Shown here: piece by piece, positions 1-64,000 of the stretch | Numbering within the stretch: the stretch's first letter is position 1 | Layout: every line of letters starts with the position of its first letter | Assembly: GCF_002733835.1 (NCBI RefSeq) | Contig: NZ_NVWY01000003.1 | Span: 62,001 to 126,000, forward strand | Direction of reading: 5' to 3' | DNA: 64,000 nt | Source: Alcanivorax sp. | GTDB lineage: Bacteria; Pseudomonadota; Gammaproteobacteria; Pseudomonadales; Alcanivoracaceae | Notes under the pieces: model-generated | Database searches by the model: none | The model's input: only the letters and a program-made list of their open reading frames with translations | Told to the model about the DNA's origin: nothing | Program-made: the position numbers and the translations under genes

Positions 1-2
1 CC

Positions 3-779
3 ACCTACCCGATCAACCGGGAGCGCACCTGCGAGCTGCTCGGGTTCGACGGCGTCTGCGAAAACTCGCTGGACGCGGTGAGCGACCGGGACTTCGCCAT
101 CGAATTCTGCGCCCTGGCCGCCCTGACCATGACCCACCTGTCGCGGATCAGCGAAGAACTGGTGCTGTGGACCAGCGCCCAGTTCAACTTCATCAACCTG
201 CCCGACCGCTTCTGCACCGGCAGCTCCATCATGCCGCAGAAGAAGAACCCGGATGTGCCGGAACTGGTGCGCGGCAAGACTGGCCGCGTGAATGGCCACC
301 TGATTAGCCTGCTGACCCTGATGAAAAGCCAGCCGCTGGCCTACAACAAGGATAACCAGGAAGACAAGGAACCGTTGTACGACGCCGTGGATACCCTCAA
401 GGGCAGCCTGCGCGCCTTTGGTGACATGATCCCGGCCCTGGAACCCAACCGGGAAGTGATGCGCGAAGCCGCCCGTCGTGGTTTCGCCACCGCCACCGAC
501 CTGGCCGATTACCTGGTGCGCAAGGGCATCGCCTTCCGCGACTCCCACGAGATCGTCGGCAAGGCCGTGGCCTACGGCGTAGAAAAGAAAAAGGATCTGG
601 GCGACATGTCCCTGTCCGAGCTCAAGCAATTCAGCGACCAGATCGACGAGGATGTCTTCGAGGTGCTGACCCTGGAAGGCTCCGTCAGCGCCCGTAACCA
701 CATCGGCGGCACCGCCCCCGACCAGGTCCGCGCCGCCGTGGCCCGCGCCCGGGAAGCGCTGGACAACACCAGCCACTAA
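3..779 (+). CDS. argH: Argininosuccinate lyase, C-terminal part (5' end outside window)
   Basis: Last step of arginine synthesis: splits argininosuccinate into arginine and fumarate in the cytoplasm. The reading frame is open from base 3, so 258 residues of a protein normally about 460 long are present. The fumarase/lyase superfamily signature [11 protein letters not shown] lies at about 222-254, and upstream the partial frame reads TYPINRE and [11 protein letters not shown], both typical of ArgH. The first in-frame GTG (78) is internal, not the start. A bidirectional terminator follows. Identification is secure. Confidence 0.97.
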
Positions 780-821
780 CGCGCCGCAACGAGCGCTTTC
801 TTCGGAAGGCGCCGTACGATA

Positions 822-859
822 AAAAAACGCCACCGACTCTCTGGAGCCGGTGGCGTTTT
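822..859. terminator. Bidirectional intrinsic terminator
   Basis: A 10-bp stem (826-835 with 848-857, arm AACGCCACCG) is flanked by an A-run on the left and a T-run on the right. It can therefore end argH on the plus strand and rnk on the minus strand. Confidence 0.9.
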
Positions 860-915
860 CGTTCCGGGCAACGGCGTAGCCGTTAGCACACCCGCACAGC
901 AGTCCCTGCCCCGTG

Positions 916-1311
916 CTACGCCAGATCTTCACCGTTGGCTTCTGGCTGATACTCGATGGCGAGAATCTCCAGTTTCAGGGTCTTGCCGTTGGGCGCCGGC
1001 CAGTCAATGCTTTGCCCCACCGATAACCCCAGTAGCGCTGCCCCCACCGGCGCCAACACGGACACTTTCTCCGGCCCGCTATCCTGCGGATACACCAGCG
1101 TCAGGCTCATTTCCCGCCCACGCCCCTGTTCCCGGCAGCGAATCCGCGAATTCATGGTCACCACATCCGCCGGCATTGCCTCGGGGGCCACCACCGTGGC
1201 ACGCAACAGCTCCTCTTCCAGGCCTTCGGCCACCTCGCCATGGGCGGTCGCTAATAATGCCTCCAAGCGCGCAACATCCAAACGTGAAACGGTAATGGCC
1301 GGTAACGCCAT
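916..1311 (-). CDS. rnk: Nucleoside diphosphate kinase regulator Rnk
   Basis: 131 residues, matching the family length (about 136). Rnk is a GreA/GreB-fold protein that binds RNA polymerase without cleavage activity and is named for its effect on Ndk levels. The motif PxAMPADVVTMNSR at mid-protein and the C-terminal Gre-like stretch VLAPVGAALLGLSVGQSIDW followed by LEYQPEA-like residues are diagnostic. It is a single gene, convergent with argH and divergent from lptM. In many relatives cyaY occupies the place next to lptM, and I do not see cyaY here. Confidence 0.93.
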   Translation of the reverse strand: MALPAITVSRLDVARLEALLATAHGEVAEGLEEELLRATVVAPEAMPADVVTMNSRIRCREQGRGREMSLTLVYPQDSGPEKVSVLAPVGAALLGLSVGQSIDWPAPNGKTLKLEILAIEYQPEANGEDLA

Positions 1312-1574
1312 GGCTTTCTCCTTACAGGGTTAAATGCCCCACGCATACACGTCTACCCGCGTGCCGGGGTATCCAGGCTCAGGCAGGGCAAGTACGAGTG
1401 AAGGGGCGAAAAGATCAGCAGAAATGTGTCCACGCGGGGCAGACTATTCACTGATAGTAAACCGGACCGCTTTTTTCTCAAGCGGCGTTATCGGACACCC
1501 AAACCGCAGGAGGGCGCAGGCTGCCATTGCAGTACCGAACCGTTATACTCCCCCTCCAGCAAACGGAGTATCCC

Positions 1575-1760
1575 ATGCGCCCATTCAGCCTGTTACTGTT
1601 CCTGCTACTGGCCGCCTGCGGCCAGAAAGGTCCGCTGTATTTTGACCAGGAACGCAGCGCCGCCGCTCCGACAGGCAACGCCCAGGCGGCGCAAGCCGAC
1701 GCCACAGACAGTGACGACACCCAAGACGAAGACGACGCCAACGCGTCCGCACAGGAATAA
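1575..1760 (+). CDS. lptM: LPS translocon maturation chaperone LptM (YifL-type small lipoprotein)
   Basis: 61-residue lipoprotein directly upstream of lysA, the usual place for lptM. The start is ATG 1575, because a hydrophobic signal and the lipobox LLAAC then fall at residues 11-15; the open frame further upstream has no such signal. After the cysteine comes the family hallmark GQKGPLY, then a low-complexity Ala/Asp/Glu tail. Family knowledge: it is anchored in the outer membrane and helps LptD form correct disulphides. It ends 2 bases before lysA, so the two are co-transcribed. Confidence 0.9.
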   Translation: MRPFSLLLFLLLAACGQKGPLYFDQERSAAAPTGNAQAAQADATDSDDTQDEDDANASAQE

Positions 1761-1762
1761 TC

Positions 1763-3004
1763 ATGGATCCCTTTCAGTACCGTGACGGCCAGCTATTCGC
1801 CGAAGATCTTCCCGTAGAACAGCTGGCGGATCGCTTCGGCACGCCGCTCTACCTGTATTCCCGTGCGGCTCTGGAGCGTCACTATCTGGCCTTCGATGAA
1901 GCCTTCGGCGACCACCCTCATCAGGTGTGCTACGCGGTGAAAGCCAACTCCAACCTGGCGGTGTTGAATGTGCTGGCCCGGTGTGGAGCGGGGTTCGATA
2001 TCGTTTCCGGTGGTGAGCTGGAGCGGGTGCTGCGCGCCGGTGGCGACCCGGACAAGATCGTCTTTTCCGGCGTGGGCAAAACCGCCGATGAAATGGCCGC
2101 GGCTCTGAAAGCCAACATCCACTGCTTCAATGTGGAATCCGCCGCCGAGCTGGAACTGCTCAATCTGGTGGCCGGCGAACTGGACCGCAAAGCGCCCATC
2201 GCCATTCGGGTGAACCCGGATGTGGACGCCCAGACCCACCCCTATATTTCCACCGGCCTGAAAGACAACAAGTTCGGCGTGGACATCACCAAGGCGCCGG
2301 CCCTGTATCAGCGCGCCCACGAGATGCCGCACATCCGCATCCTCGGCATCGACTGCCATATCGGCAGCCAGCTGACCAAGCTTGCGCCCTTTGAAGATGC
2401 GCTAGAGCGGGTGTTAAAGCTGCTGGCCCAGCTGCAGGAGCACGGCATCGAAATCCATCATCTGGATCTGGGCGGTGGCCTGGGCGTCACCTACGATGAC
2501 GAGACTCCGCCAGACCGTTCAGCGTATGTGCAGGCCCTGCTCAAGCACATCCCCGGCGAGCTGCCCGTACACATCGAACCGGGCCGCTCCATTGCCGCCA
2601 ACGCCGGCCTGTTCATTACTCAGGTACTGTTCCTCAAGCCCACCGAGCACAAGAACTTTGCCATCGTCGACGGCGCCATGAACGATCTGATTCGCCCGAG
2701 CCTGTATTCCGCTTGGCAAAATATCGTGCCGGTGAAACCCCATGACGCCGATTGCCGTAACTGGGATATCGTCGGCCCGGTGTGCGAAACCGGCGACTTC
2801 CTCGGCAAGGACCGCGCTTTGTCCCTGGAAACCGGCGACCTGCTGGCCGTGCGCAGCGCCGGCGCTTACGGCTTCGCCATGGCCAGCAACTACAACAGCC
2901 GCAACCGCCCCGCCGAGATCATGGTGGATGGCGACCAGGCCTTTGTGGTGCGTCAGCGGGAAACCTATGACGAACAGCTCAAGCTGGAGTCGCTGCTGCC
3001 GTAA
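1763..3004 (+). CDS. lysA: Diaminopimelate decarboxylase
   Basis: 413 residues; a PLP enzyme converting meso-diaminopimelate to lysine, the last step of the pathway. Lys60 in YAVKANSN is the Schiff-base lysine. The phosphate-binding glycines (LDLGGGLG), EPGRSI and the C-terminal GPVCETGD (catalytic Cys contributed across the dimer) are all present. Length matches the family (about 415). It follows lptM by 2 bases. Its substrate is made by DapF, encoded 6 kb downstream in this window. The stop codon is followed at once by a heptad repeat array and then a terminator. Confidence 0.97.
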   Translation: MDPFQYRDGQLFAEDLPVEQLADRFGTPLYLYSRAALERHYLAFDEAFGDHPHQVCYAVKANSNLAVLNVLARCGAGFDIVSGGELERVLRAGGDPDKIVFSGVGKTADEMAAALKANIHCFNVESAAELELLNLVAGELDRKAPIAIRVNPDVDAQTHPYISTGLKDNKFGVDITKAPALYQRAHEMPHIRILGIDCHIGSQLTKLAPFEDALERVLKLLAQLQEHGIEIHHLDLGGGLGVTYDDETPPDRSAYVQALLKHIPGELPVHIEPGRSIAANAGLFITQVLFLKPTEHKNFAIVDGAMNDLIRPSLYSAWQNIVPVKPHDADCRNWDIVGPVCETGDFLGKDRALSLETGDLLAVRSAGAYGFAMASNYNSRNRPAEIMVDGDQAFVVRQRETYDEQLKLESLLP

Positions 3005-3007
3005 CGA

Positions 3008-3043
3008 GAGACGCTGCGCGCAACACGCTTGGGGCAACAACGC
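3008..3043 (+). repeat. Heptad repeat array, ACGC type
   Basis: Five consecutive imperfect units of 7-8 bp (GAGACGC, TGCGCGC, AACACGC, TTGGGGC, AACAACGC) beginning 4 bases after the lysA stop codon. Same family as the arrays near 14.35, 14.48, 25.75, 36.26, 37.76, 38.4 and 52.5 kb. Confidence 0.75.
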
Positions 3044-3071
3044 GAAAGCGGCTGGGAGATAGAGTGAACAC

Positions 3072-3109
3072 AAAAAGCCGCGCCAGACGAATGTCGGGGC
3101 GGCTTTTTT
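3072..3109 (+). terminator. Intrinsic terminator after lysA
   Basis: GC-rich inverted repeat (AAAAGCCGC on the left, GCGGCTTTT on the right) with a T-run on the plus strand. It closes the lptM-lysA unit and is nearly symmetrical. Confidence 0.85.
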
Positions 3110-3183
3110 CTGCCGCCGCGAAGCTCACCTGTGGGAGCGAATTTTGTGGTTAACTAGATCCAAAGTGGCAACCTGAAACGGTC

Positions 3184-4173
3184 ATGGCCCGACACGCGCT
3201 CCTGCTTTTTGTTCTCGCGGTTTTTACCGCACCGTCCCAAGCGGCCACGCCACTGGACCAGGCCGTCCGTCTGAGCCTGGCAGAAAACTATGTCACCGCC
3301 GCCCTTCTCACCGGCGGCAATGCCGTACGCTTCGGCTTCTGGGATTTCGATCCCAACAACTACATCGGTTTCGAGGATGAAAACCTGGGTTCACTGGAAG
3401 CCCAGGAACTTCGCCAGCGCCTTACCACCCTGTCCATCCCCTACACCTGGAGCAGGCCACTGGGGGAAGACAGCAATACCCTGGTGCTTGGCGTGAAGGC
3501 CGCTTACCTCGGCCAGCAACAGGAGACCCGACTGGTCAGCCCCGACCAACGCGTGGAGGACAGGATCGACGGCTCAGTGACCACACTGTCCATGGGTGGG
3601 GAAGTCCGTCACCGGATGAATGATCATGTCGGCCTAGCCGCAGGCATGAACCTGCTCTGGCAGCGCTACCGCAATGACACGGATTTCAACACCCCGGAAT
3701 CCCAGGCCCTGGCACCGCTGGCCGATGGGCTGATAACCAACTATCGCGCCAATGCCTGGCAGGCCGAACCCCATGTTCGTGCCACCTGGTTTGTCGACGG
3801 GCGCGGCGCAGAACTGAAGCTGATCAGTGATTTTCACTACATGCATGGGCGCACCTATAACACCGGAGAATCCGCCCACGATGTGCAACCGGAAGCCTGG
3901 TACTGGTCCAACGGCGTCCGCTGGCGCCACCCCTTTGTCACCCGCATACTGTCCGGCCAGAATGTCTGGCTGCAGGCCTCACGGTATGATCTGGGCGGCG
4001 ATCTGGATGGTCCGCTGGGTAACCACTATTACTACGAAGCCGGGGTTGGCTGGTTACTGGACCTGCGAAAAAGGGGAATCCCTTTCGTGGACAACGTGGG
4101 CATCGGCATCAACCTGAACTACGGTAGCGTGCTGCGCGGCGGCACCCTGGTGCTGTTGTTCAACGAGGAGTAG
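3184..4173 (+). CDS. Solitary outer-membrane beta-barrel protein (Omp_AT-like)
   Basis: 329 residues with a clear signal peptide (about 1-20, cleavage near SQAA). The rest is rich in alternating aromatic/hydrophobic strands and ends in a barrel-like segment, which suggests an outer-membrane barrel of the 'solitary autotransporter barrel' type, without a passenger domain. That family name is inferred from length and strand pattern. Substrate and role are unknown. The 3' end overlaps the convergent antiporter gene by 14 bases. Confidence 0.6.
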   Translation: MARHALLLFVLAVFTAPSQAATPLDQAVRLSLAENYVTAALLTGGNAVRFGFWDFDPNNYIGFEDENLGSLEAQELRQRLTTLSIPYTWSRPLGEDSNTLVLGVKAAYLGQQQETRLVSPDQRVEDRIDGSVTTLSMGGEVRHRMNDHVGLAAGMNLLWQRYRNDTDFNTPESQALAPLADGLITNYRANAWQAEPHVRATWFVDGRGAELKLISDFHYMHGRTYNTGESAHDVQPEAWYWSNGVRWRHPFVTRILSGQNVWLQASRYDLGGDLDGPLGNHYYYEAGVGWLLDLRKRGIPFVDNVGIGINLNYGSVLRGGTLVLLFNEE

Positions 4174-5632
4174 TGGCCACTGCTTGCGGCGGGGTCAACC
4201 GCAGTACCTTGATCCCCAGCCAGGCATAGGCTAGCGCCAGCACCGGGTTGATCAGGTTGAAGAACGCATAGAAAAGGTAATCGGTCACCGGCACCAGCAG
4301 CACCGACTGCATGTAGGCTCCACAGGTATTCCAGGGGATCAGCGGGCTGGTGATGGTGCCGCCATCTTCCAGCGCACGGGACAGGTTTACCGGGGCCAGC
4401 CCTTTTTTCTCATAGGCTTCGCGGAACATGCGCCCGGGCATGATGATGGAGATGTACTGATCGGCGGTAAGGATATTGCTGCCAAAGCAGGTCGCCAGGG
4501 TCGCGGTGATCAACCCGGCAGCGCCCTTGACCATCCCCAGCAGCCCCTCGATCAAACGCGCCAGTAGCCCGGCTTTTTCCATGACTGCGCCAAACGTCAT
4601 GGCGCACATGATCAGCCAGACCGTGTTCATCATGGAAGCCATGCCACCGCCTGAGAGCAGGTCATTGAGAGCCGCATCGCCGGCATCCACCGTAACCCCG
4701 GCAAAGAAAGTCTGCCAGATCACCTGCAGGGTCAGCGTCCAGTCCGGGTTGGCTACCCCTGCCTGCACGGCGATGGCCTCCTGCTGAAACAGCAACGCCC
4801 AGACACCACCCACCAGCGCGCCAATGAAAATGGCAGGCAGCGCCGGCATGCGCTTGAGCGCCATAAACAACAACAGCCCCAGCGGCAGCAAGTGAATGAG
4901 GGAAACATGGAATTGGCTTTCCAGCCCTGCCAGCAGGGGCGCAATACGATCCACACCGGTGTCGGGAATGTCCGTATGCATCCCCATCACCAGAAAGATC
5001 AGCAGGGCGATGACAATGGACGGCACCGTGGTCCACAGCATCAGGCGAATGTGCTCGAACAGTTCGGAACCGGCCACCGCCGGCGCCAGGTTGGTGGTTT
5101 CGGACAGGGGCGAGATCTTGTCACCGAAATAGGCCCCGGACACCACTGCCCCGGCGGCCACCGGCAGGGACAGCCCCAGCCCGCTGGCCACGCCGATGAG
5201 CGCCACGCCCACGGTGGCCGCCACAGTCCAGCTGGAACCGATACTCAGGGCAATAATCGCGCAGATCAGGCAGGCCGCCGCGTAGAACAGCGACGGGTTC
5301 ATCAGCTCCAGGCCAAAATAGATCAGCGACGGGACAATGCCCGCCAGCCGCCAGGTGCCAATCAGCGCGCCGACCATCAGCAGAATCAGGATGGCACCCA
5401 GCGCCACCGAGATTCCCTGTACCATGGCGGTTTCGATTTCCCGCCAGGTCAGACCGTTCTTGAACGCGATCAATGAGGCCAGGCCGGCGCAGAACAACAG
5501 GGCAATCTGGTTAGGCCCGGAAGACGCGCTGTCACCATACAGGTACACCGCCGCCGCCAGCAGGCCCACCAACACGACAATCGGCAGCAAGGCATCAAAC
5601 AGGGAGGGACGGCGGTGTCGGGATTCAGTCAT
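4160..5632 (-). CDS. Na+/H+ antiporter, NhaC family
   Basis: 490 residues with about 11-12 hydrophobic helices. The segment GAYFGDKISPLSETTNLAPAV around residues 166-185 is the characteristic NhaC-family motif, and the second repeat carries the matching LEDGGTITSPLIPWNTCG. Family members exchange Na+ for H+ or organic di-acids such as malate for lactate, so the exact substrate cannot be fixed here. Monocistronic and convergent with the barrel gene. The ribosome site upstream of ATG 5632 is weak. Confidence 0.85.
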   Translation of the reverse strand: MTESRHRRPSLFDALLPIVVLVGLLAAAVYLYGDSASSGPNQIALLFCAGLASLIAFKNGLTWREIETAMVQGISVALGAILILLMVGALIGTWRLAGIVPSLIYFGLELMNPSLFYAAACLICAIIALSIGSSWTVAATVGVALIGVASGLGLSLPVAAGAVVSGAYFGDKISPLSETTNLAPAVAGSELFEHIRLMLWTTVPSIVIALLIFLVMGMHTDIPDTGVDRIAPLLAGLESQFHVSLIHLLPLGLLLFMALKRMPALPAIFIGALVGGVWALLFQQEAIAVQAGVANPDWTLTLQVIWQTFFAGVTVDAGDAALNDLLSGGGMASMMNTVWLIMCAMTFGAVMEKAGLLARLIEGLLGMVKGAAGLITATLATCFGSNILTADQYISIIMPGRMFREAYEKKGLAPVNLSRALEDGGTITSPLIPWNTCGAYMQSVLLVPVTDYLFYAFFNLINPVLALAYAWLGIKVLRLTPPQAVATTPR

Positions 5633-5828
5633 GGCGGCAACAGTGGGCGACAGAACGTTCGGTTATACGTGAGCAAGCGCAAGTAAGCACTTACCGCCTG
5701 TACAGAAAGCGGCGCAGTCTACCAGTGCAGCGACAGACCGGCATCACCGGTCGTCGGAGTTTCACTCGGCAAACGGCAACCGAAAACGGCCACACGACAG
5801 GCGCAGCTGGCACCAACAAGACAGCGCG

Positions 5829-6311
5829 TCAGGCGGTATTCGCCAGTGCCTTCAGGGCATCGCCTTCCAGACGGTAGCGCACCCACTCTGACTGGGGGCG
5901 TGCGCCCAGGCCTTCATAGAAATCGATGGCGGGCGTATTCCAGTCCAGTACGCTCCACTCGAAACGCCCGCAATCACGCTCCACGGCCAAAGCCGCCAGC
6001 CGGGCCAGCAGGGCTTTGCCGATGCCCGCCCCTCGCTGTTCCGGCTCCACGAACAGGTCTTCCAGATACAGGCCGTTGCGGCCTTGCCAGGTAGAGTAAT
6101 TGAAGAAGTAGATGGCCAGCCCAACGATCAGGCCATCCTGCTCGGCCACCATGGCATGGGCCGTTGCTCCTTCACCAAACAGGGTAGCAGCCAGCTGCTG
6201 TGCATCGGCCTTCACCTGATCCTCGGCTTTTTCGTAGCGCGCCAGATCACGGATAAGGCGCAACAAGTCCGCCACATCCCCACGCCGGGCGTCTCGCAGA
6301 ACAACGGTCAT
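5829..6311 (-). CDS. GNAT family N-acetyltransferase
   Basis: 160 residues with the acetyl-CoA binding loop RGAGIGKALL (about 93-102). It also has the block YLEDLFVEPEQ before the loop and a C-terminal FYEGLGA, as in diamine-acetyltransferase-like (SAT1-type) members. The acceptor is unknown. The start ATG overlaps the rlmJ stop by 4 bases (ATGA), so it is translationally coupled to rlmJ. Confidence 0.88.
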   Translation of the reverse strand: MTVVLRDARRGDVADLLRLIRDLARYEKAEDQVKADAQQLAATLFGEGATAHAMVAEQDGLIVGLAIYFFNYSTWQGRNGLYLEDLFVEPEQRGAGIGKALLARLAALAVERDCGRFEWSVLDWNTPAIDFYEGLGARPQSEWVRYRLEGDALKALANTA

Positions 6312-7156
6312 TCCGGCGTTTCACCGGTCAGCTGCTTTACCAGGGTATGACCATTGGCATCGCAGAGCGCATCTTTCAATAACGGCATGGCCTGAGCCAT
6401 GTGCTGGGCCAGCGTGTAAGGCGGGTTAATGATCAACATGCCCGTACCGGTCATGCCGCGGCCGGAAGCATCCGGGCGCACGCAGCATTCCACCCGCAAC
6501 AGATTGGGAATCCCCGCTTTCACAAAACGGCGAATAAAGCTTTCCGTGCGGTTGCGGTCCAGCACCGGGTACCAGATGGCATAGGTGGCGGTGGCAAATT
6601 TCTCCATGGCCATTTGCACCGCAGGCAGCACGCCGTTGTAATCCGCTTCCATCTCGTAGGACGGATCAATCAGTACCAGACCGCGCCGATGCTGGGGCGG
6701 CAGCAATGCCTTAAGCCCCTGCCAGGCATCTTCCTTGAGCACCTGCACCCGCTTGTCGTCAGCGAACTCACGCTTGAGCAGGGCAAAGTCAGTGGTGTGC
6801 AGCTCCGTGCACTGCAGCACATCCTGCTCACGCAGCAGGCGGGCGCTGATCAGCGGCGAACCGGGATAGTCCGTCAGCCGCCCCACCGGGTTCAGCTTTT
6901 CCACCAGCGACACATACTGGTCAATCACCCCCACCCCGGTGCGCTTGCCAAACAACCTGGCAATCCCTTCCTGGTACTCACCGGTCTTCTGCATGTGCTC
7001 ACTGGCGATGGCATAGCTGCCTGCACCGGCGTGGGTGTCGTGCACCGTGAAGGGTTTGTCCTTCTTCTTCAGGTATTCAATGATTGCCATCTGCACGATG
7101 TGCTTGAGGACATCGGCGAAATTGCCGGCGTGGTAGCTGTGGCGGTAGGACAACAT
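6308..7156 (-). CDS. rlmJ: 23S rRNA (adenine-2030-N6)-methyltransferase
   Basis: 282 residues from ATG 7156, giving the N-terminus MLSYRHSYHAGNFADVLKH, which matches RlmJ family starts exactly. The frame is open much further upstream but that part has no RlmJ similarity. SAM-binding residues appear in DTHAGAGSY (40-48). The catalytic motif IV reads D164-P-S-Y-E instead of the textbook DPPY, and the position matches the family. It methylates A2030 of 23S rRNA and has been linked to use of DNA as a carbon source. First gene of a pair with the GNAT enzyme. Confidence 0.95.
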   Translation of the reverse strand: MLSYRHSYHAGNFADVLKHIVQMAIIEYLKKKDKPFTVHDTHAGAGSYAIASEHMQKTGEYQEGIARLFGKRTGVGVIDQYVSLVEKLNPVGRLTDYPGSPLISARLLREQDVLQCTELHTTDFALLKREFADDKRVQVLKEDAWQGLKALLPPQHRRGLVLIDPSYEMEADYNGVLPAVQMAMEKFATATYAIWYPVLDRNRTESFIRRFVKAGIPNLLRVECCVRPDASGRGMTGTGMLIINPPYTLAQHMAQAMPLLKDALCDANGHTLVKQLTGETPE

Positions 7157-7215
7157 GACATACATCCAGAATGAGCTGAAAGCGGCAGTGTAGGACAACC
7201 AGCCCTTATGGCAAT

Positions 7216-7240
7216 AAAAAACCGCCCCGAGGGGCGGTTT
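7216..7240 (-). terminator. Intrinsic terminator of the glycine-rich lipoprotein gene
   Basis: Perfect stem AACCGCCCC/GGGGCGGTT with only a GA loop; the T-run is on the minus strand. It lies 29 bases past the lipoprotein stop codon. Confidence 0.88.
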
Positions 7241-7268
7241 ACATTCCTGGCTTCTTGGCGGGGAGCCT

Positions 7269-8870
7269 CTATCTGGACACTCTTTTGCCTGTGCCAGCCA
7301 AGCCTGATTTGGCCATGGGCTCCATGCCACCCACCTCGTCTTCGCCATCGCCTTCATACAACGGGAAAGAACCTTCCGTACGAGAGATGACCACATCGTC
7401 AAGTACCCAGCCACGGAAACCGTTATAAAGCTCATCTTCCGTAGAGAAGACAAAACGCAGCACAACGTCCGACTCACCTGCGTAAGCATCCAGAGAAATG
7501 GGCTCCTGCTGTGCATTGACGGGCGGAGCATTAAAACCCGCATTGGAATAGGGGATTGCATCCCGCTCCAGTGAGGACTCAGGATCGGCCAACGGATTGA
7601 GCCGTGCCAGATTCTCAAAACTGCTGCCGCCATCAGTTGAGACCTGGACCATCATCAGGTCGAAACCGTTTTCATTCGGATTCACCGACTCGATTTCCCA
7701 CCAGGCCCTGAAGCTCAAAGCAAGCGGCACGGATTCTTCAGAGAGATCAATGGAAGGCGAGACCAGCCCTCCCTGATGCTCAGATACGGACAGCCCGCCA
7801 TCATCATTTACACTGCCATCCTGATCTCGTTCACCAATGAAGTTGCCTTGTGTCACATCCCCATACCAGTAAGACACCTGCCCCTGCAGCGCCTGAGGCA
7901 AGGCCCCCGCCGACAGATCTCCGGGGGCAAGCTTCACATAGCTGCCTACCAGATTATTGCTGATTCCATGCCCCGCGTTGAGGTACTGCCAGCGAGTTTC
8001 CGCAAGGCCTCCCTCCTTCTGCCACAGGTCACGAGTTGCAGAATCCGCTTCAAATGTCTCCCGCCAGAGCACGCTCCCCTGATCCTGCTCCGCTTTCTCC
8101 AGCTTGATGTTCACGCCTGCCAGGCTGCCGCTATTGACCTCGATAGCCTGGGAAGAGGTTTGATACCCCGGCGCGACTGCCCGGAGGGTCGACGTGGCCA
8201 GGGTTTCAGCCAGATCCTTGCTCACATTAAAACTCAGAGAGTACTCACCTTCAGCGTTGGTCGTGGTAACCGCATAGGCCCCATTAGTAGCAGCACCAGC
8301 CCCAAGCGATACCTGTGCCCCCTCAATGGGACCCTTATCGTCATAAACCATGCCTGACAACGAACCGACGATTGAATCTACCTCCGTGCAGCTGGACAAA
8401 TCACAACTGATCGGCATGGTGATGGAAAACAGCACGACAGCATTACCCGCCGCGATCTGAACAATGTGATAAACCTGCACGCTATTGTGTGTCAGCTGGA
8501 CAAAGTAAATCCCCGGCACAATTTCACTGATATCCAGCTCACCCTTTTCATCCAGAAACAGTCCAGCCACTGCGCTGAAATCAGGAAACGTGGATGCCGA
8601 AGGAAATGTCAGCCCCGCCGATCCGGCGCTCTTGGCCATCTTGGTTTTCTTGGCCTCGGCTTCCGAAACCAGCTTGATTTCTGCATTCGCCAGAGGCTGG
8701 TTATTGGCGTCCACAAACGCCAGCTTTGCCACGTTCCCCGGAGCGGGATCATATGCCCCGTCACCGCCACCCGAACTATTCCCGGACCCATCACTACCAC
8801 CGCCACCACCACAGGCAGCCAGCATGGCCACCACCGACATGATCAGCAGTCGACTCACCCAGATTCGCAT
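7269..8870 (-). CDS. Large lipoprotein with carboxypeptidase-regulatory-like domain
   Basis: 533 residues from ATG 8870, preceded by a good ribosome site (GGAGAG). Signal peptide with lipobox LAAC (about 16-19), then a glycine/serine-rich flexible linker (about 20-37). A CarboxypepD_reg-like beta-sandwich follows around 160-250 (SGMVYDDKGPIEGAQVSLG, NAEGEYSLSF). The C-terminal 250 residues resemble an immune-inhibitor-A/MAM-like jelly roll (WWEIESVNPNENGFDLMMVQVS, GWVLDDVVIS). I see no HExxH, so it is probably an adhesive or binding surface protein rather than a protease. Function unknown. Confidence 0.7.
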   Translation of the reverse strand: MRIWVSRLLIMSVVAMLAACGGGGGSDGSGNSSGGGDGAYDPAPGNVAKLAFVDANNQPLANAEIKLVSEAEAKKTKMAKSAGSAGLTFPSASTFPDFSAVAGLFLDEKGELDISEIVPGIYFVQLTHNSVQVYHIVQIAAGNAVVLFSITMPISCDLSSCTEVDSIVGSLSGMVYDDKGPIEGAQVSLGAGAATNGAYAVTTTNAEGEYSLSFNVSKDLAETLATSTLRAVAPGYQTSSQAIEVNSGSLAGVNIKLEKAEQDQGSVLWRETFEADSATRDLWQKEGGLAETRWQYLNAGHGISNNLVGSYVKLAPGDLSAGALPQALQGQVSYWYGDVTQGNFIGERDQDGSVNDDGGLSVSEHQGGLVSPSIDLSEESVPLALSFRAWWEIESVNPNENGFDLMMVQVSTDGGSSFENLARLNPLADPESSLERDAIPYSNAGFNAPPVNAQQEPISLDAYAGESDVVLRFVFSTEDELYNGFRGWVLDDVVISRTEGSFPLYEGDGEDEVGGMEPMAKSGLAGTGKRVSR

Positions 8871-9043
8871 AATTCTCTCCATAGAATAGAAACAGACCCT
8901 CTTGCGAGCTGGATTGTAGAGCAGACCTGGGGAAGTGGCAGGCAAGCATTTTCCCTGTATGTCTGTAATCTTTTGCCTACACGAGACTGACGCTATGGTT
9001 TCCAGGCAGTACAATGGCCTTTTAGTCGCACCGGATATTCCGC

Positions 9044-9892
9044 ATGAACCTGCGCTTTACAAAAATGCACGGCCTGGGCAACGATTTCATGGTGATCGAC
9101 GGCATTCGCCAGACCTTGCCGGAAACCGGCCTGCCGATGCCTGCGGATGAAATCCGGCGCCTGGGCGACCGCCACTTTGGCGTGGGCTTCGATCAGATGC
9201 TGATCGTACAGCCCGCCCGTTCCGCTGATGCTGATTTCCGCTACCGCATCCTCAATGCCGACGGCTCCGAAGTGAGTCAGTGCGGCAACGGCGCCCGCTG
9301 CTTTGCCCGCTTTGTGCGCGCACAGGGGCTCACGGACAAGCGTGAAATACAGGTGGAAACCGCCGCCGGCCAGATGACCCTCACCGTCACCGATGATGAG
9401 CAGGTCACCGTAGACATGGGCGCACCTCGCTGGGCGCTGGACGCCATTCCCATGACCGCCAAAAGTGAAGCGGACAGCTACTTCCTGGTGTCCGGCACAC
9501 AGGCCTGGGAAGTGGGCGCCGTGGGCCTGGGCAACCCCCACTGCACCTTATTGGTAGAAAACGTTGATACCGCGCCAGTGGAGAGCGCCGGCCCGCTGCT
9601 GGAAAGCCATGAGCAATTCCCCGAGCGGGTCAACGTGGGCTTTATGCAGATCGTCAGCCGCAACGAAATCCGTCTGCGCGTCTACGAACGGGGCGCCGGC
9701 GAAACCCTGGCCTGCGGTTCCGGCGCCTGCGCCGCGGTGGTCATCGGGCAGCGCCGGGGCTGGCTGGATAGCGCCGTCACCGTGCATCTGCCAGGCGGCA
9801 CCCTGCAAGTCTGCTACGATGGCCAGGGCGGCATCCAGATGACAGGCCCCGCCAGCCATGTCTATGATGGCGCTATTGAAATCACTCTTTAG
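9044..9892 (+). CDS. dapF: Diaminopimelate epimerase
   Basis: 282 residues; interconverts LL- and meso-diaminopimelate using two cysteines. Cys80 lies in SQCGNGARC and Cys224 in TLACGSGAC, and both PLP-independent racemase signatures are intact. It supplies lysA and peptidoglycan synthesis. First gene of the conserved dapF-DUF484-xerC-yigB string known from enterics and pseudomonads. Confidence 0.97.
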
Positions 9893-9958
9893 CAGGCGAT
9901 TACGAACATCGGCGATGTCAGTGCCGACTGACCCGAATGATGACAAAGGACAGGATTG

Positions 9959-10684
9959 ATGACGGATCAGACTCCAGCCAGCGCCGACCAGGTCGCCGCC
10001 TACCTGCGTGAACATGCCGATTTCTTTCAGCATCGCCCGGAACTGCTGGAACTGTTACGTCTGCCCGATTCCAAAGGCGAGGCGGTATCGCTGCTGGAGC
10101 GCCAAGCGTCGATTCTGCGCGAGCGCAACACCGAGCTGCGCGACCGGCTCAACGGCCTGCTGGATGTGGCCCGGGAAAATGATCACCTGTTCGACAAGAC
10201 CCGCCGCCTGACCCTGTCGCTGCTGGAAGCCCGCGGCGCCGAAAAACTGTTCCGCAATCTCCTCACCAGCCTGAGCACAGACTTCCACTGCGACCAGGTG
10301 GCGCTGATGCTGTACGACCGGGAAGTGCCTATTCTTGGCGACCTGCGCAACCAGATCCGTTGCGTGGACAGCGACGCCCTGCCCAGCGCCCTGAATCACC
10401 TGCTGCGCAGCGGCAAGGCGGTGTGCGGCGCCATGCGCACGGAAGAAATGGAAGCGCTGTTCCAGGACAACGCCACCGACATTCGCTCCGCCGCCATGGT
10501 GCCGCTGGAATACCAGGGTCGCCTGGGCCTGCTGGCCATCGGCAGCAAAAGCGCCATGCACTTCCGCAGCTCCCTGGGCACCCTGTTCATTACCCATATT
10601 GGCCAGGTGCTGAGCCGCCGCCTGCATGAGGTAGTGCGTCAATACCCCCACCAAAACAAGACCAAGCTGACAGTGGACAGCTGA
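9959..10684 (+). CDS. DUF484 family protein (GAF-like)
   Basis: 241 residues. ATG 9959 is preferred over the overlapping TTG 9956; AAGGACAGG just upstream serves as ribosome site. An N-terminal helical part (HADFFQHRPELL) is followed by a GAF-like fold (about 95-225; SAAMVPLEYQGRLGLLAIGS). It always sits between dapF and xerC in gammaproteobacteria, but no biochemical role is established. The last three residues and the stop codon are encoded by a heptad repeat element that runs on into xerC. Confidence 0.88.
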   Translation: MTDQTPASADQVAAYLREHADFFQHRPELLELLRLPDSKGEAVSLLERQASILRERNTELRDRLNGLLDVARENDHLFDKTRRLTLSLLEARGAEKLFRNLLTSLSTDFHCDQVALMLYDREVPILGDLRNQIRCVDSDALPSALNHLLRSGKAVCGAMRTEEMEALFQDNATDIRSAAMVPLEYQGRLGLLAIGSKSAMHFRSSLGTLFITHIGQVLSRRLHEVVRQYPHQNKTKLTVDS

Positions 10685-10749
10685 CAGTGGACAGCGAAAG
10701 CAAAAACCTCTCCCAAGCCACCAACTGCCAACCGTCCACTATCAACGCT
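10668..10749. repeat. Heptad repeat element bridging the DUF484 gene and xerC
   Basis: Four 7-mers, TGACAGT and GGACAGC each twice (10668-10695), are followed after 26 bases by oppositely oriented related units CAACTGC, CAACCGT, CCACTAT (10722-10742). The element holds the DUF484 stop codon, the xerC GTG start and the first codons of xerC. Confidence 0.75.
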
Positions 10750-11631
10750 TTCCTGACCCATCTGGCCAGCGAGCGCCGCCTTTCCCCGCACACCGTGAGC
10801 AGCTATCAGCGGGACCTGATCGAAGCCCGAAAAGTGCTGGGCAGCCAGCCCTGGGATACCCTGTCCGTGCACGACATTCGCAGCCTGGCCGCCTCACTGC
10901 ACCGCAAGGGCAAAAGCGGCAAGACCATCCAGCGCATGCTCTCCACACTGCGCACGTTTTTCCGCTACCTGATGCGCGAAGGGCTGGCCCGTGATAACCC
11001 GGCCATGGATATCCGCGCCCCGAAAAGCGGCAAACGCCTGCCCAAGGCGCTGGACGCGGACCAGGTCAGCCACCTGCTGGATGCCGGCACCCACAGCAGC
11101 GAACCGCTGGCCCTGCGCGATCAGGCCATGATGGAGCTGCTCTACGCCTGCGGCCTGCGGCTGGCAGAGCTGCTAAGCCTGAATCTGGACAGCATCGACC
11201 TGCGCGACGGCCAGCTACTGGTCACCGGTAAAGGCAACAAGACCCGCCAGCTACCGGTGGGCAAACCCGCCCTCACCGCCGTACGGCGCTGGCTGAAAGT
11301 CCGCCCCCTGCTGATCAAAAGCAGCGAGCAAACCGCCCTGTTTATCAGCAAGAACGGCCGTCGCCTGTCGCCTTCCAGCGTGCAGCAACGGCTCAAGCGA
11401 CACGCCCTGGAGCGCGGTCTCGACGACCATCTGCACCCGCACAAATTACGCCACTCTTTCGCTACCCACCTGCTGGAATCCTCCGGCGACCTGCGTGCGG
11501 TGCAGGAACTGCTCGGCCACGCCGATCTGGCCACTACCCAGGTCTACACCCATCTGGACTTCCAGCATCTGGCCCAGGTCTACGATGGCGCCCACCCAAG
11601 GGCCCAGCGCCGCAAGGACGAAGACGAGTAA
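10687..11631 (+). CDS. xerC: Tyrosine recombinase XerC
   Basis: 314 residues; with XerD resolves chromosome dimers at dif. The catalytic set is complete: Arg in CGLRLAELLSL, Lys in TGKGNK, HxLRH in HPHKLRHSFATH, His in LGHADLATTQ, and Tyr in QVYTHLDF. The C-terminal tail HLAQVYDGAHPRA is XerC-specific. The only usable start is a GTG inside a repeat element, so residues 1 to about 18 (before STINAFLTHLASERRLSP) look repeat-derived and longer than in E. coli XerC. Gene order argues against a phage or integron integrase. Confidence 0.96.
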   Translation: MDSESKNLSQATNCQPSTINAFLTHLASERRLSPHTVSSYQRDLIEARKVLGSQPWDTLSVHDIRSLAASLHRKGKSGKTIQRMLSTLRTFFRYLMREGLARDNPAMDIRAPKSGKRLPKALDADQVSHLLDAGTHSSEPLALRDQAMMELLYACGLRLAELLSLNLDSIDLRDGQLLVTGKGNKTRQLPVGKPALTAVRRWLKVRPLLIKSSEQTALFISKNGRRLSPSSVQQRLKRHALERGLDDHLHPHKLRHSFATHLLESSGDLRAVQELLGHADLATTQVYTHLDFQHLAQVYDGAHPRAQRRKDEDE

Positions 11632-11718
11632 TCCTTGGCGCCTGACGCAGGACACCCAATGCCCGAGGCGAATAAAGCGGTGTGCTGCCATTAACGGTTT
11701 TACGATAAACTACCGTCC

Positions 11719-12426
11719 ATGAGCACACTCAAGCTGATTACCTTCGATCTGGATAACACGCTGTGGCCCGTGGATGAAGTGATCCGCAAGGCCGAGAAAG
11801 CCTGTAGTGACTGGATCGCTGAGCGCCATCCGGATGCTGCCCGCGCCCTCGACGCGGAGCGGGTCCGCATGGTGCGTACCGCCCTGCTCAAGGAAAATCC
11901 CGGTTACCTGGACAACCTGACTGCCCTGCGCCAGGACGCCATGACCCGCGCCTTCATGGACGCCGGGTTCAGCAACGCGGAAGCCCGCAAGATCGCCCTG
12001 GACGCTTTTGCGGTCTTTCATCAGGCCCGCAACCAGGTATCGTTTTTTCCCGGTGCCCGCGACGTGCTGGAAACCCTGGCCGACAGCTACCAGCTGGGCG
12101 CGCTCACCAACGGCAACGCCGACCTGCGCCAGATTGGCATCGCCGAACTATTCGCGTTCCATCACTCGGCGGAAACCATCGGCAAGCGCAAACCCGCCCC
12201 GGACATGTTCCATGCCGCCCTGCAATCCGCCGGGGTTCAGGCCCACCAGGCCGTCCACGTGGGCGACCACCCGCTGGAAGATGTGCACGCTGCCCGCGAA
12301 CACGGCATGCATGCCGTCTGGGCCAACCTTATCGATCTGCCCTGGCCGGTTGAACTGGACCGCCCCCATCACCATATCCACAATCTGCATGAGCTACCGG
12401 ATCTGGTGCCGCTCTTCGATGACTGA
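11719..12426 (+). CDS. yigB: HAD-family phosphatase, YigB type
   Basis: 235 residues with all HAD motifs: TFDLDNTLW (motif I, Asp nucleophile), LTNGN (II), GKRKPAPDMF (III, Lys) and HVGDHPLEDV (IV). YigB of E. coli dephosphorylates FMN and the riboflavin precursor 5-amino-6-(5-phosphoribitylamino)uracil. The place right after xerC is the same as in E. coli and supports this assignment; the substrate itself is inferred. Confidence 0.9.
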   Translation: MSTLKLITFDLDNTLWPVDEVIRKAEKACSDWIAERHPDAARALDAERVRMVRTALLKENPGYLDNLTALRQDAMTRAFMDAGFSNAEARKIALDAFAVFHQARNQVSFFPGARDVLETLADSYQLGALTNGNADLRQIGIAELFAFHHSAETIGKRKPAPDMFHAALQSAGVQAHQAVHVGDHPLEDVHAAREHGMHAVWANLIDLPWPVELDRPHHHIHNLHELPDLVPLFDD

Positions 12427-12432
12427 CTGCGG

Positions 12433-12759
12433 ATGATTTCCCCCATGAGCCAACGCACCCAACTCGCCTCGCTGCTCAATGAATTGCAAACGGAACTGGA
12501 CCAGCAAGGTCTGTGGGCTCCACAACCGCCTGCGCCATCCGCCTTCAATAGCAGCACGCCGTTTTTTGCGGACACCATGAATTTCAGCGAATGGCTACAG
12601 TGGGTTTTCATCGCCCGCTTCCGGGCCATTCTGGAAGCGGACCACCCCCTGCCCGGGCAGTGCGATATAGCCCCCATGGCAGAGGAAGCCCTGAAAGGCA
12701 TGGAGCAGGAAACCGGCCAGATCATCCAGCTGCTGAAACAGTTCGACGATCACTTTTAG
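12433..12759 (+). CDS. yqcC: YqcC family protein
   Basis: 108 residues, helical, with the family pattern LGLW-like QGLWAPQPP, SAFNSSTPFFADTMNFSEWLQWVFIARF and a C-terminal ALKGMEQETGQI. In E. coli yqcC sits beside truC; the function is unknown. ATG 12433 or 12445 could be the start. It is 6 bases downstream of yigB and probably the last gene of the dapF operon. Confidence 0.85.
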   Translation: MISPMSQRTQLASLLNELQTELDQQGLWAPQPPAPSAFNSSTPFFADTMNFSEWLQWVFIARFRAILEADHPLPGQCDIAPMAEEALKGMEQETGQIIQLLKQFDDHF

Positions 12760-13065
12760 GCTCATCGTCTATTTGAACCGGGCCCTTTTGCCGTTTTTCA
12801 TTTCGGCAATTACCGCGAAGAAGGTGATGAACGGGTCGTGGAACTGGTGCACTTTGACGATTTCTCGGTGACCGACGCCCTGGGCAATATTTTACCCACC
12901 ACCAGGATGACGCCGGTGAACCCGGGCAATTGCGCCTGAATCTGCACACCGGGCAACACCAGTATCGCCCCCAGCCCTGCCTGGCCGGCTGTGAATTCCC
13001 GCAGTTCGATCACCGCTACAGCGGCCGGCCCAGCCGTTACCTTTCCCTACCATATTCCCCATGGC
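12760..13065 (+). pseudogene. Remnant of a carotenoid-oxygenase (RPE65-like) gene
   Basis: This stretch has no intact ORF but reads as protein in two frames. From 12760, in frame with the yqcC stop, the codons give FEPGPFAVFHFGNYREEGDE followed by VVELVHFDDFSV, up to TGA 12937. From about 12905 the next frame continues DAGEPGQLRLNLHTG and then EFPQFDHRYSGRPSRYLSL. The pairing of an H-x-x-N-x-x-E-E-G-D-E block with an EFP-x-F-x-x-R-Y-x-G block is typical of the C-terminal third of carotenoid cleavage dioxygenases. No start codon or N-terminal two-thirds is present, so this is decay, not a frameshifted gene. Confidence 0.6.
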
Positions 13066-13134
13066 TTTCATTGGGGCCGGGGTAAGCCGGCAACGGCTCG
13101 CGTTCCAGGGCAACATTCTACGGAGACACCAGCG

Positions 13135-14115
13135 TCAGCGAATGATGCTGTCGCGCAATAGCGCTCGCCACAGGCTTTCCTCGTCACCGGCGGACAGAGT
13201 CCACAACCACTGACCCCGGTTATCCAACGCTTCCAGGGCGGTAACCACCTGCCCATCGCCGGGCTTGCGCAGCCGCCACAGGCTGTCCATCTTTGCCATG
13301 TCCAGCGACACCAAAGCGCCGTTATGGGCCAGATGGCAATGGCTTCCCTGCCAGCGAGGCGACGACCAGGGCGCGGTCATGCACAGGCGCACCCCCTGAT
13401 TGCCCACACACAGGGTCGTTACCGTGTCCCGCACAGCCGCTTCTGCCAACACCGCCGGCAATGTTTCCACCCGCACCTGGCAGGCAAAGCTGTCGCGCAC
13501 TGAGCGGTACAAGACGTCGCGCTGTTGAGCACAGCGCTGCAATAATCCGGCAAATTCTTCGTCGTCCGTGCTGCTCGCCCAGTCACGCTCCAACTGACTG
13601 AGCGAACCGAGCTCACCCGCCACCCCGCGCGGCAACACCGACGGCAGGTTGAGGGTTTGCTGATCCGGGTGAAGCATGGCGCACACCAGTTCCTCGAACG
13701 CCAACCCGCCACTGTCCGGCGCCACCGCCATCTGCTGTAGCGGCTGCCCATGACGGTCAAAAAAGACCAGGCTGCGAGCCGGCAAGGCGCCGGTGGGTTC
13801 CAGCACCGCCAACACCGAATGCCACTGCCCGACCTGCAAGCTCTGACGCAACCGGCAACGCTCCCCTACGGACTCCAGCCACCATTCACCGGGTGCCCCG
13901 GATTCGCCGTCCTGAAGGGTCGGGTAATGCATGTTCTGGGAAATGCGCGACCCACTGGAGAAGGTGGTTACCACCAGTGAACCCAAGCGGTACAACGCCT
14001 TGAGAATTGCCAGCGGTTCATCCTGCAACCGCAGCACGCGGTCACCGAGCGCAGCACCACACTGCCTCAACAGCGGGGATGTGACCGGGGTCGCGGGCCA
14101 TGTCATGACAGACAT
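13135..14115 (-). CDS. hemS: HemS/ChuS-like haemin-degrading or haem-transfer protein
   Basis: 326 residues from ATG 14115 (ribosome site GGAGGCAGT). It has the two-repeat architecture of HemS/ChuS (about 345 aa). Repeat 1 carries WWLESVGERCRLRQSLQVGQWH and ARSLVFFDRHGQPLQQ. Repeat 2 carries a typical NQGVRL stretch, LVSLDMAKMDSLWRLRKP and GQVVTALEALDNRGQ. Family role: binds haem in the cytoplasm and in some cases breaks it down. The sequence is divergent, and I could not confirm the axial histidine. It lies downstream of hemP on the same strand, behind a Fur box. Confidence 0.78.
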   Translation of the reverse strand: MSVMTWPATPVTSPLLRQCGAALGDRVLRLQDEPLAILKALYRLGSLVVTTFSSGSRISQNMHYPTLQDGESGAPGEWWLESVGERCRLRQSLQVGQWHSVLAVLEPTGALPARSLVFFDRHGQPLQQMAVAPDSGGLAFEELVCAMLHPDQQTLNLPSVLPRGVAGELGSLSQLERDWASSTDDEEFAGLLQRCAQQRDVLYRSVRDSFACQVRVETLPAVLAEAAVRDTVTTLCVGNQGVRLCMTAPWSSPRWQGSHCHLAHNGALVSLDMAKMDSLWRLRKPGDGQVVTALEALDNRGQWLWTLSAGDEESLWRALLRDSIIR

Positions 14116-14137
14116 ACTGCCTCCAAAAAATAGCGCA

Positions 14138-14272
14138 GCAGACAACATGCTTCAGCCACAACGCGCTGACAGGGTCATGACTATTGCCGCTTGCCGCCGC
14201 GCCGACAGGGCGGCCTCGGCTGGCAGACAACATAATGACAACAGATCCTGCGCGTTGGGCAGACAACATGCT
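14138..14272. repeat. Three copies of GCAGACAACAT upstream of hemS
   Basis: The 14-mer GCAGACAACATGCT occurs at 14138-14151 and 14259-14272, and its first 11 bases recur at 14223-14233. All have the same orientation in the leader of the HemS-like gene. Direct spacing is 85 and 36 bases. They could be binding sites or part of a small duplicated element. Confidence 0.6.
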
Positions 14273-14346
14273 GCATGCCGAAGAGCCTTAAATTAGGTGT
14301 GGAAAGCTGGCTGCGGCTGGCGATCCACGTCAGGGAGAACGGTCAA

Positions 14347-14384
14347 GAGACGCTGCTTGCATCACACTCCACGCAACAACACGC
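14347..14384 (+). repeat. Heptad repeat array, ACGC type
   Basis: Units GAGACGC, TGCTTGC, ATCACAC, TCCACGC, then AACAACACGC. It faces the array at 14473-14507, so the two form an inverted pair about 90 bases apart. Confidence 0.7.
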
Positions 14385-14472
14385 AGAAAGCACTTTTGAT
14401 TTTCAAGATCCGAACCCCGCGTAAAAACGTGAGCGCGGGGCAAGGCGTTTAAAAACCGACAATCAGCGAATC

Positions 14473-14507
14473 GCGTTGTGGCGTGAAGCGTGTTGCGTGC
14501 AGCGTCA
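14473..14507 (-). repeat. Heptad repeat array abutting the hemP stop codon
   Basis: Read on the minus strand: TGACGC (holding the hemP TGA), TGCACGC, AACACGC, TTCACGC, CACAACGC. The array starts with the stop codon of hemP itself. Confidence 0.75.
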
Positions 14508-14681
14508 CTTGGTAAGGATCAACTTGTTGTTGGATGTACGGCGCAGCTGGTAACGCTCGCCGGCATGCTCGATCCACAACTTGCCCTGGTGATTAAGCAG
14601 CAAACCGCTGGCCACACTGCTTTCCGCATTGATGGCGACCTGACGGGTGGTAGTGGCAACGTTTTTCTTTACCTGAGACAT
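14505..14681 (-). CDS. hemP: Haemin uptake protein HemP
   Basis: 58-residue gene. The C-terminal half LWIEHAGERYQLRRTSNNKL followed by ILTK is the HemP signature (HxGxxYxLRxTxxxKLILTK). An excellent ribosome site AAGGAGG lies 5 bases before ATG 14681, and a Fur box lies 22 bases further up. HemP genes accompany haem uptake loci and in some beta-proteobacteria HemP activates the haem receptor. Here it heads a unit with the HemS-like gene. The haem receptor itself is not in this window. Confidence 0.92.
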   Translation of the reverse strand: MSQVKKNVATTTRQVAINAESSVASGLLLNHQGKLWIEHAGERYQLRRTSNNKLILTK

Positions 14682-14702
14682 GCTGACCTCCTTTTCCTAT
14701 AT

Positions 14703-14721
14703 GAGAATCATTATCATTATT
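14703..14721 (-). promoter_or_regulatory. Fur box upstream of hemP
   Basis: The 19-mer from 14703 agrees with the palindromic Fur consensus (GATAATGATTATCATTATC) at 16 of 19 positions. It sits 22 bases before the hemP start, so iron would repress hemP and probably hemS. Confidence 0.88.
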
Positions 14722-14938
14722 GATTGGACAGTCGTCAATGCCTGTTTCTTATTTTCTGATGAAGATCTCATTTCAGTGGCCCAGCCCTATGGCGCACCAG
14801 TCAAACTCTCCCGGCACCCTGCCCAAAACACACCCCCAGCAGACCACCCGGGAAGCCATAACGGCGATGCATCAAAAACTGCAAAACGCTACCCAACCCC
14901 CTATCGAAAGCCACCCACAATGGCGTTAGACTGAAATC

Positions 14939-15457
14939 ATGAATATTGCGACGGCACACTCCATGACCGAATCCCCGCAGGAACGTCTGGCCGCTATTCT
15001 CGATAGCCACCAGCCCACCTCCATTCTCACTGTCAGCCTCAACCCCATCCCCGTCGTTGCCCAGTGGTGCAAAGACCACAACTGCACGCTGGTGGAAATC
15101 CAGGAACAGAACCCGTTCCCCGCCCTGGATGACATCAACCGGGTGGATATCGCTATCGTGGCGGATCAGCTGGAATACATGCCCCAGCATGATGGCGAGG
15201 CACTGTTGGGATTGCTCCGCAACCTGCACACCGACTCCATGGTGGCCGTGTACCAACCCACCCTGGCACCGCAGAAATTGCGCTGGCCGGCTAACGGGTT
15301 TCTGGCACTGGGCTGTCGCGAACAGGGGCATTTTGCTGAAGACGGTCGTGAACTGAACATCTACAGCTACGACCTGGATAACTACAATTTCGAACGCAAA
15401 TGGAATAACCCGCGCTTCTGGGCCAACCCGGAAAACTGGGGGAAATACTGGTGGTAA
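14939..15457 (+). CDS. DUF6231-type conserved protein
   Basis: 172 residues with a compact Rossmann-like start (ILTVSLNPIPVVAQWC, VDIAIVADQLEYM) resembling a reduced methyltransferase fold without a glycine-rich SAM loop. The distinctive end NNPRFWANPENWGKYWW is conserved in pseudomonad-type homologues known to me as DUF6231. Function unknown. Starts at 14939 or 14963 are possible. It is transcribed away from the hemP promoter, 217 bases from the Fur box. Confidence 0.7.
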   Translation: MNIATAHSMTESPQERLAAILDSHQPTSILTVSLNPIPVVAQWCKDHNCTLVEIQEQNPFPALDDINRVDIAIVADQLEYMPQHDGEALLGLLRNLHTDSMVAVYQPTLAPQKLRWPANGFLALGCREQGHFAEDGRELNIYSYDLDNYNFERKWNNPRFWANPENWGKYWW

Positions 15458-15536
15458 CCTTGGCATGGCGCTGCGTTCTGGCAATGGACGCAGCGCTGTC
15501 GTATGGTTGCGCCGTCAACTGAATTGATGGCCCACC

Positions 15537-16229
15537 ATGATCGGACACCGTTTTCGCGAAATTTTCATTTTCTGGTGGCGGCACCTTGGCCCGCTGTTTC
15601 TGGTCACCGCCCCCTTTGCCCTGATCACTGAAGCCACCCAGTGGATCTTCGGCCCTTCGTTCATGCTACCGGAAACCGAAGGGGCCGCCCTGCAATTCAG
15701 CGGCATCAGCCTGGCCATTATTTTACTGGTGCGCCCACTGGCGGAAGGTGCGCTGTATGTGCAACTGTCCGCCAGCAGCAACGGCAAACCCCGCGGCCTG
15801 CTGGCCTGTATCGCCCCGGCACTACTGGTTTACCCACCCCTGCTGCTCACCTATGCGCTGATGGCCATTGGTGTGTCTTTAGGCTGGATGGCCCTGTTTT
15901 TCCCGGCGGTGTGGGTCTACACCCGCCTGTGTTTCGCCCCTCTGCTGGTGATACTCAAGCAGCAAAATCCTGTCGACGCCCTGCGCCATTCTTTCCAGAT
16001 GACCCAGGCCCAGCAATGGCCGCTGTTGCTGGTGCTGGTGCTGGTATTTCTCGCGTACCTGATGATGAGCAGCCTGGTGGCCAGTGCCATTCTTGGCGTG
16101 GTCAGCCATGCCGCCGCGGCCTCGTTACTGGCGGCGCTGCCCGTTTCACTGCTCAGCGCGCTGGTCAATATTGCGGTGTTCCGCTACTGGTCGCTGAGCC
16201 AACAAGGCGATTCGGCCAACCCAGGCTGA
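15537..16229 (+). CDS. YciC/DUF975-like integral membrane protein
   Basis: 230 residues with five or six hydrophobic helices. PVDALRHSFQMTQAQQWPLL around 142-161 resembles the amphipathic loop of YciC/UPF0259 proteins (typically ALxxSxxLxxxxWxxL). Role unknown. It lies 80 bases after the DUF6231 gene, same direction. Confidence 0.6.
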   Translation: MIGHRFREIFIFWWRHLGPLFLVTAPFALITEATQWIFGPSFMLPETEGAALQFSGISLAIILLVRPLAEGALYVQLSASSNGKPRGLLACIAPALLVYPPLLLTYALMAIGVSLGWMALFFPAVWVYTRLCFAPLLVILKQQNPVDALRHSFQMTQAQQWPLLLVLVLVFLAYLMMSSLVASAILGVVSHAAAASLLAALPVSLLSALVNIAVFRYWSLSQQGDSANPG

Positions 16230-16367
16230 CCGTTACCGACCGCGACCTGACCCGAAACAGGTACATTCGCTCCAAGTCGTCATGGCAAGAGCGGATTTTG
16301 ATGGCATACTCATCAGACAGGCTGCCTGACAGCCATCTGACGACGACGCATCAACCGGGGAAATTTC

Positions 16368-16790
16368 GTGCCACAACACACCATGCATCTTAGCTGGGCC
16401 GCCCACGGCGACCGGGAACATTACCTCTGGCATCTTCCAGACGGCAATGAAGTGCGCGTGGTCGATGGCCACCACGGTCATCAGGAATTCATGGAACCGG
16501 AAGAAGCCTTCCTGGCCGCCCTGGCCAGCTGTCACTTACTCTCGTTCCTCACCGAAGCGGCCCGCGAAGGGCTGTCGGTGGCCAGTTACGATGATGATCC
16601 CCAGGGCGTACTGGGGCAGAACGATCAGGCAAAGATTTATATGCAGACCATGGTCCTGCAACCGTTGGCCACCTTTAACGGTGAGCAACCGGACATCGCC
16701 ACCATTCAGGCCCTGCACCAGCGTGCCCACGAAAAGTGTTTCATCGCCCAGTCGGTGAGAAGTGAGGTGCGGATCGAACCGCGACAGTAG
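16368..16790 (+). CDS. OsmC family peroxiredoxin-like protein
   Basis: 140 residues from GTG 16368 (GGGGAAA upstream); ATG 16383 is the alternative. Both redox cysteines of the OsmC/Ohr fold are present, Cys in LAALASCHLLSFL and Cys in AHEKCFIAQS. Family members reduce organic or lipid hydroperoxides. The SCHLLSF form, rather than the AxCFxxA of Ohr, places it in the general OsmC branch. Monocistronic. Confidence 0.88.
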   Translation: MPQHTMHLSWAAHGDREHYLWHLPDGNEVRVVDGHHGHQEFMEPEEAFLAALASCHLLSFLTEAAREGLSVASYDDDPQGVLGQNDQAKIYMQTMVLQPLATFNGEQPDIATIQALHQRAHEKCFIAQSVRSEVRIEPRQ

Positions 16791-16813
16791 ACCGGCAGTC
16801 GGTCACTGAGCAC

Positions 16814-16846
16814 AAAAAAGGCCGCGTCCAATCGCTGAACGCGGCC
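16814..16846 (-). terminator. Intrinsic terminator between convergent osmC-like and esterase genes
   Basis: Stem GGCCGCGT/ACGCGGCC with a six-base A-run on the left (a U-run on the minus transcript) and CTCTT on the right. Strongest for the minus-strand esterase gene. Confidence 0.85.
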
Positions 16847-16910
16847 TCTTGCCTTTCTGAATCGACACTCGCTCCCGCGAGCTATTCACGGTTCATCATC
16901 AACGACTCAT

Positions 16911-17828
16911 TCAGGCCACCGCCGTCTGCACCACCGAATTGGCCCGCCCGACGGTCTCGGCAATCAGTTCACCGATGCGATCAATAACCGATGGCGGGAA
17001 GTCGTGCCCCATGCCGGGAATGATGGCCAGCTTGGCGCCACGAATATGCCGGGCCGAGGCTTTACCGCCGGCGGGACGGATCAGTGGATCGGCGCCACCG
17101 TGAATAACGGTGGTCGGGCACTGGATCTGTTTCAGGGTTTTGGTCAGCGACCCGGTGGCCATGATGGCCAGGAACTGGTTGCGGATACCGCGCGGATTGA
17201 TGCCCCGTGCCCAGGAGGCCCGATACATGGCGGCCAGCTCCTCCTTGCCCTGGGGCAAGGTGCCGCCCAGCTTGGCCATCATCTCCAGGCCAAAGGCCAC
17301 AAACTGCTCTTCGGTTTCCACTTTCACCCGTGGCGCCACCAGGGTTTTCAGCGCCGCCGGTTTCGGCGGTGGCAACAGCGGGCTGTTGTTACTGGACATA
17401 ATCGAGGTCAGAGACAACACCCGCTCCGGGTGCGTGCCCGCCATCAACTGGCTGATCATCCCGCCCATGGAGGCGCCAACAAAATGCGCCCGTTCGATAT
17501 TAAGGGCATCCAGCAACCCCACCGTATCGGCCACCATGTCGTGCAAGGTGTAAGCGCTCTCCACCGACAAGCCCACCATGCTGCGCAGGATCGCGGACAG
17601 CGGCCCCTGTTTGATAGGCTTGCGAATTCGGGTGGACTTGCCCACATCCCGGTTATCAAAACGGATAACCCGATATCCCTTGTCTGCCAGTGAATCCAGC
17701 AACGAATCCGGCCAGAACACCATCTGCGCCGACAGCCCCATGACGAACACGATGGGCTCCCCGTTTTCCGGGCCACGACTTTCATAAAAAAGCTCGATTC
17801 CGTTACTGGCGACCGTGCCTGACTGCAT
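16911..17828 (-). CDS. Alpha/beta hydrolase, esterase type
   Basis: 305 residues from ATG 17828; the longer open frame adds 32 residues without family similarity. Nucleophile elbow GASMGG, acid-bearing TVIHGGADPLI and terminal histidine in IIPGMGHDFP complete a Ser-Asp-His triad. FVMGLSAQMVFWPDSLLDSL is typical of esterases often found in oil-degrading Oceanospirillales. Substrate unknown. It neighbours the TetR/fad locus. Confidence 0.88.
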   Translation of the reverse strand: MQSGTVASNGIELFYESRGPENGEPIVFVMGLSAQMVFWPDSLLDSLADKGYRVIRFDNRDVGKSTRIRKPIKQGPLSAILRSMVGLSVESAYTLHDMVADTVGLLDALNIERAHFVGASMGGMISQLMAGTHPERVLSLTSIMSSNNSPLLPPPKPAALKTLVAPRVKVETEEQFVAFGLEMMAKLGGTLPQGKEELAAMYRASWARGINPRGIRNQFLAIMATGSLTKTLKQIQCPTTVIHGGADPLIRPAGGKASARHIRGAKLAIIPGMGHDFPPSVIDRIGELIAETVGRANSVVQTAVA

Positions 17829-17967
17829 ATGCGTACCCTTTGTACTGGCTTGTTCTTGTGGTGCAGTGCCGTGATGGAGCCACTGCCAATGAATCAACAT
17901 AGAAAAGGGCGGCACAAACCTCAAGCGCCAGCACAGAAATTGCGCGGCGATTGGCCTGTTCAGCCGA

Positions 17968-18588
17968 TCAAACGGTCATTGCCCGCCACAACATATCAAA
18001 CAACACCCCGTGCTGGTCCGCCATCCGCCCGGGACGCCCCCGCAACAAATGCATCTGGGAAATACGCAGCAACACCCCATAGAAAAAATCCAGCAGGATC
18101 GGGCTGGCCACCTGGTCATTGAGGATGCCGGCCTCCTGCCCCTCATGCAGCACACTGAGAAACAGCTCGGTCAACCGTTGCTGGCCCGGGGTGGTGTCAC
18201 TGCCCCAGCGGCCCGGATAGACCGAGTTGATCATCATGCGACCCATCTGCGGGTTGCGGTCGAAGAAATCCAGCACCACCCAGAACACCTTGCTGAGCCG
18301 GTCGCGGAACGTATCAATACCGGCAAGATGGTCCAGCATCCGCTCGGCCAGTTGCTCCAGGCCGTGATGCAAACAGGCGCTCAGCAGCGCCTCCTTGCTG
18401 CCCTGCGCGTCATCCCCGTAGTAACGGTAAAGTGTTTGCAGGCTGCAGCGGGCGGCCCGGGCGATTTGTTGCAAGGTCACATGGTGGAATTCCGAATCGG
18501 CGAAGACCTGCACCGCCGCCCACTCGATCCGCTCCCGCACCGCCGGATCCTGCCGGGACATCGGCACTGCTTCGGTCGTTTTCTGCAT
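17968..18588 (-). CDS. TetR/AcrR family transcriptional regulator
   Basis: 206 residues. The N-terminal helix-turn-helix (VTLQQIARAARCSLQTLYRYYGD, about 37-59) is typical TetR. The C-terminal half is helical and variable, so the ligand is unknown but an acyl-CoA is likely from context. It is divergent from fadI-fadE, with a perfect 8+8 palindrome in the shared 206-base gap. ATG 18588 or ATG 18561 may be the start. Confidence 0.9.
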   Translation of the reverse strand: MQKTTEAVPMSRQDPAVRERIEWAAVQVFADSEFHHVTLQQIARAARCSLQTLYRYYGDDAQGSKEALLSACLHHGLEQLAERMLDHLAGIDTFRDRLSKVFWVVLDFFDRNPQMGRMMINSVYPGRWGSDTTPGQQRLTELFLSVLHEGQEAGILNDQVASPILLDFFYGVLLRISQMHLLRGRPGRMADQHGVLFDMLWRAMTV

Positions 18589-18746
18589 AGCTAAAACTCA
18601 CTTCACTGATCCACACAGGCTCGCATGCACGATGCGCAGCTGTAACTTATCTTACACTCGTGTCGGACAGTGTCTCCCCGGCAATTGACTCACTCACCGC
18701 AGCCTTCTAGGCTCGGGCCACGTTACCACCAATCAATGTCACATTA

Positions 18747-18766
18747 AGTGTAATAATGATTACACT
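18747..18766. promoter_or_regulatory. Palindromic operator between the TetR gene and fadI
   Basis: AGTGTAAT-AATG-ATTACACT, a perfect 8-bp inverted repeat 29 bases before the fadI start. It overlaps a plausible -10 (TAATAA). A second half-site TTACACT lies near 18652. Probable binding site of the adjacent TetR regulator. Confidence 0.75.
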
Positions 18767-18794
18767 GTGACCGGCACCCTGCAAGGAGTCTGCA

Positions 18795-20096
18795 ATGCCT
18801 GTTCGCAAAATGAAGTTGGCCGGCCGGGGCGGCCGCGTCGCCATCGTCGATGGCCTGCGCACCCCCTTTGCCCGCATCGCCACCCACTACCGGGACCTCA
18901 ATGCCATCGACCTGGGCGCCATGGCCGTCAAGGAACTGATGGCCCGCAACAACCTGAGCCAGCATGAAATCGAGCAGCTGGTATTCGGGATGACGGTGAT
19001 GATTCCCGAGGCCCCCTTCATTGCCCGCGAAATCGCCCTGGCGCTGGGCATGGACACAGTGGATGCCTATTCCATTACCCGCGCCTGCGCCACCAGTTTC
19101 CAGACTGCCGCCAGCGTGGCCGACAACATCGTTGCCGGCTACACCGACATGGCCATTGCCGGTGGCACCGACTCTACCAGCAGTGCCCGCGTGCCGCTGT
19201 CATCGGAACTGAGCGCGGTACTGCGCGACGTGAGCTTTGCCAAAACACTGAAAGATCGCATCAAGTTGCTCAGCCAGCTCAAGGCCCGCGACCTGCTGCC
19301 CCAGGCGCCGTCCATCACCGAATATTCGGTGGGCGAAACCATGGGGGAAAGCACCGAGAAAATGGTGAAGAAGTGGGGCGTCAGCCGTCAGGAGCAGGAT
19401 GATCTGGCCCATGCGTCGCACAGCAACGCGGCCCGCGCCTGGGCCGAAGGCCGCCTGGACCGCCAGGTCATGACCGCCCACCTGCCCAACGGCAACACTC
19501 TGAAAGACGACAACCTGGTGCGCAAACACTCCGAGCGCGAGGGCTACAGCAAACTCAACCCGGTGTTCGACCGGGAGACCGGCTCCGTGACCGCCGGCAA
19601 CAGCAGCCCGCTCACCGATGGCGCCGGCGCCCTGCTGATGATGAGCGAAAAGAAAGCCGCCGCCCTGGGCTACACCCCGCTGGGCTATATCCGCTCCTAC
19701 GCCTTCGCGGCCCGCACCCCACAGGACGACCTGTTAATGGGCCCGGTACTGGCCGCCCCCGCCGCCATGGCCCGGGCCGGGCTGGCGCTCAGTGACCTGA
19801 CACTGGTGGATATGCACGAAGCCTTTGCCGGCCAGGTGGCCTGCAACCTGCGCGGCCTGGCTGATGACGATTACGTGCGCAGCCAGACCGGGCTCGCCGC
19901 CCTTGGCGAAGTCGACCGCAGCAAGCTCAACGTGAACGGCGGCTCCATTGCCTATGGCCACCCCTTCGGCGCCACCGGCGCCCGGGTGATCAGCCAGGCG
20001 CTGCACGAGTTGCAACACCGCGGCGGCGGGCTGGCCCTGACCACCGCCTGCGCCGCCGGTGGCATCGGTGCCGCCATGGTGCTGGAAACCGAATAA
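18795..20096 (+). CDS. fadI: Acetyl-CoA C-acyltransferase, FadI type
   Basis: 433 residues (FadI of E. coli: 436). It performs the thiolytic last step of beta-oxidation. Cys98 in SITRACATSFQ is the acyl-carrying nucleophile, His lies in SIAYGHPFGATGAR, and the second Cys in LTTACAAGGIGAAMV. FadI-specific blocks such as LVDMHEAFAGQVACN and LGYIRSYAFAAR favour FadI over FadA. It forms an operon with fadE, 40 bases apart. No hydratase/dehydrogenase (FadJ) gene follows, so the middle steps are encoded elsewhere. Confidence 0.93.
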   Translation: MPVRKMKLAGRGGRVAIVDGLRTPFARIATHYRDLNAIDLGAMAVKELMARNNLSQHEIEQLVFGMTVMIPEAPFIAREIALALGMDTVDAYSITRACATSFQTAASVADNIVAGYTDMAIAGGTDSTSSARVPLSSELSAVLRDVSFAKTLKDRIKLLSQLKARDLLPQAPSITEYSVGETMGESTEKMVKKWGVSRQEQDDLAHASHSNAARAWAEGRLDRQVMTAHLPNGNTLKDDNLVRKHSEREGYSKLNPVFDRETGSVTAGNSSPLTDGAGALLMMSEKKAAALGYTPLGYIRSYAFAARTPQDDLLMGPVLAAPAAMARAGLALSDLTLVDMHEAFAGQVACNLRGLADDDYVRSQTGLAALGEVDRSKLNVNGGSIAYGHPFGATGARVISQALHELQHRGGGLALTTACAAGGIGAAMVLETE

Positions 20097-20136
20097 CCCG
20101 CTTAATCAATGCAATCACATACAGGATGACGGCAAC

Positions 20137-22431
20137 ATGTTTAACCTACTGATGAACTGGATGCGGGATAACAAGATCCTGCCACAAATTTCCGACACCG
20201 AACGCCAGGCCCTGGAAGCCGGTGACGTCTGGATCGACGGCCAATTCTTCGGCGGCAAGGTGGATTTCGAAAGCATCCTCGCCGAAAACTACGATCAGCT
20301 TTCCGAACACGAACAGGCCTATATCGATGGCCCAGTGGAAGAACTGCTGAAAAGGGCCGATGCCTATACGCTGTCGCGCACCCGCAAACTGCCAGATGAA
20401 CTGTTCACCTTCATGGCCGAGAACGGTTTCTTCGGCATGCAGATCGCCAAGGAATACGGCGGCAACCCCATGTCCACCCAGGCCAAGTCCTGCATCATGG
20501 CCAAGGTCAGCTCCCACTCCGGCCTGCTCAGCGCCATGGTGGTGATTCCCAACTCACTGGGTGCGGCAGAGCTGCTCGGCCACTACGGCACCGATGAACA
20601 GAAGCAGTATTACCTGCCGAAACTGGCCAACGGCGAGTTCATTCCCTGCTTCGGTTTGACCGAACCCACCGCCGGCTCCGACGCTGCCTCCATCAAGGCA
20701 GAAGGCGAAGTGTTCAAAGACAGCGACGGCGAGATCAAATTCAAGCTCAACTTCCGCAAGCGCTACATCACCCTGGCGCCGGTCTCCAATCTGATCTCCC
20801 TGGCAGTACGCCTGCACGATCCGGAAAACCTGCTGGGCAAAGGTGAGGATGCCGGCATCACTGTGGTGCTGCTGGAAAAAGGCCTCGACGGCCTGCACAT
20901 CGGCGACCATCACCAACCCATTGGCGAGCACTTCCCCAACGGCCCCATCGTCGGCCGCGATGTAATCGTGCCCGCCAGCAACGTGCTGGGCGGCGTGGAA
21001 TACACCGGCATGGGCTGGAAGATGCTGATGGAAGCCCTGGCCGGCGGACGCATGGTGTCCCTGCCCGCCACCGGTATCTGCGGCATTCGCCACGGCGCCA
21101 TGATCGCCGGCGCCTATTCCATGGTGCGCCAGCAGTTCGGCATCCCCGTGGGTCGCATGGAAGGGGTGGAGCACAAAATCGGCAAGGCCGCGGGCATGAC
21201 CTATGCCTTTGATGCCGCCCGCGTGTTTGGTTGTTCCGCCGTGGATAAAGGCATCCAGCCGCCGGTGACCTCCGCCATCATGAAGGCCTACTCCACCGAA
21301 ATGGGCCGCGACACCGGCACCGATGCCATGGACGTGACCGCGGGTTACGGCGTCATGCAAGGCCCCAACAACACCATGGGTCGCCTCTATAATTCCGCCC
21401 CGGTGAGCGTCACCGTGGAAGGCGCCAACATCATGACCCGCACCCTGATGATCTTTGGTCAGGGCGCCACCCGCTGCCACCCCTACGCCTACAACGTGGT
21501 GCAGGCGGTGGAAGACAATGATGTGAGCGCCTTCCGCAAAAACCTGACCGGCTGGATGATCCAGTTCTTGCTGGGCTTCGTGATGAGCCTGGTGCGCGGC
21601 GTAACCCGCGGTTTCTTCACCGTGAAAGTGCCCAACGTGGCGCCGAAAACCAAAAGCATCTACCGCCGCCTGGGCTGGGCCGCCACCCGCTTCGGCCTGC
21701 TCACCAACCTGGCCATGTTCTTCGTGGGCGGCAAACTCAAGGCACGCGGCAACCTCACCGGTCGCTACGCCGATGTGGTGGCCTGGTTGTACATCACCAC
21801 CTCTGCCCTGCGCCGCTATGAAGCAGAAGGCCGCAAGGCGGAAGACCTGGCGCTGGTGCAATACGCCGGTGAATACGGCCTGACCCAGATCCAGCAGGCC
21901 TTCGAAGGCATCTACGAGAACTTTGGCGGCCCGGTAGGCGTAATCCTGAAAACCGTGGGCCGTATCGGCCTGGGCATCAACCCGCTGGCCAAGCTGCCCA
22001 ACGACCAGCTCAGCCACCAGGCCGCACTGGCCCTGCAAAGCTATGGCGACCAGTACAAGCGTCTGGTCGGCGGCAACTACATGCCGGAAGAAAGCGACGA
22101 GGGGCTCGGCCGCCTGCTCAAGGCCTTCCGCCTGACCACCGAAGCCGAACCGGTGCGCGCCAAGATCCGTGCCGCACAGAAAGCCCGCAAACTGGGTAAA
22201 GGCAAAGTGGAAGCCATGGCGTCCCAGGCCGCTGAACAGGGCGTGATTTCCGATGCGGAACTGGCCACCCTGAATGCTGCCACCGAGGCTTGCCTGCTGG
22301 CCATCGAAGTGGACGTATTCACCAAGGACGAGTACTACGGCGCCGGTGGCATCCCCGCCATGAGCGCCACCGGCGATGGCGGCCTGCAGCAGCCGTCACC
22401 CGCGGAGCAGGCCAAAGCGTCCGGCGAGTAA
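20137..22431 (+). CDS. fadE: Acyl-CoA dehydrogenase, FadE type
   Basis: 764 residues from ATG 20137 (AGGATGA upstream); FadE of E. coli has 814. First step of beta-oxidation, FAD-dependent. ACAD-family blocks follow in order: FMAENGFFGMQIAKEYGG near 90, CFGLTEPTAGSDAAS near 180, the central catalytic region with GRMVSLPATG near 310, and MDVTAGYGVMQGPNNTMGR near 410. It carries the extra C-terminal domain of about 250 residues found only in FadE-like enzymes. The 40-base spacing to fadI implies co-regulation. Confidence 0.93.
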   Translation: MFNLLMNWMRDNKILPQISDTERQALEAGDVWIDGQFFGGKVDFESILAENYDQLSEHEQAYIDGPVEELLKRADAYTLSRTRKLPDELFTFMAENGFFGMQIAKEYGGNPMSTQAKSCIMAKVSSHSGLLSAMVVIPNSLGAAELLGHYGTDEQKQYYLPKLANGEFIPCFGLTEPTAGSDAASIKAEGEVFKDSDGEIKFKLNFRKRYITLAPVSNLISLAVRLHDPENLLGKGEDAGITVVLLEKGLDGLHIGDHHQPIGEHFPNGPIVGRDVIVPASNVLGGVEYTGMGWKMLMEALAGGRMVSLPATGICGIRHGAMIAGAYSMVRQQFGIPVGRMEGVEHKIGKAAGMTYAFDAARVFGCSAVDKGIQPPVTSAIMKAYSTEMGRDTGTDAMDVTAGYGVMQGPNNTMGRLYNSAPVSVTVEGANIMTRTLMIFGQGATRCHPYAYNVVQAVEDNDVSAFRKNLTGWMIQFLLGFVMSLVRGVTRGFFTVKVPNVAPKTKSIYRRLGWAATRFGLLTNLAMFFVGGKLKARGNLTGRYADVVAWLYITTSALRRYEAEGRKAEDLALVQYAGEYGLTQIQQAFEGIYENFGGPVGVILKTVGRIGLGINPLAKLPNDQLSHQAALALQSYGDQYKRLVGGNYMPEESDEGLGRLLKAFRLTTEAEPVRAKIRAAQKARKLGKGKVEAMASQAAEQGVISDAELATLNAATEACLLAIEVDVFTKDEYYGAGGIPAMSATGDGGLQQPSPAEQAKASGE

Positions 22432-22453
22432 CCGCCCTGCCCTTAACGCTCAC

Positions 22454-22472
22454 GGGCCAGCCCGACTGGCCC
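22454..22472. other. GC hairpin after fadE
   Basis: Stem GGGCCAG/CTGGCCC with a 5-base loop 22 bases past the fadE stop. No T-run, so it may stabilise the mRNA end rather than terminate. Confidence 0.4.
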
Positions 22473-22544
22473 GATCAACCCTGCCCACACGCCGCCTGAC
22501 CGATTATGGTTGGGTGGCACAACAACAAAACAACGGACAGCCCT

Positions 22545-23438
22545 ATGAGCCTCCAGGCCCGCCTTATCAAAGCCGTGACCCGGCGCACCATCAAGCGCTC
22601 TGGCCTTAACGAACAGCAACTGGTACGCCACCTTCGCAAGGTCTTCAACGACACGCCCGTGCTGACACTGCTGCCTCGTGGCGTGACACTCAGCCGCGTG
22701 GAGCAGGACGGGTTTACCGGGGACCGCATCAGCGTAAAGCAACCCTCAATGACGGTGCTGTACCTGCACGGCGGCGCCTACATCGGTGGCATCACCAAGA
22801 CCTACCACAACCTGGCCGGGCGGCTGGCCAAAAAGCTGCAAGCGGATGTCTACTTGCCGGTGTACCCCTTCGCACCGGAACACCCTTACCCCGCCGCCGT
22901 GAACCGGGTAATGGAAGCCTACGAATATCTGTTAAGCCTGGGCAAACACCCCCAGGACATTGTCATTGCCGGCGACTCCGCCGGGGGCGGACTGACCCTG
23001 GCCACCCTGCTGCACATCCGCGACAAGGGGCTGGAACAACCCCGTTGCGCAGTAACCTTTTCACCCGCCAGCAACGCCTTTCCTGACGACACCATCCTGG
23101 ATGCGCTGGACCCCAGCGATGCCATGTTGTCTGCCGATATCATTCGCACCGTGATCGATATCTATCTCCCCAACCCGGATGACCGCAGCCACCCTTACGC
23201 GTCCCCCTGCCTGGGCGACTACACCGGTATCTGTCCGCTACTCATTACCGCCAGCACCGATGAAGTGCTATACGCCGACGGCAAACGGGTACGCCGCGCA
23301 GCCGAACAAGCCGGTGTAAAAGTGGAATGGATAGAGCGCCCCGGCGTGTTCCATGTATGGCCCATCATGGTGCCGTTCCTGCCGGAAGCGAACAAAGACC
23401 TGAAACGGGTTGTCGCCTTTATTAGGGCCTGTAGTTAG
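22545..23438 (+). CDS. Alpha/beta hydrolase, hormone-sensitive-lipase (HSL) family
   Basis: 297 residues from ATG 22545. It has the HSL oxyanion motif YLHGGAYIGG (about 68-77) and the nucleophile motif GDSAGGG. The closing region TASTDEVLYADG (Asp) and PGVFHVWP (His) completes the triad. Such enzymes hydrolyse short or medium acyl esters. The spacing after fadE (113 bases) leaves read-through from the fad operon possible. Confidence 0.88.
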   Translation: MSLQARLIKAVTRRTIKRSGLNEQQLVRHLRKVFNDTPVLTLLPRGVTLSRVEQDGFTGDRISVKQPSMTVLYLHGGAYIGGITKTYHNLAGRLAKKLQADVYLPVYPFAPEHPYPAAVNRVMEAYEYLLSLGKHPQDIVIAGDSAGGGLTLATLLHIRDKGLEQPRCAVTFSPASNAFPDDTILDALDPSDAMLSADIIRTVIDIYLPNPDDRSHPYASPCLGDYTGICPLLITASTDEVLYADGKRVRRAAEQAGVKVEWIERPGVFHVWPIMVPFLPEANKDLKRVVAFIRACS

Positions 23439-23497
23439 CGTGAAAACACCGGTTGTGCCGGATTGATCGCAAGGGTGCCCGAAACACCGCCGTTGCT

Positions 23498-23592
23498 GGA
23501 TGCCGAACGCCCGAAGCCGGACGTTAAACCGACGCCAGTTATTTTCGTCTGGCATCCGGCATTGGGCATCCGGCGTTGACCGCAGGGCATTG
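23498..23592. repeat. Heptad repeat inverted pair, GGCATCC type
   Basis: The left arm has GGATGCC, GAACGCC, CGAAGCC, GGACGTT (23498-23525). The right arm has six 7-mers GGCATCC, GGCATTG, GGCATCC, GGCGTTG, ACCGCAG, GGCATTG (23551-23592). The arms are roughly complementary. The element fills the gap between two hydrolase genes. Confidence 0.75.
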
Positions 23593-23657
23593 AGCGTTTC
23601 TGCCATTGCCGGCCCAAACCCGACATTCTTTACTGGGGTTCACCCAAAGGAGGCGGC

Positions 23658-24890
23658 ATGAGCGAATTACTGCCCCGTATTCACCCGGACGATTACTGCA
23701 ACGAAGATCTGCCCACCCTCAGCCAACCCTGGTGGCAGACGCTGCCGTCCGACTTCCACGCCATGCCGGATCACTTCCTGGCAGACAGCGACACAAGCTG
23801 GCGCATCAGCAGCACTGCCGCCGTGGATACTCTGGCTCGTACAGGCCTGGCCTGCATGGCCGGTGCAGCGGCGCTACCCGCCACCCTGAACGCCGCCCGG
23901 CAGCGTGAAGAACGGCAACTGGCAGACTTCTACCGCCCCTTCCTGGCGGCCGGCGATCCCAATGCGTTCTTCACCCCGCCCGCCGCGCAGGTGGAGATCA
24001 AACGCAGCCCGGTCTCCAGCTACCACTTTCAGCCCGAGGATGGCGACGCCCACACCCTGCATTTTGCGTCGCCATTCACACCGAAAAATCCGGCCCTGAA
24101 AGATCGCTACCTGAATCACACCCGCAACGGCACCGCCTGGGCGCAACACTGGCGCCACCACGACGGCCCGCGCCCCACCCTGGTGATGATTCACGGATTC
24201 GTGGCCGACCCGTACTGGCTCAATACCCGCTGGCTGGCGCTGCCCTGGTTCTACAAGCAGGGCTTCGATGTGTTGCTTTACACCCTGCCTTTCCATGGCC
24301 GCCGCAAGAGCCGTTTCGCTCCGTTCAGCGGCGCCGAATTTTTCAGCCAGGGCATGGCCGCGCTCAACGAAACCTTTGCCCACGCCATTCATGACCTGCG
24401 CCTGTTCATGCGGATGCTGCGCGAGCAAGGCTCACCCGCCATCGGCGCCACCGGCATTTCCCTGGGCGGTTACACCACCGGCCTGCTGGCGGCACTGGAA
24501 AAGGACCTGGCCTTTGCCATTCCCAATGTACCGCTGGTGAGCGTGATCGATTTGATGAAAAGCTGGTTCCCGATCAACCAGCAGGTGAAGCTGCTGAATC
24601 AGGTCTACGACACCAACACCGCCGGCCTTCGCGAAATTACCGCCCTGCATTCGCCGTTAACCTGGCCCTGCCAGGTACCACAAAGCGGGCGCATGATCAT
24701 CGGTGGTGCCGGCGATCGCTTCGCGCCGCCCAAGCACAGCCACCTGCTGCGCCAACACTGGAATAATTGCGATGTGCACTGGTTCCCGGGCAACCACCTG
24801 CTGCACCTGGATCAGGGGCTATACCTGAAAGCCATGCGGGACTTTATGAAAGGCGCGCTGGCGGAACAAAAGGTGAGATTGAGCGCGTAG
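23658..24890 (+). CDS. Alpha/beta hydrolase, ABHD18-like
   Basis: 410 residues. A long N-terminal region, including an Ala-rich helix near 65-85, precedes the hydrolase fold with MIHGFVADPYW, the nucleophile motif GISLGGYTTG and a late histidine in FPGNHLLHLDQG. An extra PFHGRRKSRF loop is typical of the ABHD18/DUF2048 group. Substrate unknown. A good ribosome site (AAAGGAGG) precedes ATG 23658. Confidence 0.78.
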   Translation: MSELLPRIHPDDYCNEDLPTLSQPWWQTLPSDFHAMPDHFLADSDTSWRISSTAAVDTLARTGLACMAGAAALPATLNAARQREERQLADFYRPFLAAGDPNAFFTPPAAQVEIKRSPVSSYHFQPEDGDAHTLHFASPFTPKNPALKDRYLNHTRNGTAWAQHWRHHDGPRPTLVMIHGFVADPYWLNTRWLALPWFYKQGFDVLLYTLPFHGRRKSRFAPFSGAEFFSQGMAALNETFAHAIHDLRLFMRMLREQGSPAIGATGISLGGYTTGLLAALEKDLAFAIPNVPLVSVIDLMKSWFPINQQVKLLNQVYDTNTAGLREITALHSPLTWPCQVPQSGRMIIGGAGDRFAPPKHSHLLRQHWNNCDVHWFPGNHLLHLDQGLYLKAMRDFMKGALAEQKVRLSA

Positions 24891-24900
24891 GCGCCCCCCT

Positions 24901-25053
24901 TGTAGGAGTTCCCTTCCAGGGGACGAACCGTGCGTAGCACGGAATCGACCGAAGGGCGATAAGGCATTTCCGTGCTCGACAGGTCTCAAAAGAAAAGCCT
25001 CCCTCCGGTCGGCTCGCTGCGCGAGGTTCGTCCCCTGGAAGGGAATTCCTACA
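24901..25053. repeat. 153-bp palindromic element with 28-bp terminal inverted repeats
   Basis: The ends 24901-24928 and 25026-25053 are inverted copies with one mismatch in 28. Inside are two further perfect hairpins: CCGTGC-GTA-GCACGG (24928-24942) and CTCGC-TGC-GCGAG (near 25012-25024). No ORF. It lies between two convergent genes and could serve as their transcription barrier; it looks like a MITE or REP-pair (BIME) element. Confidence 0.8.
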
Positions 25054-25074
25054 GCGGCTTCCTATTGGGACTGA

Positions 25075-25707
25075 TCAGCCTTCCTGCTTGTCCGTCTTGA
25101 ACAGCGACGCCGTACCCGCACCACAGGAAACCACCGTTTTCATCATGCTCTCCACCCCGATTTCCGGATGCAACTCCACCAGAGACGCATCCAGATGGTA
25201 GATAAATCCGCTGGTAGGATTGGGGCCGGTGGGCACAAAAACGGTGACATGGCCATCCGCGTGGCGAGACGTGACCAGTGCGGTCACCGACACGTCCGTC
25301 TCCCGGCCATATAACCAGACCCGTGCCACTTCTCCACGGCTGAACGGGCTGTCCGCACTGCTGCCCATCAGCTGGGCAATCACTTCACGCACCGTGGTGT
25401 AACCGGGAAGACGTGTCATTACATGCTCTTCCCACTGCTGCCAGGCCCAGCTTCCCAGTCGCGTGGCGACCAGCGTGCCCACCAGAAAACACAGCACCAG
25501 CACCGCCAGCACCGACAACCAGTCCGCCACAAACTTGGGCAACCCGAAGGCGCTGATAAACACCGACGTAAACGGCGAAATCAGCTCGGTGACCGTCTGA
25601 TAAATCCATTTAAAGAAGAACACGATAATGGAAATGGGCAGCAGAATGGTCAGCCCACCCAGCAGCGACTTGCGGATAAAGAACCAGATACGACTGGAAC
25701 CTTTCAT
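25075..25707 (-). CDS. DUF502 family membrane protein
   Basis: 210 residues with two N-terminal transmembrane helices (about 15-35 and 55-80). A soluble domain follows with the DUF502 hallmarks LPGYTTVREVIAQL, VFVPTGPNPTSGFI and a V-S-C-G-A end. Function unknown in bacteria. Downstream of greB on the same strand. Confidence 0.88.
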   Translation of the reverse strand: MKGSSRIWFFIRKSLLGGLTILLPISIIVFFFKWIYQTVTELISPFTSVFISAFGLPKFVADWLSVLAVLVLCFLVGTLVATRLGSWAWQQWEEHVMTRLPGYTTVREVIAQLMGSSADSPFSRGEVARVWLYGRETDVSVTALVTSRHADGHVTVFVPTGPNPTSGFIYHLDASLVELHPEIGVESMMKTVVSCGAGTASLFKTDKQEG

Positions 25708-25732
25708 CGGTTTTCCCCTAAATAAATAAAAT

Positions 25733-25799
25733 GACGCAACACGCTAAAAAATTGCGTTGTTTTTGCATGATGCGTGGAGTGTATTGCGTGCCGCCTCAC
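25733..25799. repeat. Heptad repeat inverted pair after greB
   Basis: Short plus-oriented arm (GACGC, AACACGC; 25733-25744). The longer minus-oriented arm has units GCATGAT, GCGTGGA, GTGTATT, GCGTGCC and GCCTCAC (25765-25799). The right end contains the greB stop codon. Confidence 0.7.
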
Positions 25800-26293
25800 T
25801 CATACCAGATGCGGTTGATAAACAGACAACGCTCTCCGGCCGGGGTTCGCACCTCCACCTCGTCATCCACCTGTTTCTTGAGCAAGGCCCGTGCCAGCGG
25901 CGCGTCGATGCTGATATAGCCTCTTGCCGCATCGGTTTCATCCGGCCCCACCAGCCGGTAGATTTCGGTCTCACCGGCGTCGTTTTCCAGTTCCACCCAG
26001 GCGCCAAAAAATACCCGGCTCTGGTCATCCGGCACCCGATCCACCACCGTCATGTCATCCAGGCGCTTGCTGAGAAAGCGCACACGCCGGTCAATTTCAC
26101 GCAGCTGTTTCTTGCCGTAGATGTATTCCGCGTTTTCCGAGCGATCTCCCTGGGCCGCCGCCTCCTGCACCGCCTGGGTAACCACCGGACGTTTTTCCTT
26201 CCACAGGTACTGCAGCTCATCGTTGAGCTTATGGTAGCCCTCGACAGTGATGTACTTGGAGGCGGGAGTGCCCTTTGGTCGCCAGCGGCCCAT
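25796..26293 (-). CDS. greB: Transcription elongation factor GreB
   Basis: 165 residues. An N-terminal coiled coil carries the acidic tip (QGDRSENAEYIYGKKQLREID, about 48-68), which reaches into the RNA polymerase secondary channel to trigger transcript cleavage. The C-terminal FKBP-like domain ends PAGERCLFINRIWY. RVRFLSKRLDDM distinguishes GreB from GreA. It overlaps no gene; the VOC gene upstream ends 3 bases before its start, so they are one unit. Confidence 0.94.
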   Translation of the reverse strand: MGRWRPKGTPASKYITVEGYHKLNDELQYLWKEKRPVVTQAVQEAAAQGDRSENAEYIYGKKQLREIDRRVRFLSKRLDDMTVVDRVPDDQSRVFFGAWVELENDAGETEIYRLVGPDETDAARGYISIDAPLARALLKKQVDDEVEVRTPAGERCLFINRIWYE

Positions 26294-26296
26294 GGG

Positions 26297-26722
26297 TTAT
26301 ACCTCGAAGATCCGGTGCAGCTCGCGCAGCCCCTTGAACTCCAGCGTATTGCCCGTGGGGTCCTGAACGAAAAAGGTGCCCTGCTCTGCCGGCTGCCCCA
26401 CAAACCGCTCGCGGGGTTTAAGCAGAAACGGCCAGTCGTGCTCGTAAATTCGCTCCACCAGCATTTCCCAGGTGGCAAAATCCAGCACCACACCAAAATG
26501 CGGCATGGGCACCGGGTGGCCATCCACCTCGCTGTAGCCCTGGATCGGCGTCAGATCTTCGCCTTTATGCAAAGAGAGCTGATGACCATGCAGGTCGATA
26601 TCGATCCAGTTGGGCGCATCACGGCCTCGGCGCGCACCCAGCACCCGACAATAAAAGTCGGCGGCGTCTTCCAGGTCGTTTACCAAAAAGGCCAGATGAA
26701 AGGCCGGTTGTTTTTCCATCAT
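26297..26722 (-). CDS. VOC superfamily (glyoxalase/bleomycin-resistance-like) protein
   Basis: 141 residues with the paired beta-alpha-beta-beta-beta folds. N-terminal FHLAFLVNDLEDAADFYCRVLGA contains a metal-ligand His. Then come PHFGVVLDFATWEMLVERI and FFVQDPTGNTLEFKG (Glu ligand). Metal site residues look intact; the substrate is unknown. First gene of the VOC-greB pair, divergent from hemB with 92 bases between. Confidence 0.85.
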   Translation of the reverse strand: MMEKQPAFHLAFLVNDLEDAADFYCRVLGARRGRDAPNWIDIDLHGHQLSLHKGEDLTPIQGYSEVDGHPVPMPHFGVVLDFATWEMLVERIYEHDWPFLLKPRERFVGQPAEQGTFFVQDPTGNTLEFKGLRELHRIFEV

Positions 26723-26775
26723 TCGCTGCTCTTGCTAAACTCTCGTGATTCCGCCCGTGACACGCTTTTCTGTAG

Positions 26776-27819
<1,044 letters not shown>

Positions 27820-27865
27820 ACCGCTACCAGCGGGCTTGCGGAAGGGGGCACAGCCGGAATTATAA

Positions 27866-27878
27866 TGCATACACACTA
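27866..27878. promoter_or_regulatory. Candidate MarR operator at the marR promoter
   Basis: TGCATACACACTA immediately follows a -10 box TATAAT (27861-27866) and lies 16 bases before the MarR gene. Twelve of 13 bases recur upstream of the facing hydrolase gene at 29202-29214. Confidence 0.6.
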
Positions 27879-27893
27879 TAAAGGAGCGCGTGC

Positions 27894-28364
27894 ATGACGA
27901 CCCGCAGCCAAACCACCCCGCCTGCACCAGCCCCCGAAGAGATCGGCCTGCACTGCGCCGCCCTGCACTCCCGGGTGTTTTCCCGCCTGGTGACGCGCCT
28001 GTTCAATAACAGGCTGGCAGATAGTGGCCTGCGCATTACCCAATTTTCCGTGCTCAATGCCATCAAGGCGCGGCCGCCGGAATCCATCTACCAGCTGGCC
28101 GAACTACTGGGCATGGAACGCACCTCTCTGCAGCGCACCGTCGATAAACTTATCGAGAAAGGCCTGGTGGAAACACAGCCCACGGGAAAGAAACGCTCCC
28201 TTGGGCTGACCCTGACGCCCCTGGGCGAAACGTCCTACCAACAAGCCCTGCACGGCTGGCAGGATGCCCAGCAACATTTTGAATCGCTGGTGGGCGCCGC
28301 TAACTGGGAACAAATATCCCGGGAGCTGCGCGGCTTCAGCCGGCAGGTCAAGCAGACGCTCTAA
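27894..28364 (+). CDS. MarR family transcriptional regulator
   Basis: 156 residues with a winged helix: ITQFSVLNAIKARPPESIYQ, then LAELLGMERTSLQRTVDKLI (recognition helix) and the wing GKKRSLGLTLTPLG. The inducer is unknown. Its 3' end overlaps the convergent hydrolase gene by 17 bases, and both promoters carry the same 13-base motif. It probably controls itself and that hydrolase. Confidence 0.9.
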   Translation: MTTRSQTTPPAPAPEEIGLHCAALHSRVFSRLVTRLFNNRLADSGLRITQFSVLNAIKARPPESIYQLAELLGMERTSLQRTVDKLIEKGLVETQPTGKKRSLGLTLTPLGETSYQQALHGWQDAQQHFESLVGAANWEQISRELRGFSRQVKQTL

Positions 28365-29187
28365 CCTCTGTAGCAGGCTCATCCGCAAACCCGTGGATGG
28401 CTTTCAGAACACTCGGCTCGGCAAGCAAACGGCGATGGCCAAGACCCGAGGTCTGAAACAGCTGTGCCTTTGCAACGGCCTGATGCAAACGCAAGGTATC
28501 GGCAAACGGCACTTCCCGGTCCGTCATATCGTGTACCAAAAGCACAGGGCAACTGATACGCCGGCCGCGCCGGGCAATATCCAGCACCTCATAGCCAATA
28601 CCGACCCGGTTGGCCATTCCCTCCAGCAAATGCTGCCGAGCACTCGACCCGAACCGCAGAAACAGCGCCATCCGCGACACCATAGCCCGGAAATTGGTCG
28701 GCGGGGCCACCAGAATGGCCCTGGGTACATCCGTGCGTTCGGCCAGCACAAACGCCAGGGCCGCCGCTCCCATGGAATGCCCAACCGCCAGATCCAGCGG
28801 CTCGCCGATCTCATCCAGCGCCTGGCGAATGGAGATAATGAAATCCCCCACATGGGCTGCCCCATCCATCTCATCGCCATGGCCCGGCATCTGCAGGGCA
28901 TAAAAGGTATGCCGTGCCCGGCCCAACTCCGTCATCAGCGGCTGAAACTGCTGCGCATGGCCGGACCAGCCATGAACCAGCAGCACCCGCCTGGGACCAC
29001 CGGGCCAGACCAGTAAACGGGCTCGGGAGCCAACCGGCACAATCCGCTCCGGCGGCACCACACCGGCCCCTGCATCCAGGGCAAATCGGCGCGGCGTGGT
29101 CATCATATCCAGTGCCAACCTGCCGGCTCTTCCAGGAAAAAGACGGCTAAACACCGCCATGGCAATCACAAAGAGCTTCATCATCAT
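28348..29187 (-). CDS. Alpha/beta hydrolase
   Basis: 279 residues. An N-terminal hydrophobic segment (about 1-25) may be a membrane anchor. Oxyanion region LVHGWSGHAQQF, nucleophile GHSMGAAAL and late acid/His in LVHDMTDREVPF and SGLGHRRLL form the triad. Start codons 29187, 29184 and 29181 are adjacent ATGs; GGAGAGG lies just upstream. Linked by position and shared motif to the MarR regulator. Confidence 0.87.
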   Translation of the reverse strand: MMMKLFVIAMAVFSRLFPGRAGRLALDMMTTPRRFALDAGAGVVPPERIVPVGSRARLLVWPGGPRRVLLVHGWSGHAQQFQPLMTELGRARHTFYALQMPGHGDEMDGAAHVGDFIISIRQALDEIGEPLDLAVGHSMGAAALAFVLAERTDVPRAILVAPPTNFRAMVSRMALFLRFGSSARQHLLEGMANRVGIGYEVLDIARRGRRISCPVLLVHDMTDREVPFADTLRLHQAVAKAQLFQTSGLGHRRLLAEPSVLKAIHGFADEPATEVRASA

Positions 29188-29201
29188 TCCTCTCCTTTTG
29201 A

Positions 29202-29214
29202 TGCATATACACTA
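29202..29214. promoter_or_regulatory. Candidate MarR operator upstream of the hydrolase
   Basis: TGCATATACACTA, 15 bases upstream of the hydrolase start, matching the motif at the marR promoter in 12 of 13 bases. Confidence 0.55.
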
Positions 29215-29266
29215 AACCTGATGTCACGAGCCAACCCAGGGCCCAAGGCTATTGCCTCTTTCTTTT

Positions 29267-29280
29267 AGTGTATTTACACT
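29267..29280. promoter_or_regulatory. Second candidate operator, palindrome AGTGTATTTACACT
   Basis: Perfect 6-2-6 palindrome sharing the TACACT half with the sites at 27866 and 29202; it lies 80 bases upstream of the hydrolase start. Confidence 0.55.
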
Positions 29281-29436
29281 TTAAAGAGAAAATCAAGCAT
29301 TCTTCATCAGCTTGATGGCTGAAACAGCATCAACAGACGGGGCTCAAGCCAATGGCAATTCACGCGGAACCGCTATGATCCCGCCGCTTTTCGCTGATTC
29401 TTTTATATTGGGCCTATGGCCCGAGGAGTGATTATT

Positions 29437-29565
29437 ATGCGTACCCTGATGCTGGTACTGGGTCTTGCTGTGTCTGCCGTGGCCATCGCCGATGCCCGCG
29501 CACCCACCGCAGAAGAAATGGAACAACTGGATATCGTGCAGCAATCCTGGATTTTTCAGGGCTGA
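29437..29565 (+). CDS. 42-aa secreted micropeptide
   Basis: Short ORF with a strong ribosome site (GAGGAG, 29423-29428). The N-terminus MRTLMLVLGLAVSAVAIADA is a textbook signal peptide, leaving a mature acidic peptide of about 22 residues ending in QQSWIFQG. A small hairpin GGGCC-TAT-GGCCC (29410-29422) touches the ribosome site. It is convergent with the TonB receptor gene and shares its terminator. No family recognised. The ribosome site, signal and terminator support a real gene. Confidence 0.6.
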   Translation: MRTLMLVLGLAVSAVAIADARAPTAEEMEQLDIVQQSWIFQG

Positions 29566-29586
29566 AGAAAGCCGATAAGCAGACAT

Positions 29587-29614
29587 AAAAAACCGGCGCA
29601 AGCGCCGGTTTTTT
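29587..29614. terminator. Bidirectional terminator, micropeptide and TonB receptor
   Basis: Perfect stem AAAAAACCGGCG/CGCCGGTTTTTT with a 4-base loop and A/T runs on both sides. Confidence 0.92.
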
Positions 29615-29629
29615 ATGATCACGCTCTGA

Positions 29630-31756
29630 TCAGAAGCGGTAGCGAGCATCGGCGGTCACCGTGCGGGTTTCACCGTAGCCACAGTCATACACTTGGGGAC
29701 CCAACTGACCGCGGCACCAGGAGACGTATTCCTTGTCTGTCAGGTTGCGCACGTTGAGGCTGAAGTCCCAGTCGCTGACAGCGTAACCGAGCATCGCGTC
29801 ATACAGCGTGACAGAGGGAACCTTCGGGTTGGCCCCCACACCATCTGCATCGCCGGCATAATCAAAGCCCACATTGTCGCCCACATAACGCACACCGGCA
29901 CCAAAGCGCAGACCATTTTCCAGTTCGTACTTACCCCAGGCAGAGGCCAGACGGTCGGCAAGGTACGGCAGACGCTCACCAGATTGGTCATCCACCACAC
30001 GTTGGTCGGTGTAACTGGCCAGCAGCTCAAGATTCCCCAGGCGCTTCTTCACTTCCAGTTCCCAGCCCTCGGATTTAGCGCCGACCTGGTCAACGGTGTT
30101 GGGGCTGCTTCCCTGCACCACACGGTTGGTTTCTTCAATGTAGAAATAGGCTGCAGTGACAGAAAGATCACCCGAGTCGTTGAGGTATTTGAAACCGGCC
30201 TCTTGCTGCTCGCCAGTGGTGGCTGCAAGGCTGCTGCCATCGTTAGTCCCCAGATTCGGCACAAAGGCCTCGGAGTAACTCACATAGGGAGAGAGGCCAA
30301 AATCGAACTGGTACATCAAGCCAAGACGGCCGGTGGTTTCGCTGTCATCACTTTCATTGTTGTTATCGTTAACCACATAGACCTTGTTGGTGGACTCGTC
30401 GTGGCGCAGGGCGCCGGATACCACCACATTACCAATCTCCATATGGTCAATCAGGTACACGCCAGTTTGACGAATGGCGTTGTCATTGCGGTCCTCAGGT
30501 GTCAGTGCACTATAATCCACGTTGCCGTACACCGGATCATAGAGGTTGATTGGCGAGCCCAGGGTGGATTCATAGTTACCTTCCTCCCAGAGCGCATCCT
30601 GGTAATCCACCCCAATCGCGAGAGTGTGGTAAGTGCCGGCAAAACCGAAGTTACCTTCCATGCGAGCATCAAAGTTGCTGATGCTCGTTTCCCGGTCCGC
30701 CATATGGATGGTCCGATTCGTTGTCCCATCACTGGCAACCCCGGCTCCGATAGCCGCCCAGTGTTCGCGGGTTTCGGTCTCAGAACTGGAATGGCGGGCG
30801 GTCAGTGCCATGTTCCAATGGTCATTCAGGCGTTGATCTACAAACAGGGTCGCTTCATTCAGCCTGCGATCATAACGATCCCAACTTGGCTCCCCCACAA
30901 AGGTGTTAACCGGAATATCCCCTTTGACGCCCGGCAATAGCGTCCCCTCTGCGGGCAGGAACTGGGCAGAGATCCCGCCATTGTTCTCCTGGGTATTGAT
31001 GAGCAGGGAGATGGTTGTGTTGTCCGTGGGCAGCCAGGTAAAGGAAGGCGCAAACAGGAAACCATTATCATCCACGTGATCAACCTGGGTGCCACTCTCC
31101 CGTTTCAGCGCTACCATCCGGTACAGCAACTTGCCATCTTCTGACATGGGGCCAGTGATGTCTGCCGCCAACTGCTTTCGGTCATAGGAGCCCACCTGGG
31201 CCCAGATCTCGCCCTGTTGCCGGGCCTTTGGCAGCTTGGAGACAGTATTCACAATACCCCCCAACTCCGCCTGTCCATACAAAACAGAAGACGGTCCTTT
31301 CAGGACTTCCACCTGCTCCAGTGCATAAATGTTCGGACGCACGCTGTTGTAACTGCCGTACAGGGAACGCAGCCCATCCTTGTAGAAAGAAGCGTCGAGA
31401 CCGCGCACTTTCACAAAGTCACCACGGGTATCAAACCCGAACGCACCAGAATAAACACCGGAAGAATAGACCAGGGCATCCTGAATATTCTTGGCCCCGG
31501 TATCCTTGATGAATTCTTCATTCACTACGGTAATGGAGTACGGAGTCTTCTCTACCGCCACATCCAGCTTTCCAGCTGTCGCCGCTTTTCCCTCGGTAAT
31601 ATAGCCGTCACCCTCCTGGACATCGGCATTCACCTCCACCGCAGGAATCACATTGGCTTCAGAGGTTTCTTCAGCCTGTACAGCCAGAGGGATCAGTGAA
31701 AGCAGGCACGCTCCCACCAGCGGCGCACCCCAAATCGCGCGGTATTGACAAACCAT
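29630..31756 (-). CDS. TonB-dependent siderophore receptor
   Basis: 708 residues from ATG 31756 (signal peptide ending near AVQAEE); the open frame extends 20 residues further without a signal. The plug domain (about 60-190) has TPYSITVVNEEFIKDTGA, VRGLDASFYKDG and LEQVEVLKGPSSVLYGQAEL. The barrel ends in RYRF with terminal Phe. The layout is that of ferrichrome/hydroxamate-type (FhuA-like) receptors; the ligand is not certain. A Fur box lies 26 bases upstream, so it is iron-repressed. No tonB or ABC transporter gene is nearby. Confidence 0.93.
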   Translation of the reverse strand: MVCQYRAIWGAPLVGACLLSLIPLAVQAEETSEANVIPAVEVNADVQEGDGYITEGKAATAGKLDVAVEKTPYSITVVNEEFIKDTGAKNIQDALVYSSGVYSGAFGFDTRGDFVKVRGLDASFYKDGLRSLYGSYNSVRPNIYALEQVEVLKGPSSVLYGQAELGGIVNTVSKLPKARQQGEIWAQVGSYDRKQLAADITGPMSEDGKLLYRMVALKRESGTQVDHVDDNGFLFAPSFTWLPTDNTTISLLINTQENNGGISAQFLPAEGTLLPGVKGDIPVNTFVGEPSWDRYDRRLNEATLFVDQRLNDHWNMALTARHSSSETETREHWAAIGAGVASDGTTNRTIHMADRETSISNFDARMEGNFGFAGTYHTLAIGVDYQDALWEEGNYESTLGSPINLYDPVYGNVDYSALTPEDRNDNAIRQTGVYLIDHMEIGNVVVSGALRHDESTNKVYVVNDNNNESDDSETTGRLGLMYQFDFGLSPYVSYSEAFVPNLGTNDGSSLAATTGEQQEAGFKYLNDSGDLSVTAAYFYIEETNRVVQGSSPNTVDQVGAKSEGWELEVKKRLGNLELLASYTDQRVVDDQSGERLPYLADRLASAWGKYELENGLRFGAGVRYVGDNVGFDYAGDADGVGANPKVPSVTLYDAMLGYAVSDWDFSLNVRNLTDKEYVSWCRGQLGPQVYDCGYGETRTVTADARYRF

Positions 31757-31782
31757 CGGCAAACTCCAAATATAAAGCGAAC

Positions 31783-31801
31783 AATAATGATTCGCATTAT
31801 A
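31783..31801 (-). promoter_or_regulatory. Fur box upstream of the TonB receptor
   Basis: The 19-mer beginning AATAATGATT matches the palindromic Fur consensus at about 15 of 19 positions, 26 bases before the receptor start. Confidence 0.8.
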
Positions 31802-31858
31802 TTTACATATACCCATTCAAGGAAGAGCCGGCGCTCCCACCCACGCCCCTCGCCGATG

Positions 31859-31880
31859 AATAGCGTTCATCCCCGCTATT
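31859..31880. other. Short inverted repeat between the receptor and ppk1
   Basis: AATAGCG/CGCTATT with an 8-base loop, in the divergent gap. It could be an operator or an mRNA hairpin; no closer assignment. Confidence 0.35.
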
Positions 31881-31932
31881 TGCGCCCGCCCGGATCAGGC
31901 GTACTGTGAAGGTATTCGGAATTCTTCGCCCC

Positions 31933-31961
31933 CTGTCATCACCGTGTCACATTAATGTCAT
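31933..31961 (+). promoter_or_regulatory. Pho box (PhoB site) upstream of ppk1
   Basis: Three direct repeats CTGTCAT (31933), GTGTCAC (31944) and ATGTCAT (31955) spaced exactly 11 bases, the spacing and sequence of PhoB half-sites. They end 43 bases before the ppk1 start, so phosphate starvation would induce ppk1. Confidence 0.82.
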
Positions 31962-32004
31962 GGAATAAGGGCCCATCTTCAAAGGTTCCGGTCAGGACGA
32001 CACC

Positions 32005-34119
32005 ATGAATTCTTTCTCCAGTGAACAGGGCGTCAGCGAACACGGCGTCACCGACCTCAACAACGACGACCTCAACAACCCGGATTACTACCTGAACCGG
32101 GAGCTCAGCCTGCTGCAGTTCAACCTGCGTGTCCTTGAGCAGGCCATGGACGAAAACCATCCATTAATGGAACGGCTGAATTTTCTGCTGATTTTTTCCA
32201 GCAACATGGATGAGTTCTTCGAAATTCGCGTGGCCGGCCTGAAGAACAAACTGGAAACCCATACCGGCCAGCCCGGCCCCGATGGCATGCTGCCCGATGA
32301 GCTTCTGAAAGCGATCAGTGCCATTACCCACGAAGCAGTGGATCGCCAGTACCGCATCCTCAACGACGTCTTGCTCCCCGCCCTGCGTGAAGAAGGGGTG
32401 GACTTTCTTCGCCGCGAAGACTGGACCGAAGCCCAGGCTGAATGGGTCAAAAAATATTTTCGTGAGCAGATTTACCCGGTGCTCACGCCCATCGCACTGG
32501 ACCCGTCACACCCGTTCCCGCGCCTGGTCAACAAGAGCCTGAATTTCATTGTGCCCCTGGACGGCAAGGATGCCTTCGGGCGCTCCACGGGCCTGGCCAT
32601 TGTGCCCGCCCCTCGCTCCCTGCCCCGCCTGATTCGTATTCCCGATGACATCAGCGAGGGTGGCGACGACAACTTCGTGTTCCTGTCGTCCATGATCCAT
32701 GCCCACGTATCCGACCTGTTCCCGGGCATGAAGGCCACCGGCTGCTACCAGTTCCGGGTAACCCGCAACGCCGATATGGAAGTGGACGAAGAAGTCGAAG
32801 ACCTGGCCAGCGCCCTGAAAGGCCAGCTGTTATCTCGTCGTTACGGGGATGAAGTGCGCCTGGAAGTGGCCGACAACTGCCCGCGCCACCTGATGCATTA
32901 TCTGCTGGAACAGTTCGAACTCACCGAGGAAGACCTGTACGAAGTGAACGGCCCGGTAAACCTGGCGCGCATGTTTACCAGCGTCAATCGCCCGCGCCTG
33001 CACTACCCGCCCTTTACCCCCAAGCTGGCGCCGGCGGTGAAAAAAAATGAAACCATTTTTGACGCCATCGACCAGGGTGACATCCTGCTGCACCACCCCT
33101 ACGAATCGTTCCAGCCGGTCATCAACCTGCTGGCCGAAGCCGCGCGGGATCCGAAGGTGCTGGCCATCAAGCAGACCCTGTACCGCACCGGCACCAAGTC
33201 GGAAATTCTCGACCACCTGGAAACGGCCGCACGCAATGGCAAGGAAGTCACCGCCATCGTGGAGCTGCGCGCTCGCTTCGATGAAGAGTCCAACATCGAA
33301 GGCGCTCGCCGCCTGCAGGAAGCCGGCGCCATCGTGGTGTACGGCGTGGTGGGCTACAAGACCCACGCAAAAATGCTGCTGGTGGTGCGCCGTGACGGTG
33401 ATGGCATCAAACGTTATGTGCACTTGGGGACGGGTAATTACCACACCAAGACCACCAAGCTGTACACCGATTACGGCCTGATGACCTGTGAAAAAAGCAT
33501 GGGCCAGGACGTGCACAAGATCTTTCAGGAACTGACCGGCATGGGCAAGGCGGCACGGCTCAAGCAGCTGAAGCATTCGCCGTTCACCTTGCACCCTTCT
33601 GTTATCGAGTGGATCGAGTTTGAAACGGAACAGGCACTGGCCGGCAAACCGGCGCGCATTATTGCCAAGTTCAATTCACTGACCGAAGAAAACATCATGC
33701 AGGCCCTGTATCGGGCCAGCCAGGCGGGCGTAGAGATTGATCTGATCGTGCGCGGCATCTGCTGCCTGAAACCCGGCATCCCCGGATTGTCGGAAAACAT
33801 CCGCGTACGCTCCATTATCGGCCGCTTTCTGGAGCACACCCGCATCTACCATTTCCACCATGGCGGTGACGACCTGGTGTATTGCTCCAGTGCCGACTGG
33901 ATGGACCGCAACCTGTTTAACCGGGTGGAAACCTGTTTCCCGGTGAATGATCCGGCACTCAAGGCACAGATTCTGGAACAGGGCCTGCATATCTATCTGC
34001 GCGACAACACCCGCGCCTGGGAACTGCAATCCGATGGCAGTTACCAGCGGGCGCAACCACAAGACGGGGAAGAGCGTTTTATTGCTCAACAGGACCTGCT
34101 GGATACGCTGGGAGGGTAA
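32005..34119 (+). CDS. ppk1: Polyphosphate kinase 1
   Basis: 704 residues; polymerises ATP gamma-phosphate into polyphosphate. The N-terminal block [15 protein letters not shown] opens the protein. The phosphorylated His454 lies in [11 protein letters not shown] and the following HLGTGNYH holds the second conserved motif. The C-terminal PLD-like repeat carries [12 protein letters not shown]. Convergent with ppx, whose enzyme removes polyphosphate. Behind a Pho box. Confidence 0.96.
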
Positions 34120-34126
34120 GACGACT

Positions 34127-34147
34127 TCTAGCGTCTAGCGTCTAGCT
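34127..34147 (+). repeat. Heptad repeat array, TAGC type
   Basis: TCTAGCG twice and TCTAGCT, beginning 8 bases after the ppk1 stop codon and running into the terminator stem. Confidence 0.7.
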
Positions 34148-34188
34148 TTCAAGAGGGTGCCCCGCCCGAAGCGGGACCCCCTCTTGAA
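34148..34188. terminator. Bidirectional terminator between ppk1 and ppx
   Basis: Outer stem TTCAAGAGGG/CCCTCTTGAA with an inner CCCGC/GCGGG stem; it separates the convergent genes. Confidence 0.85.
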
Positions 34189-34202
34189 TAGCTGTTTTAT
34201 TC

Positions 34203-35693
34203 TCACGCCAATACAAGCTGGTAGCCTGCCGCCTGGAAGTAGTCGTGTTCCTGCTCCAGGTCCGCCTGGGTGAGCGGGTGCTCCTCCAGCCAACCCGACG
34301 GGAAAGTGATGGCAAGCCGTTCATCACGAGCTTGTAAACGAATCTCCGGGACATCTTCATCGCTGCGTGCATGGTGCAAACGCACCGCCAAACGCAACAC
34401 AAGACACAACCGCAACAATCCGGTCTGCTCATCGTCCGGCAATTCCGCCAGCGCCGCCAACGGCACCTTGCGACGGTGACCACGCACCATCAGCGCCACC
34501 ATCTGCTGTTCCTGACGGGAAAAACCCGGCAGGTCGGAATTGGTCACCAGATAAGCGCCATGCTTGTGGAACTGACTGTGCGACACCGCCAGCCCGACCT
34601 CGTGGAGCAGCCCTCCCCAGCGCAGCGTGTCGGCCGCCTCATTACCTTCAATCTGCCAATCACTGGCCACCTGCCCATACAGCGCCTGCGCCGTGGCGCA
34701 GACCCGTTCGGCCTGGCTGCTTTCCACATGGTGACGGTTCATCAGCGCCTGAATACTGCGGTCGCGCACATCCTCGTGGCCGAAACGCCCCAGCAGGTCA
34801 TACAGCAACCCTTCCCGCAGCGCGCCACTGGAGACATCCATCTGCTGGATGTCCAGCTGCTCGAAAATGCCGTACAGAATGGCCAGCCCGGAAGCGAAAA
34901 TCGGCTGACGATCTTCACGCAAGCCTTTCAGATCCAGCTTGTCCACGGCACCCGCCTTGATCACCCGCTTACGGGCTTTTTTCATGCCCTCCATGGTGAT
35001 ACCGAATTCCGACCAACCGTTGTCCACACAGACCTGACTGATCGCCTTGATCGTGCCGGAGGCACCCACCGCCTGCTGCCAGCCCAGGCGCCGGTAATTG
35101 GCATGAATCGACAGCACCTCCTGGCGTGCCGCCGTCACCGCCCGGTCAAAGGCTTTTTCGGTGATCTCGCCATTGGGGAAAAAGCGCTGGGCAAAGCTGA
35201 CACAGCCCATATGCAGCGATTCGGTTTCCGTGGATTCAAATCGCTCCCCGATGATTAGCTCGGTGGAGCCGCCCCCGATATCCACCACCAGCCGCTGCCC
35301 CGCGTCGTCCGCCAGGGTGTGGGCGACCCCCAGATAAATCAGGCGCGCTTCCTCACGGCCAGCCACCACTTCGATATCGTGACCCAAAACCGCTTCGGCG
35401 CGGCGGATAAACTCGCGGGCATTGCGAGCCTGGCGCAGGGTATTGGTCCCCACCACCCGCACGCTACCGCGGGGAATCCCCGCAATGCGCTGGGCAAACC
35501 GGCCCAGGCACTCCAGCGCCCGCTCCTGGGTATCCGCGTCCAGGCGGTTTTCCCGGTCCAGACCCGCCCCCAGTTGCACCTTTTCAGACAGCCCGTCGAG
35601 GATCTGTACTTCCCCCTGCGCCTGGCGGGCTACCACCATATGAAAACTGTTCGACCCCAAATCAATGGCCGCCAGATGTTCGCCATGCTCCAT
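34203..35693 (-). CDS. ppx: Exopolyphosphatase (Ppx/GppA family)
   Basis: 496 residues from ATG 35693 (ribosome site GGAAGGAG). The actin-like ATPase fold has AAIDLGSNSFHMVV (phosphate 1), VDIGGGSTELI (phosphate 2) and the SGTIKAI region. The C-terminal HD-like helical domain contains LLHEVGLAVSHSQFHKHG. It degrades polyphosphate processively and in part also pppGpp. Opposite in effect to the convergent ppk1. Confidence 0.94.
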   Translation of the reverse strand: MEHGEHLAAIDLGSNSFHMVVARQAQGEVQILDGLSEKVQLGAGLDRENRLDADTQERALECLGRFAQRIAGIPRGSVRVVGTNTLRQARNAREFIRRAEAVLGHDIEVVAGREEARLIYLGVAHTLADDAGQRLVVDIGGGSTELIIGERFESTETESLHMGCVSFAQRFFPNGEITEKAFDRAVTAARQEVLSIHANYRRLGWQQAVGASGTIKAISQVCVDNGWSEFGITMEGMKKARKRVIKAGAVDKLDLKGLREDRQPIFASGLAILYGIFEQLDIQQMDVSSGALREGLLYDLLGRFGHEDVRDRSIQALMNRHHVESSQAERVCATAQALYGQVASDWQIEGNEAADTLRWGGLLHEVGLAVSHSQFHKHGAYLVTNSDLPGFSRQEQQMVALMVRGHRRKVPLAALAELPDDEQTGLLRLCLVLRLAVRLHHARSDEDVPEIRLQARDERLAITFPSGWLEEHPLTQADLEQEHDYFQAAGYQLVLA

Positions 35694-35880
35694 AGTCACT
35701 CCTTCCTTTGGGCCGATTCTATCCAAAAATCATGGCGTTACGATGTCATAGGCAGCAACTACAGCGATAATTAACTGCCTCGCTTGAAATTCATCACCCG
35801 CAACCTGATATTATTCCCCATCGCAGAGGCCTGTTGGCAACCGTCCCGGGTCTCTGAAACCTTTATATCAGGAGAATTCA

Positions 35881-36207
35881 ATGAGCGGCGAGATTATCAA
35901 CGTGACCGACGCGGACTTCGAAGCCCAGGTCATCAACGCAGACGGCCCCGTGCTGGTCGATTACTGGGCTCCGTGGTGTGGCCCCTGCAAAATGGTCGCG
36001 CCGATCCTTGAGCAACTGGCCGGCGAGTACGGTGACAAGCTGACCATTGCCAAAATCAACATTGATGACAACCCGGAAACGCCCAAGAAGTACGGTGTGC
36101 GTGGCATCCCCACCCTGACCATATTCAAGAACGGCAACGTGGAAGCCACCAAAGTGGGCGCTCTGTCCAAGAGCCAGCTGACCGCATTCCTGGACAGCAC
36201 CCTCTAA
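35881..36207 (+). CDS. trxA: Thioredoxin 1
   Basis: 108 residues with active site WAPWCGPCK (Cys34 and Cys37), the cis-proline in VRGIPTL and the C-terminal FLDSTL. Strong ribosome site AGGAG. Located just upstream of rho as in many gammaproteobacteria, but with its own terminator. Disulphide reductant for ribonucleotide reductase and other enzymes. Confidence 0.96.
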
Positions 36208-36224
36208 GAAAGCCGACACGCCCC

Positions 36225-36250
36225 AACCCTCCCCCTCAGGGGAGGGTTTT
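36225..36250 (+). terminator. Intrinsic terminator after trxA
   Basis: Stem AACCCTCCCC/GGGGAGGGTT with a CTCA loop and TTTT. Confidence 0.88.
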
Positions 36251-36253
36251 CCT

Positions 36254-36288
36254 GCTTGCAGCGTGTTACATGTTGCGTGTTGCATGCG
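36254..36288 (-). repeat. Heptad repeat array, ACGC type
   Basis: Plus-strand units GCTTGCA, GCGTGTT, ACATGTT, GCGTGTT, GCATGCG, directly behind the trxA terminator. It opens the 240-base rho leader, in which I see no ORF with a ribosome site. Confidence 0.7.
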
Positions 36289-36492
36289 GGTCCCCACAGT
36301 GATAGATTCCAGAACCAGCTTTAATAAAGCACCCCCTTTAGTTAGTCCTCGGAACCTCTGGTTACCTATTTTCCTTATGGCCCTCTTTTGGCTTGCCGGG
36401 CCAGATTCCGAATAAACCGGATTATCAAAACAACTGCAGCACCGCGGTGGTGCATCCTCTCAATTCATCCAAAGACACCAAATTAGACGCCA

Positions 36493-37752
36493 ATGAATCT
36501 TTCTGAACTGAAGCAGAAGCCGATTGGAGAACTTCTGGACATTGCCAAGGAACTCGGCCTCGAGAACCTGGCAAGAACCCGCAAACAAGACGTTATCTTT
36601 TCCATCCTCAAGCGCGCCGCCAAGAATGGCTCCGACATTTACGGCGATGGTGTGCTGGAAATTCTGCAGGATGGTTTCGGTTTCCTTCGTTCCGCTGAAG
36701 GCTCTTACCTGGCCGGCCCGGACGACATCTACGTCTCTCCCAGCCAGATCCGTCGCTTCAACCTGCGTACCGGTGACACTATCGCCGGGAAAATCCGGCC
36801 CCCCAAGGATGGCGAGCGCTACTTCGCCATGCTCAAGGTCAACGAAATCAACTTTGACCGCCCGGAAAACGCCAAGAACAAGATCCTGTTCGAGAACCTG
36901 ACCCCGCTATTCCCGACCCAGCGGCTGGTCATGGAGATCGGTAACGGCTCCACCGAAGACATCACCACCCGGGTGATTGATCTGGTAGCCCCCATCGGCA
37001 AAGGGCAGCGCGGCCTCATCGTCGCCCCGCCGAAAGCCGGTAAGACCATGCTCCTGCAGAACATCGCCCAGTCCATCGCCCGCAACAATCCCGAAACCCA
37101 CATGATCGTACTGCTCATCGACGAGCGCCCGGAAGAAGTGACAGAAATGTCACGGACGGTGCGCGGTGAAGTGGTGGCGTCCACCTTCGACGAGCCACCG
37201 GCCCGTCACGTGCAGGTGGCCGAGATGGTGATCGAAAAAGCCAAGCGGCTGGTGGAGCACAAACAGGACGTGGTGATTCTGCTGGATTCCATCACCCGTC
37301 TGGCCCGTGCCTACAACACCGTACAGCCCAGCTCCGGCAAGGTGCTCACCGGTGGTGTTGACGCCCACGCCCTGGAAAAACCCAAGCGTTTCTTCGGCGC
37401 CGCGCGGAATATCGAGGAAGGCGGCAGCCTGACCATCCTCGCCACCGCCCTGGTCGACACCGGCTCCAAGATGGACGAAGTGATCTACGAGGAATTCAAA
37501 GGCACCGGCAACATGGAACTGCACCTGGACCGCAAGGTAGCAGAGAAGCGCGTATTCCCGGCCATGAATATCCGCAAATCCGGCACCCGTCGTGAAGAGC
37601 GCCTGGTGAGTGAAGACGAGCTGCAAAAGATGTGGATTCTGCGCAAGGTCCTGCACCCCATGGACGAGATCGGCGCCATGGAATTCCTCATCGACCGCAT
37701 GAAGCAGACCAAGACCAACCTGGAATTCTTCGATTCCATGAAGCGCAAGTAA
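36493..37752 (+). CDS. rho: Transcription termination factor Rho
   Basis: 419 residues, exactly the usual length. The N-terminal helix bundle and cold-shock-like RNA-binding fold contain DGFGFLRS and [13 protein letters not shown]. Walker A is [10 protein letters not shown] (about 178-187), Walker [17 protein letters not shown]. The Q-loop and R-loop region has [20 protein letters not shown] and GTGNMEL. Hexameric RNA helicase. A leader of about 200 bases is usual for rho, which autoregulates. Confidence 0.97.
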
Positions 37753-37756
37753 GCAA

Positions 37757-37791
37757 GAGACGCTTCACGCTGCCTGCTTCAGGCAACACGC
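37757..37791 (+). repeat. Heptad repeat array, ACGC type
   Basis: Five exact 7-base steps GAGACGC, TTCACGC, TGCCTGC, TTCAGGC, AACACGC, starting 4 bases after the rho stop and ending at the terminator. Confidence 0.78.
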
Positions 37792-37792
37792 A

Positions 37793-37816
37793 AAAACCCC
37801 GCTTCGGCGGGGTTTT
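37793..37816. terminator. Terminator after rho
   Basis: Stem AAAACCCCGC/GCGGGGTTTT around a TTCG tetraloop; symmetrical, so usable by folA too. Confidence 0.92.
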
Positions 37817-37870
37817 GTCGTTTGAGAGTGGGAGAACCCTGGTGAGGGTCGCTTCGCAGCAAGCGCGCCG

Positions 37871-38380
37871 CTATTTTCGCTCGTAGACCACGAAGGAATA
37901 ATCGTAAGGGTTCGGCCCTTGCGCGGCGAAATCTTCACGGCCGATTTCTTGCCACTCGGAGGCCTCGTACTCAGGGAAAAATGTATCCCCGTCTACCTCG
38001 GCATGCACTTCGGTGAGGTAGAGTCGCTGGGTCTGCGGTAACGCCAATGCATAGATTTCGGCCCCCCCCATGATCACCGCTTCTTCCTGCCCTTCGATGA
38101 ATGCCACATTCTCCGCCATGGTGATGGCGTCCTCCACGGTGGCCACCACCTTGGCGCCCTCGGCCTGATAATCCGGCTGGCGGGTAATCACGATATTGGT
38201 GCGCCCGGGCAGCGGCCCCCTTAGTGACTCCCAGGTCTTGCGGCCCATGATCACCGGCTTGCCGAACGTAACCTGCTTGAAGTACTTGAGGTCATTGGGC
38301 AAATACCAGGGCAGCTTGTTATCCCGGCCGATGACATTATTGCTGGCCTTGGCGACCATCATGGAAAGTCGAATGGGCAT
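37871..38380 (-). CDS. folA: Dihydrofolate reductase
   Basis: 169 residues. N-terminal SMMVAKASNNVIGRDNKLPWYLPNDLKYFK carries the substrate Asp and Met20-like loop. Then come VIMGRKTWESL (NADPH) and a GGAEIYALALP motif. It regenerates tetrahydrofolate consumed by ThyA, encoded 74 bases upstream on the same strand. Confidence 0.96.
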   Translation of the reverse strand: MPIRLSMMVAKASNNVIGRDNKLPWYLPNDLKYFKQVTFGKPVIMGRKTWESLRGPLPGRTNIVITRQPDYQAEGAKVVATVEDAITMAENVAFIEGQEEAVIMGGAEIYALALPQTQRLYLTEVHAEVDGDTFFPEYEASEWQEIGREDFAAQGPNPYDYSFVVYERK

Positions 38381-38396
38381 TTAAACCTCGCAGCAG

Positions 38397-38453
38397 GCAA
38401 CACGCTTCATGCATCACGCGTGCTGGCGTGTTGCGTGAAGCGTGAGGCGTCTC
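38397..38453. repeat. Heptad repeat inverted pair between thyA and folA
   Basis: Left arm starts GCAACACGC (38397-38405); right arm starts GCGTGTTGC (38426-38434), a perfect 9-bp inverted match. The right arm continues in 7-mers GCGTGAA, GCGTGAG, GCGTCTC, ending at the base before the thyA stop codon. It forms a hairpin inside the thyA-folA transcript. Confidence 0.78.
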
Positions 38454-39287
38454 TTAAATCGCCACCGGCGCCTTGATGTGCGCGGCGGGTTCGTAATTGC
38501 TGACGGTGAAATCGTCAAAGGTGAACGCGAACAGATCCTTCACCGCCGGGTTCAGCGTCATTGTCGGCAGCGGACCGGGAGTGCGGGCCAGCTGGGTGTC
38601 GGCCTGCTCCAGATGATTGGAGTACAGGTGCGCATCGCCCAGGGTATGCACGAAATCGCCCGGCTGCAGATCACACACCTGCGCCATCATCAGCGTCAGC
38701 AGGGCATAGGAGGCAATATTGAACGGCACCCCCAGAAAGATATCGCCGCTGCGCTGATACAGCTGACAGCTGAGCTTGCCGTCGGCCACATAGAACTGAA
38801 ACAGGCAGTGGCACGGCGGCAGCGCCTGCTTGCCCGCCGCCGCATTGGCATCCGGCGAGATGGACGGGTCCGGCAATACCGCCGGGTTCCAGGCGCTGAC
38901 CACCAGGCGCCGGGAGTCCGGGTTGCGCTTGATTTCCTCCAGCACCTCGCTGATCTGGTCAATCACCCCGCCGTCCGGGGTTTTCCAGCTACGCCACTGC
39001 TCACCATACACCGGGCCCAGCTCGCCCTCAGGGGTCGCCCAGCCATCCCAGATGGATACCCCGTTTTCTTTCAGGTAACGGATATTGGTTTCACCGGACA
39101 GGAACCACAGCAGCTCATGAATAATCGAGCGCAGGTGCAGCTTCTTGGTGGTGAGCATGGGAAAACCCTGGCTCAGGTCGTAGCGCATCTGATAGCCAAA
39201 CACCGCATAGGTGCCGGTACCGGTACGGTCTTGCTTGTAGGTGCCGTTCTCGCGGACGTGACGAAGCAGATCAAGATATTGCTTCAT
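38454..39287 (-). CDS. thyA: Thymidylate synthase
   Basis: 277 residues, slightly longer than the 264 of E. coli because of an insert around 145-160 ([10 protein letters not shown]). It methylates dUMP to dTMP with methylene-THF. Catalytic Cys lies in [12 protein letters not shown]; the dUMP-binding block is [23 protein letters not shown]. The start overlaps the lgt stop by 4 bases. Confidence 0.96.
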
Positions 39288-40081
39288 GACTTCACTCCTC
39301 GCTCATCGTTTCGATACGCCCAAACCAGCATGGCAATACCAAGAATAATCATCGGAATGCTCAGCAACATGCCCATGGTCAACCAGCCGCCAGCCAGATA
39401 ACCAATGTGGGCGTCCGGCTCCCGGAAGAATTCCACAAAGGTGCGCGCGCAGCCATAACCGATACCGAACAGGGCGGTCACCGCCCCCGCCGGGCGAGGC
39501 TTGGCCGAATAGATCCACAACACCAGAAACAGCACCACACCCTCCAGCAGCATTTCGTAAAGCTGGGAAGGATGCCGTGCGATCTGCAGTGGGTCGGTGG
39601 GGAACACCATGGCCCAGGGGGCATCACTGGCGCGGCCCCACAGCTCGGCATTCATGAAATTGCCAAAGCGCCCGGTGGCCAGCCCGATGGGCACCATGGG
39701 CACCATGAAGTCCGCCACCTGAAAATACCGTTTGCCGGTTTTGCGGGCGAACAGCCAGAAGGCCACCAGCACCCCGATGGCGCCACCATGAAAACTCATG
39801 CCCCCGGTCCACACCGCAAACAGCCACAGCGGGTCGGCCAGGAACTTGTCGAAATTATAGAAGAACACGTAGCCCAGCCGGCCACCGACGATCACGCCCA
39901 TGGCACCGTAAAACACCAGATCGCCCACCTGATCCCTGGTCCAGCCGGACCCCGGTTGCTTCGCCCGGTACATGCCCAGCAACCAGGCGGCGGCGAAGCC
40001 GAACATATACATCAGGCCGTACCAATGCACTTTCAGGGGGCCGATGGCGAATGCCACCGGATCGATCTGCGGGAATTCCAT
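39284..40081 (-). CDS. lgt: Prolipoprotein diacylglyceryl transferase
   Basis: 265 residues, seven transmembrane helices. The Lgt signature [14 protein letters not shown] (about 138-151) contains the essential Arg and Asn/Glu; the essential N-terminal His-Tyr region appears as HWYGLMY, and GMSFHGG matches the conserved HGG loop. It adds diacylglycerol to lipobox cysteines, such as those of LptM and several lipoproteins in this window. Part of the lgt-thyA-folA run, an order common in gammaproteobacteria. Confidence 0.95.
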
Positions 40082-40087
40082 AGGTTG

Positions 40088-40891
40088 TTATCCAAAAGCC
40101 AGTTTGAGGCCAAGCACAAAAAGCACCAGAGCGAAGACCTTCTTCAAGGTGGCGGACGGCAGCCGGTGGCTGAGCCGCGCACTCAGGCGCGCAAACGGGA
40201 AGCTGGTGAGCACTATACCGGCTGTGGCGGGCAAAAACACATAGCCCAGGGCGCCATCGGGCAGGTGCTGCTCATTCCAGCCAGCCACCGCAAACCCCAG
40301 CGTGCCGGCAATGGCAATGGGCAGCCCGCAGGCGGAGGAAATAGCCACCGCCTCCTGCATTTTCAATCGACACCAACTCAGAAACGGCACCGTCAACGAG
40401 CCGCCGCCGATACCGAAAATGGCGGAACCGGTCCCAATCAGTAACCCGGCCAGGCCCAGCCCCGGCGCCCCGGGCACCCGTTGCGGCAGGCTTTCATCCA
40501 CCGTTTTACGCCCCACCAGCAACATCTGCAGGGCAATCAGCATGGCAAACAGACCGAACAGACGGGTCAACAGTTCCCCTTTCATGGCATCGGCAATGAA
40601 TGCCCCGGCGAAGGCACCCAGCACAATGCCTGCCCCCAAACGTAATGCCACCGGCCAGCGCACGAAGCCGGCTTTATGGTGGGTGCGCACGGCACTGATG
40701 GAGGTAATGATGATGGTACTCAAGGACGTGGCCACCGCCATTTTGGCGACCAGTTCGTCAGGAAACCCCAGGCCGTGAAACAGGAAAATCAGGGCCGGCA
40801 CGATGACCACGCCACCGCCCAGGCCCAGCGCCCCAGCCAGCAGGCCAGCGCCCACCCCCACGCCCAGACAGATCAAAAACAGTTCCAGCAC
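40088..40891 (-). CDS. Sulfite exporter TauE/SafE (TSUP) family permease
   Basis: 267 residues with about eight helices and the two TSUP repeats. Each starts with a glycine-rich segment: AGLLAGALGLGGGVVIVPAL near 15-34 and GTGSAIFGIGGGSLTVPFLS near 158-177. Substrate (sulphite, sulphoacetate or another organosulphur anion) unknown. It ends 6 bases before lgt and is the first gene of the leftward operon. Confidence 0.87.
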   Translation of the reverse strand: MLELFLICLGVGVGAGLLAGALGLGGGVVIVPALIFLFHGLGFPDELVAKMAVATSLSTIIITSISAVRTHHKAGFVRWPVALRLGAGIVLGAFAGAFIADAMKGELLTRLFGLFAMLIALQMLLVGRKTVDESLPQRVPGAPGLGLAGLLIGTGSAIFGIGGGSLTVPFLSWCRLKMQEAVAISSACGLPIAIAGTLGFAVAGWNEQHLPDGALGYVFLPATAGIVLTSFPFARLSARLSHRLPSATLKKVFALVLFVLGLKLAFG

Positions 40892-40937
40892 AGCCTCTCC
40901 AACACAACTCGTGGCAAGGCAGGTATGCTAGCACGGT

Positions 40938-40979
40938 GGAACGCTGAACGCCGGGCGCTCGAGGCCCGATGCTGAAATC
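40938..40979 (+). repeat. Heptad repeat array, ACGC/GCGC type
   Basis: Six 7-base steps GGAACGC, TGAACGC, CGGGCGC, TCGAGGC, CCGATGC, TGAAATC in the divergent gap between the TSUP and NRDE genes. The only array that lies upstream of both neighbours. Confidence 0.65.
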
Positions 40980-41060
40980 CGTCAGGGACCCAACCGTTGA
41001 AACAACAACCCAGCCGCGTTGCTGGCGTCAGGCGTGCGAGAGACAAAAGAAGGAAACCCC

Positions 41061-41834
41061 ATGTGCATTGTTCTGCTCGACTGGCAGCCTGAATCAAACA
41101 CACCATTAAAAGTCGCCGCCAATCGGGATGAGTTTCATGCGCGGCCGGCGGAAGCGGCGCGCTGGCGCGGGGATATCTTCTGCGGGCTGGACCGAACCGC
41201 CGGCGGCACCTGGCTGGGCATCCACCGTAATGGCCGCTTTGCCGTGGTCACCAATTACCGCGAGCCGATCACCGACCGCCAGCCCGGCGAACGCTCCCGG
41301 GGCCTGCTGCCTTTCGCTTTTCTGGAAGGGCAGCAAAGCCCGGAACAGTTCAGCCACACCCTCGCAGAAGAGCAGCATCACTACGGCGCCTTCAACCTGC
41401 TGGTGGGCACGGTAAGCGCAGACAGCACCCGCGACAGCCTCTGGTATCTGGGCAACCGTGGCGCGGCGCCGCAGGCGGTCCAGCCCGGGATTCACGGCCT
41501 CAGCAATGGCCTGCTGGACGATCCCTGGCCCAAGGTGGAGCGGGCCAAACAGAACCTGGCCGACGCCATCGCCGCGGGCGGAAATCTGCAGCAGCTGTTG
41601 CAGGTGGTTAACGATCATTATCAGCCCAGCGACAGCGAACTGCCTGACACCGGCGTCGGGGTGGAGCTTGAGCGGCTGGTGGCGCCCGTCTTTATCCAGT
41701 CGGAAACCTACGGCACCCGCGCCAGCAGCGCCGTAATTCTGGACCGTGAACAGGGGCCGCAAATGCTGGAACAGGTGTGGCAACCGGACGGCCACGCCGC
41801 TGGCAATCCGAATCACAGTTTCAGCAACGCTTAG
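41061..41834 (+). CDS. NRDE family (TANGO2-like) protein
   Basis: 257 residues from ATG 41061 (AAGGAAA upstream). The mature N-terminus would be Cys2 (MCIVLLDWQP), the expected nucleophile of an Ntn-hydrolase-like fold. AANRDEFHARPA contains the NRDE motif; GGTWLGIHRNGRFAVVTNYRE and NGLLDDPWPKVERAK are typical. The bacterial role is unclear; the TANGO2 relative is linked to haem or lipid handling. Confidence 0.88.
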   Translation: MCIVLLDWQPESNTPLKVAANRDEFHARPAEAARWRGDIFCGLDRTAGGTWLGIHRNGRFAVVTNYREPITDRQPGERSRGLLPFAFLEGQQSPEQFSHTLAEEQHHYGAFNLLVGTVSADSTRDSLWYLGNRGAAPQAVQPGIHGLSNGLLDDPWPKVERAKQNLADAIAAGGNLQQLLQVVNDHYQPSDSELPDTGVGVELERLVAPVFIQSETYGTRASSAVILDREQGPQMLEQVWQPDGHAAGNPNHSFSNA

Positions 41835-41851
41835 CCACTGTCATTGTTGCC

Positions 41852-41871
41852 GGCCGGTCCTGAAACCGGCC
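41852..41871. terminator. Hairpin between convergent NRDE and M20 genes
   Basis: GGCCGGT/ACCGGCC stem with a 6-base loop. T-runs are weak, so termination is only likely from position. Confidence 0.5.
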
Positions 41872-41876
41872 TGCCC

Positions 41877-43310
41877 TTACTCCGCGCCCAACATCACCCC
41901 GGCATAAAAGCTCACCATTCGCGGATACTGTGCTCTGGACAGGCGCTCGTTGTGGCCATGGAAGCGTGGCAAGTCATCCTGGTTCAGGGCAACCGGCATA
42001 AAGCGGAAAATCTGATCGGACACGGCCTGGTAATGGCGCGCATCCGTGCCGGCGATCAACAGAAAAGGCGCCACCACCGGTTGCTCCGGCAAAGACCGGG
42101 CGAGGCCCGCCAGACGCTCAAAGGCGGGTGAAGGAATATCGCTGGTCGCTGACGGTTCAGACAGAAAGGTGTCCTGGGGCGTCACGGTGATCGAATCCGG
42201 CAACTGCTGTTCCAGATAAGCCAACAAGGATTCCCGGCTTTCCCCTGGCGCCAGGCGAAAATTGATGGTCGCTTCGGCAGTGGCGGGAAGCACATTATCC
42301 TTGACCCCGGCACGCAACAGCGTCGGCGACATGGTGGTGCGAACCAGGGCATTGGTTTCCGGTTTGCCGGAGAGTTGTTTGACGATCAAGGGCTCAAACA
42401 ACCATAGATTGGCAAACACCATTCGCTTGGCAAACGGCTGGTACGGCGCTACCTGCTGCAGCATTTTGCGGGTAGGTTCGCTCAACCCGGCAGGGCGAGG
42501 ATTATCCTGCAAGGTGGCAATCGCCCTGGCCAGATCCCCCACTGCGGTTTTCGCAGGCGGACGGGACGAATGACCCGGTTCGGCGTGGGCCTGTAGCGTC
42601 ACCGTCATGTAGCCTTTCTCGGCAATGCCGATCAGCGCCACAGGTTGCTCAATGCCCAGGGTGCTGCCGGGCAACATCATGCCGCCTTCATCCAGCACCA
42701 GGCCGAAGCGCAGGTCCTGCTCTGTCATCCAGTCCGCCATGCGGCTGGCGCCTTCACTGCCACCGGTTTCTTCATCGTGACCAAACGCCAGCCACACATC
42801 ACAGGCCGGTGCACGGTCGTCCGCCAACAAGGCTTCGGTGGCTTCCAGGATCGCCATCAGGCTGCCCTTGTCATCCATGGCACCACGGCCCCAGACAAAC
42901 TGTGAATCCACCACACCGGCGAAAGGCGGATGCTCCCAGGCGTCCGGTGATGACACCGGCACCACATCCTGATGGGCCAACAGCAACGTCGGCGCGCAGT
43001 CTTTTCCGCTATCCCAGTGATAGAGCAGGCTATGGCCGAACGTTTTCAGGGTGAGTCTTGCATGGGTCAGGGGAAAAGACTCACGCAGAAAGTCATGAAG
43101 ACCATCAAAGGCTTGCGGCTGATCCGGCAAGGTAGCAAATCGCAGGGCACGGGAGAGACGTGCGGTCATCTCGGATTCGTTCAATCCAGATTCAAAAACC
43201 GGCAGCGGGATAACCGTTTCGTTGGGCTCTTTTACTTTCAAGGTGTTGAACAACAGCACCGCCAGCAATACAAGTAACGCCACCACGATCAACAAGAACG
43301 CGCGCTTCAT
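41877..43310 (-). CDS. M20 family peptidase, carboxypeptidase-S/PM20D1-like
   Basis: 477 residues. An N-terminal membrane anchor (about 4-26) places it in the envelope. Two-zinc site residues are in order: His in LLLAHQDVVPV, Asp in WGRGAMDDKGSL, Glu-Glu in GHDEETGGSEGA, and a late His in GTDARHYQ. PM20D1-type relatives hydrolyse or form N-acyl amino acids, of interest in a lipid-rich lifestyle; the substrate here is not known. Confidence 0.85.
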   Translation of the reverse strand: MKRAFLLIVVALLVLLAVLLFNTLKVKEPNETVIPLPVFESGLNESEMTARLSRALRFATLPDQPQAFDGLHDFLRESFPLTHARLTLKTFGHSLLYHWDSGKDCAPTLLLAHQDVVPVSSPDAWEHPPFAGVVDSQFVWGRGAMDDKGSLMAILEATEALLADDRAPACDVWLAFGHDEETGGSEGASRMADWMTEQDLRFGLVLDEGGMMLPGSTLGIEQPVALIGIAEKGYMTVTLQAHAEPGHSSRPPAKTAVGDLARAIATLQDNPRPAGLSEPTRKMLQQVAPYQPFAKRMVFANLWLFEPLIVKQLSGKPETNALVRTTMSPTLLRAGVKDNVLPATAEATINFRLAPGESRESLLAYLEQQLPDSITVTPQDTFLSEPSATSDIPSPAFERLAGLARSLPEQPVVAPFLLIAGTDARHYQAVSDQIFRFMPVALNQDDLPRFHGHNERLSRAQYPRMVSFYAGVMLGAE

Positions 43311-43355
43311 GACTCTCTCCCGGTTTATTGTTTTAACGCCGACACTCTCGGTGTA

Positions 43356-45629
43356 TCAGGACAACACCTTGCGATTTCGCAACAAATCGCCCAGCCCGGC
43401 CTTGGTGAGCTGCAAGTCCACGTAAGAGGCAATCACCTCACCGTTATCCATGGCCAGTACTTCATTGAGAAGGCGGCGGACAAAGCTGATATTCACCTGA
43501 CGAATAGCGGCTTTTACCTTCAACAGGTTGGACGCATTCATGGAGAGCACGTCCACGCCCATGGCCATCAATAACAGGGCCGCACTGGGCTCCCCTGCCA
43601 TCTCCCCGCAGACCGACACAGGCGTATCTTCTTCGCGGGCCTGCTCCACCACATGCAGCAGGGCATGCAGTACCGCAGGGTGGTAGGAATTATAAAGCGC
43701 CGCCACCTGGCGGTTGTTGCGGTCCACCGCCAGCAGGTATTGCGTCAGATCGTTGGTCCCTACAGAAAGAAAGTCTACCCGCTGGGCCAGGGCGCGGGCC
43801 TGATACACCGAAGCCGGCACTTCGATCATCACTCCCACCGGCGGCATGGGCACATCCAGCCCTTCATCGCGCACTTCCAGCCAGGCACGGTGGATCAGAT
43901 GCTGGGCCTCTTCTGCTTCGATCACACTGGTGATCATGGGCAGCATGATGCGTAGATTGTTCAGCCCTTCACTGGCCTTGATCATGGCGCGCACCTGCAC
44001 CATGAAAATTTCCGGGTGGTCCAGGGTGACACGGATACCCCGCCAGCCCAGGAAAGGGTTTTCTTCCTCTATGGGGAAGTAACTCAGGGATTTATCACCA
44101 CCGATATCCAGGGTGCGCATGGTCACCGAATGCGGGGCAAACGCCGCCAGCTGCTCGCGATAAATCACCCGCTGCTCGTCTTCCGACGGGAACCGGTCGC
44201 GCACCATGAACGGAATCTCCGTGCGGTACAGCCCCACCCCTTCGGCCCCCCGTTCCAGTGACCGGTTGATATCGGTCATCAGACCGGTATTCACCTGCAA
44301 CTTGATCCGCGAGCCGTCCAGGGTTTGCGCCGGTTCGTCACGCAGCTTTTCCAGCCCGGCCTGAAGGCTCTCTTCCTCGGCAATGATTCCTTGGAACTGT
44401 TGCTTGAGCTCCGGGGAGGCATTGGCCACCACCCGGCCACGGAAACCATCGACGATGATTTCCTTGTCATCCATTTGTTTGAGCGGCAGATTCTGCGCCC
44501 CCACCACGGTGGGGATACCCATGGCACGGGCCACAATGGCCATGTGCGAATTCCGTGACCCGCGTGTGGTAACAATGCCGCGCACCCGTTCACGGGGTAC
44601 TTCCATCAGCATGGGCGCAGAAATATCTTCGCCGAGCAGAATGCACTCGTCCGGAAAAATCACATGGCGCCGGGTCTGGCTCTGCAGCTGAGCCAGCACC
44701 CGGCGGCCCAGGTCACGCACATCCGCCGCCCGTTCACGCAGGTAGGGGTCATCCATCATTTCGAAATTACGCACATGGGCATCAACCACCGTGCGCAAGG
44801 CGCCCTGGGCCCACTGCCCTTCGCGGATCTGGGCAATCACTTCCGCCGGCAGGGCGTGGCGATCCAGCATGCGCAGATAGACATCAAACAACGCTTGCTC
44901 TTCAGCCCCCAGCGAGCGAGAGGCCCGCTCGGCCAAATCACGGATCTCTTGACGCACGCGCACCAGCGCATCGTCCAGCCGGGAAATTTCATCGCTCACA
45001 TCAGCAACGACCCGATCCGGCACGGAAGCCAGGTCCGCCTCCGGAAACAGCAACACGCCATGGCCAATAGCCGCCCCGGGGCAACCGGGCAGGCCGTCAT
45101 AGAAACTGGGCAGATCGGCGCCCCCGCCCAACTGATCGAACAGCACCCCTGACGCGTGGGCGTGGGCAATCACCGCCGACAACTGGGCGGAGATCGTCAC
45201 CAGAAAGGCTTCTTCGCTCTGGTCGAAACGGCGAACATCGCGCTGCTGGACCACCATGATCCCCAGCACCTTGCCGTGATGCATCACCGGCACACCCAGG
45301 AAAGCATGGAAGGCATCCTCCCCGGTTTCCGCCAGATAATGGAATTTGGGGTGAGTAAAAGCGTCTTCCAGGTTGATCGGTTCTTCACGCAGACCCACCT
45401 GCCCCACCAGCCCTTCAGACAAGCCCAGACTCACCTTGCCCACCGCTTCCTGCTTCAACCCTTCCGAGGCCATCAGCACATAACGCTGCTCTTCCTCGTC
45501 GCGCAGGTAGATGGAGCACACTTCCGTGCCCATGGCATCGCGTACCCGCTTGGCCATCAAATCCAGCGCGCTGGGGATGTCCGCCGCGCTGTTCACTTCC
45601 TGAACAATACGCCGCAGGGTCTCAAGCAT
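43356..45629 (-). CDS. ptsP: Phosphoenolpyruvate-protein phosphotransferase PtsP (EI-Ntr)
   Basis: 757 residues: N-terminal GAF sensor domain (about 1-155, [20 protein letters not shown]), then enzyme I. The phospho-histidine lies in [17 protein letters not shown]; the PEP-binding TIM barrel has LYRTEIPFM, FFxxGTNDL-like [14 protein letters not shown] and the cysteine motif VCGEMAGE. Starts the nitrogen PTS relay (PtsP-NPr-EIIANtr). The gene start overlaps the rppH end by 8 bases, as in E. coli. Confidence 0.95.
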
Positions 45630-46167
45630 CGGACGAGTCTCCAGAGGTAGACGGGTTCGGGGAACGCCCGCCTGGCGTCCCTTTCTTCAGGGCCGGAGCC
45701 AGTTCACGCAAGGCACGGGCATAGACCCCGCGCTTGAAATGCACCACCTTGCGAATCGGATACCAGTAGTTGACCCAGCGCCAGTCCTTGAACTCCGGAC
45801 TATCGCTGGCGAACAGGTCGATGGCCTGCTCCTCCGCCGTCAGCTGCAGCAAAAACCACTTCTGCCGCTGGCCAATACAATGCGGACGATTACGGGGCCG
45901 GCGCAGAAACCGGCGCGGCAAACGATAGGTCAGCCAGCCTTCAGTACTGGCAATAATCTCCACATGTTCCGGCAACAACCCCACTTCTTCTTCCAGCTCA
46001 CGAAACAGCGTCTCTTCCGGGGACTCCCCGGGCATCATGCCACCTTGGGGAAATTGCCAGGCGTCACGGTTGCCCACCCGGCGACCCCAGAAAACCCGGC
46101 CATCCTGGCCGGCAATAATGATCCCGACATTCAGCCGAAACCCTTTGTCATCAATAATGCCTGTCAT
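45622..46167 (-). CDS. rppH: RNA pyrophosphohydrolase
   Basis: 181 residues. The Nudix box [20 protein letters not shown] (about 40-59) continues VGL and is complete. N-terminal [22 protein letters not shown] and C-terminal [15 protein letters not shown] are RppH-specific. It removes pyrophosphate from 5' mRNA ends to start decay. In an operon with ptsP. Confidence 0.95.
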
Positions 46168-46368
46168 GTTGTCTCTTCGAATCCACGCGCAATCGTGGAC
46201 TCTGGCTCCTTGTCAGCCCATTAAACCTTGCCGGGCAACCTGCGATCAATGCACAACCGTGCAACAAACGCACCAAAACAAACGCAGGGAGCCCCGGACT
46301 CAATGAATCCGCCGGTATGACTTGTCATCGGCTTCGCATAAAATGACCCCTTCATTTAAGGAGAGGCC

Positions 46369-47022
46369 ATGACACTCGCGATTTTCGACCTGGACAACAC
46401 CCTGATCGGCTGCGATTCCGACCACCTGTGGGGAGACTGGCTGGTAGAGAAAGGCATTGTTGACCAGCAGCTCTACAAGGAAACCAACGACCAGTTCTAC
46501 GTGGATTACCAGAATGGCCGTCTGGATATCATGGCTTACCTGCGTTTTTCCCTGAAAGTGCTGGCCGACAACGATATGGCCCAGCTGCATTTCTGGCGTG
46601 AACAGTTTCTCGCCGAAAAGCTCGACAGCATGTGGCTTCCCAAGGCCGAAACCCTGCTGCAGAAACACCGCGACCAGGGCCACACCCTGATGATCATCAC
46701 CGCCACCAATGACTTCGTGACCGCCCCACTGGCGGACCGGCTGGGTGTGGACCACCTGATTGCCACCGTCGCAGAGTGCCGCCGCGAGCGCTATACCGGC
46801 AACGTGGCCGGCACCCCCAGCTACCGCGAAGGCAAGGTGGAGCGGCTGGCGGAATGGCTGAACGCCAACGATGAAACCCTGGAGAACAGCTGGTTCTATA
46901 GCGACTCCCATAACGACCTGCCGCTGCTGCGCAAGGTCGACAACCCGGTGGCCGTGGACCCGGACAGCGCCCTTGAGCGCGAAGCCCGGGAACAGGGCTG
47001 GCCCGTGATCAGCCTGCGCTAA
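46369..47022 (+). CDS. HAD-superfamily hydrolase, subfamily IB (SerB-like)
   Basis: 217 residues. Motif I LAIFDLDNTLIGCDSDHLW (7-25), motif II IITATNDFVTAPLA, and motif IV YSDSHNDLPLL define subfamily IB. These are phosphoserine-phosphatase-like enzymes, but the substrate need not be phosphoserine. Ribosome site AAGGAGA before the ATG. It is followed 12 bases later by a lipoprotein gene in the same direction. Confidence 0.9.
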   Translation: MTLAIFDLDNTLIGCDSDHLWGDWLVEKGIVDQQLYKETNDQFYVDYQNGRLDIMAYLRFSLKVLADNDMAQLHFWREQFLAEKLDSMWLPKAETLLQKHRDQGHTLMIITATNDFVTAPLADRLGVDHLIATVAECRRERYTGNVAGTPSYREGKVERLAEWLNANDETLENSWFYSDSHNDLPLLRKVDNPVAVDPDSALEREAREQGWPVISLR

Positions 47023-47034
47023 CCGGAATTGTTT

Positions 47035-48006
47035 ATGCGTTTTCTCTTTATGGCATTACTGGCCAGCCTGTTGCTGGCCTGCGACAAAAACACCAGTGAC
47101 GACGCCGGGTCTGCACCTCGACCAGTCAGTGACGGCGCCCTGACAGAGATTCCCGCTGCACAGTGGCAACAACAGGCTGACGAGCGTTTCACGACCACTG
47201 CAACAGCCTGGCAACAGACACTAACCCGGTTCGAGCAAAGCCCGAACGAGGAAAACCTGACCGCACTGCGCGACGCCCTGGCGCAGTGGTACCAGAGCTT
47301 TGCCAGCCAGTATCTGTTGCTGGCCAGCCGTGCCTGCCAGCAGGACGGGAGCGCTAACCGGCAGGCGACCCTGGCCCGGCTGGACAGCTGGCCGCTATAC
47401 CCCGGCTATCTGGATGCCCTGCCCGAGTGGCCGGAATCCGGGCTGATCAGTGATCCCTATCTGGAGCTGACCCGCCAGAACCTGCGCCGCCAACACGGCG
47501 CCACCGACCCGGCGGAAGCCAGCCTCGGTTTTGCCGCCCTGAGCGTGGTACTCAACGGCACCACCGAAAGCCCCAAAGCGCTGGCAGCGTTCACCGGTGA
47601 AGAAGGCATTCCCGCCCGGCGGCGCCAGTACCTGAAACTGGCCGGCGAACAACTGCTGGCCGACCATCAGCAGCTGTTGCTGAACCGCCCCCTGAACGGG
47701 CTGGCACTGCAATGCGGCCTGATGCAGACCCTGGCGCACTGGCAACAACTGCACGACCTGACCAGCGAACAGGAAGACGGGCTGCTGGTCCCCGCTCTCA
47801 GCCTCGCCGTTAATGAAACCGCGTTGCTCGATGCAGTGCAGGCCATGGATCCCGCTGTTATAGCCCGCTGGGACCAGATCAACCCGGGCATCGCCGGCTC
47901 AATCAAGCAAAGCGAAGAGAAAGGCTGGGCCCCGATTAAAGCCTGGCTTACCACAGTCAGCATCACCCGCCAGATGCCTGACGCCGGCAAGGGCAGCCCG
48001 AATTAA
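47035..48006 (+). CDS. Lipoprotein, possibly imelysin-like
   Basis: 323 residues from ATG 47035. Lipobox LLLAC (about 12-16). The mature part is helical and Gln/Leu-rich. Its size and the segments ALRDALAQWYQSFASQYLL and SLGFAALSVVLNG recall imelysin/M75 proteins, but the HxxE metal motif expected at the second segment is missing. So either a degenerate imelysin or another helical lipoprotein. Co-transcribed with the HAD gene. Confidence 0.55.
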   Translation: MRFLFMALLASLLLACDKNTSDDAGSAPRPVSDGALTEIPAAQWQQQADERFTTTATAWQQTLTRFEQSPNEENLTALRDALAQWYQSFASQYLLLASRACQQDGSANRQATLARLDSWPLYPGYLDALPEWPESGLISDPYLELTRQNLRRQHGATDPAEASLGFAALSVVLNGTTESPKALAAFTGEEGIPARRRQYLKLAGEQLLADHQQLLLNRPLNGLALQCGLMQTLAHWQQLHDLTSEQEDGLLVPALSLAVNETALLDAVQAMDPAVIARWDQINPGIAGSIKQSEEKGWAPIKAWLTTVSITRQMPDAGKGSPN

Positions 48007-48095
48007 GGCGTAATTCGACATTATTCGGCTGAAGATCTTGCGCGGGTAACATCGCCCCAAGAAGGCGGGCGAGCCGGGCCATACGGTAAACACAA

Positions 48096-48131
48096 AAAAG
48101 CCCCGCCGGGCTCTCACCCGGCGGGGCTTTT
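48096..48131. terminator. Strong bidirectional terminator
   Basis: Perfect 15-bp stem AAAAGCCCCGCCGGG with a six-base loop and flanking A/T runs, between the convergent lipoprotein and barrel genes. Confidence 0.94.
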
Positions 48132-48162
48132 ACCTTCCAGACAGACTGTCCGGGAACGGAGC

Positions 48163-48762
48163 TTAGAAGTTGTAGCGGCCGAACACGCCATAGGTGTCAC
48201 GATCGCCACCAACAATGACGCGTGCACCCAGGTCAACCGCCTGGCTTACCTTGAACAGGCCCTGGCCGTAAACGCCCAGGTCATCATCATAGAGATCCTG
48301 ATACGCCAGACCACCGGACAGTTCCAGCTTGTCGGTAGTGGCATGACGCACACCACCACGCACTTCGAAACCGATCTCATCGTCGTTGTTGCCCGGATCA
48401 TAATCACGATCATCATAAATAATGTCGGCGCTGGTCACGAAGTCCAGACCACGCTGCAACGGAGTGTGGAAGCCCACACCACCAGAAATCTGGCTACCGT
48501 CGAGATCACCATTGCGACCATAGTCGCCATCAAAGAAACCCAGGCTACCACGCAGGAACAAGTGCTCATCCAGCGCGAAGGAGCCTTCCGCACTCAGCGC
48601 GTCCACGTCCACATCGTTATCCAGGTCCCAGCGATCATAGGCCAACTGGCCGTAGCTGTAGGAAAAACCGTTATCACGGACGGCGGAAGTTTGTTGCGCC
48701 GCCATGGCCGGGGCAGAAACTGCCAGAGCAATACCTGACACAAGCAATGTTTTCTTAAACAT
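48163..48762 (-). CDS. Small outer-membrane beta-barrel protein
   Basis: 199 residues. Signal peptide 1-21 (APAMAAQQ); about 178 mature residues with eight alternating strands. Asp-rich turns (DLDNDVDVD, YDDRDYDPGNNDDE) and the terminal GRYNF with C-terminal Phe mark a barrel. OmpX/OmpA-barrel size; the acidic loops might bind Ca2+ or metal. No named family recognised. Confidence 0.75.
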   Translation of the reverse strand: MFKKTLLVSGIALAVSAPAMAAQQTSAVRDNGFSYSYGQLAYDRWDLDNDVDVDALSAEGSFALDEHLFLRGSLGFFDGDYGRNGDLDGSQISGGVGFHTPLQRGLDFVTSADIIYDDRDYDPGNNDDEIGFEVRGGVRHATTDKLELSGGLAYQDLYDDDLGVYGQGLFKVSQAVDLGARVIVGGDRDTYGVFGRYNF

Positions 48763-48907
48763 AAATCGTCCTCACTGATATCGAAAAATTCGGCATCCAA
48801 GATGGCCACACTATGTGGTCTTATTGAGCGGTTTGCGTTGTTATGGTTCCGCCTTTATGACGTTTTTATAAAAATTTTCAATGTAACCAGCAATTTATAG
48901 CATGTCG

Positions 48908-48938
48908 TTGACCTTGGGGTTACCCACAGGTTCACAAT
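48908..48938 (+). promoter_or_regulatory. MerR/CueR-type promoter of the copper ATPase unit
   Basis: -35 TTGACC (48908-48913), a 19-base spacer containing the dyad ACCTTGGGG...CAGGT, and -10 CACAAT (48933-48938). The long spacer with central dyad is the mark of MerR-family activation. ATPase start is 48 bases further. Confidence 0.8.
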
Positions 48939-48986
48939 ACAAACTGACATCACCTTCTGGCATCACACCGCGTCACAGGAGCCACC

Positions 48987-51491
48987 ATGCCAATGCCAAC
49001 ACGGACACAGACCCTGCCTGTCAGTGGCGCCACCTGCAAGGGATGCAGCCGCACCATCAACGCGGCACTGGAACAGATTACCGGTGTAGAAAGCGTGACC
49101 GTGGATCTGCATGCCCAGCAGGTCACCGTGACAGGAACCGCCTCCAGAAGCGCTCTTCTGGACGCACTGGTACAGGCGGGTTACGGCACCGACGACGATC
49201 AGCATGATCAGGACGCACACTGTCGCGATAAACCGGAAAAGGCCGCTGTTACCCCCGCCCAATCGGTGCGACTCAGCATCAGCGGCGCCACCTGCGCCTC
49301 CTGTGTGCGCACCATTGAAAATGCCCTGCGCAACACACCCGGTGTCGACAAGGCCGACATGAATTTTGCCGATCGCACCGTTCAGGTCAGCGGCACCGCC
49401 AGCACCGAGACGCTGATCAGCGCGGTAACCGATGCCGGTTATGGCGCCGAGCTGCTGGATAACAGCGCAGATCAGCAGGAACAGCAGGAGGCCCGCGAAC
49501 AGGCCCACTACCACACCCTTCTTCGCCACATGGGGCTCGGGCTTGGCCTGGGTGTCCCGTTGATGGCCTGGGGCTTGCTGGGCGGCGACATGATGGTCCG
49601 CGCCGGGCAAACCAGTCAGTGGATCTGGCTGGCTATCGGCCTGCTTACTCTGGCGGTGCTGGCCACCGCCGGCCGCCACTTTTTTGTCGGCGCCTGGAAG
49701 GCATTTCGAAACCACAACGCCAACATGGACACCCTGATCGCACTGGGCACCGGTGCGGCCTGGCTCTATTCCATGGTGGTCGTCCTGTTGCCCGGCGCCC
49801 TGCCGGAAGCGGCCCGGCATGTGTATTTCGAAGCCAGCGCCATGATCATCGGCCTGATCAATCTCGGCCAGGCACTGGAAGTGCGCGCCCGCGGCAAAAC
49901 CAGCGCTGCGGTGAAACGGCTGCTGGATCTGGGTGCCAAAACCGCGCGGGTGGTCCGCGATGGCGAAGAGCGGGACATCCCCGTGGAGCAAGTTCAGACC
50001 GGCGATATTCTCCGGGTTCGGCCCGGTGAAAAAATCGCCGTGGACGGCACGGTGAAAGAAGGCGAAAGCCGCATCGATGAATCCATGCTCACCGGCGAAC
50101 CCATGCCCGTCAGTAAAAGTGAAGGCGACAACGTCAGCGCCGGCACACTCAATGAAGGTGGCTCCTTGCTCTACACCGCCACCGCCGTGGGCAAAGACAC
50201 CGCCCTTTCACAAATCGTCACGCTGGTAAAAAAAGCCCAGGGTAGCAAGCCCCCGATCGGCCGCCTCGCCGATCAGGTATCGGCGGTGTTTGTCCCCACC
50301 ATCATGCTGATCGCCATCGCCGCCGCGCTGGTGTGGTTCAATGTGGGCCCGGAACCGCGCCTGACACACATGCTGATCAGCGCCACCACCGTGCTAATCA
50401 TCGCCTGCCCCTGTGCGCTGGGCCTGGCCACACCCATGTCCGTAATGGTGGGTGTCGGCAAGGCGGCAGAATACGGCATCCTGATTCGTCAGGGGGAAGC
50501 CCTGCAAACCAGCAGCCAGCTGGACACCATCGTTCTCGACAAGACCGGCACCATCACCGAAGGCAAACCTGCCGTCACCGATATCATCTGCGCAGAGGGG
50601 CAACAGGAAGATACCGTGCTCAAACTTGCGGCCAGCCTGGAAAGCGGTTCGGAACATCCGCTGGCCACAGCGATTCTCAACGAGAGCAAACAGCGAGAAG
50701 TATCGCTGGACGACGTCACTCAATTTCAGGCCCTGAACGGCAAGGGAGTCACTGCCACCCTCAATGGCAAGGCGTATCGACTGGGCAATCGGCGCTGGTT
50801 GGAGAATGAAGGGGTGAACATCAACCTCGACAGCACGCCCCTCACCGACAAGGGCGCCACGCCGCTGTTCTTGTCGGAGCATAAAACCCTGCTCGGCATC
50901 ATCGGTGTCGCGGATCGTATTAAAGACGACTCCAAAGCCGCTATCACCCGGCTTAAGGAACAGGGACTAAAGGTCATCATGATTACCGGCGACATTGCCG
51001 CCAGCGCCAACGCCATTGCCGAACAAGCCGGCGTGGATGAGGTGATGGCGGAAGTGCTGCCGGAAGACAAGGCCAAAAAAGTGCAGGCCCTGCAGGGCGA
51101 AGGCCGCAACGTAGCCATGGTCGGCGATGGCATCAACGATGCCCCGGCCCTGGCCCAGGCGGATGTGGGCTTTGCCATTGGCACCGGCACCGACGTGGCC
51201 ATCGAATCCGCAGCCATCACCCTGATGGGGGGCTCACTGCATGGCGTGGCCGATGCCATGGCGATCTCGTCAGCCACGGTACGCAATATCAAACAGAACC
51301 TGTTTGGCGCCTTTGTCTATAACAGCCTGGGCGTGCCCGTGGCGGCCGGCATACTCTACCCCCTCACCGGCAGCTTGCTCAGCCCGGTGATCGCCGGGGC
51401 CGCCATGTCGCTAAGCTCCGTCACCGTGGTCACCAACGCCAACCGGTTGCGGTTTTTCAAACCCAAACACACGAACGGGACGCCCCCATGA
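48987..51491 (+). CDS. cueA: Copper-translocating P1B-type ATPase
   Basis: 834 residues (called CopA in E. coli, CueA in Pseudomonas). Two N-terminal heavy-metal domains (about 5-70 and 90-150), each with GATCxxC where most have GMTCxxC. Transmembrane ion site C474-P-C476, phosphorylated Asp518 in DKTGT, SEHPLA nucleotide motif, and later-helix motifs [11 protein letters not shown] and MSLSS that specify Cu(I)/Ag(I). It exports Cu(I) from the cytoplasm. Good ribosome site (AGGAG). The end overlaps the methyltransferase start by 4 bases. Confidence 0.95.
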
Positions 51492-52141
51492 CGCCGGAAC
51501 AACTTGCCGCCCAACTACGCCACCCCAACGGCGAGGAAGGCAACACAGTCGCAGACAACATGGATGACCGTAACAGTCCGGTGATTCTCGCCGCCTATGC
51601 GGCATTGGCCCCCGCCGACGGGGACCGGATTCTGGAAATTGGTCCCGGTGGAGCCGGCCACCTTCCCGGCCTGCTGGCGCAGGCGGATAATCTGCACTAC
51701 ACCGGACTGGATGCTTCCCGCGACATGGTGCTGCGCGCCCGGGAACGTTACCTGGGCGAAACCCGCGCCGCCTTTATCCACGGCGCGCTCACCGACGCGC
51801 CCCTGGCGCCCGCCTCCATGGACCGCATCGTTGCGGTGAACGTGGTGTATTTCTGGCAACCGCTCGCACCGGCCCTGCACGCCTTGTTCCTGCTGCTGCG
51901 CCCCGGCGGCACCCTGGTGCTGGGCCTGCGTGATCACAACAGCATGGCCAGCCTGCCCGTATTCCAGCATGGCTTTTCCACCTACCACGGACCAGAGCTG
52001 CAGCACGCCCTGGAACAAGCCGGGTTTATCGACACCACGCTGGCCACCTTCGCGGAAGACAGCGTCAATGTACTCGGCGACACCATGCACAAGCAGTCCG
52101 TCATACTCACCGCCCACAAACCCCGGGAGGCGACACCATGA
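51488..52141 (+). CDS. Class I SAM-dependent methyltransferase in the copper operon
   Basis: 217 residues. SAM loop [16 protein letters not shown] (about 49-64), acidic loop GLDASRDMV, and [19 protein letters not shown] with a [13 protein letters not shown] strand give a complete UbiE-like fold. Coupled by ATGA overlaps to both the ATPase and the cupredoxin gene. The substrate is unknown; a link to copper is inferred only from the operon. Confidence 0.85.
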
Positions 52142-52497
52142 ATATTCTCGTCAATCTGGCCGGCCTGATGTTGATGGCGCTGGTGGTCTGGTGGTTCTGG
52201 TTATCGCGGCGCAAAACCGCCGCACCGTCAGCCACCCACGAAGCCACCATTATTGTCGAAGACGGGGTCTATACTCCGGCATCGATTCGCGCCAACGCCG
52301 GCGAATCGCTAACCCTGCATTTCGAACGGCGCGATCCATCACCCTGCGCGGAGCAAGTAATATTTCAGGGGCTCGACACCAGTGAATTTCTGGAAACAGG
52401 CAAAACCACCACGCTGACACTGAATAATCTGCCGGCGGGAACGTACCGATTCACCTGCCAAATGCAGATGTACCAAGGCACACTGATAGTAGACTGA
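52138..52497 (+). CDS. Membrane-anchored cupredoxin-domain protein
   Basis: 119 residues. One N-terminal transmembrane helix (about 4-22) anchors a periplasmic cupredoxin domain. Candidate ligands are Cys in DPSPCAEQVIF and a Cys-Met-Met set in FTCQMQMYQG, a pattern seen in cupredoxins beside copper ATPases, unlike the His-Cys-His-Met of plastocyanin. Probably receives Cu(I) from the ATPase. The heptad VNTR starts 3 bases past its stop. Confidence 0.85.
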   Translation: MNILVNLAGLMLMALVVWWFWLSRRKTAAPSATHEATIIVEDGVYTPASIRANAGESLTLHFERRDPSPCAEQVIFQGLDTSEFLETGKTTTLTLNNLPAGTYRFTCQMQMYQGTLIVD

Positions 52498-52499
52498 CC

Positions 52500-52548
52500 G
52501 CAACACGCAACACGCAACACGCAACACGCAACACGCAACACGCAACAC
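52500..52548 (+). repeat. Seven perfect tandem copies of the 7-mer GCAACAC
   Basis: An uninterrupted 49-bp array between the cupredoxin stop and the DUF411 gene, 23 bases before that start codon. The purest array of the heptad family, so the most likely to vary in copy number. Confidence 0.95.
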
Positions 52549-52571
52549 GCAAACAATGATGAGGACTTGCC

Positions 52572-53066
52572 GTGAAAAAAATACTGGTTGTTTTAACTAC
52601 CCTGTTGATGGCTGCCTGTGGCGAAGAAGCGACGGCACCGGCAGAACCCCCCTCTGCCGGCCAACCGGCCGCACAGGTAGCAGCCACTGACAAGGTGCTG
52701 GAAGTGTATAAATCCCCCACCTGTGGCTGCTGCGGCGCCTGGGTGGAACACATGGAAGCTAACGGCTACGCGGTCAACGTGCATGAGCAACAGAACCTGC
52801 AATCCATCAAGGAAAAAGCCGGCATTCTGCCCGGCCAGGGCTCCTGCCATACCGCCTTTATCGACGGCTACGCCATTGAAGGGCACGTGCCTGCAGCCGA
52901 TGTGGACCGCCTGCTGGAAGAACGCCCCGAAGGCAAAGGCCTCACCGTCCCCGGCATGCCGGTGGGCTCACCCGGCATGGAAATGGGCGACCGCAAAGAC
53001 GCCTACGACGTGCTGTTGTTTGATGAAAACGGCACCGAGGTGTTCAGCCACCATCCGGGGAATTAA
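52572..53066 (+). CDS. DUF411 family periplasmic metal-binding lipoprotein
   Basis: 164 residues. Lipobox MAAC (about 13-16), an Ala/Pro-rich linker, then the DUF411 domain with YKSPTCGCCGAWVEHMEANG and a second Cys in GSCHTAFIDGYAIEGHVPA. The CxCC site and distal CH are likely copper ligands. DUF411 proteins accompany copper and silver resistance genes (for example CopI-like). Met-rich end PGMPVGSPGMEMG. Confidence 0.88.
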   Translation: MKKILVVLTTLLMAACGEEATAPAEPPSAGQPAAQVAATDKVLEVYKSPTCGCCGAWVEHMEANGYAVNVHEQQNLQSIKEKAGILPGQGSCHTAFIDGYAIEGHVPAADVDRLLEERPEGKGLTVPGMPVGSPGMEMGDRKDAYDVLLFDENGTEVFSHHPGN

Positions 53067-53071
53067 GGAAC

Positions 53072-53207
53072 CTCTAGCTGCGAGCTACCAGCTTCGAGTC
53101 GCGGGAGGGTCTAGCTATAAAGCCTGGGCCCTGCCCGCGACCCAGAAGTGTTTAAGATCGTGCTGTTTTCACTCGTAGCTCAACGCTGGCAGCTCGAAGC
53201 TGCCCCC
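53072..53207. repeat. Heptad repeat inverted pair, GAGC/TAGC type
   Basis: Left units CTCTAGC, TGCGAGC, TACCAGC, TTCGAGT (53072-53099); right units TCGTAGC, TCAACGC, TGGCAGC, TCGAAGC (53173-53200). Between them is a further inverted repeat GTCGCGGG/CCCGCGAC (53098-53105 with 53134-53141). It follows the DUF411 stop by 5 bases. Confidence 0.75.
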
Positions 53208-53268
53208 TCTCTTCAACCTGTCATGGCAACCCTCTAAAGTGTCTGCTTTGCGTGTAACGAGATCCTGA

Positions 53269-53916
53269 ATGCTCCCTTTTTACGACTGGCTGTTGCTGGC
53301 CAGCATCTGTGCCCTGGGGGCCATGGCCCCCGGCATCAGCCTGGCGGTGGTGACCCGCCATACCCTACACGGAGGCCATCGGGCCGGCGCGATCGCAGGC
53401 GTGACCCACGCCCTGGGCATCGGCATCTGGGCGGCAGCCACCGTCACCGGCATGGCCATCCTGTTCCGTCGCTACCCGGTACTGGAGCAGCTTTTTTCCC
53501 TGGCCGGGGCCCTGTTCCTGTTATGGATGGCCTGGAAAAGCTGGCAGGCAGGCCGCGTGCCCCTGCCCCCCGCCGATTCAGGCGAGCGCAGCAACGTGCT
53601 TCATGGCGCCGCCCGGGATGGCTTTCTGGTGGCCTTCCTCAATCCCAAAGTCGCGCTGTTTTTTCTCGCTGTGTTCAGCCAGTTCCTGGAAGCAGACATG
53701 GCCCACGCTGCACGGGTCCAGATCGTACTCACCGCCATGTTCATCGATGGCGGCTGGTACATTCTGGTGGCCATCATGCTGGGGCGCAGCCGCTTGCTGC
53801 CCTGGTTACGTGAACACCACCATTGGGTGGAGCGCGCCACCGCCGTGCTACTGGTGATCATTTCTGCCAGCGTGGTCATCAACACCTTGACCCAGAACCG
53901 CTTGACCTTGGGGTAA
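53269..53916 (+). CDS. LysE/RhtB family exporter
   Basis: 215 residues with six helices. N-terminal ASICALGAMAPGISLAVVTRHTLHGGHRAG is the LysE-family motif, followed by GALFLLWMAWKSW and LVAFLNPKVALFFLAVFSQF. Family members export amino acids. Its place between two copper units suggests a linked export role, but that is inference. The stop codon lies inside the second CueR-type promoter. Confidence 0.88.
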   Translation: MLPFYDWLLLASICALGAMAPGISLAVVTRHTLHGGHRAGAIAGVTHALGIGIWAAATVTGMAILFRRYPVLEQLFSLAGALFLLWMAWKSWQAGRVPLPPADSGERSNVLHGAARDGFLVAFLNPKVALFFLAVFSQFLEADMAHAARVQIVLTAMFIDGGWYILVAIMLGRSRLLPWLREHHHWVERATAVLLVIISASVVINTLTQNRLTLG

Positions 53917-53932
53917 CCCCAGGGTCAATAAT
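53902..53932 (+). promoter_or_regulatory. MerR/CueR-type promoter of the copper oxidase unit
   Basis: -35 TTGACC (53902-53907), 19-base spacer with dyad CCTTGGGGTAACCCCAGGG, -10 AATAAT (53927-53932). Better than the copy at 48908. The next ATG is only 6 bases after the -10, so the transcript is probably leaderless. Confidence 0.85.
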
Positions 53933-53938
53933 GCGAGT

Positions 53939-54364
53939 ATGTCGAGTGTATTGAAAAGACAGAGCCGGGCGATTATCGCCACCTTACTCGCCGCCACCCT
54001 GATGGTGGTGAGCAGCTTGCTGTCTGCAAATACACTCACCATGGCCATGTCCACGGCTACCGACAGCCCCATGCCGCCCTCCTCCATGACACACTGTCAC
54101 CACTCTGCCGACACGGCCAATGGTGACATGACCGCCGGCCACGACATGACGCAGATGCAGATGCAGATGCAGATGCAGATGAACGGCTGCGAAGACAGCG
54201 ACAGCTGCCAGTGCATTACCCTGTGCCAGATCACCGCCGCCAGTGACGCTGCCTTTGTGGCGAATGCCTTTATCCCCTCGCCCCCCGGCACGGACTCCCT
54301 CATTACAACGATTCACGCCGGTATTCATCGCCTGCCGTTACGCCCACCGTCCCTGTCTGTTTGA
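53939..54364 (+). CDS. Small periplasmic Met/His/Cys-rich copper-locus protein (CopL-like)
   Basis: 141 residues. N-terminal signal (about 10-32). The mature part has HCHHSAD, a run of five Gln-Met dipeptides (about 72-81) encoded by a CAGATG hexamer repeat, and a Cys cluster CEDSDSCQCITLC. All are soft or borderline copper ligands. Position directly before copA parallels CopL of Xanthomonas, which is needed for copAB induction; homology is not shown. No ribosome site: the ATG lies where transcription should start. Confidence 0.72.
   Translation: MSSVLKRQSRAIIATLLAATLMVVSSLLSANTLTMAMSTATDSPMPPSSMTHCHHSADTANGDMTAGHDMTQMQMQMQMQMNGCEDSDSCQCITLCQITAASDAAFVANAFIPSPPGTDSLITTIHAGIHRLPLRPPSLSV
54152..54181 (+). 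repeat. Hexanucleotide repeat (CAGATG) x5
   Basis: Five perfect copies inside the CopL-like gene encoding (Gln-Met)5. A change of copy number keeps the frame and only alters the number of methionines. Confidence 0.95.
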
Positions 54365-54399
54365 GCTGATTTTTTTCTCAAACAAACAGGAGTATTCCA

Positions 54400-56361
54400 A
54401 TGAAAACGCAATCGCAGATTTCCCTGCCACGACGTCGTTTCGTGCAGGGCCTGGCACTGGGTGCCGCCGGGCTGGGGCTCGGACTCAACGCCCGTCAACT
54501 ACTGGCCAGCCAGGGCCACACCGGCGCCCCGATTCTCACCGGTGATACGTTTCACCTGACCCTGGGCGGCGTCGACGTCAATATCACCGGTAAAACCCGC
54601 CCGGCCACCACCATTAATGGCGGCATCCCCGGCCCCACCCTGCACTGGAATGAAGGTGACACCATCACCCTCAAGGTGACCAACCTGTTGCCTGAGACCA
54701 GCTCCATCCACTGGCACGGCATTCTTCTGCCCTTCCAGATGGACGGCGTACCCGGGCTCTCTTTCGATGGCATCGCCCCCGGTGAAACCTTCACCTATCG
54801 CTTCACCGTGAAACAAAGCGGCACTTACTGGTACCACAGCCATTCCGGCTTTCAGGAGCAAACCGGGATCTATGGCGCCATTGTCATTCATCCGCGCGCC
54901 CCTGACCCACACACAGCGGACCGTGACGAAGTGGTTTTACTCTCTGACTGGAGCGATGAAGACCCTGAGCATATTTACGCCACCCTGAAAAAGCTCAGCC
55001 ATTACTACAATTTCAATGAACGCACCGTATTCGACACGCTGAGTGACTTCCGCAACAAAGGGGTAATCGAAACGCTCAAGGACCGGCACATGTGGAACAC
55101 CATGCGCATGAGCCAGAGCGACCTGGCGGACGTGACCGGTTACACCTATACCTACCTGATGAATGGCCAGAGCCCCGCCAATAACTGGACCTGCCAATTC
55201 AAACCCGGCGAGCGCATCCGCCTGCGCTTTATCAACGCCAGCGCCATGACCTTCTTCGACATTCGCATTCCCGGCCTCGACATGACCGTGGTCGCCATGG
55301 ACGGCCAACCGGTAAAACCGGTGGATTTCCATGAATGCCGGCTGGGCGTGGCCGAAACCCTGGATGTGATCGTGGCCCCGAAAGCCGATCAGGCCTACAC
55401 CTTGTTCGCCCAGAGTATCGACCGCAGTGGCTTCGTACGCGGTACGCTAACACCGGATGCTGCCCTTTCCGCTGTGGTCCCTGAGATGGACGCGCCCCCG
55501 CCGCTGGGTCACACCGAAATGGGCATGGGCGCCATGGACCATCAATCGATGGACCATGGGAGCATGAATAAAAAGGCCATGGACAAGGACACCATGAACC
55601 ATGACCACATGCAGCATCACGGCATGGGCCATGGCGATATGACTAAGGGGGGTATGGCGCACCACGGCACCGCCCATGCCGACCCCGTTCCTTTTGCCGT
55701 CGACAGCAACAACCCGGACCTGCCACCGCGTGACAGCGCCATCGAACATCCCGCCAGTGAATTCGGCCCCGGCGTCGACATGCGCGCCATGGCGCCCGGC
55801 GACATGCTTTCCGATCCCGGTATTGGCCTGCGTGACCGGCCCTGGAAAGTGCTCACCTATGCCCACATGGAAACCCTCGGCAGCACTCCCGACAACCCCA
55901 TCGACAGTCTTCAACCGGACCGGGAAATCGTGCTGCACCTGACCGGCAACATGGACCGGTACATGTGGAGTTTTAACGGCATCAAGTTTGCCGATTCCGT
56001 GCCCCTGGAACTGTTCCACCACGAGCGTGTACGCATCACCCTGGTGAACGACACCATGATGACCCACCCCATCCACCTGCACGGCCTGTGGAGCGACCTG
56101 GAACTGGGGGACGGGAAACTGCTGCGCAAGCACACCATCACCGTCAAACCCGGCGAAAAACTCAGCTACCTGGTACGCGCCGATGCCCTTGGGCGCTGGG
56201 CCTATCACTGCCACCTGCTCTATCACATGGAAGCAGGCATGTTCCGGGAAGTGCGCGTGGTTGATGGCAGCACCAGCCCCGCCGCTGCGTCGACGCCTGA
56301 CACTCAGGCACAAGGCATGCACGGCACACATAACCAAGATCATGGAGGGCACCGCTCATGA
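54400..56361 (+). CDS. copA: Copper-resistance multicopper oxidase CopA/PcoA
   Basis: 653 residues. Twin-arginine signal PRRRFVQGLALGAAGLGLG for folded export. Type 2/3 copper ligands: HWHG, WYHSHSG, HPIHLHG and HCHLLYHMEAGM (type 1 Cys and Met). A Met/His-rich insert (about 365-425: repeated MDHxSM, MxHxxM) is the extra Cu(I)-binding region of CopA-type oxidases. Oxidises Cu(I) in the periplasm. The end overlaps copB by 4 bases. Confidence 0.95.
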   Translation: MKTQSQISLPRRRFVQGLALGAAGLGLGLNARQLLASQGHTGAPILTGDTFHLTLGGVDVNITGKTRPATTINGGIPGPTLHWNEGDTITLKVTNLLPETSSIHWHGILLPFQMDGVPGLSFDGIAPGETFTYRFTVKQSGTYWYHSHSGFQEQTGIYGAIVIHPRAPDPHTADRDEVVLLSDWSDEDPEHIYATLKKLSHYYNFNERTVFDTLSDFRNKGVIETLKDRHMWNTMRMSQSDLADVTGYTYTYLMNGQSPANNWTCQFKPGERIRLRFINASAMTFFDIRIPGLDMTVVAMDGQPVKPVDFHECRLGVAETLDVIVAPKADQAYTLFAQSIDRSGFVRGTLTPDAALSAVVPEMDAPPPLGHTEMGMGAMDHQSMDHGSMNKKAMDKDTMNHDHMQHHGMGHGDMTKGGMAHHGTAHADPVPFAVDSNNPDLPPRDSAIEHPASEFGPGVDMRAMAPGDMLSDPGIGLRDRPWKVLTYAHMETLGSTPDNPIDSLQPDREIVLHLTGNMDRYMWSFNGIKFADSVPLELFHHERVRITLVNDTMMTHPIHLHGLWSDLELGDGKLLRKHTITVKPGEKLSYLVRADALGRWAYHCHLLYHMEAGMFREVRVVDGSTSPAAASTPDTQAQGMHGTHNQDHGGHRS

Positions 56362-57092
56362 AAACATTGATGACGCTCCTGGCAGGCAGCCTCACACTGG
56401 CGGCCACCTCACCAGCCCTGGCCATGAGTAAAAACGAACCCCGTTTCACCCGTGTCATCGTCGATCAGCTGGAAGCCCGTGACAGCGATGAAGGCACCGT
56501 CATGGCCTGGGAAGCCAGCGCCTGGCATGGCGGCGACCTGAACAAGCTGTACTTCAGCACCGAAGGCGAGCGGTTAATGGATCCGGAGCACGACGACGAG
56601 GATGCCGGTACCGAGGGCGCAGAAACCCGCCTTGCCTGGAACCGGGCCTTTGCGCCCTTCTGGGACTGGCAGCTGGGTGTGCGGCGGGACTGGCAACCGG
56701 ACGACCCCAACCGGGACTGGGCCAGCGTCGGTGTTCAGGGCGTCGCGCCCTACCTTTTCGAAGTGGACGCCAATTTGTTCGTGGGTGAAGACGGGCTCAC
56801 CAATCTGCGAGTCGAGGCAGAGTACGAACTGCTGCTCACCCAAAAGCTGGTGCTGGTTCCGGAAATAGAGGCCAATTTTTACGGCAAGGAAGACAAGGAA
56901 CTGGGCCTCGGTAACGGCCTCACGGATATCGAAGCCGGGCTACGCCTGCGCTACGAAATTCGCCGTGAAATCGCCCCCTACATCGGCGTCAATTGGGAAA
57001 AACAGTACGGCGACACGGCGGACATGACACGGGCTGTCGGCGGGAAAACGGAACAAGGCACCCTTGTTGCCGGCATCCGTTTCTGGTTCTGA
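56358..57092 (+). CDS. copB: Copper resistance protein B (outer-membrane barrel)
   Basis: 244 residues with a signal peptide (ALAMSKN). The CopB barrel blocks are AWNRAFAPFWDWQLGVRRDW, VQGVAPYLFEVDANLFVG, RVEAEYELLLTQKLVLVPE and the terminal GIRFWF. The long Met/His-rich N-terminal region of Pseudomonas CopB is missing here: only a short Asp/Glu-rich stretch (PEHDDEDAGTEGAE) remains. Copper sequestration at the outer membrane. Confidence 0.93.
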   Translation: MKTLMTLLAGSLTLAATSPALAMSKNEPRFTRVIVDQLEARDSDEGTVMAWEASAWHGGDLNKLYFSTEGERLMDPEHDDEDAGTEGAETRLAWNRAFAPFWDWQLGVRRDWQPDDPNRDWASVGVQGVAPYLFEVDANLFVGEDGLTNLRVEAEYELLLTQKLVLVPEIEANFYGKEDKELGLGNGLTDIEAGLRLRYEIRREIAPYIGVNWEKQYGDTADMTRAVGGKTEQGTLVAGIRFWF

Positions 57093-57163
57093 TCTTGCCA
57101 CGGATGTGCCCGGCCGCCATGGCCGGCGCATCCTCCCACTTTTTCATTGTCAGGGAGAACACG

Positions 57164-57733
57164 ATGAAAACCGTCATTAGCACGCTGCTGGTTATCGCGC
57201 TGCTTGCAGCCGCCATCATCGGCATGGTCATTGTTACAGGCAGCTACAACTTTGCGGCCGACGAACCGCACTGGAACGTGACCGAGAGAATCATCAGTAG
57301 CGCTCGCCACCGCGCTATTGACCTGCGTGCAGAACATATTCCGGTGCCCAACGACCTGGACGACCCGCAACGCATTCACCGCGGCGCAGAGCACTACCAG
57401 GCCATGTGCGTGGGCTGCCACCTGGCGCCGGGGATCGAGGAGAGCGAACTGCGTGAAGGCATGTATCCGCGACCGCCTGCACTGGCGGAACACGGCATTC
57501 ATGACCCGAAAGGCGCGTACTGGGTCATCAAGCACGGCATCAAAATGAGCGGCATGCCCGCCTGGGGCAAAAGCCACGATGAACAAAGCCTGTGGGACAT
57601 GGTGGCCTTACTCAGCGCCTTGCCTTCCCTGAGCGAAAGCGACTGGCAGGCACTGCTGGGCGACTCAGACAGGCCGCCAACCGGGCATGATCATGGAAGC
57701 AGCGGCCATGGTGGCGCCGGGCACCATCACTAA
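57164..57733 (+). CDS. Membrane-anchored c-type cytochrome of the copper locus
   Basis: 189 residues from ATG 57164 (GGGAGA upstream). An uncleaved hydrophobic anchor (about 4-27), then one haem site CVGCH (about 83-87) and a distal Met in KMSGMPAWG. The C-terminus is His-rich (GHDHGSSGHGGAGHHH), a likely Cu site. It may take electrons from CopA-driven Cu(I) oxidation; that role is inferred. Confidence 0.88.
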   Translation: MKTVISTLLVIALLAAAIIGMVIVTGSYNFAADEPHWNVTERIISSARHRAIDLRAEHIPVPNDLDDPQRIHRGAEHYQAMCVGCHLAPGIEESELREGMYPRPPALAEHGIHDPKGAYWVIKHGIKMSGMPAWGKSHDEQSLWDMVALLSALPSLSESDWQALLGDSDRPPTGHDHGSSGHGGAGHHH

Positions 57734-57780
57734 CACCACCATTTACACCATCAAACACAGCACCACAAACAGCAATCATC

Positions 57781-57806
57781 CGCCTGGCCCTGACGAGGGC
57801 CAGGCG
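57781..57806. terminator. Hairpin after the copper island
   Basis: Perfect 11-bp stem CGCCTGGCCCT/AGGGCCAGGCG with a 4-base loop; no T-run. Between the convergent cytochrome and carbonic anhydrase genes. Confidence 0.6.
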
Positions 57807-57812
57807 TAACCG

Positions 57813-58460
57813 CTAACCGGAACAATTATCGTATTCGTCCGTTTCCAGGCTGCGCAGCTCACCATTGTTTTGAATCTGGATATCCAGATCCCGCAGATGG
57901 CCATCACCGATACCGTAAATCCAGCCGTGAATGGTCAGTTCCTGATCACGGCGCCAGGCTTCCTGCACCACCGTGGTATTGGACACATTGATAACTTGTC
58001 GGGCCACATTCAGCTCGCACATCTTGTCCAGGCGCGCCTGGTCATCCGGCAGCTCGGCCAGGTTCTTGCGATTGCGCAGGTACAGTTCCCGCACTTGGCG
58101 AAGCCAGTTGTCGATCAAACCATGGGGCTCATCTTCCATGGAGGCTTTCACCCCGCCACAACCGTAATGGCCCACCACCATGATGTGCTTCACCTTCAAA
58201 ACATCCACGGCGAATTGCAGTACCGACAGCAGATTCAGGTCGGTGTGGTTGACCAGGTTAGCCACATTGCGATGAACAAACAGCTCACCGGGCATCATGC
58301 CCACCACTTCATTAGCCGGCACCCGGGAATCGGCACAACCGATCCACAGATATTCCGGGTTCTGCTGTTCACCCAGCGCCTTGAAGAAGCCGGGGTGGCG
58401 CTCTTCGATTTCGTGGCGCCATTTTTCATTGTTGGAAAACAGTTCAGGTAGGGATTTCAT
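57813..58460 (-). CDS. can: Beta-carbonic anhydrase
   Basis: 215 residues from ATG 58460 (GAGAG upstream). Zinc ligands: Cys and Asp in CADSRVPANE, His and Cys in GHYGCGGV. N-terminal LFSNNEKW and C-terminal IHGWIYGIGDGHLRDL match E. coli Can. Provides bicarbonate for carboxylases. Confidence 0.95.
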   Translation of the reverse strand: MKSLPELFSNNEKWRHEIEERHPGFFKALGEQQNPEYLWIGCADSRVPANEVVGMMPGELFVHRNVANLVNHTDLNLLSVLQFAVDVLKVKHIMVVGHYGCGGVKASMEDEPHGLIDNWLRQVRELYLRNRKNLAELPDDQARLDKMCELNVARQVINVSNTTVVQEAWRRDQELTIHGWIYGIGDGHLRDLDIQIQNNGELRSLETDEYDNCSG

Positions 58461-58518
58461 GGTCTCTCGCTTCATTTACGCATTTATGCATTCACGCAGC
58501 TTGCAACTCACTTGCACG

Positions 58519-58542
58519 CTAACCACCGGTCTAACCACCGGT
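58519..58542. repeat. 12-bp tandem duplication at the moaA stop
   Basis: CTAACCACCGGT occurs twice in a row; each copy encodes Thr-Gly-Gly-stop on the minus strand, so the final codons of moaA are duplicated behind it. Confidence 0.85.
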
Positions 58543-59544
58543 CATATTCATAAATCGGACCAATTGCTCACCCGGATCCAGGCTGAAATCGTGGCGCTCG
58601 GGCTTGATGGCCATGGCATCCACAATGGCTTCGCGAAGGGGGGTATCGTCATCCGGGTAGGCGCGCAGCACCGCGCGCAGATCCACGCTGTGCTCATGGC
58701 CCAGGCACAAAAGCATACGCCCCTCGGCGGTGATCCGCACCCGATTACACAAATGGCAAAAGTTTTGTGAGTGGGGGGAAATAAAGCCAATGCGGCTGCC
58801 ACTGCCCGGCACCTGCCAATAACGCGCTGGCCCCCCGGTTTTTTCCACCAGCGGCACCAACGTAAGCCGTTCCGACAGCTGTTCGCGCAGTTCTGCCGAG
58901 GACACGAACGCCAATTCCCGGTCGTGTTCACTGATTGTCCCGAGGGGCATTTCCTCGATAAACGCGATATCCAGCCCCCGCTCCAGAGCAAAATCCACCA
59001 GCGCCGGCACTTCATCCTGGTTACGGCCGCGCATGATCACACTGTTGAGCTTGATCCGCTCAAAGCCGGCGGCCCGTGCCGCATCGATACCGGCAATCAC
59101 CTGCTGCAGATCGCCGGTTCGGGTCAATGCACGGAAACGTGCCGGGTCCAGGGAATCCAGGCTGATATTGAGCCGCGTCACTCCGGCGGCTTTCAGCGTC
59201 TGCGCGTGACGGGGCAAGCCGGCGCCATTGGTGGTCATATTCAGTTCACACAGCCCACCAATGGCACCAATATCGCGCACCAACCGCGCCACATCCCGGC
59301 GCACCAGCGGCTCTCCACCGGTCAGGCGAATACGCTTTACCCCAAGCTGCACCAGCACCCGTGCCAACCTGCCCATCTCTTCCAGGGTCAGTACCTGAGC
59401 GCGGGGAACAAAGGTCATATCCTCCGCCATGCAGTACACACAGCGGAAATCACAGCGGTCCGTCACCGACAAGCGCACGTAATCAATCGTGCGCCCGAAT
59501 CGGTCCTGCAGTACCGGCTTATCAGTGTAAACATCAGGCTTCAT
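58531..59544 (-). CDS. moaA: GTP 3',8-cyclase (molybdenum cofactor, MoaA)
   Basis: 337 residues. Radical-SAM cluster CDFRCVYC (about 32-39); second 4Fe4S site in [21 protein letters not shown]; the substrate region has [11 protein letters not shown]. It ends Met-Thr-Gly-Gly, the double glycine needed for activity. First step of molybdopterin synthesis. No other moa genes follow, so the pathway is split. Confidence 0.96.
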
Positions 59545-59675
59545 GCCGGTACTGTAGCAAATGCAGGGCCAACCCGGAGAATCGGCGCCCCCTTACGCCT
59601 GTCGGGCCAGCCCGGCTCCAGTTGGTCAGGCCCTTGCCGGTCTTGTTAGAATGGCCGCCGACCTGAATACAGGGC

Positions 59676-59706
59676 GCGGTCAGGACATGAAAAACGTCAT
59701 GACCGC
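59676..59706 (+). other. Hairpin in the slyD leader
   Basis: GCGGTCA/TGACCGC with further GAC/GTC pairing inside, 43 bases before the slyD start. Possible mRNA structure or operator. Confidence 0.4.
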
Positions 59707-59748
59707 CACGCCTCTTATTCCGAATTCATCTACCCCTAAAGGGTTTCC

Positions 59749-60237
59749 ATGCAAATTTCTGAAAATGCCGTAGTGTCCATCCACTACACCCTGACCAACA
59801 ACGCCGGTGAAACCATCGATTCTTCCGTCGAGCGTGGCGAGCCCCTGGCGTACCTGCACGGCGCCGGCAACATCATTCCGGGCCTGGAAAACGCTCTGGT
59901 CGGCAAGGCCGCGGGCGACAAGCTGGACGTCACCGTGACTCCGGAAGAAGGCTACGGCGAGCGTCACGAGCAGCTGATTCAGCAAGTGCCGAAAACCGCG
60001 TTTGAAGGCAACGAAGACAACCTGCAACCGGGCATGCAGTTCCAGGCGCAGACCGAAGCCGGCCAGCGCATCTTCACCATCACTGCCGTTGAAGGCGATG
60101 AAGTGACCGTCGATGGCAACCACCCGCTGGCAGGTGAAACCCTGAACTTCGCCGTGGAAGTGACCGACGTACGCGAAGCGTCCGACGAAGAAAAAGAGCA
60201 CGGCCACGTACATGGCCCGGAAGGTCACGATCACTGA
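59749..60237 (+). CDS. slyD: FKBP-type peptidyl-prolyl isomerase SlyD
   Basis: 162 residues. FKBP domain split by the IF chaperone insert (about 65-125): VVSIHYTLTNNAGETIDSS, LHGAGNIIPGLENALVGK, then NHPLAGETLNFAVEV. Short metal-binding tail HGHVHGPEGHDH. Isomerase and chaperone; binds Ni/Cu in other species. Confidence 0.94.
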   Translation: MQISENAVVSIHYTLTNNAGETIDSSVERGEPLAYLHGAGNIIPGLENALVGKAAGDKLDVTVTPEEGYGERHEQLIQQVPKTAFEGNEDNLQPGMQFQAQTEAGQRIFTITAVEGDEVTVDGNHPLAGETLNFAVEVTDVREASDEEKEHGHVHGPEGHDH

Positions 60238-60257
60238 TCGCTGACAGCTCGCATAGA

Positions 60258-60280
60258 AGGCTCCTTCGGGAGCCTTTTTT
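60258..60280 (+). terminator. Terminator after slyD
   Basis: Stem AGGCTCC/GGAGCCT with a TTCG loop and a six-base T-run. Confidence 0.93.
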
Positions 60281-60442
60281 GTGCCGCTCCGCGGCTGCAA
60301 CAGGTTCCACTCAACCCCCCTCACGCCTGCGAGCATAAAGATGCCCTCGTCATGGAAAGGCTGACTTCGGCGTACCCTCTACCCTCCTATACCAGCCTTT
60401 CTTGGTATATCCTTGGGCCTTCGTTTCCATCCGAATAGTCGT

Positions 60443-61234
60443 ATGACCCACCCCGGCCCCATTGGCATTTTTGATTCCGGCATCGGCGGCTTGTCTATCG
60501 CCCGCCGTATTCGTGAGCTGTTGCCCAACGAAAACCTGCTCTACGTGGCGGACTCCATCCACGCGCCCTACGGGGAAAAGTCCGAGCACTACATTCGGCA
60601 ACGAGCGGACGCGGTTACCCAGTTTCTCATGGAAAACCAGGCAAAAGCCATCGTGGTCGCCTGTAATACCGCCACGGTCTCTGCTATCCGGCAGCTGCGG
60701 GCCGATTACACCTTGCCCATCATCGGCGTCGAGCCAGGTATCAAACCCGCCGCCCTGCAAAGTAAAAGTGGGGTTATTGGCGTACTGGCCACCAGCCAGA
60801 CACTGAAGAGTGAATCGTTCAACAACCTGAGCCGGCTGTTCTCGGAAAACGTACGCGTGGAAATCCAGCCCTGCCCCGGACTGGTTGAACAGATCGAAGC
60901 GCTGGCGCTGGACAGCGAAGCGACCCAAACCCTGGTCGCCCGCTATGTACAGCCACTGATCCAGAAAGGGGCGGATCATATCGTCCTGGGCTGCACCCAC
61001 TATGCGTTTCTGGCGCCGCTGATTCGCCGGGCAGCGGGTGCCCACGTGGAAGTAGTCAATACCGATATGGCAGTCGCCCGCGAAACCGTGCGGCGACTGC
61101 AGATGCACAATTTGCTATCCGATAGCCCACAAGCAGGCAGCGCCACGTTCTGGAGCAGCGCCGAACCGTCCCTGGCTCACCGGCAGCTCTCTGAACTCTG
61201 GGGCGAACGAGTCACCGTCCACCCCATGCGCTAG
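60443..61234 (+). CDS. murI: Glutamate racemase
   Basis: 263 residues from ATG 60443; the open frame runs 30 bases further up without similarity. Two catalytic cysteines in VVACNTATVSA and VLGCTHYAFL, substrate loop IGIFDSGIGGLS, and YVADSIHAPYGEKS. Makes D-glutamate for peptidoglycan. Confidence 0.95.
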   Translation: MTHPGPIGIFDSGIGGLSIARRIRELLPNENLLYVADSIHAPYGEKSEHYIRQRADAVTQFLMENQAKAIVVACNTATVSAIRQLRADYTLPIIGVEPGIKPAALQSKSGVIGVLATSQTLKSESFNNLSRLFSENVRVEIQPCPGLVEQIEALALDSEATQTLVARYVQPLIQKGADHIVLGCTHYAFLAPLIRRAAGAHVEVVNTDMAVARETVRRLQMHNLLSDSPQAGSATFWSSAEPSLAHRQLSELWGERVTVHPMR

Positions 61235-61250
61235 GGCGCCTCAAACAACG

Positions 61251-62432
61251 TCAGGAATCGACGGCAAGCACCTTGTTCTGGGTGGTGAAGTGCTTCCGGT
61301 ATTCCACCATTTCCTCTACTGACACCGGCAGGTAGCAACGGAACAGGGCATTCCAGTTTTCCTTCACCTGGATGTTGTTTTTTACACCCTCTGCGCCATT
61401 GAAGTTGAGAGTGACAGAACCGTCGGCATTTTTCTTCGCCTTGTTACTGTTGGTATTGAAAGGCTCTGTCACCACCCAGCCTTTTTCATCGTAGATGGTG
61501 ATCGACCAGTAACCCGAGTCCTCGTAACGCAAATTGGGCGGCATGAAGGTCACGCTGCTGGGCTCACCATTCTTTGCCGCTTCATCACCGGGCAGTACCA
61601 CAAAGTAGTAGGCATGCTTGGCGGGAAGCCCCGCCCAACCGGCCAGATTGATCATCTGGTACTGTGGCGTCTTGATATCCTTGATGTCATCAATAAAGCC
61701 TTCCTCGATAACCCCTTCCGTGACCGCCCGGGTGATCAGCTCCCCGCGCAGCTTGTTGAAGGAATCCACATCGTATTTCACTTCCGAGACATACGGCTTC
61801 GCTGAACCGGCTTTTACCGTTACGGCATCCTGTCGCTGACGCATTTCCTCCATCCCCTTTTCGTCATAGCTACGCGGCTGGGTGCGCATGAAAAGGTAGA
61901 CATGATCACCGTAGGACACATCACTCTTGTCCAGCGTCAGGGTATCCCCCGGATAGGCCACGCCAATGGTCACGGAGTTCTCATCCAGTACCTGAACCAA
62001 CTGCAGAAGGTCATAGTCCGGGATCGTAATGGTCAGCCCATCAGAGATATCAAACACCCCATAGGAATAAATGGCGTCAAAGTTGGAGCGGATCACCGTC
62101 TGGTTGTCCAGATCAATCCCCTCGCGCTCATGGCGGAAGGTATTCGGGCCGCTCTGTATGGTTTCTGCTGCGAGGTATTTTGCCGTTTCAGCACGCACCA
62201 CGTTGTCCATGGTGGCCACTTCACCTCCCTCGGATACGAAGGCCGGACTACTGGGTAACGCTATGCCATTCTTGCCCACTCCAGTATCCGTCTCTACTGC
62301 ACCTTCAGTCTTTATTTCCCCCGAAGATGATGCCGCTTTCTCTCCAGCGGCTTCTTCTGTCTTGTCATTACAACCGCTCATCCATAACGCCAGCACAACC
62401 GCAGCCATGCTTGAGATCACTTTCTTTCCCAT
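61251..62432 (-). CDS. DUF1254/DUF1214 lipoprotein
   Basis: 393 residues from ATG 62432 (GGAG upstream). Lipobox MSGC (about 18-21). DUF1254-like N-terminal half (RSNFDAIYSYGVFDISDGLT) and DUF1214 C-terminal domain (YWSITIYDEKGWVV, NADGSVTLNFNG, NWNALFRCYLPV). Role unknown. A paralogue lies 62 bases upstream on the same strand. Confidence 0.82.
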   Translation of the reverse strand: MGKKVISSMAAVVLALWMSGCNDKTEEAAGEKAASSSGEIKTEGAVETDTGVGKNGIALPSSPAFVSEGGEVATMDNVVRAETAKYLAAETIQSGPNTFRHEREGIDLDNQTVIRSNFDAIYSYGVFDISDGLTITIPDYDLLQLVQVLDENSVTIGVAYPGDTLTLDKSDVSYGDHVYLFMRTQPRSYDEKGMEEMRQRQDAVTVKAGSAKPYVSEVKYDVDSFNKLRGELITRAVTEGVIEEGFIDDIKDIKTPQYQMINLAGWAGLPAKHAYYFVVLPGDEAAKNGEPSSVTFMPPNLRYEDSGYWSITIYDEKGWVVTEPFNTNSNKAKKNADGSVTLNFNGAEGVKNNIQVKENWNALFRCYLPVSVEEMVEYRKHFTTQNKVLAVDS

Positions 62433-62494
62433 GGTGCTACTCCACAACTAGATAATGCCCGGCCAGCCATCAACTGGCCGGGCAGACAGGTATG

Positions 62495-64000
62495 TCAGTC
62501 TACCTTCACGAAATCGCCCGGCTTGTATTCACGATTAAAGAAGGCTTCCGTGGGGCCATACCAGCGAATGATGGCAAACCAGCCTTTACCAGGGACTGTC
62601 TTGAGCCAGTTCTTGCTATCAGCTGGTTTTTCAGGGCCGACGTGGAAAGTAATTGAGCCATCATCGTTGTACTCCAGGTCATTCATGGAGTTCAGCGACG
62701 GATAAACCTGGCCTTCTGCATCCACCCCCGATGCGGTTTCTGCATCATAGAGTGTCAGCGACCAGAACAGGTTTGCCGGAGCATCCGCAGGGAGATCAAT
62801 GGTGTAGGTATTTTCCCCCATCAGGTAATTGCCCTCGCTATCCTTGTAGGCATTGCCATATTTCGCGCCCAGCCCCGGAATCGATGACATCATGCCGCTG
62901 CTCATGGAGTAGTGGTTGATGAACATATGGGCCTTGGCATCCACATCGGTATAACCGGTTTCCCGGTTGCGATACTCTTCATCCAGCAGGGTATGCCAGA
63001 AATCATCCTGGTGTGTCTTGGCGTGTGCTACCCACTGGCGATCGTCCCACCACAGGGCATCTTTTTCCTGGTCAAAGTTGGCGGCAATGTTCTTGGCCAT
63101 TTTCCAGGCGGTCATCGCTGCCTTGTCCAGCAACTCGCGCTGCTCGGCAGAGGGCGAGAACGACTCGCCCTTGCTGATACCCAGCTCCGCCAACACCCCA
63201 TGCATATAGGGATCGACCTGGTCCAGTTGCTCGCTCTGGATCAAGCGGTCCAGCATGTCAAAATAACTGGCATCATGGGCAAACAAGGCATTGGAGGGCA
63301 CATCCGAGGCACGGGCAAAACTCATGGCCTTACGCTCGCCCTCCAGGGGATAGATGCTGATACCCTCAACGGCATCAACGCCGGGTTGCAGGTCATCCAC
63401 GGATGAGAAAAAGCCCCGCAGGAAAATGAAGACGCCGTTGGTCTTGCTGGTATAAACAAAGTACTTGTCGCGATCGATTTTCCCGTCGTAGTCCTCAGGC
63501 ACAATCAGGTATTTTCCGCCTTTCCCCTTGTCCGGGCCGGGAATGCCGATATCGCCCAGAAACTGCCTGTCACCCATTGTTGGCCCCTCCAGCGGACGGT
63601 GCCAGAAATCATCCATCAACCCCTGCAACTTGGGGGGCGCATCAATAACAAGCGGCCCTGTCTTGCTCAGGTCTGCAAATGTCAGGCCATAAATCACATC
63701 GGAATTGGGCGTGGTAATCACGGTATTGGGTTTGAGGCGCTTTTCAAACACGCTCATCACGTTGTAACCCTCACCAAACCTTTTCCCCAACCCTTCTTTC
63801 ATGGCGAACATGTTCACCGCCGGCAACGCCCACAGATAGGCTTGTACCGCTCGCTGGAAAAACAGTTCGTCATTCAGGGTGCTGGCCGCCTCGTCGGAGG
63901 GGTAGCCACCATTGAAAGGCACTTCCGCCAGCATGGAATAATGATCAGGCTGGGCTTCCTGCTGCGACTCCTCCACCACCGGTGCCGGCTGGGGAGGCGC
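62495..64000 (-). CDS. DUF1254/DUF1214 protein, partial (5' end beyond window)
   Basis: At least 501 residues; the frame is open to the window edge, starting in a Pro-rich linker (APPQPAPVVEES), so the true start and probable signal lie outside. DUF1254: TVITTPNSDVIYGLTFADLSKTGPLVI; DUF1214: LFWSLTLYDAETASGVD, NDDGSITFHVGPEKP, GWFAIIRWYGPTEAFFNREY. Larger than its downstream paralogue. Catalytic role not established. Confidence 0.85.
   Translation of the reverse strand, partial: APPQPAPVVEESQQEAQPDHYSMLAEVPFNGGYPSDEAASTLNDELFFQRAVQAYLWALPAVNMFAMKEGLGKRFGEGYNVMSVFEKRLKPNTVITTPNSDVIYGLTFADLSKTGPLVIDAPPKLQGLMDDFWHRPLEGPTMGDRQFLGDIGIPGPDKGKGGKYLIVPEDYDGKIDRDKYFVYTSKTNGVFIFLRGFFSSVDDLQPGVDAVEGISIYPLEGERKAMSFARASDVPSNALFAHDASYFDMLDRLIQSEQLDQVDPYMHGVLAELGISKGESFSPSAEQRELLDKAAMTAWKMAKNIAANFDQEKDALWWDDRQWVAHAKTHQDDFWHTLLDEEYRNRETGYTDVDAKAHMFINHYSMSSGMMSSIPGLGAKYGNAYKDSEGNYLMGENTYTIDLPADAPANLFWSLTLYDAETASGVDAEGQVYPSLNSMNDLEYNDDGSITFHVGPEKPADSKNWLKTVPGKGWFAIIRWYGPTEAFFNREYKPGDFVKVD

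Follow-up and report, generated by a model that had tools for sequence, protein, structure and literature searches.

We consider it rather probable that many heptad arrays of Alcanivorax and its near relatives are arms of palindromes, ~60–250 bp long, which lie at gene 3′ ends and were spread by copying. Comparison at the DNA level showed the arms to be inverted, fixed in orientation and covarying, arranged around a common core or another hairpin, with copies of a subfamily at unrelated loci. We read these elements as a REP/MITE-like palindrome family of gene 3′ ends, whose movement and function we infer.

Seven-base phasing of intergenic DNA

The window, i.e. the whole stretch of 64,000 nucleotides from Alcanivorax sp. 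that was analysed, had been described in a first-pass annotation as carrying strings of imperfect units with a 7-base step at no fewer than 13 places. Heptad-phased strings were seen by eye at 13/13 of the listed coordinates. The check proposed there, a comparison with shuffled intergenic DNA, gave 67 lag-7 runs versus 2.4 in the window and 19 further stretches of the same genome (296 intergenic gaps, 75 kb). The same gaps contained 47 runs at lag 14 (1.9 shuffled) and 18 at lag 21 (2.3 shuffled), and lags other than multiples of 7 gave 1–11 runs against about 1–3. Coding DNA of these stretches (335 kb) had 14 lag-7 runs and was dominated by multiples of 3. The window alone yielded 11 intergenic lag-7 runs versus 0.6 shuffled, or 3 versus 0.05 under stricter scoring, and a relative, G012, yielded 138 versus 1.5.

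A scripted scan placed arrays in 12 gaps of the window, with gap borders that are approximate because genes were called with a simple in-house caller. Eleven of the 13 listed coordinates fall in ten of these gaps, though for 14347 and 23498 the scan picked up the gap's other arm instead of the listed one. The other two gaps (5633–5828 and 46168–46368) are weak additions to the list. The places missed by the scan are 10668, which lies across a gene boundary, and 25733, where the arms are short.

The presence of several flavours under one strict period was confirmed, while the description of the units as unrelated did not hold: several flavours are linked in chains of single-base differences, and five arm flavours surround one common core. 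Units can be written as xx[AC][GA][CT]xx, a weak regularity given free rotation and one that we do not rely on.

Replication slippage, suggested earlier as a generating process, does act on arms, as expansions and differences in unit number indicate, but it is not supported as the whole explanation in view of the dispersed palindromes and the common core. Plain heptanucleotide satellites made by slippage, a published proposal for the heptamers of many bacteria, with inverted pairs arising by occasional template switching, are in our judgement rather unlikely. They would account for perfect expansions (7.7 units in one array, about 17–18 like units in some arms), for unit numbers that vary between species and differ between orthologues (3 versus 5; 7.7 versus about 5.7), for the likeness of units two apart (399/954 versus 296 ± 13) and for the frequency of single arms. 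Yet ordinary arms have 3–5 units (228/282 arrays) that differ at their variable bases, neighbouring units tend, if at all, to resemble each other less than permuted units do (376/1317 versus 400.5 ± 13.4), and neither a common core nor dispersed copies are products of slippage.

Elements of the window

Two complete elements matched our model R1 (pairs and complete elements are given without strand). The first, at 14347..14505, has CACGC arms and a core with a CCCCGCG/GCGCGGGG hairpin; the model matched it at 14352–14503 on both strands with 60.1 bits. The repeats annotated at 14347 and 14473 are real, but by the model they are two arms of one element and not separate places. The second, at 53070..53207 (37.9 bits), has AGCT arms, and the same place in G008 carries a GAGTT-flavour pair.

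Inverted pairs are found at 23498..23596 (GACGC/GATGC flavour, left arm by eye, shorter in G008), at 25733..25795 (CACGC flavour with a short left arm, by eye), at 38389..38450, where the pair occupies the whole thyA-folA gap, and at 40938..41038 (GACGC flavour, right arm by eye). Other places carry single arms. A CACGC-flavour arm found by the scan at 3011..3039 (+) lies directly past the stop codon of the upstream gene and is followed by a terminator-like hairpin (about 3071–3107, by eye). A TAGC arm at 34127..34146 (+) stands ahead of another such hairpin, with 3 units here, 5 in G008 and different flavours in additional relatives. At 37757..37816 (+) a CACGC arm is fused directly to a terminator-like hairpin downstream of rho, and a lone right-type CACGC arm at 36249..36286 (−) follows a hairpin of this kind. 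The ACAGT-flavour array at 10665..10696 (+) spans a boundary between two genes, coincides with a weak covariance-model match (10666–10746, 21.9 bits, E 0.002) and is represented by other flavours at orthologous places. Past the cupredoxin stop lies a perfect array, (CGCAACA)7.7, at 52499..52552 (+); no partner arm was seen for it, and the G008 orthologue is ~2 units shorter (about 5.7). Pfam supports four of the gene names given in the first pass: rho, thyA, cupredoxin and DUF411.

Paired arms around a common core

Arrays sharing a gap were inverted in 57/89 cases, compared with 14% of random pairs, in agreement with the inverted pairs noted earlier; the remaining cases were 5 direct, 4 ambiguous and 23 unrelated. 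By eye, a partner arm is visible at 7 of the 13 listed places and at 6 none is. Single arms are common, since at most 114/282 arrays belong to a detected inverted neighbour pair, and those lacking a visible partner still fit slippage or decay.

Like-flavour arms had the same outside-to-inside orientation in 251/261 comparisons from 60 elements, one N-containing locus having been dropped. Arm pairs covary: there were 71 double-change cells, versus 16.3 after shuffling and 3–9 when the arms were slid, and 96.9% of arm-pair cells were paired. At variable positions the excess of identity between partner arms was modest (0.515 versus 0.435 for swapped partners).

The element layout is two arms around CGCG, a central hairpin and CGCG, ~155 bp in all. 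This common core could be aligned in 26 elements with AAAGTT, CAAGCT, ACAGT, ATAAT or CACGC arms (alignment A1, 26 of 32 elements after exclusion by eye of six poorly formed ones). Judged by eye, short-loop CACGC and GACGC pairs mostly do not have the CGCG core; they may belong to a family of their own. Terminal inverted repeats, as in MITEs, dispersed intergenic palindromes, as in REPs and REPINs, and tandem 7-base units, as in heptanucleotide simple repeats, are all present. Inverted pairs and core-bearing elements are not free-standing direct repeats; many single arrays remain.

Position relative to genes

Of the G000 arrays that have the 3′ end of a gene next to them, 33/77 are no more than 10 bp from the stop codon, compared with 11.1 ± 2.8 expected by uniform placement, which bears out the association with stop codons that had been annotated; in G012 the count was 54/124. 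Divergent gaps are the least occupied by arrays (5/48 in G000, 9/38 in G012).

Two roles at gene ends were considered and rejected. Arrays might supply stop codons in all frames, 7 being 1 modulo 3. A stop codon lies inside the array at a minority of array-bearing gene ends (24/97 in G012, 8/41 in G014, 2/35 in G000), so this reading is not general. Arrays might also replace other terminators; in a test with a simple finder, other terminators were equally frequent in gaps with and without arrays.

A regulator that occupies DNA in 7-bp steps is known from plasmid pSM19035 (omega protein), and the arrays could by analogy be binding sites for one like it, with each 5-base core as a site. The two least conserved phases are indeed adjacent in 99/219 imperfect arrays, where about 73 would be expected. 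We nevertheless give this idea next to no credence, given the many flavours in one genome, the covarying arm pairs and a location past stop codons and not in divergent gaps.

Persistence of sites and change of flavour

Array sites are often kept between relatives while the seven-mer differs. Among 79 gaps orthologous between G012 and G014, arrays were present in both genomes at 33, in one at 9 (at least one of these, 50827, being a low-complexity run) and in neither at 37. The flavour label was the same in 21 of the 33 shared gaps and different in 12, with the reservation that labels are automatic and some "different" ones reflect missed arms (e.g. 135725). Different-flavour orthologous gaps had a mean score of 0.12 versus 0.02 ± 0.09 for non-orthologous gaps, and 6/12 were above the 95th percentile. 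This residual likeness of the sequences would fit in-place change or conserved gap borders, and equally replacement. In the thyA-folA gap all 14 compared genomes carry an inverted pair, although that of G001 is decayed (by eye); its three flavours, CACGC, GACGC and GACGT, are one base apart between relatives.

Such observations could suggest selection on a structural element of the 3′ UTR, with compensatory change in place and no copying between loci. Site persistence, arm covariation, the one-base steps at thyA-folA and the residual likeness of different-flavour orthologues all speak for it. We find it highly improbable all the same, because a paralogue can be closer than orthologues, as described below for locus B, because ACAGT copies occur at unrelated loci, and because one site can hold different palindrome families in different species, a gap with a REP-type palindrome in one having a heptad-type palindrome in another.

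Probable copying between loci

In the ACAGT subfamily, matches at unrelated loci stop repeatedly at arm ends. In G012 the cores of loci A and B are 98% identical, whereas the locus B core shares 74% and 79% identity with its orthologues in G014 and G005, respectively, each of which also has an element; of the 20 cores intended for the core tree, 19 are in it, without locus E of G014. Since the palindromes share a core and have near-identical copies at unrelated loci, the earlier phrase "rather than one mobile sequence" is largely wrong for core-bearing arrays. No clean pair of filled and empty sites was found, the nearest empty sites differing by more than an insertion.

Classical MITEs are another reading: the elements would be non-autonomous transposons, with the heptad arms as sites bound by a transposase acting in trans. 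Discrete ends and dispersed copies are as expected, and a multimeric protein might be able to bind arms phased in this way. We regard this as unlikely: no target-site duplication was seen by eye in ACAGT copies, whose ends are blurred by repeats; a single transposase would have to read five arm flavours around a common core; and one plasmid search with one query element found none of these elements and gave just a 31-base heptad match.

A point against the copying model itself is that no enzyme could be tied to the elements among 13 of 20 Y1 (RAYT-type) loci inspected, although RAYT-driven spread may yet apply. REP-type palindromes directly flank several of the 13 inspected Y1 genes, and heptad arrays lie within 450 bp of the Y1 gene at about four (L166, L169, L170, L174), a raw count.

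Distribution across genomes

Covariance-model matches were obtained in 17/17 Alcanivorax genomes, with at most 150 candidates scored per genome and both strands of a palindrome counted. In a sample of the order, scanned with stricter filters and 26 candidates scored per genome, matches were found in 4/115 genomes, the own genome included; a genome of the same family, G125, gave none under these filters. Lag-7 runs were frequent in G059, of the same family (20 versus 0.1), and were also seen in Halomonas almeriensis (6 versus 0.4) and Billgrantia (5 versus 0.4); they were scarce in Chromohalobacter (0 versus 0.3), Pseudomonas sp. GD03858 (2 versus 0.5) and G212 (2 versus 0.4). One heptad pattern was present in 48/293 order genomes and 8/40 named genomes, counted as overlapping windows in long arrays. 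The backward control scores too in some genomes and is not a clean negative, because the backward pattern is itself a heptad.

A model of spread and turnover

In the copying model that we prefer, elements would spread, and overwrite one another, when copied from one site to another, many sites already carrying a related palindrome, either through ectopic gene conversion or through REP-like transposition without duplication. Slippage by one or two heptads at a time would lengthen and shorten the arms, and the two arms might be kept alike by correction through the hairpin. A 7-base unit would allow the stem to shift register after slippage with pairing still possible. A hairpin just past a stop codon could persist by being tolerated, or by being useful at transcript ends, where it might block RNases or act as a terminator; unpaired arrays would represent arms that have decayed or slipped out.

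More tentatively, the elements may form a class of self-copying palindromes defined by architecture and not by sequence, in which the seven-base code of the arms is swapped in both arms at once and sites are kept genus-wide. We see this as possible and no stronger than that; such a class would call for either a dedicated mechanism able to read or write DNA in 7-base steps or hairpin-guided conversion between elements.

Comparison with known systems

No named family had been recognized in the first pass, and Rfam at gathering score likewise gave 0 matches (window, L156, L157, L161); no account of such elements in Alcanivorax was found in the open-licence literature, the matching papers of which were sampled in part. 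The elements join two usually separate subjects, heptanucleotide repeats and REP/MITE palindromes. With many arrays per genome and orthologous sites in relatives, they offer a system in which to test why a repeat length of seven is favoured. As a case in which the sequence turns over and the pairing stays, they also lend themselves to the question whether gene-end hairpins are selected.

REP sequences and REPINs go with RAYT transposases. Like them, the Alcanivorax elements are dispersed, palindromic, intergenic and numerous, with no target duplication seen; they differ in their heptad-array arms, longer stems and arm sequences that change while pairing is kept, and for them a link to a RAYT gene is not established. 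Correia, ERIC and BOX MITEs are similarly short, non-coding and present in many copies with terminal inverted repeats, whereas for the Alcanivorax elements no target duplication was seen and no parent transposon is known, and their terminal repeats vary in sequence between copies.

Heptamer repeats of Calothrix are named STRR. Heptanucleotide repeats covered in the accessible portions of two papers include three heptamers of Calothrix, GGGAATC of Xanthomonas and kin in Nostoc (PMC4692102), and TAACTGA of Beggiatoaceae (PMC4679880). The introduction of the latter reports that heptamers outnumber every other class of long repeats in most genomes, and brings up a 7-nt polymerase contact as a possible reason. 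The seven-base period, the intergenic location and, in one case, several units per genome are shared with our arrays in these excerpts, and TAACTGA is one base from TAACTGT, the other strand of the Alcanivorax ACAGTTA unit. In the same portions of the sources the known repeats are direct (one indirect in PMC4679880), whereas those of Alcanivorax form many inverted pairs on a common core.

Seven-base periodicity of intergenic DNA

The first-pass annotation had described dispersed intergenic repeats that keep a 7-bp phase in several flavours (sequence types of the unit, e.g. CACGC or GACAGT). The 7-base step is real: the intergenic parts of 20 stretches, including the window, contain 67 lag-7 runs, compared with 2.4 in dinucleotide-preserving shuffles. 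Among the 17 Alcanivorax genomes considered here (G000, the window's own, to G016), G012 has 138 intergenic lag-7 runs against 1.5 in shuffled sequence and G008 has 15 against 0.5, while short samples of G001, G003 and G016 gave only 1–2 runs against 0.1–0.2. Alcanivorax sp. S6407, which carries the best relative of the rho protein of the window (99% identity), has 14 runs against 0.1. Lags that are multiples of 7 also exceed the shuffles. At all remaining lags, 1–11 runs were counted in G000 versus about 1–3 in shuffled sequence, and 1–17 versus 1–3 in G012, where the 17 belong to lag 9. A perfect GCAGAT repeat of 5.2 units lies at 54151-54181 of the window, within a predicted gene.

Arrays, i.e. 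runs of tandem 7-base units (heptads) between genes, lie at most 10 bp from a stop codon 3–5 times more often than expected under uniform placement. Their occupancy is lowest in gaps between divergent genes.

Arms and cores of palindromic elements

Inverted pairs, previously noted for some arrays, prevail among neighbours: 57 of 89 neighbouring array pairs sharing a gap are inverted, compared with 14% of random pairs, the rest being direct (5), ambiguous (4) or unrelated (23). In the same analysis, no partner was detected for many of the 282 arrays. The paired arrays form the terminal inverted repeats, or arms, of palindromic elements whose anatomy is evident from sequence comparison. An ordinary arm consists of 3–5 units, and the left arm carries the same unit strand in 251 of 261 comparisons. 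Units two apart within an array are more alike than permuted ones, while adjacent units are not. The arms enclose either a short loop or a terminator-like hairpin, or else they flank a core of ~100 bp that ends in CGCG on both sides and has a central CCGCGCCC/GGGCGCGG hairpin.

When 26 core-bearing elements from four genomes and five flavours were compared, both-sided changes were found in 18 of 20 arm pairs, a count in which related copies enter repeatedly. As judged from sequence, this covariation shows that the arms of an element have a common flavour and are able to pair; which molecule folds is not settled by covariation alone. Slippage would help to keep the arms alike. The idea that 7-base slippage is favoured by polymerase contact, as related in the introduction of a published report (PMC4679880), may provide the reason for the 7-base step but leaves the core and the pairing of arms unexplained.

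Distribution of the element family

The elements constitute a family that was followed with a covariance model. The model matched all 17 genomes of the genus, the window's own included, with 34 to at least 150 matches in each, no more than 150 being scored per genome. Matches in the window are located at 14352-14503 and 53070-53207, with weak ones at 10666-10746 and 16781-16879. When the filters were tightened, matches came from 4 of the 115 genomes sampled from the order, namely the window's own genome, two others of its family, and, weakly, one from another family. No Rfam match was obtained in the four sources scanned. Genes for Y1 (RAYT-type) transposases are present in 16 genomes of the genus, 1 to 7 in each, and there are none in G001. 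Several REP types adjoin Y1 genes among the loci listed.

Turnover at orthologous gaps and copying between loci

As judged by eye, the gap between thyA and folA holds an inverted pair in all 14 genomes compared, each with one of three flavours; the pair is decayed in G001. The G012 thyA-folA region gave two equal-score matches (C1:28204-29626 and 214410-215832), a probable recent duplication. A second gap, also compared by eye, contains ACAGT elements in G012 and G014, ATAAT elements in G010 and G015, a two-unit remnant in G007, palindromes of other types in G005, G000 and G008, a sequence of unclear type in G001, and no element in G002.

Over 160 kb compared between G012 and G014, arrays occur in both genomes at 33 of 79 orthologous gaps, in one at 9 and in neither at 37. 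The 33 doubly occupied gaps have a flavour label in common in 21 cases and different labels in 12. Inspection by eye showed that both arms differ in concert at gaps 39576, 61525, 119283 and 133416; at 61525 the element differs while ~40 bases at each gap border are almost unchanged. Orthologous gaps with different labels have a mean likeness of 0.12, versus 0.02 ± 0.09 for non-orthologous gaps, and since they are still slightly more alike, some of them may have changed in place.

At the sequence level, copying of elements between loci is established by alignments such as those of one ACAGT-armed G012 element, which has matches in G012, G014, G005, G007 and G010 whose ends often coincide with arm ends. 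Among 19 aligned cores, the one at G012 locus B shares 98% identity with the core at a second G012 locus (A; tree support 0.965), as against 74% with the G014 orthologue and 79% with the G005 one. Because locus B is occupied by an element in G014 and G005 too (with arms of little over one unit in G005), the situation is most simply read as replacement of an older occupant by the G012 copy. The mode of copying we infer, as we do any effect that the elements may have on transcripts. In another stretch (L262), a gene end plus the first heptads of an element form an apparent tandem duplication.

Heptads in other lineages

In several gaps of G059 (stretch L244), a genome of the same family and another genus, the heptad elements seem to be nested, with GCTTGNA arrays lying within AAAGTTN-armed elements. 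Other heptad units, e.g. TTCCTTC and CTCGCAC, were found in Halomonas almeriensis (L227, L229) and Billgrantia campisalis (L239); these may reflect the same process acting in a different lineage. The GTTAACT heptad array has an exact match of 31 bases on a Gloeothece plasmid (NC_011738.1:1688-1718), and this match is close to the cyanobacterial TAACTGA class.
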